In this document: positions 1 to 64,000 of the stretch, in pieces | Layout: each line of letters starts with the position of its first letter | How positions within the stretch are numbered: position 1 is the stretch's first letter | Source: Pholiota molesta | Lineage: Eukaryota; Basidiomycota; Agaricomycetes; Agaricales; Strophariaceae | Length of the DNA: 64,000 bases | NCBI GenBank assembly: GCA_014925825.1 | Contig: JACGCK010000005.1 | Coordinates: forward strand, 682,001 to 746,000 | Direction: 5' to 3' | Made by a program: the position numbers and the translations under genes | The notes under the pieces: generated by a model | Told to the model about the DNA's origin: nothing | Database searches by the model: none | Seen by the model: the letters and a program-made list of their open reading frames with translations, nothing else

Positions 1-1593
1 GAATCCCTTTGTTCTTTCCTGTATGTTTGAAAAGTTTCAATGCCTCAAACCTAACTGATTTATATGCACATTATAGCTCGATCCAGGACCCGGAGCTGTG
101 AGTTTCTTCGTGCGAAGAATTCACCATGGTGAATGGTTCTCATCCTGCCTATAGACAATTGGTGGCATGGTGGGTACTGGCTGCAGCGGAAGTAAGGGCA
201 ACGCACTTTCACTCATTTTTAATATATTGACAACTCTCCACTATAAGCAAACGCGGTTCGATATGGCACGGCTAGAGCAGAATGGTTCTTGAATCTTGTG
301 AGGGCTCATTTCATCATAGGCCTCGAATATTTAGTGATTTCCTGCACAGACGGTAGTTCTCCCTAATGGTGAAGTTGTAAAAACGCGTAGACGGGCGAGA
401 AAGTCTGCAGCAGGGTTCGATACCACCAAGTTATTCATCGGAGCGGAGGGCACCCTGGGCATTGTGACAGAAGGTCAGCTTTTTGTGTCATTTTCCCGGC
501 ATGGACGTGACTGATTATGCCCTGAACGAAAAGCGACACTGAGACTGACCCCTCTTTTACCTACCAAGGTTGCAATGGCTCAGTTTCCGGACGTTTACAA
601 AGCTGTGAATGCCGTCCAAGAAATTCTCAATTCACCGCAAGGTCCTCGTATCCGTCAGCCCGATTTCTTCATCTCTGTGAATCAAATTTCAAATCAATTT
701 TATAGAATGTATCGAATTATTGGATGATCACAGTTAGTTTCTTCCCAAAAATTGTAAAATATCGTTCAACTAACCTATTATAGTGATGGCTGCAATCAAT
801 ACTGCGGGCCTCGTCGAGAAGCCGTATCCTGTACAAGATACCCTATTTTTTAAAATTCAGGGCGATGAAGCGAGCATAGAAAGGGCTTCAAAAGTAGTCC
901 AGAGCATCGTGAAGAAGCATGGAAGTTTGCGTTTTCAATTTGCGGCTACTGATCGAGAAGCAGAGGAACTATGGCAAAATCGCAAGTACGCTCTGATGTC
1001 AAGTCTTGCTGCCTATCCAGGCTTGCGTTGTTGGACAACAGATGTTTGGTAAATGCAGTCTAAATTTCCCAATCAAAGCGCTCTTGATACTATATCATTC
1101 GTATAGCGTCCCAGTTTCCCGTCTACCAGAGCTTGTTTATGAAACGAAAAAGGACCTCCTGAAATCTAACTTGCGGAGCACGATCGTTGGACATGTTGGT
1201 GATGGTAATTTCCACGCCCTGATCTTGTTCGACAAGGATCGAGAAATGGACGCAGTGAGCAGCGCCGTACACCGCCTTGTACATCGAGCAATTGCTTTGG
1301 ACGGAACATGTATGTATCCCCACAATTCAAACAAAATCTTCACATTCATATTCTGATAGGCACTGGAGAGCATGGCGTTGGCGTTGGAAAGAAGGAATAT
1401 CTTCGCGAGGAACTTGGAGCGAACACTGTGGAGTTGATGAAGACAGTGAAGAAAGCAATCGATCCATTCAATATTATGAACCCAGGGAAGGCAAGTATTA
1501 TGCCTGCCATCTAGTTAATTTACTCTATTTCATGGTTGTCCTTCACAGTTATACCCAGACGACAACGATAAAGATTCAACAGGCAAACACTGA
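1..1593 (+). CDS. DLD1: D-lactate dehydrogenase (cytochrome), 3' part; starts before the window
   Basis: FAD-dependent mitochondrial enzyme oxidising D-lactate to pyruvate with electrons passed to cytochrome c (family knowledge). The 5' end lies outside the window. Exon pieces read LDPGPGA (about 85-104), then IGGMVGTGCSG, SNAVRYGTARAEW and GAEGTLGIVTE, which form the PCMH-type FAD-binding domain. After that come VVGH-like HVGDGNFHAL (about 1190-1230) and TGEHGVGVGKKEYL (about 1365-1405), the FAD-oxidase C-terminal domain. All exons join in frame. The last intron uses a GC donor, after which the protein ends NPGKLYPDD...TGKH, the normal NPGK-LYPD end of the family. Short introns separate at least eight visible exons. 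Intact as far as visible; targeting peptide not in view. Confidence 0.9.
1491..1548 (+). other. GC-AG intron in D-lactate dehydrogenase
   Basis: The exon ends CCAGGGAAG and the next bases are gcaagt; the acceptor is cttcacag. Removing these 58 nt joins NPGK to LYPDD in frame, the conserved C-terminus. Reading through instead stops after seven residues at a non-conserved end. The donor fits the AG|GCAAGT consensus of U2-type GC-AG introns. Confidence 0.85.
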
Positions 1594-1871
1594 TTATTTC
1601 CGAATCTTTTATACTACATCTGTCTGTAAACTATGTAGATTAAGTCATTCAATGTGAACGTCCATGAGCGAGCTTTCATGTTCATGGCCATGGCCTGAGG
1701 TTTGTCAGCGCTATGTTTGATTTATCATTCAATGCATTGATCAAATTATTTGCCCATTTTGGACACGTCAAATATCTCAAAAATGTTTTGGTCTTTGAAT
1801 TGTACAGCTTCTCGGTTCAACGTGAAATTTTTGAGAAAAAAAGAGTTATACAGCCAGCTTCGTATTGATAT

Positions 1872-4800
1872 TCAATGTTTAGCAATTTGGAACCTCTCCA
1901 TCGCTTCACGAATTTCTGTTTCGGCGAAGATAGCAGCTTCCTTAGCCACCGCCAACTTTTTCTCCAGTTCATCCGCACTCATGACCCTCGTCCCACCATT
2001 GTCCGCGACTACTCCGATGTTGTCAAATCGACGCAATGTGTTTCCGATCTTGGGCAAGAAACCATGCCTATCCCAGCCACTGTCGTTGAATGATAGCACG
2101 GCTCTAACGGCAGCTGTGTTGATATCACGATGAAGTTCTTCCAATTTTGACAGCTGAACTTCCATCCAACGCGCACGACGTTCTAGCGCAAGCGTAAGTG
2201 CCGCGACTTCATCGTCTTTGCCAGGTCCTTCTTCTCCGTCGTCGAGGAAGTCGTCACCTTTGAGCATGTCACGTAAGACTCCGTCGAATGAAGAACTATC
2301 GTCCCATGTTGTGCGCGGGAGCAGACGGAGAAGGTCTGAAATGGTTTGCGTGAGGGTCTCAAGAAGTTGCTGGAAGGAGGAAACCGCATTATCAATGGAA
2401 CCTGATGGCATGTTGTTGGCAAATGATCCACCGCCGACCGATAAAGCTGATAGCGCGTGTACCAATGGTCCATATTCCAGTGGCATTTTGGCAGGGGATG
2501 TCAGCTTTTGAACATCAAAGAATGGATGTTCAGAGAGGTCCATCCCAGGATTAATGGCATCGATTTGCTCCAACAACTCCTGTACAGAAGTCGGGGTGTG
2601 ATACCGGTCAACCGAATGAGACCGAGAATCAGCAGGAGTCGACTCGGCAGTGACCCCACCGCTGCGCGTGGGATCTGTGGCAGAGGGCGCGCTAGCTTCC
2701 TCGCGCGCATCTTCTTCTTTTGCTGGTGGTGGTGCTTTGAAAATGGGCTTCGAAATGGGTTTATTCTTCTTAGGTTTCTTGGAGAGAAGGGGAACTTGGG
2801 TGGCGAATTCAACAGGAGAAATTGGAGTTTTCGGCAGAGGAATCGCTGGCAAAGTCGATTTGGCGGAGGGTTCACGACGCTTGTTCGCGGCAGACGTATC
2901 AGCAGGTTTGGAATTTACTCTTTTCGGTGTTCCAGGTTTAACGACTGGGTTCTCTTCTCGTGCATGCTTGCTCTTATCAGGCTGGGCAGCTGTCTCGGTT
3001 TGCACAACTAGCGGTGATTTAGGGCTCTCAGCTTCAAGTTGAATCAGAAGTGACGCTTTTTCCTGCTCCTCTCTCTCCTTCTCCTTTTCCCTTTCCTTCT
3101 CGGCAGCCTTTGCCTTAGCGATCTTCGCCTTTTCAGCAGCCTTTGCTTCAGCTTTTTCGGCCGCAATTCGCTGTCTTTCGATAGCCTTCTCAGCAGCCGC
3201 GGCCTTCTTCGCAGCTTTGCGTTCAGCTTTCTCTTGACTTTTGCTGCTCGTAATGGGCGAGGGTTCTTGCGCTACGATTGGTTCCGCAACTGAGGCAACA
3301 GGTACTGTGTCCGAACTGCTTGGAGCCAAAGCGGGAAAATCTTCTGAATAAAAAGTAGGCGGAGTAGATGGAATCACGGGAAGGACTAAACCGTGTTGGC
3401 AAACATAAGCAAAGTGAACATTAGCGTTGAATTAGAAGTCAACACCACACCACACCAAGGAGAAGGGGAGGGAGAAAGGGATAACAAATCGATTGAATCT
3501 AATTCTTGGTGATTGCGTGTGTCGATTGGGGAACCGTGGGTGGCGATAAATGGTTGTAGGACGGATCATTGACGATAGTAGAAATTCCGCACTGAGAAAG
3601 CACGGCACTCGGTACACTGACCTCCCTCCCCTTGAGATATGACATGAATGACTCACCCTGTGTAGAGCTAATCCGATCATCCATGGAGATGCCGTTATGT
3701 ACCATTGCGGGTGAGGGAGACAGTCTTTGCGGAACCGGAAGACCTGGCGGAGGGCCATATGCCATTGAAGCGAAGGCATGATGTGAGGTCGGCGCTGCGA
3801 AGCTTGCAGACATGATGGCGGGATCTTCAAAATGTTGGGATGGCCGGAATTGATTCTGCTGGGAATCTAAAGAAATAAATGATGAGAAGAGAACGTTTCA
3901 ACCGATGTAATGAGAGAAAGAGGGATAGACCGTACCCATCAAGTTTCTTGCGCTATTTTCGCGCTCTTGGCTAGATAAGATGAAGTTTCGCAGTTGCGCT
4001 TCGCTCAGATCGCCATTACCATTAAGCGATTGTAGACGCGGTTGTTGGCCAAATGCAGGCTGAGCTTGTGCCTGCTGAGCCAAAGGAGAACTTGTGTGTG
4101 AGTTCGAGATATGAAGATCATGCAAACCAGGTGGCCATGAATGCATAGCTTCATCTGAGGAATGGAAAAACGCTTGCAGGTCATTTCCATAGGTCAAGGG
4201 CGTTACGGAGTGAAGTGGTGACGAAGTGGCAGTAGAGCTTTGGCGGCCTCGAGCAAATCCGAATCGAGAGACTTTGCGCTCATCATCAACTGGAGAGTGA
4301 GGATACCTTTGGGACTGTGCAGAATTATCCGGCGTTGTGTCCGAAAATGGATTAAACGAGCCAAGATAGCTTGTTCCTTTGCCGTTTTGCTTTTCGTGCA
4401 GAGAAGCGGAAGCTACGCGAAGGGTCGACGGATCATAGATAGAATGGCTATTAGGATGCGAATAGCCTAGAGAAGGAGACTGCATATACGGGGACCCAGT
4501 ACGCAACGCCGGGAATGCATCGACATAAGATCCATGGAAAGGAATACTGGAGTCGAAATCAGACAGATTCTCCGTCGAATCTACTTCATCTGCCAGCTTG
4601 GGGTCGAGATTAAAGCTGAAGCCTCCTCCATCTCCGCCACTTAATGTTTGCAAGGTGCGGTCGAAGTCTGGGAATGGGCTAGAGGCAGAAGAAGCAGGCA
4701 GGGCCGATACAGTTCGTGCCTTGAAATCATCTATGAGGGCGCGAGCTGTATTGGATATTTGATATGATGATTGAGAGGCAAGCAAAGGCGTTTGAGGTGA

Positions 4801-6556
4801 TGTAGTTTCTGCGCGAGGCGGTCGGCTGGGTGTGGAAATTCCTGGCGGAGCTGCCAAGCCAGGAGGAGTTGCTAAGCCAGGAGGGGCTGACAATCCAGGT
4901 GGAGCAAGGAAGTTGCTGGAAGGTTTAGATGACAAGGGTCGAGCATTGGACCGCATAGACTCGGTAGATTCAGGTCTGGACTCAGGTCTGGGCGGTAGCG
5001 TGGAGGAGGTTCTGGCAAAGTCGATCCTACATCATCAGATGCAGTTGTAGCTGACGGCGCAGGCGAACTGGTTGACTCTGGAACAGACACTACCTCCTTA
5101 ACCTTCAATGCCTTGCTTTCAGCAGCAATCTCGGCCCGGCTTGCATCTGCAATTGCAGGCGTAGAAGGACGTGAAGCTGTGGTTTTACGCTCGGCAGAGG
5201 TTTTCACTTGGCCAACCCGAGTCTCAGTGGTCGACATGGAAGTAGTAGCGGCGTTCCTAGGTAAGCGAGTTGGTGCAGTCCGCCGAGTTTGGCGCGGGGT
5301 TGTGGTTGCGGTAGTAAGGAGGACGTTTGAACTTGGGCTTAAACTGGCGTTCGATCCAATTGAAGGAGTGGCAGGTGTGGAACCCTTTTGAGCCCAAGAT
5401 GCCGCACGCGGTAAACCTGCTGCAGAGACTATAAACCTTTGTCCGTCCATAGATAGACTACAATACGCACCGTCTTCGTCTGCTTTTTTAGTAGTCACTG
5501 TTCGTGTACGACTTTCTGTGGCCTTCATAGTGTGTTTGCTAAGGGTCGTTGATCAGTTTTGGTGTTGTTGAAGAGAGAATGAAACAGTAGATACAGTGTT
5601 GTCAGGTCCTCTTTTGTGAAGCAATCTTTCTCATCTCCCCACTCATGAAGATTCATACAGCTGTGATCACTACATTGGACACCGCGGAGGAATGCCATGC
5701 AGTATTTTGTTGTACCATAACTGGCCCTCATAGGATCCCTCCCTCCGCCAGGAGAAGGTGTTCCATCAACAGCCGCTATAGCCCGAGCCGCATCTTCGCG
5801 TCGATGGTAGGTGATATATAATCCAACGACGGGACCTCCTCCAGAAGAAGTGCGCTTTACGAGAAGGATTTTTGTGATCTTTCCATACTGACCGAAGTAC
5901 TCATTGGAACGTAAAGTCGGAATAAGCTAGATGGATGCCTGAGTATAAACGCATCAGAGGCAAAACCGAGCTACGAACCTCCTCTTTCGCAAACCGAGGC
6001 CCAATGCCAACAACATAAACCACGTTCCTTTGGACGACACGAACATTGGCAAGATGCTTCCTGCCCAGCATTTCCAAGTCTTTCCTTTCGCGGTCTCTTT
6101 GCTTCTTTTGCTGGGTAAGGCGCTTGTGGCTGTTGAAGATTGCCAAATTCAGTCGACATATTAGTGGTAGCCTCATAGGAAATGGAAGTACTGACTCTTG
6201 GGTGGCAATGGGCTTGAATTCGACAGCGTCGTCGGTATAAACTCTGCGGCAGGCGGGACAACGCTTGTTCAAATTTTCTTTGATATGATGCCAGCAAAAT
6301 CGGCATATCTGGTAAAAGAACGTCAGTGGGCTTTCTATATCGGATGGCAGATGTGCAATTTACCTGGTAACCACAGATGCAGGGCTTGAAATTGAGATCG
6401 GATATGTCCATTTCCTCGAGGCAAAGAGGGCATTCCGCGTCTTCCTACATGGCAGATTGCATAACATCGTCGTGAGCGATACTTCGTCGTGAGATGGAGA
6501 TGAGCGCTTACTGCTTCGTCATCACTCCAATACGCGTCCTGAACCCCCGCCAACAT
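1872..6556 (-). CDS. NOT4: NOT4, RING E3 ubiquitin ligase of the CCR4-NOT complex
   Basis: Start chosen at 6556, giving MLAGVQDAYWSDDEA before the RING. The N-terminal C4C4 RING runs from CPLC through CICGYQ and CRFC to CPAC (residues ~20-60). An RRM follows (NVVYVVGIG ... YFGQYGKI ... VGLYITY), then a C3H1 finger (CMAFLRGVQCSDHSCMNLH) and the family's LPRAASWAQKG segment. A long disordered tail holds four APPGL-type repeats near 4840-4920 and later WPPGL and PPPGLPVP. The last ~500 residues start with a Lys/Ala/Glu coiled coil and end in a folded helical region (AERFQIAKH-like end at 1872). NOT4 ubiquitinates ribosomal and other targets on stalled ribosomes and links to mRNA decay (known). 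Near 4981-5030 the frame changes; either a 50-nt intron or one missing base explains it. Divergent from TrpRS. Confidence 0.9.
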
Positions 6557-6890
6557 GAGATTTCGATTGGGGGACAGAAAATGTTGCGTGGACCACAGGG
6601 GCTGGCAGAGAATGGTGGGGATGAAGTCTCGTGGTGGACATTGTGAGGGGCTGTGGAAAAAGACCAGGACAAGGACGCTGAGCAGGCTGGAGTTGAGAGA
6701 AACGCGGTGCAGGCTTCCAATGAGGCCTTCAAAGGCACTTCCCACATTTGCTGTGCAGTGCTTGGCCCTGCTTGTCCCTGCTTGCCCCTGCTTTCCGAAT
6801 CACGATCTCATCACCGACTGCATCTCAGATAAGATAACAGCCTCAGTACTCGCAACTGACTCACTCCCGCCATCGTACGATCTCTCCTCC
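6557..6890. promoter_or_regulatory. Shared divergent promoter, NOT4 / TrpRS
   Basis: 334 bp separate the two start codons. The stretch holds no supported gene. It contains a small imperfect tandem of CCCTGCTTG-like units near 6765-6795. No clear TATA box was recognised. Confidence 0.5.
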
Positions 6891-8546
6891 ATGGCTTCCA
6901 CAGACCCCATATCGGACCCCATGGCCCAAGTCTCTCTGTGAGCACTCTTGTCTCTGGCCCCTCCTGCATGTCTAACAGCATTCAAAAGGATCCATCAGCC
7001 GATCAATCTGCTGCACACGAACAAATAGTCACTCCCTGGGACGTACATGGATCTGTTTCCAGCGATGGAAAGCAACAAGCAATTGATTATGATAAACTCG
7101 TTGATCAATTTGGAACGCGACGGATCGATGCTAAGCTACTGGAACGGTTTGAAAAGCTGACTGGCCACCGCCCTCATATCTTCCTCCGTCGCGGAATGTT
7201 CTTCTCGCACAGGTAATGTGCCATATATATAATTTAGATCCCGTAGCTGAGAAATTATGCAGGGAGTTGGATAAAATCCTCGATAGATATGAGCAGGGAA
7301 AACCTTTCTATCTCTACACTGGAAGGGGACCGAGTAGTGACAGTATGCATCTTGGACATATGGTTCCATTTGTGTTCTCCAAGTGCGTTCTTCCTATCAT
7401 AAAAATATTCATAATTAATGCAGGATGCACAGATGGCTTCAAGATGTTTTTCAAGCCCCGATCGTTATTCAATTGACAGGTTTGCATTCCAAGTCCCCCA
7501 GTCATATTTTCCCATCTCATACTCATTATCGCAGATGATGAAAAGTTCCTATTCAAACATGAGCTGAAGCCCGAGCAAACGATGGCATTCTCAAGGCAAA
7601 ACGCCCGCGATATCATTGCTTGCGGATTCGATGTCGAAAAGACCTTCATCTTCAGCAACTATGCTTACATGGGCGGTGCATTCTACAGAAATGTCTCGAG
7701 GATTTCGCGACAAATCACTTATAATCAAGTGAAGGCAACCTTTGGCTTTACGGAATCGTGAGTTATAGCACCATCTGTCTGACCTTTTACCAATCTCATT
7801 TCAACAGCGACAACATCGGAAAAGTGCACTTTGCTGCGATTCAAGCTGCACCCTCATTTTCTTCTACTTTCCCTCAAATATTTGGCAGTGCCAGCGATAT
7901 TCCCTGTCTGATCCCATGCGCCATTGATCAAGATCCCTACTTCAGATTAACTCGTGATATTGCATTGAAACTGAAGCATCCTAAACCTGCCCTCGTTCAC
8001 TCGAAATTCTTCCCTGCTCTACAAGGTCCACAAACCAAAATGAGCGCAAGTGATCCCAACAGCAGTATTTTCATGACGGATAAGCCAAACCAGATCAAGA
8101 ATAAGATCAATAAGCACGGATTCTCTGGAGGACAAGAAACAGAGGAGGAGCACCGACGTTTGGGAGGCAATACAGATGTGGATGTCAGTTACCAATATTT
8201 GATCTTCTTCTTGGAAGACGATGAAGAATTGGAACAACTTGGGAAGGTGCGCAATGCCATCTTTTCGCAAGCTAAGTGACTAACCAAATGACAGGATTAC
8301 CGTGCTGGCACCCTGCTGACTGGCCAACTGAAAGCAAAATGTATACAACTCCTCCAGGCTTTCGTTGCCGATTTCCAAGAGGTATGCTCGTGTCCGTTGA
8401 GCATTCGGCGATGTTTCTGCTAAAAGCTTTTCCTTCAGCGACGATCGAAAGTCACCGATGAAGTAGTGGACAAGTTCATGGATAGTTCTCGGAGGATTTC
8501 ATTTACGCTATCAAAGGGTCTCCCGCAACCACCATCAGAGGCCTAA
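6891..8546 (+). CDS. WRS1: Tryptophanyl-tRNA synthetase, cytoplasmic
   Basis: Class Ic aminoacyl-tRNA synthetase charging tRNA-Trp. The first exon gives [16 protein letters not shown] and joins IQKDPSADQ after a short intron. The family block VTPWDV, then [28 protein letters not shown] and [11 protein letters not shown] follow. The HIGH-type signature is [11 protein letters not shown], the substrate-side motif is VIQLTDDEK, and the KMSKS-type signature is KMSASDP. The protein ends [15 protein letters not shown]. Seven introns, all GT-AG, keep frame throughout, and the length (about 420-430 residues) suits a fungal cytosolic enzyme. There is no WHEP domain. No lesions seen. Confidence 0.95.
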
Positions 8547-8722
8547 GATAAATATGATCGACATTTTCACTATACACCCCCCACACCTTATCATTCAATG
8601 ACCAATGTGGATCTAACATTCTTACATTCTGAGCACTTGAGCTGAAAACCAGTTAAGAATTTCAAAACTTTCTATATACTTTCTATATACATGGCAAGTT
8701 TTTCGTCCGACAAGTTTTATAT

Positions 8723-9781
8723 CTACGTCTCTCCATATACTGCTCCTCGCTTTTCACCTGTGGCCCAGGTGAAAACACCCTCGTTACGTCCCCTTTCCCA
8801 ACTGTCCAGAGCATCGAGAGCTGCTTTACCCCAGTCGAAAGACTCATGTTCTCCCTTGTCTTCTGGACCGTCAACAAAAGTTATTAACCGTTCGCTGGAA
8901 GGCTTGATGAAGCCTTCGTCTATACTGCTCTTGATCAATACACGCAGCGGGTCCCAAAAGGAGAGAACATTGAGAAGGACAACCGCTTCATAAAGAATAA
9001 CATCAGGACTACCCAGTCAAGAAAGTGAAGCTGCTTTTTTTTTGGTTTCAAACTCACGTTTATCGTGAATGCCAAGTTGTGTCCACGTTGTAGCTTCCAT
9101 TACCTTACGAGGGAATATGGACTCGTCAGACGAATAGGTGAGGAGTTTATAGCCTAAATTTACCTCTTCAAATGTCCCAAAGCCTCCTGGCAGGCCAATA
9201 AATCCATTGACTCGCTTAGCCATTTCTACTTTGCGTTCATGCATAGACTCCACTAAAATCTGAAAAGATTGCCCCCGAGTCTATGACTGATATTCTTGAT
9301 TCAAACAAAGAATGCTTACGGTTTCGACCTGTTGTAAAAACACACGAATGTGTTAGGGCAAGATACCGTCCATTTGGGGGAAAAAACTATGCAAACCATT
9401 TCGCGTCCGACTTCCTTGAAGGGGACTCTCGGATTTCCATCATCAACTTTATCCTTTTCCCCACCAGCTGCGACCATAGCATGGGGTATGACACCAATTA
9501 CTTTCCCTCTCTTTTCCAAAACCGCGCCAGATACAACGCCCATGATTCCGTTGGAGCCTCCTCCGTATACAAGCGTGCGATTAGAGGCGGCCAAGGCATA
9601 TCCCACCGCTAGATATAAGCATGAAATGAGATAGGAAACAAGGATGAGTGATCAATTTAAAACCAAGGCAGACTCCACGAGACTCACATTTGGCAGCGGA
9701 CGAGAATGCAGTGTGTTTGCCTATCGATGAGCCGCAATAGACCGCGACAGCGTCAGATTTAACAGGAGCGGGCAGAGCCAT
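8723..9781 (-). CDS. LOG-family phosphoribohydrolase (cytokinin-activating type, 'lysine decarboxylase-like')
   Basis: The protein starts [19 protein letters not shown], the Rossmann-type opening of LOG proteins. It continues with [12 protein letters not shown] and the diagnostic PGGFGTFEE, then [17 protein letters not shown]. The LOG family hydrolyses nucleoside 5'-monophosphates such as N6-modified AMP to free base and ribose 5-phosphate; the substrate in this fungus is not shown by sequence. A 9-nt exon encoding VET lies between two introns (see separate entry). The last intron acceptor is placed at ...tatgaag so that HDKP is kept. About 230 residues, normal for the family. All joints are in frame. 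Confidence 0.88.
9320..9328 (-). other. 9-nt microexon of the LOG-family gene
   Basis: On the minus strand, ATG|gtttgc...ttacaacag precedes GTCGAAACC, which is followed by gtaagc...tcttttcag|ATTTTAGTG. The flanking introns are 9329-9396 (68 nt) and 9259-9319 (61 nt). Joining all three phase-0 pieces gives [16 protein letters not shown], matching the family pattern before MHERK. Skipping it would keep frame but remove three residues. Confidence 0.75.
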
Positions 9782-10147
9782 GCTGGTTTTCTCTAACGTG
9801 CAGGATGTTCAAAGAGAAGAGAAAAGACTAAGGGTTTCGAAGAAAATTTAACCGCCATGATGCATATGCATGGTGGATGATCACGGCAAGTTTTATGTAA
9901 ATTGAGTACGCAAGACAAGGGCTGGAATGACCTGGGCGATCTCCTGTGACCTGTGACCGCGGACCAATATCTGTTCATTGGCTTATGCTCAATCGACGTA
10001 ATTCGAATGCCATGAAAATTGCGTACAATACTTAAAGCTAACCGGAGGGCATGAAGATGGTATTTATTCACTATCGGATATAATCCACGATGATCTTGTA
10101 TATATTCTGAGAAAAAGCAGAGAATGCACTAGTAAGTAATTTGGAGA
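9782..10147. other. Intergenic, LOG promoter and twinfilin 3' side
   Basis: 366 bp without a supportable gene. It should hold the upstream region of the LOG gene and the 3' UTR of twinfilin. Nothing else recognised. Confidence 0.5.
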
Positions 10148-11430
10148 TCATCGACGCCTTGGAGGACCTTTGGGTCGGGAAAATGCCTTCGGAGGGTTGG
10201 AAACAGGCGCGTTATCACTGGATGATAATCCTAACTCTGCTGTCAGATAAGCCTCATCCAATTCTTTGGGATCTGATGTCTCGATTTTACGCGCAGCCAG
10301 AGTGACGGCAGGAGTCAAAGAGGCCAAGATCTGCTTCGCTGCTTGGTAAGTTGTAGTGGATCCAGAAGAATATAGCATTCTGTGTTTGATGGGTGAACTG
10401 GAAGGGCATGAATAGATGAAGACTGCACTGAAATTAGTAGACTCTTCCACTGCTAGAATTAAAATCACAAATAACAACGCACTGATTTCGCGACCGCCAT
10501 TCTGCCCGCTGGGATGAGGCCAAGTAAAGAAGGCATAACATGGTTCTGCTTGTGGGAGTGATGTACCCAGAGATTCAACGGTAATTTCTTCTGCCGTAGC
10601 TAGGGCAAGGGTTTCGGTCTGAGGGTTTATAGTCTGCCAGTAAGGTGTGAGAAGTTGTAATTCGATATACACTTTTCAACGGCCAAGATGTGCCACGGCA
10701 AAACTCACGATAACAACTATAGCACTCCCACTCCCTTGTCCCAATTCTCTGACAGAATTTTCCACTTCTTCAGACCAATTAAGGCCCACACCAGCTCCGA
10801 TATGGCTTGCTCTACCTCTACTACCTTCGTAGGTAGCTGTTCGCTTTCGGCGGCGCGTAGATCGCCATTTCTTGCTCGCGTGCAGAAAGAGGATGAGGGG
10901 CAGCGTTGTGTCGTAGATGAGATGCATAACTCTCTGCGGTGAGGTCTGTTTTAGATGACGCAAATATAGAGTCTGTGAAGAGAGTAGAGCCCAGGGATCT
11001 AAGCAGTGGCAAACGCGTTGAAGCATACAGCATCTATCAAACCAATCGGTGAGGCATAACAGAGGAATATCGAATAGTCACACTTGCCTTGTCGCGGACT
11101 TTCGCAGAATCAGGTACATAGGAGATTATCATCCAATCCGCCGATGGAGCATCGAGCTTGGCGAGGATATAGTTAGGAGAGCCATCTGGTACGATGTCTT
11201 CGCCCTGTAGTTGTGCCAAATCTTCTTCCAGAGAACCGGTGATTGGCACGGAAAGATCATGCACAAGAGATTCTGAACGAGGACAAGTAAGAATCAGGCA
11301 GCTTGAGCACTTCAAACAAGAGACCGTTTTCAATAGATACTTTGATGAACCGTGTCGACTTGGATTGCACGGCGTCGGCGAATTTGGCGGCAAGATCTGA
11401 CGAAACAGTGATCCCGGATAGAGCAGACAT
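10148..11430 (-). CDS. TWF1: Twinfilin (two ADF-H domains), with apparent base losses
   Basis: Actin-monomer-binding, capping-protein-interacting regulator. The start MSALSGITVSSDLAAKF opens ADF-H domain 1, which ends [23 protein letters not shown] and TLFTDSIFASSK. The linker holds PLSAREQEM. Domain 2 begins near YEGSRGRASHIGAGVG and carries CYAFFTWPHPS, FIYSCPSSSPIKHRMLYSSG. The C-tail AFSRPKGPPRRR resembles the basic capping-protein-binding tail of yeast Twf1. One intron is GC-AG. In the linker the reading frame slips twice (near 10863 and 10834), each time one base short: DLRAAESEQ and YEGSRG sit in different frames. A third slip may occur near the intron at about 10435-10490. About 320 residues if restored. 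The start is only 51 bp from the next gene's start. Confidence 0.85.
11034..11087 (-). other. GC-AG intron in twinfilin
   Basis: Minus-strand donor AAG|gcaagtgt and acceptor tttgatag. Removal of 54 nt joins KVRDK to MLYASTR, the most conserved string of ADF-H domain 1. Confidence 0.85.
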
Positions 11431-11481
11431 GATGAGAGTTGTGACCAAAGCTAAGACAGCTACTCTTTATAGCACTACATT
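11431..11481. promoter_or_regulatory. 51-bp gap between twinfilin and VAC1 start codons
   Basis: Twinfilin ATG ends at 11430 on minus and the FYVE gene ATG is at 11482 on plus. The gap must contain both 5' leaders unless one gene starts transcription inside the other. Confidence 0.6.
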
Positions 11482-14070
11482 ATGTCCGCCCCTTCCTCCC
11501 CTCCCGCAGGGGCTGCCTATATTCCGTATCAAGCTTACAAGGTCTGTTCAACCCTCTAAATCCACATATCATGCTGAGCCAACCCCTATTTACATCAGTC
11601 CAAACGCCATTCTCGCAGCTTGACCAACTCTACCTCGCATTTGGTCCCGAACCAATCGCCTCCACCAGTGTCTAGACCATCCAGTGCTAATTTCAGTGGC
11701 GCATCCACCACCCTGTTTCCGTCTCAACCCCTTGACAGCGGCAATGATAGCGTTGAAGAGCCAATCGACGTTCAAATTACACCGCTCAGGCGAGCTGAAA
11801 TATCAAATGATAATTCAGCCCGTATTTCGGTGGTAGTGGACCCTCCTGTTTCTCCTGACCAACCAGCGCCGGGGACATACGCTTTAGAGGTAGCAACTAG
11901 TTCGGACTCTATTTCAAGTCCCAAAGTTGCGTCAAGCGTTGGCAAGGGATCCAAGGGAATTATGGCTTATCTGCGAGCCAGGTAGATGAGATTGCTTCGA
12001 CTAGCCAAGCATCTGCAAAGGGAACTTTATCTGTGCCTTCCAGTTCTAACTCAACTCCCAAGAAGCTTTCCACTTTTCGACGCCTACCTGCAAAAAAGGT
12101 TCAGACTCTACCGCCATCACATAACCGCAATGTCTCTACGGCTTCCCTTCCACCTCGTTTACCTGATAAGCCTTTGGAAAAAGGTCCATACGACACCCAT
12201 TCAAATCCTGCAACTCCTCACACTCCTCTCGCTTTCATTGCTCCCGATCCCGAACTTCCTCGCCATTCTGAACAGCTCCCGCCGCCAACACTACAGCTTC
12301 AACAGACTGTATCACAGTCAAGCCAGAATTCTGTTTCAACTATAAATGTGGCTCGACCTTCGTCTACAAATCCCCCTTCTCGTTTAAACTCTCCCAGTAC
12401 AACTTCATCATCTAAATCTGCTCCATATCGTCCAGGGTTCCAGCCAAAAGGAGTATATAGACCATTGACCGATGAATTCGTTGCACGACGACGGTCAATA
12501 TACGAGGGTGAAGGAGAAGGTGGAATAGCGAGAGTGGAACGCACGAAATTAGAAAGACGGCTGGAAAAACTTATCGCACTTCATTTCCCAGATCCATCCT
12601 CGCAGAGGCTTCAGCGAGACCATGATAAAGAAGACCGCCCCGGAGTCGTACCACTTGGTCGTGAAAACAGGAGGGCTTCTTCCTTTTTCGATTTTCAAAG
12701 CTTGAAAGCCATGAATCTACATGATGCAGGAGACCTTTGGAGAGGTGTTATTACCAGTAGTCTTGGAGATGCAGCGAAGATGGACATTCGAGGTCCGTTT
12801 CTTTTCGATTACACATTGGTTTCTGTTAAATTAGTTCTTATTGCAGCTCAGGAGCAACGAATAACACCTTGGCAGGATGATGCTACGGTCTCAAAATGCC
12901 CTCTGTGCTCGTGAGTGCGACTGTTTTTCTTCCGAAACCCTTACATTCTAACTCTTACTAATATATATATATATATATCAATAGTGCGGCCTTTCATCCT
13001 TTGACAAACCGAAAGCATCATTGCAGGTTATGTGGAACAATAATTTGCTCTCTACCAATAAAACATCCGCAACGCAAAACGCTATGTTCTATACTTTTCG
13101 TTGTCGATTCAAATACCAGAGAAATTGAAGAGGTCGGAGAAGGTGTAGACTATGGTGTAAGGAAGCGGAAAACGTCAACAGTAGGCGGATCCCAAAGCCG
13201 GCAAGAAGAGGAAGACAAATTTTTGAAAGGCGTAAGGATTTGTCGAGAATGTCGTCCTATTCTCTTGTACGTTTCATCACTTCTCAATGTGTGCATTCTT
13301 TGCTCACGCTATGCAGACGACAGCAATATTATCAACAAGCTCGCACTGTGCCTCTATTCGCCAAGATGTACGAAGTTCGTTTGCTCGTTGTTGCTATTGC
13401 TTTGTTTGCCTAAACTGAAAACGACTTCTATTAGCGGTTTATTCATTTAGAAGCAGACATAGAGGAATCTCTTCCCAAGTTTCAAGAGCTTCTTATGACC
13501 CTGAAGTAATATATTCATTATCCATTGCTTACCATCCTTAATTTTTTTCTTCAGCCATCAGGACCAACCAACAAAGGAAGCATCGGCTGCGCGAAAGCGT
13601 TTGCTTGAATCGTTCGCACAGTACGATCGATTGTCCAAAGAAATACGAGCGCTACCCTGTCCGAATGGTCTAGGAAGCTCTCAGGACCGTGTACAAGCCG
13701 CAATCATGACTCGGGCCAACCTATTCTTACAAAAAAACATGTTTCCTCTTCAGGTATGTGATCAGTCGCAGAAACAAAAGAAAATTGTCTAATTTGAAGA
13801 ACAGTCACTACCCACGCCTAAATCCAATATTAAGAACTCTAAATCAGCCAACGATGACACCAATGGCACAGGCCTGTCATCGACATATGTTGATCCTGAT
13901 TCGGCCGTCACTCATGCCTTCAGCCACTTCTTGAACAAGAAAATCTTTTAGAAACTTTTGTTGAAGAAGCTCAAGCACAACGTAAATTTGAAGACGTCAA
14001 AACGTTGAAATTGAATCTAGCAGAGATTCGTCAGGAGATCGAGAAGATATTAGAAGGGAAGAAATTGTAG
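11482..14070 (+). CDS. VAC1: FYVE-type zinc finger protein, VAC1/PEP7/rabenosyn-like
   Basis: Endosomal Rab/PI3P effector acting in vacuolar protein sorting (family). Start MSAPSSPPAGAAYIPYQAYK joins SKRHSRSLT after intron 11542-11598. A long Ser/Pro-rich region follows. The FYVE finger runs from KCPLC through the PI3P-binding RKHHCR motif and CG to RICREC, with an insertion loop between the halves. After a helical part (KFQELL..., LLESFAQYDRLSKEI) comes MTRANLFLQKNMFPLQ. The C-terminal Rab-binding-type helix pair is PLLEQENLLETFVEEA and LNLAEIRQEIEKIL. Frame is lost by one base at about 13917 (DSAVTHA then LQPLLEQ). A second change near 11966 (GIMA then LSASQVDEI) could be one missing base or a 44-56 nt intron. 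Confidence 0.82.
12961..12978. repeat. (AT)9 microsatellite inside an intron
   Basis: Nine AT units sit in the intron just before the FYVE exon that starts about 12985, close to the likely branch/acceptor region. Confidence 0.9.
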
Positions 14071-14834
14071 GCTTGCTAGGATGGACCTCAAGCTGAGTCG
14101 TTACGATGTCGTTCAATACATTTTTCACTCCGCATTGATTCTATTGTGTCGAAATGTTTGCGGGGCATGTCTGGTCTGAATCATGGCCCGTTAAAATATA
14201 CAAAAACTTCCTCGACTCGGGTGACCAGGCCGCATACCGAGTTACGACATTTTCTCAACGAAGCCATGTGTTCATTGCTTTCTGGCCAACGGGGTTCAAT
14301 ATGGAATGAACTTCACACCAATGCTGGTCACGCCATGGCACCAATCCCTGATATATCATAAAGGAAGATGGGTACCATGTTTACCAGGCTATGCGCTTCT
14401 CTCTCGCACTCGAAACAGCGACACTTTGGTCGATTCGCTCTGTAAGGTTTACTCGTGCATTCTCAAGTTATGACAGCAATGCGAATGGCAGTCGTGTGAT
14501 CAACGCAGGTAATCGTGTACCTCAGCCTGACAAAGCGGAGTTGCCCGGCTATCGAATAAGTATGCATAGGCACGTATAGGCTTTCTTCTGCATCTCACAC
14601 ATGGTTGATTATCCAAGAAGTTATGCGTCCGCGGGGAGAAAACACCACCCCATGATCCATCAATTATCTGGTCTCAGGGAGCATTTATGAACGCTTTGAT
14701 GACATACTGCATCCCAAGGTCTCTTCCGCACTTCTCATACTGGTAGGTACACTTTCATATTTTCCGTCAGACGACAAATAATGATGGTCAGGTTTATAGT
14801 ACCAAGAGACGGCCTTGTCAATTAATACTGCCCA
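14071..14834 (+). other. Intergenic, no gene supported
   Basis: 764 bp after the VAC1-like gene. Short open frames are present but none shows domain similarity, consistent codon use or splice structure. Part may be the promoter and leader, or an unrecognised first exon, of the next gene. Confidence 0.4.
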
Positions 14835-15769
14835 ATGCAAAAGCAGAAAAGGAACGACGATGACAACGGTGATGGCGGTGGTGGAGGCGGTAGCAGCAGC
14901 AGTACTACTACCACTACCGCTCACTCTTCACAAACCTCTGTTACCACGATCACTACAACATCAATAAAAACCACAACTCCAACCACAATAACCACCCTTG
15001 TTACGTCTATTAACAGTCCTGGGGGACATAGTGGTCCGGGACAAAGTTCTGTTGGGCCTATTAGCGGCGGTGGAGGACGAATAACGCCTCCTCCACAAAG
15101 CTTGCCGCCTAATCAGAACGTCCCATCGGGTTCTTCCTCTTCCAATCCGAGTACTGCCACAGTTTCGTCCTCTTCCTCATCATCTACCTCACAGCCTATC
15201 TTTCGGTTTAATGATCTCACGAACGCAACGGTTTGTAGTCCATTTGGACTATCTTGGACATACACTGGACCAACTTTAGTTGCCATGACTCTGAGTATTC
15301 AACAGAGTATATCACAATCCACTTCAGCCGCCACTTCCAGCAATTTACCATCGGGTCCCCAGCAACGATGCGTATTCTAACAACAAACGCCCTATCAAAT
15401 GCGGACAATTTTATTTGGACATCGGTGGATGTTATGGAAGGATGGTATATCGCGAAAGCATTCGACACATCAGCTACGTTGGGTATTTCAGCAGGCTCGA
15501 TACCCTTTTTCGTAATCCAAGGCAGTGACACCAGCTGTCTCCTGAAAGTACCCACAACAACGTCAAATCCACTTCCGAGCCAAACTTCGTCCAGTCCCTC
15601 AGGTAGTTCTAAGTCTTCAATCGGGACGGGTGACATTGTGGGCATCACCCTGGGAGTCACCGCTGGTGCAATATGCTTATTGCTAGCTTTATTTACTATC
15701 CCTCGTTTGAAGCCTCGAAACGATATTTCTGGGCCTACGAAGCCACGGAGACCTTATCTTTTATATTAA
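14835..15769 (+). CDS. Ser/Thr-rich single-pass membrane protein (Mid2-like layout), unknown function
   Basis: I do not recognise a named family. From the first usable ATG the protein has an Asp/Gly run, then long Ser/Thr tracts, then a compact segment with DLTNATVCSPFGLSWTYTG and MTLSIQQT. A 56-nt intron (gtatat...ccccag) joins it to TMRILTTNALSNADNFIWTSVD and EGWYIAKAFD. A second Ser/Pro-rich stretch leads to one hydrophobic helix (IVGITLGVTAGAICLLLALF) followed by basic residues and a short tail. This layout, O-glycosylatable ectodomain plus one helix, is that of wall-sensor-like fungal proteins. A signal peptide is not seen, so an upstream exon may be missing. Function is not assignable. 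Confidence 0.6.
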
Positions 15770-15885
15770 GATTTCCATCTGTATTTCAAAATCTACATTC
15801 CTAGAAAAATTAAATGTTACATACAATATACACAATGCAATTTATAACAGAATTCAATGTAATCAAAACAATAATGATATGCATG

Positions 15886-18800
15886 CTAGCGATGAAGCGA
15901 GCCCATGAAACTTGACAAGTCTAGTCCTTCATACTCATCTTCGGCCGGCAAGTCTTCCAAACCTTGCAATACGTTCTTCTGGGAGACAGCTCCGCTTTGT
16001 TCTTTGGCTTTAGTCTTAGCAGAAGCAATAGCATCTTCCTCTTCGCTCGTACGACGGAAAAGGTCCAGTACAAGGTCAGTATCCATTGACGCCAATCCGG
16101 TGTTCTGCTGGGTGACAACAGAGTTTGCGATATTGAGCTTAAAGCGTTGCAAACTGACATTATGGGTCATTAGATTTCTGCTTATCGACAAATGATGGAC
16201 AACATACCCCATGATTTTTTCTTCAAGTGTTCCTTTCGTGATTAACCGATATACGTTTACGACTCGCTTTTGCCCAATGCGATGAGCCCGGTCCATTGCT
16301 TGCAAATCCTTCATTGGATTCCAGTCGTGTTCGACGAAGATAACAGTATCTGCGCCCGTTAACGTTAATCCCAGGCCTCCGACATGTGTTGTTAGCAGAA
16401 GGCAGTCAATACTGGGATCGCCGTTGAAGGTTTGAACGACAGCATGACGTTTATTGGCATCGGTCCCTCCGTCAAGCCGCATATATGTGACAGAGGGCAT
16501 ATGTGCCTTGAAGAGATCCGTTTCGATTATGTCCAGCATTTGTTTCATTTGACAAAAAATGAGGACTCTATGTTGAGAAAAGGATCCATTGTTGTCCGAG
16601 ACAGCGTCGATGAGCTCTGTCTTCTGGGACTCAGGACCGATACTGTTTCCGCAGCCGATGCCACAGTCGAGAAGTATTTGTCTGCAAAAAGGTTGTCAGA
16701 TCAATCAAAATATTCAAAGGATGGAGAACTGACTTCAAAGCCAAAAGCTTAGGGGCGTGGTGTATATCATTGAGGTTATTGGAAGCTTGAGGAGCGCTAA
16801 TATGGGCGAAAGCAGAGTCGATGGCTGCCTTATCAGATTTTAGGACAAGTGCGGGGTGATTACAGAGTTTACGCAGATATTGCAGTGATTGAAAGATATG
16901 CTGCTGTCCACTGTCATTTCCTTCCGAAGGAGACGTATTGACAGTATCTGCAGCGGAAACGCTGGCCTTGGACTTGCCAAAATCATCGTAGAGGTACTTT
17001 TGAAGATCCGAAAGTTCGCAATAATAGTCTTGAATGATTTTTGGTGGTAGATCATTTAGGACATCTTCCTTCAAGCGACGAAGCAAGAATGGCAGTACTT
17101 GTTTGTGAAGTGCTTCAAGAGCCAGTGCAGCTTGAGATGGATTAGTCAACTTGATCAAGAGCTTGATATTTACATTTTAAAACGTACCAGCTTCCCCGTT
17201 TTTGCTTTTGCCATCCCGATTTGATAAAATGGGCTTTCCGAAACGTTCGTTGAATGAGGATTCCGTACCAAGGAAACCGGGCATCAGGAAATCGAACAAA
17301 CTCCAAAGCTCCAGCACATTGTTTTGTATTGGTGTTCCAGAGAGGATAAGCCGATGTTGAGCTTGAATATTTTTGACCGCCTTCGTGAGTTTCGTCTTAG
17401 CATTCTTGATGACGTGCCCTTCGTCCAGAATACAATACAGCCATCGGTAGCCCTCGAGATTCGAAATATCGTTTCGAACCACTTCATATGATGTAATGAC
17501 TACGTCGTAAGATTGTAATTTTGAAAGTAGACGAGACCGCTCCCTCGAGTTGCCAGTGTAGAGAACAGGGCGTAGTGTATTTGTATACTTCTGGATCTCG
17601 TAGTACCAATGCCCTGTCAAAGTCGGAGGACAAACGATAAGAGAGGGTAGGTGGACAGAGTCAGGCGAATTCGTTGCTTTGTGTTTTTCGGCACGTTCGA
17701 AATGCTTGCTCGCAAGAATGCATATAGATTGCAGTGTTTTTCCAAGTCCCATGTCTAATAAGGGAAGAATGAGAGATTGATCAGGTCAAAGTGTACAAAG
17801 TTGGTATTACCGTCACAAAGAATGCCATGCAGTTGATATTTGGCCAAGAAAGCAAGCCAATTGACACCATCTTGTTGATATTTGCGCAATTCAGCTTTGA
17901 TCGCGACTGGTATGATATACTGTTCAACTTTTGATCCATCCAGCAATTGACTGAGGAATTCACGCTCTTTTTCACGCCGTTTAAGAAGGTCATCCGAAAA
18001 TCCAGGAGGATCGGGCAATCCAACCTAAATATTGCATTGCTTAAACAACTTTTATTCCATAGCGAAAGGTAAGAACTAGAACACACCTCTAGAGGTACCA
18101 TCTTCACCAGCGATGCAAAAATGTTGGTAGCAGTGGAACGAATTTCGTCATTCGAATCACTCATGCGGCCGAGAATAGGCACAACCATGAAAATCACGTA
18201 TGGAAGAGCTTTTATATCAAGCCGGTTGACGATATCTAGGAAACATTTGAATATGGTTAGCACTCGTATGTATGTAATGCGAAATTTGAAAAGATGCTCA
18301 CGATATATAAGTTCGGTTGCTCCTTGTCGATTTGTTAATACCAAGGGATCTTGCAAGAGAGGGATAATTTTCTCGATGACATAGCGCATGGCCTCTGGAG
18401 TCATCAGGTCACAGATGATCGCAAAGCAACGGGCAGCAGCCTGTCGTACGATAGCAAATCGGCTTTGAAGTGCTAGGTTTATCATGGGGAATATTTCGTA
18501 CAGCTTCGGCCAAAGCTCCTCGTGGAAAGTAGGAATAACATCTTCTAAAACGCTCAGGAGTCGATGACATCCTGACCGTGTTGTTTTTCTATGAGCATAT
18601 CTGCTTGCTGAGCTGTATCTATAGCTGGATTAGAAATCGACTATACCACATTTCAAGATACCTACCTGTTTGACAAGCGCTTAGCAGCCCCCCAGCCATC
18701 GAGTGCCACATGCTTGGTATCACATCCAATAATCGAGGCCCAAACTTCGCAGATAGCTGTTGGAAAGCTTGCCCAGCTCCTCTTCGTGCAAGGCGAGCCC

Positions 18801-21800
18801 TTTGAGCTTCCTGTGATTTCTCTGTTTCTGTTCGTTCTACATCTCCGTTCGACTCTTTGGCCTTTGTGACAGATAAACCACCGGATGCTTGGAACGATAG
18901 AATGCCTTCTGTTAGTTTGCGCGAGTAAGAGAAGGTTGGGGTTTGCTCCACATCCTGGCAAAGGAAGTACAGAGATTTTTGACAATTTTATCAGGAGGTT
19001 GAGATATATTGTGTTCGACGCAAAATTCGACGAAGGATGCAACTGCGACAGCTGATCTGAGTTGTAAATCGATGTTTTCTTCGTTCTAAAAAGCCATTAG
19101 TAAGCCACAAGGGTGAATATGACGAGAATGCCTACTTTGATTCCGTTCATTATTCCCTTCACAACTGGGCTGACTTTATCGGGCGTGCTCTTGAACGCAA
19201 CGAATGCTGCTGCAAAAGCAGCTGAAATGCGAATGTCATGTTGGGTTTTGATTTCATTATACCTATCGATACTTGCGAGTATAGCATTGCGTTTTTCTGC
19301 GATTATTGCCAACTCTTTTTTCCGCGTTCGTCCTAAGGAATCCTTTAATCTTGTATACATATTCCCAACAGCGTTCTGAGCAGTTTCGATGGTAAATCGT
19401 CCCGGAACGGTACCCGAAATATCAATCTCTTTGCCGAGGAAAGGGATAGACGACATTGGAAGTTTACAATCAGTTGCAAACATCTGAAGAAGAGCGATAC
19501 AATCAGCGTGGATACGACTCAGCGCAAAGGCCATTTCATGATATGCGGGCGGCGGCTTTCCCTGCAACCATGCGAGGGTCCTCTTCGTAATCTCTTGGGC
19601 AAGATTGGATGATTCAAGAAGCAGAGGGGCTTTGTTTGTGATTTTTCCGTGTATTCCTTGGCCCATTCTTCTGCAATGACGGCTGTCAAAAACTTTTGCA
19701 ACATGCTAGTTGAATCGATGTAATGCAGAAGGATGGGTTGGAAGGTCTGATCTATCGGATTTTGCTTAAATAGAAGTATTAGTACTGTGTGACTTATTTT
19801 AAAATGTCAAGTGCAATAAATTTACCTCTGCAGGCCAATGTATCATAAGAGATGCCAAGGCTTTTGCGGTTGCAATCCTAGCTTTGAACGTTACGTCCAC
19901 AGTTATTAAGGAAAGGTCTTGAGCCAGCATGTTCTTGTCGACATTATGACGTTCCAGAGGTAGAGCTCCTTCGACCGCAATTGAAGGATTGTGGAAGGCT
20001 GAAGTGTCGATAGCTATGCCGATGGGCGTCATGACTATTGCATACCAGTCCAGAATCAATTGTTGTGTGACAACGTTCTCCATTCTTCCAGGAGAAGGGG
20101 CTATGACCGACAGCGCTGTCTTCCACGCCGAAAGGCTAGCGTCACGAATATCCGTTCGTTCTTCGCAGATCAAGTTTTGGAATAGCAATGAGACGAAAGG
20201 AGTGGAATCCAGTCTGTAGGAAGCGAAGGCACTAGCATGAATGAATCGAGGGTCTTAACTACGGCCAACCGAACATTGGGAATTGTATGCCGGAAGAATG
20301 GGAATAAGGTTTTCGCCAGCGTTGGAAGCGGTAATCTTGAAGTCTTTTGAGTATATATTCAGAGGAGTAGGAAAAAGCTTACGATGTCCCTTCTTTTGCT
20401 AAGATCTCAATCACTTTGTCATATCCTACTAACTTGCCTAAAAAACAGGTATTAATTTTAAATGAAGAAGAGATCAACTAAAATAAAATACCGAGCAGGT
20501 CCATGACCACACCAACACTCGAACTTAGATCGTCCTTCATGCACAAAGGCAGTTCCATAGCACGAGTAGAATTTGCTCAAGCGATTCGGGGAGTTGTTGG
20601 ACGATATGTTCTGCAACAGGCAATAAACATGATGCCGCAACAGATCGCACGTCATCGTCACGATCTCCCAAGCTAAACATCATTAACAAGCGAAAAAAAT
20701 TAGAAAAGACGCCATACTCACCCCAGCATTGCGGCTTCCACTACGCCACGAAGAACATCACGCCCATCCTTGGGACTTTCACAATCTTCCTGTTTCACGG
20801 AAGGAGTCTCATCGAACATGTCACTCCTCACAGCGACCTCGTATTTTATGCCAAGAAGCCCAGCATGTCGAACTTCCCAGATATGACCTCTTTCTGTATC
20901 TGTAAGTGCCTTGGTGCTTGCAATGAAGTCTTGACGTATCATCTGCAACAAAACAGAGTGGACATGGAAGAGAGAGCGACGGGGCATGAAGAGAAGAAGG
21001 GAGGCTAATGTTTGAGAAACCGTCTCTCTGACAGGCGCAACAACCTAGAAAACACATGAGTTTTTCAAGTTTCAATTCAAAACGCAAAAACTGACCTGGT
21101 CGGAAACGAAGTCGCTGAAGCGATCCAAGACCAATATGCAAAGGAATTTAGCGGCCAAATCGTTGCACCATTTTTCATGAGCTATTTCGTTTTCTGCGAT
21201 TGAAAGGTTGTCTGCCGGCGAAACTTATATTAGAGAAATGAGGATCCTGATATTTCACTTACGTACCTCGCATACCACCACATTTTCCTTGCAACTTCAA
21301 TAATTCTCTGAGTGCCATGGCAGCACCATGTCGGACTTCCCAAGCGGCACTGAATAGATCCACCTCCAGAACCCTGACGACTCCGTCCCAGATCCATACC
21401 CCTTCCTCGACTTCAAGGGCTTTTGACTGTTTCGCGGACTTGGGGGATACAGCACCTCCTTTAGACGGATCAACGACGACTTTATCAGGAGCGACTCCGA
21501 GGGTTGGACTTGAGAGTCTAGAATTTGTAGCGCCCTTTTCGTCCGGGTTGATAAGTCGTGCCCTAGGCGATGTTAGCAACAAAACTGCATAGAAATTGCA
21601 AATCTACACACTTAGCATGACCACTTGCAGCTGCCGCATAGCGGGCACCTGCGGTTTGAGGAGGGGGGCTACGAAAGCCGAATTTCCTGGTTTGCGTTTT
21701 CGTTTTAATCTGTTCCTTTCGCGAGCTGACAAAGCAGCGGTATCGACCTCAGAAACCGGGTTTGGGGCGGAAGGAGAGGGCGGATTTGGGGTCAGGGAAC

Positions 21801-22613
21801 CAGCCATCGGCGACGGTTCCTTTAAGGGGAGTTCGGGAGGACAAACATCCATCGGCGAAGAAGCTGCAGTCTCCGGCTGAGCGGGAGGTGCATTGGTATT
21901 GCTTGGATCGATCTCCATCTCGCCTGCAAATTCCTTGTCAAGATCCATGTCGTCTTCGACGCCATCCAAAAATCCGAGACCAAGCCGATTCATGGCATCT
22001 TTACGTGCTTTTTTGACTTCTTGTGCACTCGAAAGAATGCCCGCAGGCTTGACAAACTCCTTGCCTGATGAGGCTAGAAGAAGATTGCCTTGAGTGACAA
22101 GTTCTTGGATCGAAAAACTGGGGAAATCGGGCGGGGGTAGTGGCTCAGTCTCAGTCCTGTTGAGGATGGTAGCTGGCAATACATCTCTATGGCACGCAGG
22201 TTGCCAGACGGGGACAAGGGAAAATATTTGGGAAAGTGCCACAGAAGCAGCTGTACGCGATTCGAATGATTTGGAATGAAGGAAAGGAATAATCTAGAGA
22301 ATATGATTGATGCTCGTTCTATGTAGATGAGCTGGACACATACCCTAGCTACAACAGCCAACAACTCTGCCCATGCCGTGCTGTCGGTCAGCTGTATTTG
22401 CTGACGGGTTGCACCCGTTTTTATGTCGTCCTCAACGATCGTAACATCACTGATAACACTTCTAACTGCTAGCTGCGCGAGCTGCTTGGCCGCAGTATTC
22501 CTCACTGAGGGGCTTGAACCTGTATCTAGTAGTAGGAGGAGCCTGTCCAACCTGCAAATTCGCGTAAGCGACCTGTACTCATGGTGCTCGAGGAAGACAT
22601 ACCTTGAAGTCAT
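15886..22613 (-). CDS. MOT1: MOT1 (BTAF1), SNF2-family ATPase that removes TBP from DNA; several apparent base losses
   Basis: Start MTSR joins LDRLLLLLDTGSS across a short intron, the MOT1 N-terminus. HEAT-rich array follows, including LSARERNRLKRKRKPGNSAFVA and LWNCLCAMKDDLSSSVG. The ATPase lies in the C-terminal third: Walker A in MGLGKTLQSI, DEGH box in LDEGHVIKNAKTK, SGTPIQNNVLELW, LLTTHVGGLGLTLTGADTV, DRAHRIGQKR. It ends DLSSFMGSLHR. Six exons lose frame by one base, near 21670, 20540, 20204, 19647, 18960 and 18556; in each the family sequence continues in the next frame with no intron available. Restored length would be about 1,900 residues, normal for MOT1. The ATPase third appears clean. 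MOT1 is essential in yeast, so real inactivation is unlikely. Confidence 0.93.
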
Positions 22614-22835
22614 GCCTTAAATGGCAAATCGGGCCGGGAACGATCGGTCGCTTTATTAAAGTCGCAGACTGCGTGTATTTGGGTTTGTTTACGGGGGGAT
22701 TTTCTGAGACGAGCGCTCGCCTTTAAATCTCCTCTGATGAACTGTGACTTGAGTCCGTGACTGTCACAGATCTTGCCAAACTTAGTATTCCCGAAAAAAC
22801 CCTGACCTCAGGCGCCGTCCTTCCGCGCGTTTTCA
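22614..22835. promoter_or_regulatory. Divergent promoter, MOT1 / JmjC gene
   Basis: 222 bp between the two start codons. No gene and no certain motif seen. Confidence 0.5.
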
Positions 22836-24276
22836 ATGGCCTCCGTCCACTGGCAGCGCGCTATTGCATCTGACGTCGCCCAAGTCATCAGGCACTTGGA
22901 TCCTCAGCTCGGCTCTGTAGCCACCGAATGTATGACTCGACTCTCCTCACTCCCGTTTTGCTGACTTGGGTCTTATATCAGCCTTCCAAGTCCTTCGAGA
23001 AGCCGCTTCGGATATCGCACAAGGTAGGAATGAGGAAAGATGGTCTGTGCGGCTGCTGGAGTTGATGAACTCGGCGCATAGGAGGATGCGAGATGCCAAT
23101 TCTCCCTTCGAGTTGGCTGAGTGGCGAACAGTTTATATGGATTCCTGTATTCTTAGAGGGCTCGCACAATCCATTTTTGCCGACTCTCTACCAGCGATAT
23201 CTACCCTCGATCACGCTATCATAATAGCAGGGGCATCTGGAAAACAACTGGATCTGATATTGGGCATTATCGGCAAGATTCAATCATCTCTACCAAGAGT
23301 CTCCACTCTCAATACTAGCCTTTCTCAACCCATATCAATTGTCCCCGAAGGCTTGCAAGATACAATACCATGTCCACATCCCCTTCATTTCTGGCATTCC
23401 AGTCTAATTTCTCCCAAGCGCCATTCATCCTCCGCAACTATGCTTGCACCTGGCCTGCATTAAATGACCATGCTTGGAAATATGCAACATATCTCCGTTC
23501 CGTGGCAGGGCCTGGTCGAGTCGTTCCTGTCGAAATAGGACATGACTATCGGTTGGCGGATTGGAAGCAAGATCTCCTTTCTTGGGATGACTTCTTATCC
23601 ACTCTCGACTTCGAAGATCAAACCTCTTCACGATCGAATGCAAATTTACTATATCTGGCTCAACATGATCTAACTAAACAATTCCCCGCTTTGCGGGAAG
23701 ATATCGTTGTCCCGGACTATGTTTATGCGTCATTGAGCTCGAAGGACTTCCCGGGCTATTGTCCTCCCAATAACGACGATCAGATCATCCTCAATACGTG
23801 GCTGGGCCCTAAAGGGACTATGTCGCCTGCTCATATAGTACGTTCGTACGTCACCTACACGTTTTGCGTGCTTCTCATTTTTTTTTTTCGTTCAGGATCC
23901 CTATTATAATTGTTATGGTATGCGTTATTACTTTGATATTATGCTATTTAGTAACAGTGTGATAGTTCAAGTTGTAGGTCGTAAGTCTGTGTGGTTGGCT
24001 CCCCCTTCGGTGTCTTCATCTATGTACCCTTTCGTAAAACCATCAGACGATGAACCAAACCACCATCTTCCAAGTTCTGAGCTTGGTAACACATCCAAGG
24101 TCGATGTCTTTGCCGAAGCACACCATCTGCAGGAATATCCCGATTTTGTGCGGAGAGTCATACCAGCCGCGATGACTGCTACGTTAGGACCGGGTGACAT
24201 GCTTTTTTTCCCTCCTGGCTGGTGGCATGCTATGAGAAGTGAATCCACAAGTTTCTCTTTCTCCATCTGGTTTTGA
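22836..24276 (+). CDS. JmjC-domain protein, KDM8/JMJD5-like
   Basis: Start MASVHWQRAIASDVAQVIRH. The N-terminal helical half continues SFQVLREAASD ... WRTVYMDSCILRG. The cupin half reads SQAPFILRNYA, WPALNDHAW, TYLRSVAGPGRVVPVEIG, then ILNTWLGPKGTMSPAH-ID-PYYNCYVQVVGRKSVWLAPP, and ends FFPPGWWHAMRSE...FSIWF. HxD in PAHID and the distal His in WWHAMRS are the Fe(II) ligands, so the 2-oxoglutarate oxygenase core looks complete. JMJD5 relatives hydroxylate or cleave at Arg/Lys residues; the substrate here is not known. At 23380-23383 the frame moves by one base within a C run (PCPHP then PSFLAF). A 62-nt GT-AG removal from 23341 could also restore frame. Confidence 0.8.
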
Positions 24277-24809
24277 CTCATCACTCTGATTCATTTACTT
24301 GTTCATACCAGCACCAGTATGTATGCCTCTTTATACATACCACGATAATCGATTTCACTTTTTGTCGTTCAATCACTCATACCCATACCGAGTCATGTTT
24401 GAAAAATTTGCAAGGAAGGAACATTTTTTATTTTTTAAAAAAAAAACTGTTGGTGAGTATCACAGCCGGGGAAGATTAAATGTGCAATTTGCACCCGCAG
24501 GATGTACCAATGGTCCAGGATTAGATAAGCAAGGTACTTATTCGACCTGTCCGTTCGTTTTGATCAAATCCACTCTCGCCGTTTTGTATGCGCGCAGACG
24601 GTATCTCCATCCTTCTTTGCTCGGCTTTTCGAACATCACGGCCTTTCGTAAAGATTTTCTTTGTGCTGACGCAAACCCCTGCTAACAACAGCCGAACCCT
24701 CTGCTGGCGAGTCTAAGGACTACTGTATCTTCGAGCCGTTCTGCATGCTGTAGCCTATTGTCGACTCTTAAGTGCGCTGTGCCAACCATACATCTGTTTC
24801 CTTCACTAG
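24277..24809 (+). other. Intergenic, JmjC 3' side and SOG2 promoter
   Basis: 533 bp with no supportable gene. It includes an A-rich run near 24437-24446. Open frames present lack splice or family support. Confidence 0.45.
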
Positions 24810-27800
24810 ATGTCAACTCAGGATGACGAGGAACAAAGGACATCGCCTTTTCTCAAAGCCTTGACCTCGGACCAAATTGCGGAGGCAGTCAATCGTTCAC
24901 CCGACAATGGTGTCACTATTTTTCTTTCGAAATTGGGGATTTCCGATATTGGGCCGTATGAAGCTGAGGAACTTTGTAACGCTGGTCAGCAAGGGTTTCA
25001 AGAAGAAGGATCAAGTGTGGAAAGGTATACAATTCCTCTGTTCTTTCCGTCAAGCGTGGTTGACGCTTTTCTTGATTCCAGACTGGCTTTAGGAAACAAT
25101 CGCCTTAGCACTTTGCCTCTAGAATTTGAGCTTTTTACGCGTCTCAGATACATCAATCTCAAGCATAACATTTTTACGATATTTCCAGACGTAGTGCGTA
25201 CTTGTGTTGTCCGTTAAGTCTCCGCCATTAACAAAAGGTTAGTTGACTATCCTTCCTTGCCTTGACACCTTGGACCTCAGCCACAACAAAATCAGAAGTT
25301 TGCCTCGTCGACCGGGTAACCTTACTCGCCTCCGTGTACGCCATTAATACAAATATACGACGATTCCTTCAACTCAGTGATCTTTCTAGGTCTTTTCCCT
25401 TTCAAGAAACAAAATCACAAGGCTCCCAACGTACCTTGCTCAATTTCGAGAACTTATTATACTTCGAGTTGATCGAAATCCTATTGAATGGCCTCCAAGA
25501 TCTGCTATGGAATCCTTTGGCGATTTACAAGATATCCATTTGGGAAAGGATGGGGTTGTGAACCTGCAAACTTGGTTGGAGGCGGATGGTGCCAAGGACA
25601 AAGAGTATGATGATTCGGGCTACAGCGAACAACGTGAATGGGATCCGAAAGGTATGTACAACCCGAAGTCGTATCTCCTATGGCTGATTTACGTGCGAAA
25701 CAAGATCTTATGATTCATGGCAATTTCCCGTTCGCCGAGGTATCTTTGATGCAGGGCTCACACCGCACGCTAGATCATTTTCCATTGACTCCATTTCATC
25801 TGTCCCGGACTCTCCATCTTTGGCCGACCCAGATGAAGCAAGGCGCAGTGACGACCAATCGGCAATGGGCATTAGTCAGAATGAACAATCAACATTCCAA
25901 TCCCCCGAGATGTCTGCAAGTTCTTCGGGAGATACCTTTTACATGTCTTCGCCCACAATATCGAAGATGAATTACAAGAGCTCTGTAGAACCGGAACAGA
26001 TGCACCTTCGCACAACCTCACATGCAAGCATTTTGCGTAGCAAGCCACTGGCTGTTGCCGTGATACCCAAGAAGAGCTTACCAGACCTCCGCGTCGTACA
26101 TAAAGATTTTGGGAAAAGGGTTCCTCCTTTGCCTGGAGTAGCACCCGACGAACCTTCACTTCTTCCTCCAACTTCTCTCCGACAGGACTCTGAATATCAA
26201 TATGGTTCCCAATCTGAACAATCCCGTATATCTGACGGACGTTCCCACTCATTTGTTGCGGCCGAACGCAGTTCCTATTTTCAACGCTCATCAAGTCTAC
26301 CTCCAAGCAACTCTCTCCCCAAGGCACTTGCATGTCTGATTGAAACTGCGCGAAGCGTGCTTTTTTCTATGGGACAACTACATCAAACATTGGATCGCTG
26401 TGCGAATTATGGAACTTTTGACCGATCCTCGCTCAAGTTCAAAAAGGCGCTGGATCCTGCTAATATGACTATGTTACATCTAATTCGCGCTCTCGATCGC
26501 TTCGATGATGTTAGCCAGCAATCCCTTCCTTCCCCTGCTATATGTCGTGGCCTAGTCGAATGCTGCCGTGACACAATATCGGCTTTCCGTAAATCACTTG
26601 GGCTTTTAATCAGTCAAATAGGACTAGAACCATCTAGCGATGCGAGGGTTTTACGATGGCTTGTATTGGAACTATACGGTATTCACGCGGAAATCTCCCT
26701 TTCCTGGCAAACCATGTCCTCTGAACTCGAATCCCTCAGACCTTTCCTTGCTGGTAGTCTCTTTTCTCAAATTTCTACGACAGGAGCACACCACCCTCAA
26801 CTTCAAGAGTTGAAGCCGGCGCTCCGCCTTCGGTCGACTGACGCTATCGGGCCACAAGCAGCTGTTAAAGTTGGAAAAGCTAGGCGGCATGCTGGTTCTT
26901 TCAGCTTCAAAGATGTTCAAATTGGAAAAGAACTTCCGTCATATGACATCGTGCCTAGCTCGACAGGCGGACTTGCGACCCATACCCATACCCCAACTCT
27001 GAGGACACCGAAACGTCAGATCACAGTTCCACTGCTTTCGAACCCTGGCTCTAACGGTTCATATTTTCCTTCTACTACCTCCTCTTCGTTTCCACCTTCT
27101 AATGATGGTTATGATCATCTACGTCAACATTCACGCGGCTCTATTAATGATTCCCCTTCCTTAATCTCACCAATAACACCTCTTGAATCATCCTCCACCT
27201 CGAGGTCATATATAGCAGAGATGTACTTCAAGCAGTGCAGACTGCTGTCAATGTGGCTCCTATGGTATGGGACCAAATCGAAAGAGCCTTAAGCGATGTT
27301 TCGGTTGGTGACCCAGAGATACGGGAAAACCTCGACAATGCGCGTTCTGCCACCAGAACTCTGGCACGCAATGTCGCTGATATATCAGACGAAGATCTCG
27401 AATTCGACGGGAAGCTTCTTCGCGAGAACGCCTATAGTTTTGTGAAGGTAAGACCGATATTGAAATCACGGCATTGTATTGACATTTTCCGTTAGATTGT
27501 GGTTCAGTTATCGAACATCTTGAAGACACACAGCAACCCCCGATCAGTAACTGCGGCCTTGAGATCCAACATGGTGAAATTGGCGAATTCGACACAAGAA
27601 TTCGCTAGCTTGCTTCAATTTCCATCTATATCCTATACTCCACGCTCCAGTTCTCCGATATCTTTTCAAAAATATGCGACATATAACCCGAGCCCATACC
27701 AAATCGAAGACAATCTACTAAGCTCAAGTCTCCACAGAACACGAAGTGCACAACCTGGTTTGAACAACATCAAGCAGCCAACCTCATCCTCCTATGACAG

Positions 27801-27918
27801 TCTACAGCCTACCTTACCTCTATCAATTAAAGCACCTAATGCCAGACGAACACGCCCACTCGAGAAACATCTACGGATGGCACCGAACCTGGGTAATCGG
27901 CTGGCTGGCGCTTGCTGA
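24810..27918 (+). CDS. SOG2: SOG2-like leucine-rich repeat protein of the RAM (Ndr kinase) pathway
   Basis: Scaffold of the RAM polarity/cell-separation pathway in yeast (known). The start [15 protein letters not shown] is followed by [24 protein letters not shown]. LRRs read [73 protein letters not shown]. The last LRR joint needs the acceptor ttctag. After a disordered Ser/Pro-rich stretch comes the SOG2 helical domain: [61 protein letters not shown], and later [15 protein letters not shown] and [12 protein letters not shown]. It ends [10 protein letters not shown]. Eight or so short introns, all in frame; no lesions seen. Confidence 0.88.
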
Positions 27919-28350
27919 TGGTTAGTTAATTATTATTTATGGAGACTTTTCTTACAACGACACTACTTACGTAGGTTTGTACTCTTATTATTCACGTCCA
28001 GTGTATTTACATACATACATACATTTTGTTTGTGCATATACTCAGCAGTAACAGCTTGTGCTCACCTAAATTATAATACGATGCGGAGTTATACCACTTT
28101 ATCTAGTCTATATCCAGCCTTATGAAGTTCGAGCATGTCTCCACCACAGAAGACCACAGACTTTTTTCCAGGGATATTTTTTAGCGTTCCCATAATAAAT
28201 GACATATGTGTGAAGATTGCAGCAGCTGCCGGGTTTGCCGGGTACGACGTCGATTCGACACTGCCGCTGCATTCACCAGCCTTCACCAACCTTCAAAATT
28301 CAAGCTTCACCCTGCTATTGGTAGCTCACTGACGTTCTTTCCTCCCCATT
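27919..28350 (+). other. Intergenic, SOG2 3' side and FMO promoter
   Basis: 432 bp without a supportable gene. It carries a short (CATA)n tract near 28011-28024. Confidence 0.45.
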
Positions 28351-30825
28351 ATGCGCGTTGTTATAATTGGAGCAGGACCATCGGGTTTGGTGACATGCAA
28401 GTCTTTGCTCGAAGCCGCCACCAGTGACTTCGCTTTCGAACCAGTGATACTTGAACAGGAGGATGGTATTGGTGGAACTTTTAGATACCGCTCCTACGAG
28501 GTAAGTGTTTATTGTACTTGTCCGTCAACTTTTAATCTAATCTACTTACACTTTTGGTAGCATTCCAACCTGGTGTCCTCAAAACAACTTACCAGTTTCT
28601 CCGACTTCCGTTTACCACTCTCCGATCCAGACCATTTAACCTTAAACGTAAGTCATTTGTTGGATGACAGCTTCCATTTACCTTGACGCTGCAACTTACA
28701 GGAATACGTGCAATACTTGGAAGACTATGCTAGAGCTTTCAATTTGACAGATAGAATACATCTAAATTGCAAGGTGGTCAGTATTAGGCGCCTAGAATCC
28801 GGAAAACATGAAGTCGCATTTGTTCGGAAAATTGTCGATGCAAATGCACAAGATCCGAAGTGGAACGAAGGTTTGACTACTTCAACCGTGGAGAATTCAG
28901 TAAATGGTCTAAGCTCTTGCATGCTCCCTAGTACCAGAAATTATAGTTGCAGATTACCTTGCGCTTTGTGCTGGACTCCATGTGACGCCAGCCGTCCCTG
29001 ACATTCCTGGGATCGAACATGTTCTCCATTCACGACAAAATGCAGATATTGGAATAACTCCAAGAGTATTTCATTCAATCGACTATAAATTTAGATCACA
29101 ATTAACAGGAAGACGAGTCATGATTCTTGGTACCGGAGAAACGGGCATGGACCTAGCATACGAAGCTGTAAAAGCTGGTGCTAATGAAGTCGTGTTGTGC
29201 TCTCGTTCAGGGTATGTTTCTGCACAATTTATACATCCCTTCTGGCATTAATTTGTTATTCAAAGTTTCCTATCTTTTCCAAAGGCATTGGTGCGCATCA
29301 GACATTTTCAATCTTTATTGTGCTAATGAAGTTTAAATGTTACTTAGAATGACTTCGAAATATTTGGGATGAGTTTCAAATCCAAAACGCCAGTACCCAT
29401 TGACTCATTGATCACGAATCTGGGAGAAACGCATATGTGGTAATTCCTTTCCTAATATGGTGTTGGTGGCGGCACCTATATAAACTTTCTTGCAGCATCC
29501 ATGGGTAGCGAAATCTCGCATAAGGTGGTTGTAAGTCTTCTCTCAGTCCTTCGCAATAGATCGAAAATGATAACCATAATTCCTATAGCATATCCGACTT
29601 CGTCGTTAAGCGCGTTCTATGGCTCTTAACGGGTAAAGAACATCAGTTTACATATATGAATTTATCTTTAATGATATCTGACTCTAGGAACGCAGGCAGG
29701 CTGTAACCAATGGGTATATCCTCTGAAATCTTGTGGTTGGTGATCCAAGGCTGAATATTGACTATTTGGATAGATAGGCGAACTAGACCCGACGAGGCTT
29801 GGTCGAGCATACGTGTTTCTGAACAAAGTAAGCAAACATATTCAGAGATTCATAATTTAATGCTGAGCTCAATCTCTAGTCGCATAAAGCCATGCCTTAC
29901 TTGAACCGACCCTATCGCAAACGATCTCGGTACTTGGATTACCTTTCTCGGTATATTGACCCGCCTGAAGACTCTCCTCCTCAAACAAACTTTACTGTGG
30001 AGCTTGCACCATTTCCAACTCAGTTTACATCTGCTGGGCAAGCAGTATTTGCTCCAAGCAAACGGAAAGACTATGCCCGAATAAGCAAGATGGACATCCG
30101 GCCAAATACAGTCATATATGCCACTGGTTATATTCAAGAATTCAGCTATCTGGATAAATCAAGTGGATATCCTTATCCCCGCGAAGCAGACCTTCGAAAT
30201 ATTGTGAAAAGTGGTGATGAATCTGTTGCATTTATTGGTTATGTTAGGCCTGGTGTGGGTAAGCTTATTCATTGGTATCACCAGGTAATAGGAATGCAAA
30301 CTCAATAATATATTCAGGTGCTATTCCTCCCCTTGCTGAAATGCAAGCTTTCTTCTGGATATCTATTTTGAAGAAACAAGTGAAACTTCCTCTGTCAACT
30401 CCTCATTACCATCTCCTTACTCCTGACACCGCTCGTATAAAGTATGGTGTGGACCATTCGGCTTATATGTCAACATTGGCAAAAGATATGAATGCAGCTC
30501 CTGGTTTGTTCAATCTATGGTGGACCTATGGTACAAAGGTGCTTCTTTGTTATTGGTGAGTCTCGGATATTTTGTTAGAAATACCGCTTTCTAAGAATTT
30601 CGCAGCTTTGGGGCAGCATTCACGACCTTCTACAGACTGGTTGGACCCTTCCGTTCGAAACTTGCCCCACAGATCGTCAAAACAGAGCTCTGGGAGACTA
30701 TCACTCGACGAGGAATTATCGGTAACATTGCAATGGGCTTGATCCCAATGCTTTTCTACCTTTCTCTCAACATGCTCGCTTTGTTCTTAGGGACTGGATG
30801 GCAATTGCTTGGTGGACATTTGTAG
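28351..30825 (+). CDS. Flavin-containing monooxygenase (FMO-like)
   Basis: NADPH- and FAD-dependent oxygenase of the dimethylaniline monooxygenase type; substrate unknown. It starts MRVVIIGAGPSGLVTCK (FAD GxGxxG). SYEHSNLVSSKQLTSF and LCAGLHVTPAVPDIPG follow, then the NADPH site MILGTGETGMDLAYEA, and the ATGY-type motif YATGYIQEF near 30120. C-terminal helices (GIIGNIAMGLIPMLFYLSLNML...) suggest membrane association. Frame is one base short at 29430/29431: ITNLGET must continue AYVHPW-VAKSRIRW, found in the next frame just before a canonical donor. The joint near 28900-28950 needs a 40-nt intron and is uncertain. At least eleven exons; about 560 residues if restored. Confidence 0.85.
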
Positions 30826-31440
30826 CTTTACTGTAGTCTCGGCTGACTCATTCTAGCGGTATCAAGACTTCATTGTTCTATTGGAGCCCCTTAGAAAAAA
30901 ACATTGTAATTAGCCTGTGAACTTGAAAGTATCACCGTTACTAACATTGCTTTACTTAATTACCGAAGAACGCGCCAACCAAGTTTTAAATCTTTCCTCG
31001 ATGATTGCTACATATCCATACCCAAGGGATAAGTTGGACCTAAAGTGCTGAGCCGTAGAAATTCAACTCGGCCAAGTCAATTATGTAATGAAAGCTATTT
31101 TTTATCGGCGTCTTTCTGCTGAGTTGCGGCTGCTGCGCAGGTCTCAGCCACTTTGTGCTTTATTTCCAAGTTGGCTCTAAACCAATAGCAGCTCGTAGTA
31201 CCGGTAATCAAACACAGCGCATTTAGAACGCAGTCACCTTAGGCACTAAAATTGTGAGTTGGCATATATTCTTGACGCAAATATGGATATCTATTCTCTA
31301 GCAAATCTAATCAATATTGCCCACATGAAGGAATTGGGAACTAGGATTTTCAAAAAGACTTGAAGCCACCCGAAGACAACATTGCCTCGAGGGGATTAAA
31401 TTCAAACGAAATCTAACTTCTCACAGATAAGAAATTGCTC
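30826..31440 (+). other. Intergenic, FMO 3' side and PAN2 promoter
   Basis: 615 bp with no gene I can support on either strand. No repeat or RNA gene recognised. Confidence 0.45.
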
Positions 31441-34400
31441 ATGACGAGTTCTTACAAGACCATCCCATCTATTTCAACCTCATCTCTGAATGGCTTTGCG
31501 CAACCCATAACTGCCTTGTCATTTGATCCCGTCTCCGACATCCTTTGGACTGGATTAGACTCTGGAACAGTAACAGCCCATTTTGGATGTCGGGGTATTC
31601 GAGGGCCTTCGTTTCAAGTCGGCGGTAATCTTTCCGTAAAGAAAATCACCTCTGGCGATAATACTATCCATGCTTTGGGTGAAGCCAGTGAAGGATTGGG
31701 ATGTTGGACTAAAGGAGGGGTGAATAAATGGTTCTATCGGTAAGCCCAATCTTCTGTTCCCTTTTTCTCTCTTATAAGATCTGCCTGTGCAGCCCTGATG
31801 TAAATGTCGTTGCATTCTCCAACGTTCCTCCTTCTTCCAATATTATGGCAGTTTCGCTTGCCAGTCTAGAGATGGACCTTATAAGTCCAATGACTGGATT
31901 TTCTATACGCAAAGTCCCGACAACTGCAGTCCTCACACAACTGGAGTTAACACATTCGATGCTACTATCTGGTTCTTCGGATGGATATCTACGCGTCCAT
32001 GATCCCAGAACGGGTATGGGAAGGTCTGGCGGAGCGCAAAATTTTGTTAAAGCGCATGCTAGATCTGTGCAAGGCCTTCAGACAGCTGGCAATTTCCTGT
32101 TCTCAATCGGCATGGGAGAAAGGTCCGTAGGAACATACCAGAGTGATTTATGACTATGCTGACTTCGTTTACCTTGTCTTTAGGCATTCACGACCATTTC
32201 CTGACCCGTTAGTCAAGGTGTATGATCTTCGAACTATGCGACCCATGCCACCGATCCCATTCTCTGCTGGTCCTGCTTTTATTCATACCATCCCAAACCG
32301 GACATCTAGTCTAGTTGTCATTTCTAATCAAGGATTAATCAATGTCGTCGACGCTTCTAATTCTGCATCAAATGAATTCTATCAAGTGGGTTATCAAGCA
32401 ATCTTCGGGAAAAACTCATAGTTGAATGAATCTCCAGTTGGACGTTCCTACTTATGTTACTTCAAGTGCAATATCTCCGAATGCTGCCTATATGGCTTTT
32501 GGAGATGCTGAGGGAACGATCCATTTATTATCACAAGCAGAAGAAGATGCCCCGTTCAATGGTTTCGAAGGGCAACCAGTTCCATGGGCTGACGCTGCTA
32601 GTCCTTTACCTGAAATAGAATGGACCAAATCAACGTGAGCCAGGTTTCTGTGGTCCATATCCCTGCTAACTTTTGTGAAGACCTCTGAATTCAATAGGGA
32701 TGCCATACTTTGACAGTCAGCTATTATCGGCTTGGCCCGCGAATCTCAGCTCCAAAACGATTAGTTGCCCTCCTCCTCAAAAAATTCCTCCACAAATTTT
32801 GGCAACGATGAAGTTCAATGAAAATATCGCATATGCTACCCTTCCCAAAGAACTTAGAGGCCGTCGTAATATGACGAACGCTGAACCTCGTAAAGGAGTT
32901 AGTAGATTTCGTAGTGGAAAGCCAGTTTTGGATGAGGTATGCTCCTACCTTATAGCAAATTCTAATTCACTGTAACATTATTAGCCGGAACCAGATAGTG
33001 CCACTTTCGATCAAGAAGTTCCGCGAAGGTATCGCCGCGTCGAAATTGAATATTCGAAATTTGGCGTTGAGGACTTCGATTTCGGGTGAGAATATGTTGT
33101 ATTGATCACCTTTCATATTCATTGAACGAGAAAATAGATTCTATAATAAAACGGAATATAGTGGTCTAGAGACGCATATACTCAACTCATATACCAACTC
33201 CCTCGTCCAAGTCATGCATTACATGTGGCCCATTCGACAGCTAGCAAAAGCTCACATCACGGATAATTGTCCGCGGGAACACTGTCTTCTTTGTGAATTA
33301 GGTTTTATTTCACGCATGCTCGAGGATGCGCATGGGACGAATTGTCAGGCAAGTAACTTCTGCAAAACTGTGGGGGTTTTAGCGCAAGGTGGGCATATCA
33401 ATGTACGGCAAGATTAATATGCTCTAATCTTCACTTTAACAGCTTCAAATGCAATAGAGATAATCGATTATGGTCAAGAGGGAGCAAGTATCGACTACGG
33501 TCAAAAAATACAGACTTTCCATCGATTCCTTGTCGACCATATGAACTCTGAAGGAAACTCCTTCCCTCATAATCCAACTCTCCTTCCAACAAGCCAGAAC
33601 TTGATGCTTGCACCATCCCCGATAACCCAGCTCTTGGGAATAGACGGGAAAAGTGTCACCACCTGCTCTGTATGCAAAGGAGTCCGAGAAAAACCCAACC
33701 TCACGCATGTAGTTGATTTGGTCTATCCAAATAAGGTCCGTCGGCTGCAACATGAAGCTATTCCTAAACTTATTTAATTTTTCTTATAGCCGTTAGCCCA
33801 TGAATCAACCTTTTTAACCTTTGGAGATATACTGCAAAGTTCGCTTTTCCGCCAAATAGCTCATAAGGCCGCCTGTCCTTTTTGCAAGCATTATGCAACG
33901 TTTACTTCAAGGCGCTCTACTTCAACACGACAACTTCCTCCAATCTTGGCGGTGAATGCATCGGTGTATAATGATGAGAACTTCAGCTTCTGGCAGGATA
34001 CACGTACCTCAACATTCTTGCAACCTCAGATTTCTCTTCGTGGTCAAGTTGGAGATGTAGATGACGATGACGTCCTCCTTTATGAAATAAGAGTGCGTCT
34101 TGTTCCCGTACGAACTGACCTTATCATGGACTCAACTGTATCTAGGCTTTGGTCGTGAAGATTTCAGGAAAAGAAGGCAAATCGCATCTGGTGTCCATTG
34201 TCAAAGGTATAGTACATTTACACTGGTTACTTTTCTTCACTCATCTGCCAACGCATAGTGCCCGAAGCTGAGAAGGCTGGCGTGTCCAGTCCCTGGTTCT
34301 TGTTCAACGATTTTGTGGTGAATAACATTTCCCAAGAAGAAGCTTTAAGCTTCCCCGACAAGTGGAAAGTCCGTTACCAAACCTTACTTTTCTGAGTCAA

Positions 34401-35548
34401 TATTTCTGACACCTCCCTAGTTCCCAGCAATCGTTTATCTGGGGCGCTTAGATCTTCGTGAAAGTCTGAACTTCAACGAACTGAGGTTTGAATTGGATTC
34501 GTCTATCTTGAGTCGAGACACATCGATTGCAATGTAAAATCTTTTCTGTCGCCTCGTCCGCAATGGCTAATGGCCTCGTGGACTTACAGGAATCGAAACC
34601 CAGCCCTTATCAAACACGAATTTTTGCATCCGGACGAATTACCGAAGCCTGGAACACTTGTTGCGATTGATGCAGAATTTGTATCGATGCAACAGGTTCG
34701 CCGTTTATAACAAATTTATTTTGCCCTATCTTAAAGCGAGCATTTTACAGGAAGAAACCGAATTTCGCTCAGATGGGACTAAGAAAGTTTTGCGTCCGGC
34801 TAGGCTCAGTCTCGCTCGTGTTTCTTGTCTTCGTGGCAATGGTCCCCGCGAAGGAGTCCCGTTTATCGACGACCATATCCACACCAGCGAAATCATTGTC
34901 GATTACCTGACGGAGTTCTCAGGAATCAAATGTAAGTCGCCATTTCTTTCTGTTCTTCTGTATTGGCTCAATGTTTCAAATAGTTGGTGATCTTGATCCT
35001 CTGCATTCACAATACACCTTGACTCCGTTGAAGCTTGTATACAAGAAGCTGCGTCTCTTGGTTGATTGCGGCTGTATATTCATTGGTCATGGGTTGTCAA
35101 AAGATTTCAGAATCATCAGTAAGACTCCATATCATATTTCGCCCCCGCTTTCTTGCTCATCTGTGAATTCAGATATTTATGTGCCACCGGAACAAGTTAT
35201 TGACACTGTTGACCTATATTTCCTAAGAGCTCGTCAGCGTCGCTTGTCCCTTAGATTCCTTTCTTGGTACATCCTTGGAGAACACATACAAACCGACACC
35301 CATGATTCGATTGAAGACGCCCGTTCTGCACTTAGGCTATACAATGCGTATCATGAATTTGAAGCTCAGGGGATATTTGACCAAAAGCTAGAGGAAATAT
35401 ACAGAGAAGGTCGACAATTTGTGTGTACCTTCTATTGTATTTACTCTTGGGCATTACTCAATCTGTATGGTAGGGCTTCAAACCTCCAGCAATCACCGAA
35501 GGTGAAGAACTGAGAACTCCAACCCCCACGCAAACCATTCCCTACTAG
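31441..35548 (+). CDS. PAN2: PAN2, catalytic subunit of the PAN2-PAN3 poly(A) nuclease
   Basis: Shortens poly(A) tails bound by PABP (known). The start MTSSYKTIPSIS precedes WD40 repeats (SGSSDGYLRVHDPRTG, VKVYDLRTMRPMPP). A linker contains TPLNSIGMPYFDSQLLSAWP, obtained only with the acceptor gtgaag. The pseudo-ubiquitin-hydrolase domain has YSGLETHILNSYTNSLVQ and VCKGVREKP. The DEDD exonuclease has LVAIDAEFVSMQQ (D, E), FIGHGLSKDFRII (D) and HDSIEDARSALRLY (H, D), so it is complete. The tail reads GFKPPAITEGEE...TIPY. About seventeen short introns; every joint stays in frame. Together with NOT4 in this window it belongs to the cytoplasmic deadenylation machinery. Confidence 0.95.
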
Positions 35549-35725
35549 AGTAACAGCATTGATTCAAGGATGCCCAAGGATCATAACTTTAGGGATCTTA
35601 CGTTCCGCATAGAATATGACTGGGTTTGTGTATCATAAATGTTATATAAAGATCTGTGTATATTAGAGAATCCTGTTCATTATCGTGCAAAAAGTAGTAC
35701 AGAAAGCAAATGTATGTACATTAGG

Positions 35726-36250
35726 CTAGATGTCAAAATCGTCATCCAAGCCTTTTCGACGGTGATACTGTAGGAAAATCAAGTCAAGAAAGAAGCAGAT
35801 TTTATAAAATACAGCCAACGCACCACAATGGTTGATTTCTTAGGTCCTGATTTCCCTTGGGCCTCTTCCATCTGTATAATCCGATTAATTTCACGCGGGC
35901 CGTAGTCTCAAGAACGCGGAAGAGGACTCGCCTGATTGAGTAGATCAATAAGTTGTTCCTCCGTTACTCGTCCACGGAGCTGGCCAGATTGTGCCATTCG
36001 AAGAAGGATAGTTTCGATCTGCTTGGAGCGTTCTGGGCTGACGAGTGCGATCGCGATACTGTAGACCATCATGTCAAGATTCATTTACTCCAACGGTCCC
36101 ATACTCGCAAGACGCACATCTTTCCCGCGCGGCCGTATCAAGGACCGTCGAGAGCACATCCCGACGTGCCTGCTCCTCCTGCTCACGCTTCTGTTGCTTC
36201 TCTTCATCACCAGGCTGTCCTGGGAGCTGCATGGGCGTCGCTCCTTCCAT
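35726..36250 (-). CDS. PDCD5: PDCD5 family protein, one base short
   Basis: Small helical DNA/TFIIB-like fold protein linked to apoptosis and tubulin folding in animals; role in fungi unclear. From the ATG at 36250 it reads MEGATPMQLPGQPG, then KREQEEQARRDVLSTVLDTAARER. After intron 36059-36117 the family block LSR-IALVSPERSKQIE appears, but a base is missing at 36051/36052; RLSR and IALVSP lie in adjacent frames. Next are LRMAQSGQLRGRVTEEQLIDLLNQ, a GC-AG intron, MEEAQGKSGPKKSTIV and YHRRKGLDDDFDI. The usual first residues (PELxxIRxxRL type) are not found, so a first exon may be missing. About 115 residues visible. Confidence 0.85.
35872..35931 (-). other. GC-AG intron in PDCD5
   Basis: Minus-strand donor AATCAG|gcgagt, acceptor attatacag. 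Removal of 60 nt joins IDLLNQ to MEEAQGKSGPKK in frame, as in the family. Confidence 0.8.
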
Positions 36251-36677
36251 TGAGTAGTGTGAGGGAATTCAAGTTGTGCAGTAAAGGTCAGAGATGGGAT
36301 CTTTTGGACAGAAAGTCGGGCTTTAAACGAGGTCTCCGAGTTTGCGAAGTGCTAAGGTTAAGGGAGGAGGGTCTTCCGGGAAGGCGAGTAGAATGCTGTG
36401 GAATGAAAGAGAGGATATTGGCATCGGTGAGTAACTGATCGATCGACATCCCAATTTGGGAAATGACGAGTTACAACTCATTTCACAACTGCTAGGCGTC
36501 GAGTCTCGAAACTAGTTAATATTATGAGTAAAATAATTACTTGTCGACTAATCCAGCGTCAATATGATAATATATGCTACATAATAAGTCGTTCATATGA
36601 ATACATAGAGGCGAAATTCTCGAACGAATTATCCCAAAGAGGCCAGGTCGTAAAATCATGAGTAGACGTGGAGAGAC
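36251..36677 (-). other. Intergenic, PDCD5 upstream region and cupredoxin gene 3' side
   Basis: 427 bp. On the minus strand a stretch near 36330-36370 reads LALRKLGDL, faintly like the PDCD5 N-terminus, but no start and splice site make it convincing. Otherwise nothing seen. Confidence 0.35.
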
Positions 36678-37924
36678 TTAAGCCAAGAACGCAATAGCAA
36701 GGACGGCTAGGAGAACAGGGGAGTAAGAGAGCGCATGTGCAGCCTGTGCACTACTCGCTGGAGTGGTGGTGCCGTTTTGTTGCTTCGCGAGTGCTTGGAA
36801 CGCGGTAAAGTTCTTGGGACCAGACTCGACTGCATTCGCGGCAAAAACCATGCCTTGGCCGCAGTGAGTTGCTTGACGGCAGTATGCCCAGATAGGATTC
36901 GTCTTTGCAAGAAACAAATTAATTAGTCATAATAAATTATCATATGGAAATATACGTACATCGTTCACAGTAATGGTGAAAGTGGGGAAGTTTGAGGTGA
37001 CGTTGGCATCGACAGGAATGCTAAAAATGTCTATCAGAAAAAGGCCCAGCTGAAAACATGCAAGCTCACAATCCAGAATCAAATCCAAGCTGTCCAGTTG
37101 TACTTGTGGAGGACAAAGCGCGGCAGGGAGTATCGAAAGCACTAGCAGTGGCTGTGTGGTTCTTTTGGTGGAACTCGAATGTGATTGTGTCACCAACAGC
37201 GCGGATATATTTGAAGGGCTGAACGCAATGATGTTCGGGCCACCAACGATAATTAGGTGGTTTGTTCCAGTGGCCGTAGACGTGGCAGCCGTGGTTGTGC
37301 CAGTGGTGGTAGCTGTAATGGAACCAGCGGGCGCGGTTACTGTGGTACTAGTGGCCGTAGCACTGGCAGTGCTTGCAGTAGTTGTGGTGCCAAAAGGCGC
37401 ACTCGCTGCCGCAGACTGGAACGCAGTGAATTGGTCTCCAGGGTTGACGGCGAACACCATTCCCTGTTGGCAGTGATTTGCCTGACGGCAGAACACCCAG
37501 ACTGGATTCGTGTCTGTTATGGCGAGCTCGGCTGCGTTGAAGTTGGAAGTTTGGGTGTCTGGGACGGGTTGGCTGGAGCATCAAGTAGAATAGCGGGAAT
37601 GTGAGAAATAACAAATGTCGTTCTTACAAGCCGGAATCAAATCCACCTGGAAGTGGCACGCAGGGAGCGTTGAAAGAGGACTGAGTTGCGGTATGGTTTT
37701 TTTGGTGGAACTCGAAACGAACGGTGTCGCCTATGTTCGCTGTCTTCAAAATGCTCATTAGCTTCCGTTTAATTGGCACCGAGTTGAAGAAAACATACGA
37801 CAGTGTTTGGAGTAAAAGTAATAGTTCCGCCGACTCCTCCAACTGTAACGTTGAAGATTTGCCCCGCCAGGGCAGAGTGGCCGATGGCAAGCAGAAGAGT
37901 AGGTAGAACAGCCGAGTAATGCAT
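36678..37924 (-). CDS. Secreted GPI-type protein with two cupredoxin-like domains
   Basis: Extracellular serine-rich/cupredoxin family common in fungi; function unproven. Signal peptide MHYSAVLPTLLLAIGHSALA is followed by domain 1: FNVTVGG, TITFTPNTV, IGDTVRFEFHQKNHTATQSSF, APCVPLPGGFDSGF, DTNPVWVFCRQANHCQQGMVF. A Ser/Thr/Ala linker leads to domain 2: IIAFSPSNISA, VGDTITFEFHQKNHTATASAFDTPC, FDSGF, DTNPIWAYCRQATHCGQGMVF. Each domain keeps His, Cys, His and Met in ligand-like places. The end SYSPVLLAVLAIAFLA is a GPI-type hydrophobic tail. One base is missing at 37200/37201 (NISA then AVGD), which would cut off domain 2. About 370 residues if restored. Confidence 0.8.
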
Positions 37925-38488
37925 TTGTAATGGTCTAAGGATTTGAGATATGCGATTGAGTCGTCAAGCGAAAGTGGAAGTTGATGCTTCGAAGTTCGTG
38001 AAAGGCGCGCTGGATGGCGAGGGTAGAAAGCAAAGTGGTAGAACGGAAAGTTCAACGTTCAACGTTTATGAGGGAGGGAAACAAAGAATGGTGTGGCCTG
38101 TGTGCTTGGGCCCTCGGGTGCTTATATAGGACGGCCATGGTGAACAACAATGGAAGACGACGCGCACATTTGCCGACTTGACGCACATTGTCATCACGTG
38201 ATCACATAGAAGAACAATAATGCCTTTTGTCCTTGTCGCAGAATCTCCACCGTAACCGCCGTACATATGTAGTGCACACGAATGCAGCATCTGCGCTATA
38301 TATATCAATTTTCAATATGGCATCTTCAACACCAATTTTATTCATATCGCTTCAAGTACAACAAGGTAGACTTTGTATTGCAAACTACAAACTATTAATA
38401 GCACGTCCTCAGCTCACAAAAATAGATCAGTACGAGTTGTTGCGCAAAGCTTCAGGCCGAAAATAGCACAAGACCAGCACAAAGGGAA
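37925..38488 (-). other. Intergenic, cupredoxin gene promoter
   Basis: 564 bp between the cupredoxin start and the stop of the next upstream minus-strand gene. On the minus strand a TATATAAG sequence lies about 200 bp upstream of the cupredoxin ATG (near 38121-38128), a plausible TATA box. No gene supported. Confidence 0.45.
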
Positions 38489-40139
38489 TTATACATACAG
38501 CTCAACAAATTTGCCCCAGCGGTCTATGACTGGCTTCACTAGTTGATCCCATTCTTTCCCTCTATATTTACCATGCTTCCACCGCTTAAACTCGAAAATT
38601 TCTTTGTGAATACTGCCGCAGTCTGGACAAGGAGACGAGGCATTGGAATCCTTAGAACCGTTGGGTGCACCTTCCGCAGAAGGCGGAGAATCGATGCTCG
38701 GCCATGAAGGATCAAGATAGACAGCAGTGCAAACCAGATCGGCGAGCTCCAGATGGATTAGTCGCTCTATACAAGTTGATTTTGAGTTAAGAGATGGAAA
38801 GACCCAATACTTATGTGGGAACCTCACCTAGGCGATGACACCATGGGCCTTTCTCTCCAGCTTTAACTCTGCCTTTCATCAAGCTACCTTCATTTCCATC
38901 CTCATCAGGCTCTACAGTTCCCGGATAAAATCCTCGCAGAACCTGTTCTTTCGATCCGCACTGTTTCCCCCACTGATCTATTCGTTTGACGAGATTCACC
39001 GCACGACCGACTTTGAGCTTGATCGTCTCCGTTCACTGGGCTCGCGAATTTCAAAGGTATAGATGTATCCTTCGACATCCGATTGTGATCGTGTTTTCTC
39101 CATCTCGACACGCAAGGATACTTGTGTTTCGGCCTGCAAATAAGGGGGTATCCACACTAGGATGAAAATTCACTGAGTTTGTGATACACATTGAATTTGT
39201 CTCGGGATGTATACCTTCAAAATCAACCCATTCATCATTCTTCCGTGCGTAATATCCCGTGGGCCCCATCAACTCATTCTTATGCTGGAAGCAAAAACGA
39301 GGTATAGACGAGGAATCGCCATCATCAGAATTAAATGCCAAAAGCGCGGCCTTTGACTTGACCATCCGCGTACAGCGTTTTCCAGCTTTAGTCACGCCAG
39401 AGCATTGCTCTTGACCTGCTTTTGGCGTTGGGGTCGAGGGAGCGCTCGGCGAATCCCCTTTGTTGCCTTTGATCGGCGTAGACGGAGAGGACGCTGGTTT
39501 CTTTTTCGGGGGCTTTGACGGTGTGGACGAGGTCGAGGATATCGAAGGTCTGATAGGCGCAGGCGGTAAAGGATTGGAATGAAGCCGTTGCGGTATGAAA
39601 TCTGTATCAGGAGGCCGGAGTGCCATCTGCATTGTTAATGACTGTAGTTGGTCGGAGAAGGGCACAGGCATTGCCATTGGTCTCGCAAGGCTAGGAGTTG
39701 AGGACGGTCTACTGGAGCCAGGGCTTGGTTTAGGACTGGGGATATAGGACATTGGAGCATTATGACCAGGATAGAAGCCTCCTACGAAGCCGTTGGGTGT
39801 TTGGGATGAAGTTCCTTGGCTAGGAGATATAGACAAGTTGTTGAAGTTAGGAATTGGGTTCCCAGTCTTCGGAGGAGGCTTCGGAGGCGTATTAAAGCCA
39901 TTGGGTGTTTGGGACGAAATTCCTTGGCTAGGAGACACAGGTAGGTTATTTAAGTTAGGAATGGGGTCTTCAGTCTTTGTAGGAGGCTTCAGAGTATCAT
40001 TCTCTTTCTATGAAACTGAGCATCAAAGAGAATCCAATACCCGAAGTAAGCACCAACACACCTTGTCCAAGGAATCAAGGAAGTTGTATAACAGGCCTTT
40101 AGCCTTGCTTTTTAGTGTAGTAGACACATCCGAAGGCAT
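38489..40139 (-). CDS. T5orf172 (Mug113-type, GIY-YIG-like fold) domain protein
   Basis: Start MPSDVSTTLKSKAKGLL. The first half is Pro/Ser-rich and includes a 36-residue tandem repeat (separate entry). A small Cys module reads QCSGVTKAGKRCTRMV ... RFCFQHKNE. The C-terminal domain starts EGYIYTFEIREPSE and continues IKLKVGRAVNLVKRIDQWGKQCGSK, then GPWCHRLERLIHLELADL, the pattern of T5orf172 (PF10544) proteins, related to GIY-YIG nucleases but usually regarded as DNA-binding. It ends with CPDCGSIHKEIFEFK and VELYV. One base is missing at 39028-39031 between the GYIYTFEI and KLKVGR strands. Molecular function in fungi is not established. Confidence 0.75.
39787..39990 (-). repeat. Tandem 108-bp coding repeat (about two copies)
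   Basis: The segment starting 39787 recurs at 39895, period 108 bp (36 codons), with scattered substitutions; the second copy fades after about 39990. It encodes repeated SPSQG-SSQTPNGF blocks plus Asn/Pro-rich spacers in the T5orf172 gene. Confidence 0.85.
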
Positions 40140-40803
40140 GATGAGTACCAATTGGATGCTGGTCAGCTAGAGGAATGAGAGGCGATAACTTCAAGATATA
40201 GGGCAGTGAACCACTGCCTCAGGACGCTGATTTGCTCAAGAGAGTCGATTCTTAAGTGGTTTCCACTGGTGACGAGAACAAAGACGCAGATGATGTGGAT
40301 TTATTCGGTGGTTGGCGGAGCCGGTGAAAGGCTATGTAACTATACACTGACCTGTAGGCGCGCTGTACACCCAAGTCATCCACAACGAGATAAGGAGGAG
40401 ATGGTGGGCTGTCGACCGTGAGATTGCGGCGCGCCAGTAGGGGCGAGTGGGTCCATGTGACCGTATTCTTTGGCCCCACGCCTGCCTTCCATTCAAAAAG
40501 GCCCTTCATTTAATTCCCAGGGCATTTTTTCTCTCGTCCCACCATCCAGATGCCCGACAGGCCCTATCTGAGCTTACTGGTGAGTCTGAGCTTTTTTTCT
40601 ATATAAATTCGTAGGAGGAAACGCACTGGGCTCTGAACATCATTGATGTCACGCACTACGCTCACTGAGCGGCGGCTTAGAAACCCGTTAACTGATCACG
40701 ATCGATTTTTTCTTGGCGCTATTTGTTTCTCTCTATACCACATTTTTTGCTAACATAGCCTCCGGCCTGCGCCTCGTCCCTTTAGCAGCACCGGATTATT
40801 GCG
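40140..40803. other. Intergenic divergent region
   Basis: 664 bp between the T5orf172 gene (-) and LCP5 (+). No supported gene. Short open frames present lack splice or family support. Confidence 0.45.
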
Positions 40804-42059
40804 ATGGACGCTAAATACGAAGAGCTTCAAAATGTCTTAGAGACTATGACGGGCAGTCTGTCGGCTGCCAGAGCGGCACTGCAGTCCATAAAGCAAAAGT
40901 CAGTCTCAGCGTTACTTTCCTCTTTGCAAAGGAAAGCCTGACTCCCCATCAGTCCTCAAAATCTGGATGTAACAGATGGCATATCTCTTCTCTCGCTGAA
41001 ACACCATCTCTTGCTGTCCTACCTCCAGTCGCTTGTACTTGTCGCTGCTCGTCGGGTCGTCGGGGACTCGCTGAGCGAACGCACACCACCAAGTCAACCG
41101 TTTGGACACAAGGAGCGCGACGCACGTGGAAGCCATGCTGGAGATTTGGTCGACTCCATGATTGAGAACCGTATCGTCCTGGAAAAGGTTGAAGTGCTCG
41201 AGAGCAAAATGCGCTACCAAATTGAAAAACTGGTCCGCATCGCAGATGAGCCTGCGCAGACGAAGACCGTCACAGAGGGTACGTAATTTTTCTCCTGTCC
41301 ATATCTCGACCTTCCAGCCAACATTTTTTCTTTTTCGTCTTAGATCCTCTTGCATTCCGACCCAACCCAATGGCGCTAATGACCGACTCAACCCCTGCCG
41401 ATGATTCATCCGTATCACAATCCAAGTCTCGATATACCGAAGAGGAACCCACAAATGTGGATGGTATCTACCGCCCGCCCCGCCTCGCGCCCATGCCGTA
41501 CGTCGAGAAATCTAAAAACAAAGACCGCGCCAAACGCGCGCCCATCCCCTCTGCATTGGCGACGCTCGCCGCAGACCCGGAGCAGCCGTTCGCCGAGACC
41601 ACGTCGGGCCTGGGCGGTGCTCCTGGGATGGCGTCCGGGAGAGCGCAATACCTTCAGCGCCTGAAGGACTACGAAGAGGAGAACTTCACGCGTGTCATCA
41701 TGAAGAAGAGCGATGCCAAGCGGCGGCTACGGGACGAGGAGGATCTGGCACTGGGCGGAGACCTCGGTGGCGGGCCCGGGCGTGGTGGTCGACGTAGGGC
41801 CGGAGGCCTGGAAGATGAGTTCGGTGAAGTCCTGCGGAGTGTCAGTCGTGTTACTGCGCGTGACGGACTCGGCCAGGGCGATGGGTATGAGGAGCTGCGA
41901 CAGCGCGGAAAGAAAAAGGACGTCCTGGAGCGGAGTCGCGAGAACGCGAAAAGACGTGGGTCGGATGACGATGAACCGATCGACGCACCGAGGTTTAAGA
42001 AGCGGAGTCGCTTTGAGCAAGAGACAAAGGTTGCGAAGAAGAAACTTTCGAAACGATGA
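40804..42059 (+). CDS. LCP5: LCP5/neuroguidin, Sas10/Utp3/C1D family
   Basis: Component of the small-subunit processome in the nucleolus (family). Start MDAKYEELQNVLETM. After intron 1 the Sas10/C1D core reads NLDVTDGISLLSLKHHLLLSYLQSL and LVDSMIENRIVLEKVEVLESKMRYQIEKLVR. Then come DPLAFRPNP, YRPPRLAPMPYVE, the AAD-type segment and YEEENFTRVIMKKSDAKRR. A basic nuclear tail with FKKRSRFEQETKVAKKKLSKR closes the protein. Three exons, in frame, no lesions. Base composition of the last exon is clearly GC-richer than the neighbours. Confidence 0.88.
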
Positions 42060-42254
42060 ACTTTTTTCGGTCGTATTCTATGTCCCTTGCAATCTCATTT
42101 GCCAAAAGTACACTACTCTAAATCTCTGTGCATACATACAACATACAACCTTCGGATGGTACTTGTGTCCACCCAAATTAAAATACAATAATCGGCATAT
42201 TGTGAAGACAAAAAAAAATTACTCAGGAAAACGAAGCTTAAATATGCATTATTT

Positions 42255-44465
42255 TTAGTTTGTATATTCCAACCTCTGACTCTCTTCATCTTCATAGCCT
42301 CCCAAAGGTTCTATGACACGTATGCATCTAGGTTGTGGATCTTCCGAGTCATTTTCGGGGTCGTCTTCTTCCAGATTATTGACCAATGTCACATTACGAG
42401 GACCTCGAGGAGGAGGGCTACCAAAGAACGGCCATGTTGGCAGGTAGCACATCTCCTGCGAACGAAAAAAAAAACGACCACAATTGATTAGTGGCAAGAC
42501 CAGCATCAGAACTATTAGTACACCAACCTCGAAACTGCACGCAGGTCGACACTTAAGCCAGTCAACGCTCCAGTCAAGCCAGCGCATCAAACCCTCAATT
42601 CGCTGCCGCCAGCCTGTCACCAGCCTGCTAACCTTGTCCGCATTGACAGCAACGTCGTAGTCCGGATCCTCCCATCCACGAAGACCTAACTCGCGCCCTT
42701 CTGCCCATACGCCGACCAACACTCGGCAGATCTCTCTTTCTACCTCGCGTGCCGCGCTGAGCAACAGCTCCTCCGCGGTCGTCATACGTGCTGCGAGCGC
42801 CGGGCGTGCAACTGCGTTTGTGTGCGCTGCTGCACACTGCGCCCAGACCGGCGCCGCCCATGTGTGCGCATTTTCTGGGCTTTCGATGCTTTCTGCCGAT
42901 CCGGTGCGAGATGAATTGGAGGAAGGAGGGACAGCGGTCTGCAATATATACGGCGCGAGCATGCTCGACAACGCGCGGTGCGCCTGGGCGCTGCGGTTGC
43001 GCACCTCCTCTTCGTTGTGTGCCGCGGTGACGTTGAGAATGTACGGCAGACGCTCGAGACGCTCTGCATAGCGCTCCGCAATCGCCCGGAACAGCGTGCG
43101 CCAATCCACGCCCGAGCCCTCCTGCCCGCCATCCCTGACCGTGACCTTCTCCAAACGCTCTTTAAATGAATTTATTTCCTCCTCGTCGATTTCTCCTAAA
43201 TTGTGCTTCAAACGTGGTACCCCTTCACGTGTCTGTGCAAGGCCGGGGAAGAGCGCCGCATCGTAAAACGATATGAGCCGTGTATAGTCGAGCACTATGC
43301 GCGTTTCGCCAGGGTACACATTGTGCCAACTACCCGCCTCGAGTACGCGCGTGTCTGGGCCGATGTGCGGGTTTAGCCTAGGAATGCCACCGTTGCTTAA
43401 GGAAGAGGGCATGCCCGGAGGGTCGGAGCGGCGCGGCATTCGTTGGCGGACAATTGGGACGATGTTGAGAAAAGATACGACCTCAACACCGGCAGTGAAG
43501 TCGCAAAGCATCACTTCGCTACAGAATTGTATGAAAAGGCTCAGCATGGAAGATCATTCGATACATGCAAGAGTACTCACAAATCCATTTCCATCCTGTC
43601 GCACAGAAAATCATCCAAAAAATAGCCATTAATTTATTGCAAGTTTTATATATACTTCAAGTTGCAAATTAAACTCACCTCACAAACCCATCTATCCCCC
43701 GTCCCTCAGCCCACTTGCACAGCGCCGCAATCCTCTCTCTTTCAGCAAACATCTTTTCCTCCCATATCCTCCCCCATGCGACCAGATCCTGAGTGTCCAT
43801 CGGGCCGTTACGCAACTTCGCCGCGCTACTGCCGTCGAAGTAGAGCACCCGCAGACTACGCGTAGCCGTGAGCGTTAGGTGCCAACAGCCTTCCGCCGGT
43901 GGGGAAGGGGAATCGGGCGGTGGCAAAGGTGGGTTGCGGCAGAAGATGTATGAATGTTCGGGGTCGGTGGCGGTCCATTCTGGAACGGTGGGGACGACAG
44001 GTTCATATGTGCCATGGTAGAGCAGCGTTCCGGGCGGGATGGTACCTGGGACAATTGTGTGGCCTGCTCGCGAAGTCATTTGTTAACATAAAAACCCAGG
44101 AGCGAAAATGAAAACATGAAGACGCCAATGATAGGACGCCACTACAACGCATAGTCGAATATAAACGCACCGTTGCGATAGCGCGTGTTCGGCCAGTGCT
44201 GTAGGAACGAGCGCACTGTGTCGAAGACCAGGTGGCCCGTCGCGTTCGGCGCAGGCCCTTGCGCAAAGTTCCACTCAGAGTAGTTGAACTGCGCGGCGCC
44301 CACACCAAACTGCCCACTTGCCAGCACCGTCTGTGCGGCCGCCGGATCATGATGTTGTTGAAATTGCATCGGTGTCGTCAGTGCCTCAGCGCCATGCACG
44401 ATCATCAGGATGGCGCACGCGAACGCGCCCAGCGCCCAGTCGCTCCAGGGTGCGTAGTACCCCAT
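42255..44465 (-). CDS. Uncharacterised fungal protein with N-terminal membrane anchor
   Basis: I do not recognise a function. From MGYYAPWSDWALGAFACAILMI the N-terminus is one hydrophobic helix (signal anchor or signal peptide). Blocks that look constrained are HTIVPGTIPPGTLLYHGT, VPEWTATDPEHSYIF, CWHLTLTATRSLRVLYFDGSSAAK, EVMLCDFTAGVEVVSFLNIVP and ETRIVLDYTRLISFYD. A second long half is helical (MTTAEELLLSAAREVEREICR, DVAVNADKVSRLVTGWR) and ends in an acidic tail. Four introns, frame kept. About 610-620 residues. A decayed copy of this gene lies at 47095-48110; comparing the two shows that the listed blocks are the better preserved ones. Confidence 0.7.
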
Positions 44466-44747
44466 ACGCAATGTGACTTGCTGGTGGTGGTGGGTGTCAA
44501 GGAGCAGATATCATAGCGCATATCTCTGGAGTGATGAAGTTATAATCGGCATCACCTTTCTGTTATGATAAGTGTCATGTTTTTCCGGCGCGCAGCTTGA
44601 TGCACATTGCAAGCTTGATATATACATATTTTCGGGGCCGACTCCAACTGCGGAAATTGACCGCCAATCAACCGCCAATACGGAAATTTCCATAAGTATG
44701 GCCATGTCCAATTTGCCTGCGGTGGCTTCAATGCAAGTAAATATTCA

Positions 44748-45390
44748 CTTAGCTTTTACCCATCGGGGTCAAATTTTAATGCATCCCTGCCTATCCCTGC
44801 ACACGGAGTTTTCTTGGTAGACCATAAGTACGATAACATTTCACATTCTATTTATTGACTATCATCTCATAAGTACTGGCTTAGAAGCACAGCCACCACA
44901 GGAAAACCAGGCGTCACAAGGACGAACCCCGTTCAACTTATATCATCGCCACTGATTCTGAGTATGTTGTAAAAGGGATCACAGAATGGCTTCCCACCTG
45001 GCGTGTACGTCTTCCACGATTTTCTCCATGAACTTACACCATATCTAGAATGGAATTATTTTCAGAGACGAGGGTTGCGTACCGCAGATGGCAAACGACC
45101 TACAAACCTTGACTTGTTTTTGAAATTGGATGAAGTTATCACGAACTTGGAACGGGATGACGTCGCAATTGGCTTTTGGCAGATTCCGAGGGCGTATAAT
45201 CATAAGGCTGATAGACTGGCAAAGCTTGCAACTAATGTTTGAAAGTTAAATTATGGTTTCTATTAATTTTCTACTCAGTTACAAACTCTTATTGATGTCC
45301 TCTGCAGATGATAATTACCAGCACATTTTCCATAACCAGATATTGATGTCTCGTACAAAGATCCCAAGGGCAGTACACATCATTAGACCA
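44748..45390 (+). repeat. Duplicated RNase H segment, copy 1 (truncated)
   Basis: 44748-44870 resembles 45546-45650 (shared tagcttttaccca and gataacatttcac.ctctatttattgacta). 44905-45390 resembles 46340-46775, including coding sequence, intron and 3' flank. The 5' part of the gene is absent from this copy. This is a DNA-level duplication with an internal deletion. Confidence 0.75.
44905..45242 (+). pseudogene. Truncated RNase H copy
   Basis: Keeps the last third of the domain: YIIATDSEYVVKGITEWLPTW, an intron with intact gtacgt donor and ttttcag acceptor, then RTADGKRPTNLDLFLKLDEVI and RAYNHKADRLAKLAT, ending TNV. The first two catalytic residues of the RNase H site are missing, as is any start. 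Not expected to be active. Very similar to 46380-46680. Confidence 0.8.
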
Positions 45391-45545
45391 CGGTAGGACG
45401 ATCATTGGATCATGCGCGAGGATTTGGACTTGGAAAAGATAACATGGCTTTGGAAAAAATGTTTTGAGGCTCCTAGTAGTAAGTACATTTTTTTGTTGCT
45501 TCTTTTCTTTCATCTTTTCTTTCATTTTTACTAACTTTCAAGTCA

Positions 45546-46775
45546 GTAGCTTTTACCCACCCAGGGTTTGAACTGCGTCAACTTCCAACGCATCCGACGT
45601 CCGTGCAAGGATTTTCCTGCGATAACATTTCACGCTCTATTTATTGACTACCGTTTTACTAACTTTCTCACTTACCTCACCTGTTCTTTCTTACGTGTAC
45701 TGCTAATTTTCAAGTAATTTTTCAAGTAATTTTACGAGACGGAATCCTGCAAGAATCGTGTAACGCCTTCCACATGTTTGGCTCTGTTAGCGAGATCACT
45801 CATTTAAGATGATTTGGCCCCCTTTTCTCTCTTTCTCCCCTGAGTCCAATCTTGGTCGGGACAGTTAAGAGAGAGGCTGGCACCGAGATTAGATTCAACA
45901 ACATGCCAGTGGAATGTCCGAATATTCAACGACGCAAATTCGCTTTTTGCCCTACACTCGCCGGTTATGATCACAATTATCTCGTCGTTCAATGTCCTTC
46001 CTGCACTCGATTCTTCGCTGCGTGTTGTCATCATGGCTCTTTGGGCGGTGATCTGACTCTTCCACAAGGAGAACTCTGTCACTACCATCAACTCGTTTTC
46101 ATCGATGGCGCATGTTCCAACAATGGTCGCGAAAATGCTAGGGCTGGACTGGGTATTACTTTCGGCGAGGGCGAAGAGAACTCCTGGAGCATTCCTGTGG
46201 ACAACATGGTTGATCCTGACGCAGTCAGAACCAATCAGCGTGCCGAGCTGTTGGCGGCAATTGAAGGCTTGAAGAGACTGGAGGAACGCTATCAAATTTC
46301 AGAGATGTACAAAGCTCTGGGAGATCCAGACGACCACTACCGGCCAACCATGCGCCGCGAAGGCGAGCCTCGTTCAACATATATCGTCGTTGCCGATTCC
46401 GAGTATGTTGTCAAAGGGATTACAGAATGGCTTCCCACCTGGCGTGTACGTCTCTATTGAACTTCTCCACGGACTTACACCTTATCTAGAACGAAATTGT
46501 TTGCAGAGAAGGGGATTGCGTACTGCAGATGGCAAACGACCTACAAACCTTGACTTATTCTTGAGGCTGGATGAAGTTATCACAAACTTGGAACAGGCTG
46601 ACGTCGCAGTCGGCTTTTGGCAGGTTCCAAGGGCATATAATCATAGGGCTGATAGACTGGCAAAGCTTGCAACCGAATAGCTAAATTATGGTTTCTACTT
46701 TTAACTTTCTACTTTGCAGACGATAATTACCATAATATTTTCATAACTGGATATTGACGTCTCATATAAAGATCC
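45546..46775 (+). repeat. Duplicated RNase H segment, copy 2 (complete)
   Basis: Complete counterpart of the 44748-45390 unit; the similarity resumes at 46340 and runs past the stop codon to about 46775. Confidence 0.7.
45903..46680 (+). CDS. RNase H type-1 domain protein
   Basis: Stand-alone ribonuclease H that cuts RNA in RNA:DNA hybrids (family). From the first ATG, MPVECPNIQRRKF opens a short Cys-containing leader (CPSCTRFFAACCHH). The RNase H fold follows with catalytic residues in VFIDGACSNN (D), TNQRAELLAAIEGL (E), VVADSEYVVKGI (D) and YNHRADRLAKLA (D). One GT-AG intron (46450-46506) joins LPTWR to RRGLRTADGK. About 240 residues. No reverse transcriptase, integrase or LTR was seen next to it, so it is annotated as a gene, not as a retrotransposon remnant. 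Confidence 0.8.
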
Positions 46776-47094
46776 AGACCACGAAAAGAAGTCCAACTCG
46801 TTGGACAATGCTGGGCGCTTGTCCAGTGAATAAAAAATCCTCGAAATTTTAGCGGACGTTCAGGATGAGTCACAAACGGCCAAACATTTTCTTTATAAGG
46901 CAAAAATTACGAGATGTAACATGTCAATGTGACATGCGATGCCAAATAAGGAATGACTTGGACAAACAGGGGAAGCTTAAATAAGATCTGAGAGAGATGA
47001 TTTGGGTAAAATTGCCTCACACAGAGTGCACGAATACTATTTGAAATAATCATCCCGATGTCTGACCTCCAAACCCCCATGCTCCTGCTGCTGC
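46776..47094. other. Intergenic
   Basis: 319 bp between the RNase H duplication and the decayed gene copy. No feature recognised. Confidence 0.4.
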
Positions 47095-48110
47095 TACGAG
47101 ACAATGCGCGTGTAGTCAAGCACCACGCGCGTCTCGCTGTTGCCTCGAGCACGCGCGTGCTCGACCTCTGGGTCCACGCTCGAACCCGCCGCCTGTTCCG
47201 CGTGTTGGAGAACTGTTGAGCTAGAACTAGGGCGTTTGCGGGTGCATAGAGTGATATTGAGGAAGGAAATGACTTCCGGTCACAGAGCATCACCTCGCTA
47301 CCCAGATTGAAATGCTAAGCCTCGAATATCACATACTTGAACATACTCACAAATTCATTTGCATCCTGTACCAAGAACTAAAGGTAAAACATACGGCCCA
47401 CTTGCAAAGTACCAAAGCCTCTCCTCCTCGCAGCGCGCCTTGTCCTCTCTTGTTCTCCCCCAACGCCACCAGATTCTAGCTGTCCATCGAGCCTCCACCA
47501 TCTTCGCCGCGCTGCTGCCGTCAAAATAGAGCACCCGCAGCGCGCGCGTCGTCGCGAGCGTTACATGCCAGCAGCAACCTTGCGCTGGCGGCGGCGTTAG
47601 GTGGTGGCTGGATGCAGGCGCAGACGCAAGTGGTACGCGTGCCACTCGGGGTAGACGACGGTCCATTCTGGAACGGTAGTGAAGACGGGCACCTCTGTAC
47701 CGTAGAGCAGCGTGCCGGGCGTTATGATGCCCGGGTTGCAAGATTAAAAACAAAAATAAGACTATTGAAAGCCTGAAAACATAGCATGTATCGCATAATA
47801 AGCAGGACGCAGATAGGGCGCGAAAGCCAATTTATCGCGTGGCACACACGACGATAGAAGCACCATTACAAGAATGGGGATCCGGCCAATGCTGGAGGGG
47901 CGACCTTACAGCATCAAGTAGACAAGGGATTAAACTGCCCCGCGTTCGCAAGGCTGAGTAACTGCCCCTTGTCAGCAGACACCGCCTGCGCCAGATATTG
48001 CTGACAGTATCGAAGATGTCAGCGCCTGCTATGCACAATAGCGCACACGAACGCGCCGAGCGCATGGTCGGTTTACGGTGGTGCGCAATAGGTTGCTGTT
48101 TGGTGGTGGG
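47095..48110 (-). pseudogene. Decayed, truncated copy of the 42255-44465 gene
   Basis: Read on minus, fragments in changing frames match the intact gene in order: the LGAFACA-like anchor near 48030-48065, PGTLLYGTEVPV and VPEWTV, CCWHVTLATTRALRVLYFDGSSAAK near 47510-47590, EVMLCD near 47290, and VLEGNSETRVVLDYTRIVS near 47110-47165, where a stop follows. Stops and several indels break it, and the second half of the gene is missing. Same orientation as the intact copy, about 3.5 kb away. Confidence 0.8.
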
Positions 48111-48329
48111 GGTCAAGGGAATCAAACATACTTATATTAGGATGTTGCTGTTGTAATTGGCCTCACATGCCAGCGGCATGGGGCCGCAAGATGTTAGAAG
48201 GGAAGAGAGCTCGGGCGAGCACCTGTTTTTTTTTTCTGACACACGTCTAGGAAATGTAGCCGATCCGCATAGATGCAGTGCATGTCAGGCATGTTACATT
48301 GTAAAAACAATTCGTCCCAGAAAGGGTTA

Positions 48330-49153
48330 TCATAAATCAAACACCTGCTGCGCAAACTGACGAACAAGCTGCACATACCGCTCGCTGCGCAGGGTATCAT
48401 TATGTTCTTCGATCAGATCGTCTACATTGAGCGACACATGCTGCGGGTCGAGGGCCGCAAGGTGGGCATGCATATGCTCGGTCTGGGCTATGTCGACGAG
48501 GGTATCGCCTTTGGAATGAAGCAGAAACCAGGAGATCTGGGCCTCGTCACGCAGCGGATATGCTAGGGTGGAGAAGCGCGCATAATCGGGGTGTGGGGGC
48601 CCAAAGGCAGGCTCGACGAACCACTGGCGATAGGCGGGAAAGTGCGCGAGAAGGATGTCGAGGTCGTAGATGCCCTCGGACATGACGGCGCCCTTAACCG
48701 CACGCAGCACATCTAGGGTCGGCACGAGCATCGGTTCGTGCGATTCTAGCAGGATAGAGCACAGCATGTGGGCACTGCAGCTGTGGCCGAGGAGAAGAAG
48801 ACGTTTGGTGTCAAGCGGCACCGGGGAGTGGGTCCACGCACAGAGGAAATTGAGGAAGGCGCGGATATCGGCGGCGTGGACGGGATGGCGAAGGTTAGGA
48901 TCTGCGTTTTCTGGTGGTGTGAGGCGGTAGTTTGGGACGGCGACATGGCAGCCCGTAGCGGCGACGAGGGTGCGTGCAAGGTCGGCATGGTCGCTTTTAT
49001 CCTCACTAGCGGGGGTGAGAAAGAGAAAAGAAGAAAAGGCGAGACTCACGAGCGCCAGGCGCCGCCATGGACGAAGACGATGACGGGGGCGTGGTTGGGG
49101 CCAGGATAGAGGTCGAAGAGGCCGGGGCCATAGTCAAGATTGGTATGTGTCAT
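48330..49153 (-). CDS. Alpha/beta hydrolase, probable kynurenine formamidase-like
   Basis: Start MTHTNLDYGPGLFDLYPG. The oxyanion-hole motif HGGAW is at residue ~30; one intron (gtgagt...gctag) follows. The nucleophile elbow is LLLGHSCSAHML (Ser), then VMSEGIYDLDILLAHFPAYRQW, AFGPPHPDY, the acid in HSKGDTLVD and the His in DLIEEHND. The HGGxW plus SEGIYDL pattern resembles BNA7/AFMID, which hydrolyses N-formylkynurenine in tryptophan breakdown; a general esterase is the alternative. About 255 residues, clean frame. The upstream 122 bp are shared with PMP3 in divergent orientation. Confidence 0.75.
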
Positions 49154-49275
49154 CGCTACGTAAAATCCTTGGCAGCGAGCAATGTAAGTAAGCGTCTCTG
49201 ACGTCACGATGACCACTTCCGCTCCTGCCCCTATTTAAGCACGCTCGCAGATAGTCTCGCCTCCAGTATTCACCC

Positions 49276-49645
49276 ATGGCTTTCACTACCTCGGACATCT
49301 GCAAGGTCAGTGCGCCTGCCCCTACCACTCCACCAGCTAACCCTCCCAGATCATCCTCGCCATCTTCCTCCCACCGCTCGGTGTCTTCCTCGAGCGTGGC
49401 TGCGGCGCAGACTTTGTAAGCCCCCGTCTCGCCCTCCGTCTTTCCCTGCTGACCGCCCCACCAGTTCATCAATATTCTCCTCACGATATTGGGCTACATG
49501 TACGTTTTCTCTGCTCCCTGTCCGCCAACATTCTCTCACTCCATTCCAACAGTCCAGGAATCATTCATGGCAAGTCTTCTCTTACTCCCTACCCGTCCCT
49601 GCTCTCATCCGATCTCTAGCTCTGTACATCATTCTCAAGTATTAG
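49276..49645 (+). CDS. PMP3: PMP3/RCI2 plasma membrane proteolipid
   Basis: Tiny two-helix membrane protein affecting membrane potential and salt tolerance (yeast). Five exons give MAFTTSDICK, IILAIFLPPLGVFLERGCGADF, FINILLTILGYI, PGIIHA and LYIILKY, 57 residues, the full family length. Both transmembrane segments and the C-terminal HALYIILKY are intact. Four introns sit in a 171-base coding sequence; the last has a GC donor. Head-to-head with the alpha/beta hydrolase. Confidence 0.95.
49570..49619 (+). other. GC-AG intron in PMP3
   Basis: Donor ATTCATG|gcaagt, acceptor gatctctag. The 50-nt removal joins IIHA to LYIILKY, an almost invariant PMP3 ending. Confidence 0.9.
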
Positions 49646-49882
49646 TATCATAGTATGACACCATTCCGCGGACATACCACTTGCCATCTTGCTATTCATA
49701 CCATTCAACGATTTGACATTTGTACTTTATCATGTTGTTATCATCCTTCCTTACTGCTTACAGCAATCTGATTACCTTACCTTAATGAAATGTGACGATT
49801 GGACAATTGGACATTTTCATATGTATGATAATCGAGAATAGTCGTTGAATATTCAAATCTATATGCGTTAATATACATTCTA

Positions 49883-52800
49883 CTAAGGCCCTTCGCTTTC
49901 ATCCTCGCTCACATTCGCACTCACATTCGTGCTCGGATTAGCACTCGACCCACCCTCGCTCGCACTAACAGCATCGCTCATCCCATCATCGCTCTCGCCA
50001 TCTTGCGTGTTCCCGCGCGACGACTCTTCGTCCTCACTCCCGCTTTCCCCTGAAGATGACTCTACAGCAGGCGTCTTTGCTACCACCTTTGCCGCAGGTC
50101 TTATCGTCGCGGTAGGCGTCGTCGCTGACAAAGACTGAGGACTTGCCAATGTCGTCGCCGTCGCCGATGACGTAGCCACCTCGAGCGCCTTCGTCCTCAC
50201 CGCCGCCAGCCTTGGATTCGCAGGTTCTTCCGCCTTCTTCTTCGCGTCTCCCTCCGACTCGCTACTGCTGTCGCTCTCCTCTGACGATGTCTCGGGGGGT
50301 CCAGCCGGCGTCTTGGCGATGGCACCACCAACAGCGGCACCGGCAGCGGTGGAAGTGGCCACGGCGGTAACTGCGCGCAGACCCATAGCGATGCCATGCT
50401 CTTTGCTCTTTGTCTCCTCGCTCTCGCTCTCGCTTTCACTGACATTGGCAGCGGCGGCGGCACCAGGAGCAGCAGAAACAGCGACTGCGGCGACTGCGCG
50501 CAGACCCATAGCGATGCCATGATCTTTGTCCTTTGCCTCGTCCTCGCTCTCACTGTCACTGTCGCTGGCACTGGCACCGGCGGCGGCGGCACCAGGAGCA
50601 GCGGAAACAGCGACGGCGGCGACTGAGCGCAGACCCATAGCGATACCATGCTCCTTGCCCTTTGCCTCGTCCTCGCTCTCGCTGTCACTGGCACTGGCAC
50701 CAGCGGCGGCGGCACCAGGAGCAGCGGAAACAGCGACGGCGGCGACTGAGCGCAAACCCGTAGCGATACCATGCTCCTTGCCCTTTGTCTCCTCGCTCTC
50801 GCTATCACTTTCACTCTCACTGGCACTTGCACCAGCAGCGGCACCAGTAGCGGCACCAGCAGCAGCGGAGGCAGCGACTGCGGCGACTGCGCCAAGACCC
50901 ATGGCGATACCATGTCCCTTGCCCTTCGTCTCCTCGCCCTCGCTGTCACTCTCGCTCTCCGTATCTTTCTCGCTGTCGGTCTCCTTCGCCATGGCCTTTT
51001 TCTTCCCCGCCTCCTCCTCCTCACTCTCCGTCTCCGTCTCCGTGTCGCTACCCTGCGCGTCAAACTGCTGGATCATGTGCGTCCCGATCATCCAGCACTT
51101 GCGCAGGTTCTCCACCTCCGCCGCGCTCAGTTTGCGGAAGCGCTCCTTGTCCGCGTCATCCATGTTGCCCTCGGCCCGGGACGCGGGCAGTGCGTGCCAC
51201 GCGCGGATGTCGTCCTCTTCGACGATGTCCGCTTGGTACAGCGCTGCCAGGATTTGGCCGAAGAGCGGCATGCGCGTGGATGACGCGCAGTGGGCCTGGG
51301 TAGGACTCGAGCGTCAGATATCATGTCAGAGAGAAAGACATAAGAATACGAAAAGTAAATGGACGACGTCATGGAACGATGCGACGCGTCAGGGATGAGG
51401 TGGTTGTAGATCCATGTGTAAGGTCGCGCCACATATGGCAAAAAATAACACATGGCAAAGAAGCCGATGCACCAGTGCGGTGCAAGACGCGAAGTGGAGG
51501 AGGAAATAAAAAGTTTGAAAAGACCAAACGCACCTGTAGCATAACCACAGTCTCCACCGGATCCACACCGCCAATCCTGTTGATCAAATCCCCCCAGCGC
51601 CCCACGACCTGCCCGATCTCCCGGCGCTGCGCGGCCACATCGCCCTCCACCAGCGGAATGCGCTCCACGACCGCCGCGACGACCGCCTCCTTCACGCGCG
51701 CGAGCGGCACGTTGCTCGCCATGCGCAGCGTCTTCAGCTCGACGGCCGCGTTGTCAACCGAGTGCCCCTCCGCGAACGCGCGCGCGAGGCTCTGCGTCAC
51801 CTCCGTACGGAACTCCGCGTCCGCCATCAGCCCGAGGCCGCCGCCTGCGCCGGCGTCGAGCGCGCTCGCGCTGAGGGAGAGGTCTGAGTGGCCGGAGATG
51901 GAGTCGCGGTCGCCGTAGGCGTCGAAGGCGCCCGAGGAGTCGCTTTCTGTGTCCGAGTCCGAGTCGCTTGACGAGGCGGCGGCGAGGTCCTCTTCGATAT
52001 CAGAGGCATCGTCGCCTGCGTAGTGGGATGCCTTATGAGCGACCTTCTTGCGAAAAGAAGATAAAAGATCTACCGAGTCTCATGAACCGCTGGTTCTTGT
52101 AATTCTCTGGCCCTTCTTCGTCGTCATCTTCGTCCGCAGGTGGGCCGCGCGGCCAGACAATGGCATTCGAGTCTTTGCCTAGCCCAATTTTGTCTATGGA
52201 GTCTTGATCTACGTGCACCGAATTAATGAATAATGCATCTCAGCTGATTCTAGTGAGAAAATACCCACTAGCTTCGACCTCTTCGATATCTGAATCATCA
52301 TCGTCCTCATCTGCCGTAACATCGTCTGCGGTCCTCTTCTTCGACAAGCGCTCAAACGGCTGTAGCACCGCATCCGGGCCTACAACGACGCCCTCACCAA
52401 TCAAGCATCCTCGGGCAACGTGCGTGCGGTCCTTGATCTGCACGTCCGCCCCGATAATGCTGCGCTCGACCGTGCAGCCTTTGCCGATCACTGCGCCTTC
52501 GAAAAGATACGAATTGCGCACTGTCGACCCCGCGCCTATGCGGCAGTTCTGCCCGATTACCGATGCGACAATGGTCACGTTCTCTGCGACAGTGGTCGAT
52601 GCTCCGATTAGAGTATTTTTGCCGACGGTGCACGTCCTGTCAAGTAAAGTGAGCCGTCGAATTTTTGTGTCTGGTATGTTGTAGAGAAGTGGGTAGACGA
52701 GCAATCACACAAGTCGAATGTGGGCGTGTCCATTCCGTTCCATTGTACCGATGAAAAGGTGGAATATTCAGACTGCCGAAGCAGTCATGGAATGGTGTCT

Positions 52801-54136
52801 TTAGAAATGACAACTTACCTAGAGAGCTCGACAGTGTTGCCTTTTGCGATATATCGATTGCCGCGAGTAAGTTCATAGATATGTCCACCGGGATGATTGT
52901 CATCTGGCACGAGAGGGAAAGTCCAGCGGGATAGAATATCCTTACTGTAAGAAACACAATTAGCATCGTCATAGCATAGTTTCATTTTGCATGGAACACT
53001 ATAGCACCTTATGGACTCGTAGCTGCGTGTATCCTGTACGCGTGCGGCGTAGCCGTCCTCTGCGACATAACAGTAGATATTCTTCATCAAGATATCGGAT
53101 GTGAGAATTCCATGCACGAAATCCCGGCGGATATCAAGGTAATCAAAGTTGTCCTGGAATAGCGAGGGCACCTATCCATCCGAAACATAAAGAAAAAGAC
53201 AGAACATCAGAACCACACTACCAGAAGGATCGGAGCGGGCTGGGGCGAACCTCGACAGAGCAGACATCAATTGAGCAGTCAAGGAGGTCGTTTCGGATGT
53301 CGACTTCGCGGTGGGCGGCGAGGACCTCGCGCGGAATGTTGATGCCCTTTGTTCGCGGGTACCCTTGCACATGTTCGTAGTGCAGACATTCATTCGTCTC
53401 TGGATCAAGCACGAACACCGCTGATTCGCCCTTGGCTCTATGAAAAAAAAACCATTAACACAAAACACAAACAGCCAAAGGCGAAGAAGTTTACCCACCT
53501 CGTCCGATGTCGCTCCCCACTCTCCTTCACCACCATCGTCATAATTGCGTCCTTATTCGTCCGCCGGCGCTCCTTGTGCACACGCACGACCTCGTCGATG
53601 CGGATGTTGCTCACCAGATCGCCCATGACGAGCACAAAGTCGGACGTGACGAGCCCGCGCGTGTACATGTCGCGCATCGCGTCCCCGGGCGAGAACGTCT
53701 CCTTCGCGGTCATGATCGGCACTATCTTCATGCCTGAGCCCGGCTTGGACCATTTCGAGTCTCTGGAGGTGGGGCGATCAGCGTTCGGGATTAAGATGGA
53801 GGAGAGGTGAGCAGGGCTTACTTGATCGCATTCTTCACGAGCTCGGCGTGGGATCTGCAGACGACGAAGACTTCCTGCACGCCAGCGAGGGCAAGGCTCT
53901 CAAACGTCCAGTCCAGCAAGGGTGCATTGCAGATGGGGAGCAAACACTGTGATATAGATTGCGGAATCGGTCTATGATCTGGACGACCGAAGAAAGATCT
54001 CTGCGCTTACACGAGGTTTTCGTGCTGTGAGCGGCCTGAATCGTTTGTTAAAGCTGTCGGCGAGGATGACAGCCTGGAGGACCTCCTCCTCGTCTATTAG
54101 TTTTTCTTTACCAGAACTTCCCGATTTTGCGGCCAT
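49883..54136 (-). CDS. GCD6: eIF2B epsilon (GCD6) with a long repeat-bearing C-terminal extension
   Basis: Catalytic subunit of the eIF2 guanine-nucleotide exchange factor. It starts MAAKSGSSGKEKLID and enters the nucleotidyltransferase-like domain: QAVILADSFNKRFRPLTARKPR, CLLPICNAPLLDWTFESL, FVLVMGDLVSNI. The left-handed beta-helix follows (CTVGKNTLIGASTTV, SVIGQNCRIGAGS, GAVIGKGCTVERSIIG), then an acidic linker and the W2/HEAT domain (LARAFAEGHSVDNAAVELK ... MPLFGQILAALYQADIVEEDD ... LRKCWMIGTHMIQQFDAQ). In the families I know the protein ends about here with an acidic tail. Here the frame stays open for roughly 340 more residues: five or so Ala/Gly-rich plus acidic repeats, then Ser/Glu-rich sequence ending SEDESEGP. 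Nine or so introns, all in frame; no missing bases found. Confidence 0.93.
50320..50960 (-). repeat. Five imperfect tandem repeats (123-141 bp) in eIF2B epsilon
   Basis: The block reading acccatagcgat on plus recurs at about 50381, 50504, 50633, 50756 and 50897, spacings 123, 129, 123 and 141 bp, all multiples of three. Each unit encodes HGIAMGLRAVAAVA, an Ala/Gly stretch (SAAPGAAAAGASAS) and an acidic Ser/Glu/Asp run. Confidence 0.9.
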
Positions 54137-54613
54137 AGATAATGAGAAAAGGTAGAATCAATAGAATTTTGGAAATGAGGATGATCGGTATTATGATGGC
54201 TTGTGAGTCACATTCTCAATTAGGTGATGGCAGGTGTTCAGACATCAACATATTCAACAAAGCATGGACCTTCGATTGACACACCAGTATTTAAGAAAAC
54301 CAATGTATTACAGGCACCTAAATGATGAGAGCACGATCCAATGAAAGCACTATGGGGTATTGGGTGAGGGAATGGACCGAGTATTAGGTATAAAAGTCGG
54401 AATGTGGCTAGTCGTAACATCATAAAAAGAGAGAAAGCAAACGGGCCCATCCTAGCGTATCATAGGCGAAATGCTAACGGTATGAATCCAAGGGATATAT
54501 GGAATGTGAGTATTGACCAAGAATGAAGAGAAATGGGAATAAATGGGCTCGTCAAGGTCGTTCAAGGGTGTAGGAGTCGTGCCAACGAAGAAATGAACCA
54601 AAAGTGGAGCTGT
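54137..54613 (-). other. Intergenic, eIF2B epsilon promoter
   Basis: 477 bp between two minus-strand genes; holds the eIF2B epsilon upstream region and the 3' UTR of the next gene. No gene supported. Confidence 0.5.
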
Positions 54614-55751
54614 TTAAGCTGCTGCGGCAACAACGGGGGCAGCAGCAGGGGCAGCCTCAACAGGCTCCTCAACGGTTGGCTCAGGAGCAGCAGCGGCCTC
54701 GGTCGCTGGGTTCTCGAGAGGAGCAACAGGAGTGGGCTCGTCAATCACGGGAGGGTTCTCGTTGATCTTGGCAGGGGCGGCAACCTCAGCCTTGGGCTTC
54801 GACTTGAAGAAGTCGCCAACACGGGCAGACAGACGGCGACCAACTTTAATGGCCTTGCTGTCTGCCTTCTTCTCGTCCTTCTTCTCCTCTTTCTTCTCCT
54901 CCTTCTGACAAGACACTTAAGTATATGACCAAAATGAGATAGTAGAGAAATACACACCTTGTCCTCCTCCTTCACCTCTTCAGCAGCGGGGGCGGCCTCA
55001 GCGGCAGGAGCAGTCTCACTGAGAAATAAACATGAGACGATTAAAATAAGTGAGTGACAACTTGCACTCACGTCTCCTTGACGGCTTCGGGGACGGCAAC
55101 CTCCTCCTTGGGCGCCTCCTCAGCAGCGGGAGCCTCTGCGGCAGCAGTAGGCTCCTCCTTGGCAGGCTCCTCGGCAGCAGGAGCAGCAGCCTGCGAATGG
55201 AAACAGGGTGAGTTTTTCCGTCGTCGAGAAGAACTAAAAATAGAATAGACTAACCTCGGCTTCTTCCTTCTTCTTCTCCTTCTTGGGGCTCTTGGGAGCC
55301 TTGACCTTTTTCTCTGACTTTTTACCGTCCTTGAAGGGGGCGAGGAGCTTGGCAAGCAAGCCAGGGCTCTTGGGCCTCTCCTCCTTCTTGGCTTCGGGTT
55401 CAACCTGTAGCAACAGATGAGCTGGCTGGGAATAAAGGGGCTATTGATGGTTGTTACGTACGGGCTTAGCGTCTTCCTTTACGGCTTCCTCAGCGGCAGG
55501 GGCGTCGGTAGCGGGCTCAGCAGCGGCGGGGTGGCCTCGGCCTCAGCGGCAGGGGCAGCCTCGACCTTGTTGAGAAAGGAAATTTTAGGAAGGGCGAAGA
55601 AGGAAGAGCGTGGTGGACGCACGGGAGCAGCAGCAGCGGGCTCCTCGACCTTGGGGGCCTCAACCTCGGCGGCGGGGGCAGGGGTAGCCTCGACGGGCGC
55701 GACCTCCTCAACGGGGACAACGGGGGCAGCGGTGGCTTCGGGGGCAGACAT
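54614..55751 (-). CDS. Ala/Glu/Pro/Lys-rich low-complexity protein, unknown function
   Basis: Start MSAPEATAAPVVPVEE. Six exons, all separated in phase 0, encode Ala/Pro/Glu-rich blocks. Two better-ordered segments stand out: RPKSPGLLAKLLAPFKDGKK with KAPKSPKKEKK, and GRRLSARVGDFFKSKPK followed by PPVIDEPTPVAPLENPA. The end is AAPVVAAAA. No membrane segment or catalytic motif. At 55528-55531 (a G run on plus) the frame is one base short: EAEATP must continue AAEPATDAPAAEEAVKED from the next frame. Upstream on minus is a long CT-rich stretch and a possible 5' UTR intron (gtatgt...cccctcag), typical of highly expressed fungal genes. About 290 residues if restored. Confidence 0.72.
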
Positions 55752-56858
55752 TATTGCAGAACGCGACGTGAGCTGGACGCGCGAGGGGGTGAGCTGAGGG
55801 GCAGGGAGATATGAAAGGAAATAACATACGTTGAAAGGAATTAAGAGAGAGAGAAAGTTGCGTGCTACGCAGACTATGGGCCCAGAAGGGAGCTGAGAGA
55901 AATTAGGAAGGAAGGGATAGAGAGCTACTCCAATTTGGATGCCGCTTCTTTTTATTTGGTTCAATCTGTTTGCTTCTTGTTTGGCCCTCAGCCCTATTGC
56001 GCCAGGGTCGTCGCCAGGTCCCGTTCCATCCCTACCTTTTGATGTCCGTCCGGTCCCCTAAATACAATACGTGTCGTCTCTCGCTCGCCTTGTCGTTGCC
56101 AGCAGTGTCCAGAGCCCACCAGCAGCCAACCGCTGTGCACAGCGACCCCTGAAGCCATGAACATGCTTATCACTCGATATGGACATCTTTTTATTTATAT
56201 TCAGCAACCGAGATCACGTCACAAAGAAGCCTATAAGTTGCTCAGTGTTCTTCCGTCTCTGCCCTCCTATGCATCCTCTGGGAGCAGCGCAGAGAAGCGT
56301 TTGGCCAGGATCATCACACAGAACCTGATTTCCTGCAGATCCGAGGCAAAGCCTACATAGTGTACCAACCTTGCCATCCATTATATGAACCCACAGCGCC
56401 GTTTCAACGCACTCACACGCCAGTCTTCTAATCCCCCATCTCTTTTTAGGCTCTATTCCGCTCAAAAGAAAAATGCAACTTGCACAAAGCGCAGAAAATT
56501 TCGTCCGGATGTTTTCCTATGTTTTGCAAATGTTTTCACCCCATTTCAAATAGCGTCCGTGCCCATCAGGTCGTCGTGACTCGTCTGCATGCGTCTTCCC
56601 GCTTCCATGTCTTCCTCCTATAGGCGCGTTAGCGCCCATCTTGGCATTCCGCCCGGCCATCTGATGGCTGCGGCGACGCCCCGTCCGCTCTCTGCGTCAT
56701 TGTTCAACAACGCGTCAGGACACAATAGCCTGCTTGCATCACAATGGAGCGAGCCTACCGACACGAGGCCCTTTGCATGAGTATATTAATGCTGTCCTCG
56801 CTGCGGTGAAGCTCTACCTTTTTCTCTCCCCGTCTCACGGCTGCGCCTACGAGTCATC
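55752..56858. promoter_or_regulatory. 1.1-kb divergent intergenic region
   Basis: Between the Ala/Glu-rich gene (-) and the SUR7-like gene (+). The first ~110 bp are strongly pyrimidine-rich on the minus strand, next to the Ala/Glu gene start. No gene with splice or family support found in the rest. Confidence 0.5.
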
Positions 56859-57922
56859 ATGTTCGCTGCTATCGCGCCTATCCTTGCGTTTGTCGCCTTC
56901 TTGCTACTGCTTTTGGTATCCCTATCGGTGCCAATTATAAAATCCATATATCTCTTCCGCCTCTCCGCAAACATCAGCTCCAGTGTCTTTAGAAGCAGTG
57001 CGAGTGAGTCGGCCAACTTCGGCGTCTGGGGCTATTGTCTCTCGGGTATAAAGGCCAGGTATGCACTTATCAGCCTGCCGCGTCATCCCATGTCCGTCGC
57101 AGTCACTTTCTAATGTCGTCCTTGCTGTCACTAGCGTTATTGGCATCAGCAAAAACACTGCAGCCCAGTGCTCCAGACCACATCTAGGGTATACCATCGA
57201 CAGCACTGTAGCCAATGCACTGTATGTCTCTTGCGCCTGTCTTGCGTGATTGATCTTGTGCTCATGGAGCTCTTGATCTATTTAGAAATGCCCAAAAGCT
57301 GGAGAACATCATATCTCGTACCACGACAGCTGCCCTCGTGCTCCACCCCATTGGTATGTCTTTGGCCTGCTACTACCTCGGTCACCTATAACCCAACTAT
57401 AACCGTGCATTCCTAACCTTTGCAAATTATTACCCACAGTTGCAGCATTCGCCTTCGTAACTCTATTGATATCACTCTTCATCCTCCGGCGCGGATCAAA
57501 TGGCACTTCCAGGCTCCCATCCCTCTTCACCACGGGCATAGGAAGTCTCACTGCTTTCCTTACAACCGTGGTATTCTTGATCGATGTTATTCTTGTTGCA
57601 GTCGCTCGCCACCGTGTGTCTAACGCTACAGACGGCGACATCACTCTTGCATGGGGCAATGCCGTGCGTATTTTTTTTGTTTCGGGAGCTTTCCGCTATC
57701 TTATTGTGCACTCTCACCAACCTTATCCACTATAGGTATGGATGGTGCTGGGTGCGGCTATCGCGCTCTGGCTCTCCACAATCGGAGCATGCGCTGGCGT
57801 CTTTGCATGTGGCAAAAATAGGAACCGGTATGTAGTGCGCACAAGCGCGCATTCCCTTCCATTGCGTTCTAGAATTACCGCTTATTATTGTTTTTCCTGG
57901 CAGAAAAACGTCCACCTATTGA
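56859..57922 (+). CDS. SUR7/PalI family four-helix membrane protein
   Basis: Plasma-membrane protein of the SUR7 (eisosome/MCC) and PalI/Rim9 (pH-sensing) superfamily. Start MFAAIAPILAFVAFLLLLLV gives helix 1, followed by an ectodomain with FGVWGYCLSGIKA, then helix 2 (HPIVAAFAFVTLLISLFIL), helix 3 (TTGIGSLTAFLTTVVFLIDVILVAVA) and helix 4 (VWMVLGAAIALWLSTIGACAGVFA), then a short basic tail (GKNRNRKTSTY). The FGxWGYC signature fits the family. Six exons, in frame, about 235 residues. Whether it is the PalI or the SUR7 type cannot be decided by eye. Confidence 0.82.
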
Positions 57923-59198
57923 TTTCACGAAACATCTTCACATCTTCCCAACATCGTGACATCGCCACGAGTTATGAATAAACGACCACTTGACACGGAC
58001 CGGAATGACGATACTTTGACCCATGTCCTGCCTGTATCCTTAACATTTGCTACCTTCATCTCGCTGTATTACCGACCCGTTGATTTGACATTTGTACTAC
58101 ACCCTCTCACTTTATCAGGGCCGTCCAATACCATCTTCTACTAGTAATATTATACCTGAATGCTAATATCGCCTAATAATATTCACACTAACGTCACACG
58201 CGAGATGGTCTATCACATACTAATCACTCTATCAAACAATTATTATTGCGCAAAGCTATCGATCAATACGTCAATGCCAATGCCTTTGCTTCTTCTCGAT
58301 ATCGAACAGACGTACAGAGCAAAGAAGCATGGGTGCACGGAGTGCGGTCACCCATGCTCGACATGGCACTTTTGTTACTAGGCCGGATATGCGTATGTAG
58401 TTCCTATCATTCGGAAATGCACGAGTTTATATTTAAAATGGTCTTCATTGGCAGATACATGTGTATTTTGCTCAGGTATTGGTATGCAAGTACGTACTTG
58501 TATATGTCTTGAGGTGCAATGAGTCTGACGATCATCGATACTCAATGTATAGCACAACCTGTTCAGCATTCAAACAGTGTCTTTACGGCGTGTTTTTTGC
58601 TGTAAAGGTGGGGCCATGCTGACTGACTGATCTGAGAACATCAAAGACGCGCGACGCGTCTGATTATTGATATACGCGCTGATATGTTAGCAAGGAAATT
58701 TCACGATCTCTGATCGGAAGTGCGTCTGTCTGATTATTCACCAATTTTCGCAATGCAGCACACCCTTGGCACCCACATGTGTATGTACATCAAGATTCCA
58801 GAGGCCACGCCCAAAGAATCTCAAAGAATGCGACAATCAGGACGCCACCGACTAGACCTTGACTAGGCCCTTTTAATTGGAATGGCACACCTCCGTCCTC
58901 GGCATTTAGGCGAAAGCGTTCATGATATCTGGTTCTGTGTTGCACCTCAGATAAATTACTCCTGAACGTTGAACCATAGTTGTTTCTGTCCTATCAAGTG
59001 TTGATGAACTACGCGACGTTTCTTGGCACTGACTGATGATGATCGTCTGGAACATAGCAAGCAAGTTTCCTGCTATGCTGATAGAATGTATAATAAGCCA
59101 CTCATGTTACAATAGGATATCAGAGTAGTATAAATGACGGCATTGCACGCAATGGATGGCTCACGCACGGCTCCTAAATGCACATACCATCGCGATAC
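57923..59198. other. Long gene-free stretch
   Basis: 1,276 bp with no supportable coding sequence on either strand and no RNA gene I could recognise. A motif tctgattattNA occurs twice (about 58657 and 58729). It lies between two 3' ends (SUR7-like + and NOP2 -), so promoters are not expected. Confidence 0.45.
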
Positions 59199-61670
59199 CT
59201 ATGCTTTTGTCTCGACCGATTTCGCCGCCGCGGGTTTTGACCGAGGGGGCGGGCGGAGGCCCTTGGCTTTCATACGTTTTCGTTTGGCCTCTATAAAATC
59301 CAGAACGTCAAATTTATCAGTAAACCACACTCCCGCATAAACGCCCGCAAACGGGAAAACGCGACATACCCTCAAGATAAGGCCTGTCTTCCTCTGCATC
59401 GAAGCCCTTGAAGTCCGACACCGGCACGATGTCCGTCTTGAACTCGTCGTCCACAAGCACAGGCTCGTCTGCCTCCTTTGCCGACTCGCCGGCAGCCGCC
59501 TTCGAGCGTTTGTCCACGCGGAATTTGGCGACGAAGAACCCGTCCATGTTGTGCACGTGCGGGTAGAATCGGCGCGTCAGGCTGACGCTCGGGTGGAAGG
59601 TCTTGCCTCGGTAGCTGGTGAAGCCCTCCACGCCGAACTCCAGGCCCGTGCTGATGAGCTTGACGTTGGGGCGCTTTCGGAGCGCGTAATCCACGACAGC
59701 CTCGTTTTCGTCGACTGTGACAGAACAAGTGGAGTAAACGAGGTATCCTCCTGTCTTCGATTCGGGGTGACGCTGTCAATGGCACAGAGGATTAATTGTT
59801 TTTGTAGATGAGATAAGAGGGTGAAGTCGCGATCGGACTAAATATTGATATATAAGCTTCATTCCGTACAATTCGATGTACAGAAACTTACTTTGTTAAC
59901 TTTGACACTGGCATCTTTGCTGATGACACCAGTACCACTGCAAGGCGCATCCAACAAAACACGGTCAAATCCACCCATGACTTTAGGGAATTCTCTGCCG
60001 TCATAGTTGCAAACCACCACGTTCTTGCACCCCAGGCGATGCACGTTCGCGGTTAGACTCTTTGTCCGCGTCTTGTTCATATCGTTGGCGAAGACAATAC
60101 CAGTATTTTGCATGAGGGCCGCCATATGAGTCGTTTTACCACCCGGCGCAGAAGCCATGTCCAGGACACGTTCGTTGGGCTGGGGAGAAAGGGCAATGAC
60201 AGGGAGGAAAGAGGAAGCAGCTTGGAGCATATAATGGCCAGCCAGATATTCCGGGGTGGCACCAATGGTACAGCACTCTCGAACACTTGAAGGCCGACGT
60301 TGGTCCATTTACCAATGGGCTCCAAGTTCACACCTCGGTTGACGAGTGACTGGGCAAGATCTCGTCGCCGTGTTCGCAGAGTATTTGTCCTGATTGTTAC
60401 TGGTCTGGGAACTTCGTTGGCTTCGAAGAATTCATAGCCTGCAAATAAATTAGTATGTTACGACGAGAAATTTCGATGGGTAGACTGACTTCATTGACAG
60501 GGAAAAGCTGGAATAATTTCTCAGCAAGGAACTCGTTATATCCATAATAGCTAGCAATATCCGCGACAAGTTGGTCAGTTATTCTGACCGAGACCTGTGA
60601 TTGAGTACGCGAGATCAATACGGGTTGAGAATACGAATTGAAGAGAAATAGCTTACCGCCCCTTCTCAGCCCGCTTGTTGAATTTGGAAAGCACCTTTAC
60701 GCATTCCTCATTCGCCTTTGGACAAGATGAACATCAGGGCCTCCAGCAGCTTTTTCCTGCTCTCGTTCAGCGGCTGTAGGCAGATGGAAAGGCTCTGCAT
60801 CAATGTTCCCCTCGGCGTCCTCCTCTCCATCCATGTCAACATCGTCGTCGCTGTCGGAAGCCTGAGCGCCGGCTTGCGCTTCCTCGAGATCAAGTTCGGC
60901 TTCAGCAGCGGCGCGAGCCTCCAATTTGCGCGATCGCTCAGCCATGTTTTTCATCGTAACAGGTCCTTCATCATCGTCTTCTTCATCACTATCGCTGGAG
61001 GAAGCATCTGATTGTGTCGGAATAATTTTAGTGGGGCGCTCAGCCTGCTTTGATTTCTTCGACTTGGTTTGTACAGGCACAGGTTCATCCTCTTCGTCAG
61101 AGTCAAAGTCAAACTCTACCGCAGGTCCTCGCAGAGGTTCATCACTATACAATGTATCGTTTTAGTAATTGATTCATGTGATACAGTAGGAGGCGTACTC
61201 GTCTTCGTCCATCTCAACGTCGTCAAGGCCGCCTTCGAAAGCGTCCAAATTCGAGTGTTCATCGTCGTCGTCGTCGTCATCTTCATCGCTATTTTCGAAT
61301 AATGATCTATGGGCGATAATAGAATATTAATTTTCAGCTGGCTCAGGTGGTGAAAAACGTACTTCGAAGCTTTTGCTGGAGAAGAGTCCTCGACGTCTTC
61401 CCAGCCCTCTGATCCAACGTCCTCTTCCTCTACAACGGCAGGTTTTTTATTTTTACCCAGAGATTTAGTTGGGTTATGGATCGACGGAGCCTTCCCCTTC
61501 CCCTTTCCGTTGAGATCCTTGACCTTCTTTGTCGGCCTAGGGCTTGGCTTTCCATGAGATTCGTCGTCAGCTTCTGCTTTACGCTTTCCGAGCTGCTTTT
61601 TTGATTTCCATTCCGGTTTGGGGTCGATTGATTCAGGCGGGGCCTGTTTATTCTTCGCGCGGCGACCCAT
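59199..61670 (-). CDS. NOP2: NOP2 (NSUN1), 25S rRNA m5C methyltransferase; four apparent base losses
   Basis: Nucleolar methyltransferase needed for large-subunit assembly. Start MGRRAKNKQAPPE, then a Lys-rich and acidic N-terminus. The core reads VQRRMRNAVKVLSKFN, SRSEYTDQLVADIASYYGYNEF, NEVPRPVTIRTNTLR, VPxGATPEYLAGHYMLQ, LDMASAPGGKTTHMAAL (SAM site), LLDAPCSGTGVISKD (Cys, motif IV), LVYSTCSVTVDENE (catalytic Cys, motif VI). It ends KPAAAKSVETKA. Frame is one base short at 60700/60701, about 60580, about 60262 and 59760/59761; each break sits inside a conserved string and no intron can explain it. Essential in yeast, single copy as a rule. Head-to-head with the next gene at 210 bp. Confidence 0.93.
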
Positions 61671-61880
61671 GGTATAGTTTGAGAGAGTCTGGGGATAGTT
61701 GAATAGATAACTTCGCTCTGATAATGGACCCCTTGTGTTTGAAAAAAATCGGCAAGTATCATTGCAGCACGTGGAAATATTAGGAATCCAATGCTAAGTC
61801 AAACAAAGCCCCTAATTTTGCTCAATATCGCGTTGCTCTGCTTTGCCCCATCTAGTCTTTAGTCTGCATGCCCTTCTTCC
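61671..61880. promoter_or_regulatory. Divergent promoter, NOP2 / unknown membrane protein
   Basis: 210 bp between start codons; no gene seen. Confidence 0.5.
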
Positions 61881-64000
61881 ATGGCGTCCAGCCCTCCTCC
61901 AAAATCCACTGAACTGAGAAATCAATCCCAAGACATTTTTCACCGCTTGGTGAAGAGCGTTAGCGGCCGAAATGAATCGATCACTAGCTCTCCTACTCTA
62001 GTAGAGCAATCCTCACCAGAACTGCTCACAGAGTCTTCAGATGAATTCCTAGAGTCATCTTCATCCGGCACAGCTCTACAGAGAGCGTCTAGTTCGACTT
62101 CCTCACAAACAAAGCTGAAGAGGCGAAGGAAGATTGCAGATAGACTAAAGAAACTGGGCCAAGACCTAGGCAACTTGAAGTTCAAACAGAACCTGGATGA
62201 TAGCAAATCTGTCCCTGCTTCGCCGAGAGTTACACTGGGCGAACTTCAATCTCCTGTATCAAGCACCTCTATAGCGGCCCTTCTGACAGTTTAACACCTC
62301 ATGGAGACCACGCGAATTACTCAGCATGGTTGCAGAAGTTGAGGAACCCGCAGTGCCAGACATTCCCCCGGATTTACCAGTCACCTCGACTTCCAGTGCT
62401 GCCGATGCCTCCGAGGCAACTTCACTCGCTCACCGCATTCAGGCTCTAATCGACTCTCTGCCCTTTCCAAATGCTAATCCGACAAAAAGATACCCATTCC
62501 CAAGAATCCCAAACTACCTGCCAGCGGCCCTGATGGTCGTCCTATCCCTCCTCCAGACTCGTCTCCAATCAAAGACTCAAAATTACTTAGTTGGTTGTCT
62601 AGTCCATCTGTCATGAATGGTTCCACCCTCAAAGGCAAACCTAGTATATGGAGCATTCTGGACGGATTTAACCCCTCATGGGTATCGCCCAGTGAGGGCG
62701 AATCATCTATTCCACGTCACAGCGAAGATCAAGTTCCCAATGGTGACAACAATGGGGATAGAGATACTATTTTTTCAGATAACTCAAGCGTCATGATTTA
62801 TTCTCCGCTCATACCGACGAATGAAGATTTGGTCGAGTTAGCAGAGCTCGTCCCTGTCAGTGTTGAAGAGACACCTGAACCGCAAACGGAGTCACCTATA
62901 GCAGGGACTTCATGGACGACTGTGTGGCCGCTTTCTCTATGGTATAACGAGTCGCCTTCTGGGGACAAGAGCCCGGTTGCAGCTACCGGACGTCTATCAG
63001 GAGAAACTGTTATATCTCCGCATCGCACCAGTATAGACAGTGCTGGCCATGTTGTCAGGACTCAAACGGTACGGGCTTGGGTCCCTTCAAACACGAAACT
63101 GTCTCTGCAAGCAATGTGGTGGGGTTATCGGCTGTGCGATTCGAAATACATTCATACGTTCACCTACTAATCAATATTTTTAACAGATATCTTCCTCCTC
63201 CTATACTTGCAATTCTGAGTGACAAAACTTTAGAGGCGACGAAACGCGCTGCTATGATTACAGCCGCTCTTACGTGGTTCTTCAATAATCTGCCAGTCAC
63301 CACACTGCCTGGACCTGTTCAACCTGCGGCACTGTTGCTCCAACGATTAGTACCCTTTTTAGGATACATCGGTACTTTCATCTCTTGGAGCTGGAGTACA
63401 ATCAAAAGCTACGATATAGGTGCGTTTATATTTTCCAGTAGGCTATTCGTTACACGTACTCAATCTTTGATGCTAGGCTACGGTGTAATCTTAACTGCGA
63501 CTTGGCTCCTTCCCATCGCACTGATACCAGGAACATGGCATGAGAATGACTTTCCAACATCGCCTTCACAAGCACCTCATGCCCCTCTTCCACCGACTTC
63601 TCCCCTTCCATCTGGCAGCCCGTCGTTACCCTCCACGTCTTCACCATCAAGCCCTACACCCACGTCTCCCTCCCTTCCAACAACCACACCAGGAAGTCCT
63701 AACCTTTCCGGTTTTACGTCGCCTGGATCACAATCTACTCCTCTATCTCTGACTGCGTCATCTAATGTTGTTGCTCCATACTACGCGCGCATTGTCGTCG
63801 ATATCCCTGTGCCTCACACACCTCCAGAGCCAACTCCCATCCCTCCAATTCCTATGCCACAGGAGGTGCCCCTAGATTCACCTCTTATGGCGCAGCTCTT
63901 GAATGGGCCTGTAATTTCAACTGTACCACTTCCTGATGAAGACTCGCCGGCACCGCATATGGTGAAGGCAAAGAAAGATAGAAGAAGCAAGGCTAAAGCT
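61881..64000 (+). CDS. Uncharacterised multi-pass membrane protein, 3' end outside the window
   Basis: I do not recognise a function. It starts MASSPPPKSTELRNQ with a Ser-rich and basic region (KLKRRRKIADRLKKLG). Frame shifts by one missing base at 62278-62280, 62338/62339 and in the A run 62484-62488 link SIAA-PSDSLTPHGDHANYSAWLQK, VEEPAVPDIPPDLP and KIPIPKNPKLP. Next are DGRPIPPPDSSPIKDSKLLSWLSS and WSILDGFNPSW, then MWWGYR-LYLPPPILAILSDK across an intron with a gtgcga donor. At least three hydrophobic segments follow: AMITAALTWFFNNL, LVPFLGYIGTFISWSW and YGVILTATWLLPIALI. The rest is Pro/Ser-rich and still open at 64000. Looks like a lineage-restricted fungal membrane protein. Confidence 0.65.

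Follow-up and report, generated by a model that had tools for sequence, protein, structure and literature searches.

The question raised by this locus is whether conserved genes that look broken in the public sequence of Pholiota molesta are also broken in the organism. The window, which is the whole stretch of 64,000 nucleotides that was analysed, lies on a contig of 1,257,724 bases (C444) in an assembly comprising 625 contigs and 65.58 Mb. The sequence-only reading had noted about twenty one-base losses across conserved genes of the window, all in the same sense. This pattern mainly holds, both in frameshift-aware alignments and against an allelic contig, C303, but the gene SOG2 is not clean and one apparent gain of a base is found at position 62,672.

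The assembly, GCA_014925825.1, is given a size of about 66 Mb (PMC11856836), and the P. molesta genome at JGI is Phohig1 (PMC7055920). A set of 14 genomes that includes the sister species P. conissans is described as based on Illumina and PacBio data, with Velvet, AllPathsLG or Falcon as assembler and Quiver (PMC8480192). In the literature on P. molesta, searched through pyrophilous fungi and long-read assembly, an account of the method used for GCA_014925825.1 was not found. For at least four loci of CCT chaperonin genes, a copy is found on each of two contigs (C110/C586, C508/C555, C266/C613 and C537/C478). Because these loci are paired, some of the 65.6 Mb represents a second haplotype. Elsewhere on contig C444, the stretches C444:1233136-1236166 and C444:1250884-1255899, both close to its end, and the stretch C560:1001-6000 on a small contig are 99% identical copies.

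Frame breaks in MOT1, SOG2 and PAN2

Realignment of family proteins with a frameshift-aware aligner had been proposed as a check on the losses, and was applied to MOT1, SOG2, PAN2 and a membrane protein of unknown family. The aligner was purpose-written for protein-to-DNA comparison, allows introns, and charges the same cost for missing and for extra bases. In an injected-error control, which used PAN2 and a clean part of MOT1, it flags 71 of 80 losses and 74 of 80 gains, and the net frame is right wherever a change is flagged. Because its sensitivity to losses and to gains is about the same, one-sidedness among its calls is not an effect of the tool. In this realignment, MOT1 has six losses, the membrane protein three and SOG2 one.

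The MOT1 gene (positions 15889 to 22616, minus strand) is one base short at six places from 18,559 to 21,669, as many as had been claimed for it, and its last 2.6 kb are free of losses. Alignment to the P. conissans protein covers 1,918 codons, 1,732 of them identical, with 17 introns and zero stops. The break sites lie near 21,669, 20,542, 20,205, 19,630, 18,968 and 18,559, and each is one base short and none long. Breaks recur at all six places with 12 of the 12 relatives tried (120 are listed). At 19,630, two extra bases are called with seven of these 12, which yields the same net frame, and with one of the 12 a seventh break is called beside an intron. Three of the six losses can be assigned to third codon positions at best score, and two cannot be so assigned even within tolerance.

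The public MOT1 proteins of the relatives are full length, and a P. molesta MOT1 is absent among the best 120 of 809 matches. Two public models, from Coprinopsis marcescibilis and Serpula lacrymans (P0187 and P0230; 2,919-3,055 residues), contain both MOT1 and PAN2 and are probably annotation fusions. One copy of MOT1 only was found in the P. molesta assembly. However, searches for copies within the genome were non-exhaustive and the query's own place is absent from several result lists, so this single-copy result is not firm.

The SOG2 gene (24810 to 27892, plus strand) had been called clean, but it carries a one-base loss near 27.2 kb with all three outgroup references that reach the site. 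Five references were tried, one of which stops short of the site, and another is the species' own model, which does not include that stretch. This public P. molesta model (P0001) is identical to the SOG2 frame of the window at 892 of 894 residues. It skips the stretch around the break, and is also without a few short pieces encoded by both the window and a near relative (P0002). In P0002, the stretch corresponding to the break is a straight read-through. PAN2 (31450 to 35543, plus strand) is unbroken, as had been stated, with 0 breaks against both of its references (1,068 and 1,000 codons), and it provides a clean control.

For other genes, solved-structure references and Pfam were consulted. 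The NOP2 core has a useful solved-structure reference. Of two FMO pieces, one has no match and the other matches flavin monooxygenases weakly; the twinfilin match is also weak, and the JmjC piece matches JMJD5. A Pfam scan of 10 open reading frames assigns a family to two, namely cofilin and a cupin-like domain that scores below the curated cut-off.

The window compared with its allelic contig

The allelic contig C303 (31,921 bases) matches the window from 35,626 to 64,772, which is 772 bases past the window's end. The two copies exhibit 53 one-base differences, with the window short in 38 and C303 short in 15, and an additional 28 indels that are longer or complex. These one-base differences are distributed in patches, whose limits were chosen after the data were seen. 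In the first loss block (35626 to 42378, matching C303:1-6755), the window is short 13 times and long 0 times. In the second (58700 to 62700), the window is short 14 times and C303 twice. The middle (42377 to 58700) is balanced, with the window short 10 times and C303 8 times, and from 62.7 to 64.8 kb the window is short once and C303 five times. Where the window overlaps C303, its loss blocks are near either end; further losses are in MOT1, for which a second copy was not found by the non-exhaustive search. The stretch from 40.8 to 54.1 kb had been described as clean; from 42.4 kb onward its differences are indeed low and balanced, but bases are lost at 40,915 and 42,211.

C303 also includes two stretches that the window does not, C303:6756-7832 (1,077 bases, at window position 42377) and C303:12468-14075 (1,608 bases, at 47011). 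Parts of the adjoining DNA recur at 77-86% on contigs C367 and C299, so this DNA is perhaps mobile or duplicated. A tandem repeat in the window at 50361-50953 consists of about 4.6 copies of a 123-base unit in coding-like, G+C-rich sequence.

Several frames that are broken in the window are whole in C303. NOP2 (59320 to 61793, minus strand) has window losses at 59,764, 60,267, 60,434, 60,580 and 60,706, and a further loss at 60,468 that is intronic by frame reading. Its methyltransferase core is a single open frame in C303, where 186 residues match yeast Nop2 in one stretch, versus 61 for one piece from the window. The putative cupredoxin gene (36930 to 37580, minus strand) has a loss at 37,201, and its frame is whole in C303. 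The putative T5orf172 gene (38492 to 40007, minus strand) has losses at 38,776 and 39,033, and its C303 frame is whole at the latter site. The names T5orf172, PDCD5 and cupredoxin come from the sequence-only reading. That reading had pointed to sites at 60,262 and 37,200, which C303 places at 60,267 and 37,201, and with frames judged by eye the genes that it named NOP2 (59,764, 60,434, 60,580 and 60,706), T5orf172 (39,033) and PDCD5 (36,051) also lack bases present in C303. Some loss sites, including the one in the NOP2 intron, are outside identifiable coding frames. In the coding sequence that was compared between haplotypes, three of the four unambiguously placed losses occupy third codon positions, a count of four only.

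It had also been claimed that no break requires a base to be removed. This is nearly true, since one apparent one-base gain occurs in coding sequence of the window relative to C303, at 62,672, and a loss at 62,686 compensates for it. Within this pair, whose members are 14 bases apart, relatives back the frame of C303, although they have two additional prolines.

The membrane protein of unknown family (61881 to 64000, continuing to 64,028, plus strand) is broken in both copies, at different places. With P. conissans as reference, the window has losses at 62,271, 62,315 and about 62,480 and none later, in agreement with the three losses claimed for this gene. In C303 the first part is unbroken, and lies within an open frame of 436 residues, and two breaks occur later, at window positions 63,353 and 63,582. 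Seven references were tried. Six of them reach the later part, and all six give the two C303 breaks; with these six, the number of breaks called in the window varies from one to three, as a gap, a false intron or a single two-base call replaces separate breaks in some alignments. The remaining reference is an unspliced metagenome frame, with which the three window losses are called and, in both copies, an extra base at a true intron. Because the gene is broken at different places in the window and C303, both copies lose single bases.

Dropped heterozygous positions on contig C614

Four stretches were sampled from other contigs. One is present in three copies and another in two; of the other two stretches, one belongs to a dispersed repeat and the other has a duplicate at the end of C444. 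The three-copy stretch comprises 5 kb of contig C50 and its counterparts on C614 and C442. In the first 2 kb, C614 has 0 substitutions relative to C50, and from about 3.5 kb it has 0 relative to C442. Differences private to C614 are 6 substitutions, 11 one-base losses and 1 gain. All 11 losses are located in alignment columns 1,795-3,510, which is the zone in which C614 switches from the C50 to the C442 haplotype. C50 and C442 differ from each other at 10 of the 11 sites, and at 9 of those 10 the difference is C versus T.

Realignment of C614 with flanking sequence and a changed gap cost gives 12 losses, 9 of them on differing columns, and 3 gains. In this realignment, C614 has a gap at 15 of 166 columns where the other copies differ, versus 4 of 3,697 where they agree (Fisher p = 6e-18). 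Private one-base changes in the other two copies comprise 2 losses and 6 extras in C50 and 3 losses and 3 extras in C442. Heterozygous positions were thus dropped by the consensus where C614 passes between haplotypes.

Four other haplotype pairs served as controls, and these are roughly balanced, with no one-sidedness like that of the window. Counted as first contig short to second contig short, C110/C586 has 2:1 with 52 substitutions (a 3.4-kb piece; two short pieces were left uncounted), C508/C555 has 1:1 with 51 substitutions, and C200/C596 has 5:5 with 159 substitutions. The pair C266/C613 has 4:6 with 137 substitutions, plus 7:2 with 89 substitutions in a poor 1-kb piece. Loss block 1 differs from the pooled controls (Fisher p = 0.001) when that piece is left out, as 12:13; the pool is 19:15 with it.

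Cause and meaning of the losses

The losses belong to contig copies. Most run one way, they occur in patches and reciprocally between copies, and those of C614 fall on heterozygous sites. The missing bases are probably long-read consensus errors that arose when two nuclear haplotypes were merged and heterozygous positions were dropped. Reads of the two haplotypes would be merged into one consensus where the haplotypes are sufficiently alike, and a position with split support, either in a merged region or at a contig's switch of haplotype, would be left out. Because each dropped site would amount to one lost base, the errors would be nearly all in one sense, one base long and patchy. The middle of a two-haplotype stretch would be well separated, and so balanced. 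We infer that dropped heterozygous positions also cause losses in the window; among the loci compared, a third copy is present for the C614 stretch and not for the window. Uneven polishing had been suggested for the patchy distribution, but haplotype merging explains it better.

Long-read platforms undercall homopolymer length, which leads to one-base losses in the consensus. The window losses might likewise be random one-base deletions due to low coverage or missing polish, mostly in base runs, with heterozygosity playing no role. This explanation is unlikely, without being negligible. It fits errors that are patchy and that affect both the window and C303, and indels make up most errors of long-read assemblies (PMC8445201). 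Base runs at the losses of block 2 have a mean of 2.36 versus 1.69 (p = 0.016), and this mild excess indicates some plain undercalls. However, block 1 exhibits no such excess (1.85 versus 1.70, p = 0.32), which sets its losses apart from homopolymer undercalls, and the 10 C614 losses on sites where C50 and C442 differ argue against deletions that are blind to heterozygosity. Homopolymer undercalling as the sole cause, weakly suggested in block 2 only, was rejected. The window losses may combine dropped heterozygous sites with plain run-length undercalls, the latter in block 2 above all.

If the genes were really decaying through deletion of single bases, in one nucleus or in both, the printed bases could be taken at face value, and MOT1 was found only once in the non-exhaustive search. 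Such decay is nevertheless very improbable. The affected genes are essential, the changes are almost only one-base losses, and in two stretches losses greatly exceed the balanced rate seen in other places. A dead copy should display a mixture of stops, gains and losses, but MOT1 aligns with no in-frame stop, and the two copies of the membrane protein are broken reciprocally. The preference of the sequence-only reading for assembly undercalls over gene death is supported by the bases present in C303, by these reciprocal breaks, and by one-way losses on the unrelated contig C614.

With programmed ribosomal frameshifting or insertional RNA editing, too, a family sequence continues in a different frame. 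Such recoding might restore the P. molesta frames, and the hits in essential genes and the nearly uniform sense of the shifts are in its favor. However, the shifts are not common to relatives, whose public MOT1 proteins need none, the missing base is present in the allelic DNA of C303, and the loss at 60,468 falls in an intron of NOP2 by frame reading. We consider recoding extremely doubtful. It is just as hard to credit that the losses are real scars, with C614 a true recombinant of C50 and C442 in which mismatched bases were deleted instead of repaired around exchanges; if this were true, heterozygous sites would become frame-breaking deletions around inter-nuclear exchanges.

Consensus errors from merged haplotypes have a precedent. 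An early FALCON version is reported to have created indels where haplotypes were merged, at the nucleotides that distinguished them (Korlach et al. 2017, PMC5632298), and the probable likeness extends to merged regions, haplotype-differing nucleotides and broken genes. That account mentions indels, with data not shown, whereas P. molesta has almost only losses, from an assembler that we infer to be of the FALCON kind. A literature search on FALCON consensus errors in collapsed haplotypes found no match for spurious indels. In Trypanosoma brucei, indel errors were mistaken for pseudogenes (Cosentino et al. 2021, PMC8445201), and that case is similar in its assembly-broken frames and its allele-resolved check. 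It differs in that short reads were used for correction, whereas the P. molesta errors are deduced from contig copies, without reads.

With either cause, the feature is an artefact of a known kind, and the analysis gives no sign that these frames are interrupted in the organism. This matters to those who use the public record, in which essential genes including MOT1 and NOP2 appear broken and the SOG2 model skips its broken stretch. A three-copy stretch provides a simple, read-free test that can separate merged-consensus scars from real pseudogenes in dikaryon or diploid assemblies. As biology, the locus is ordinary.
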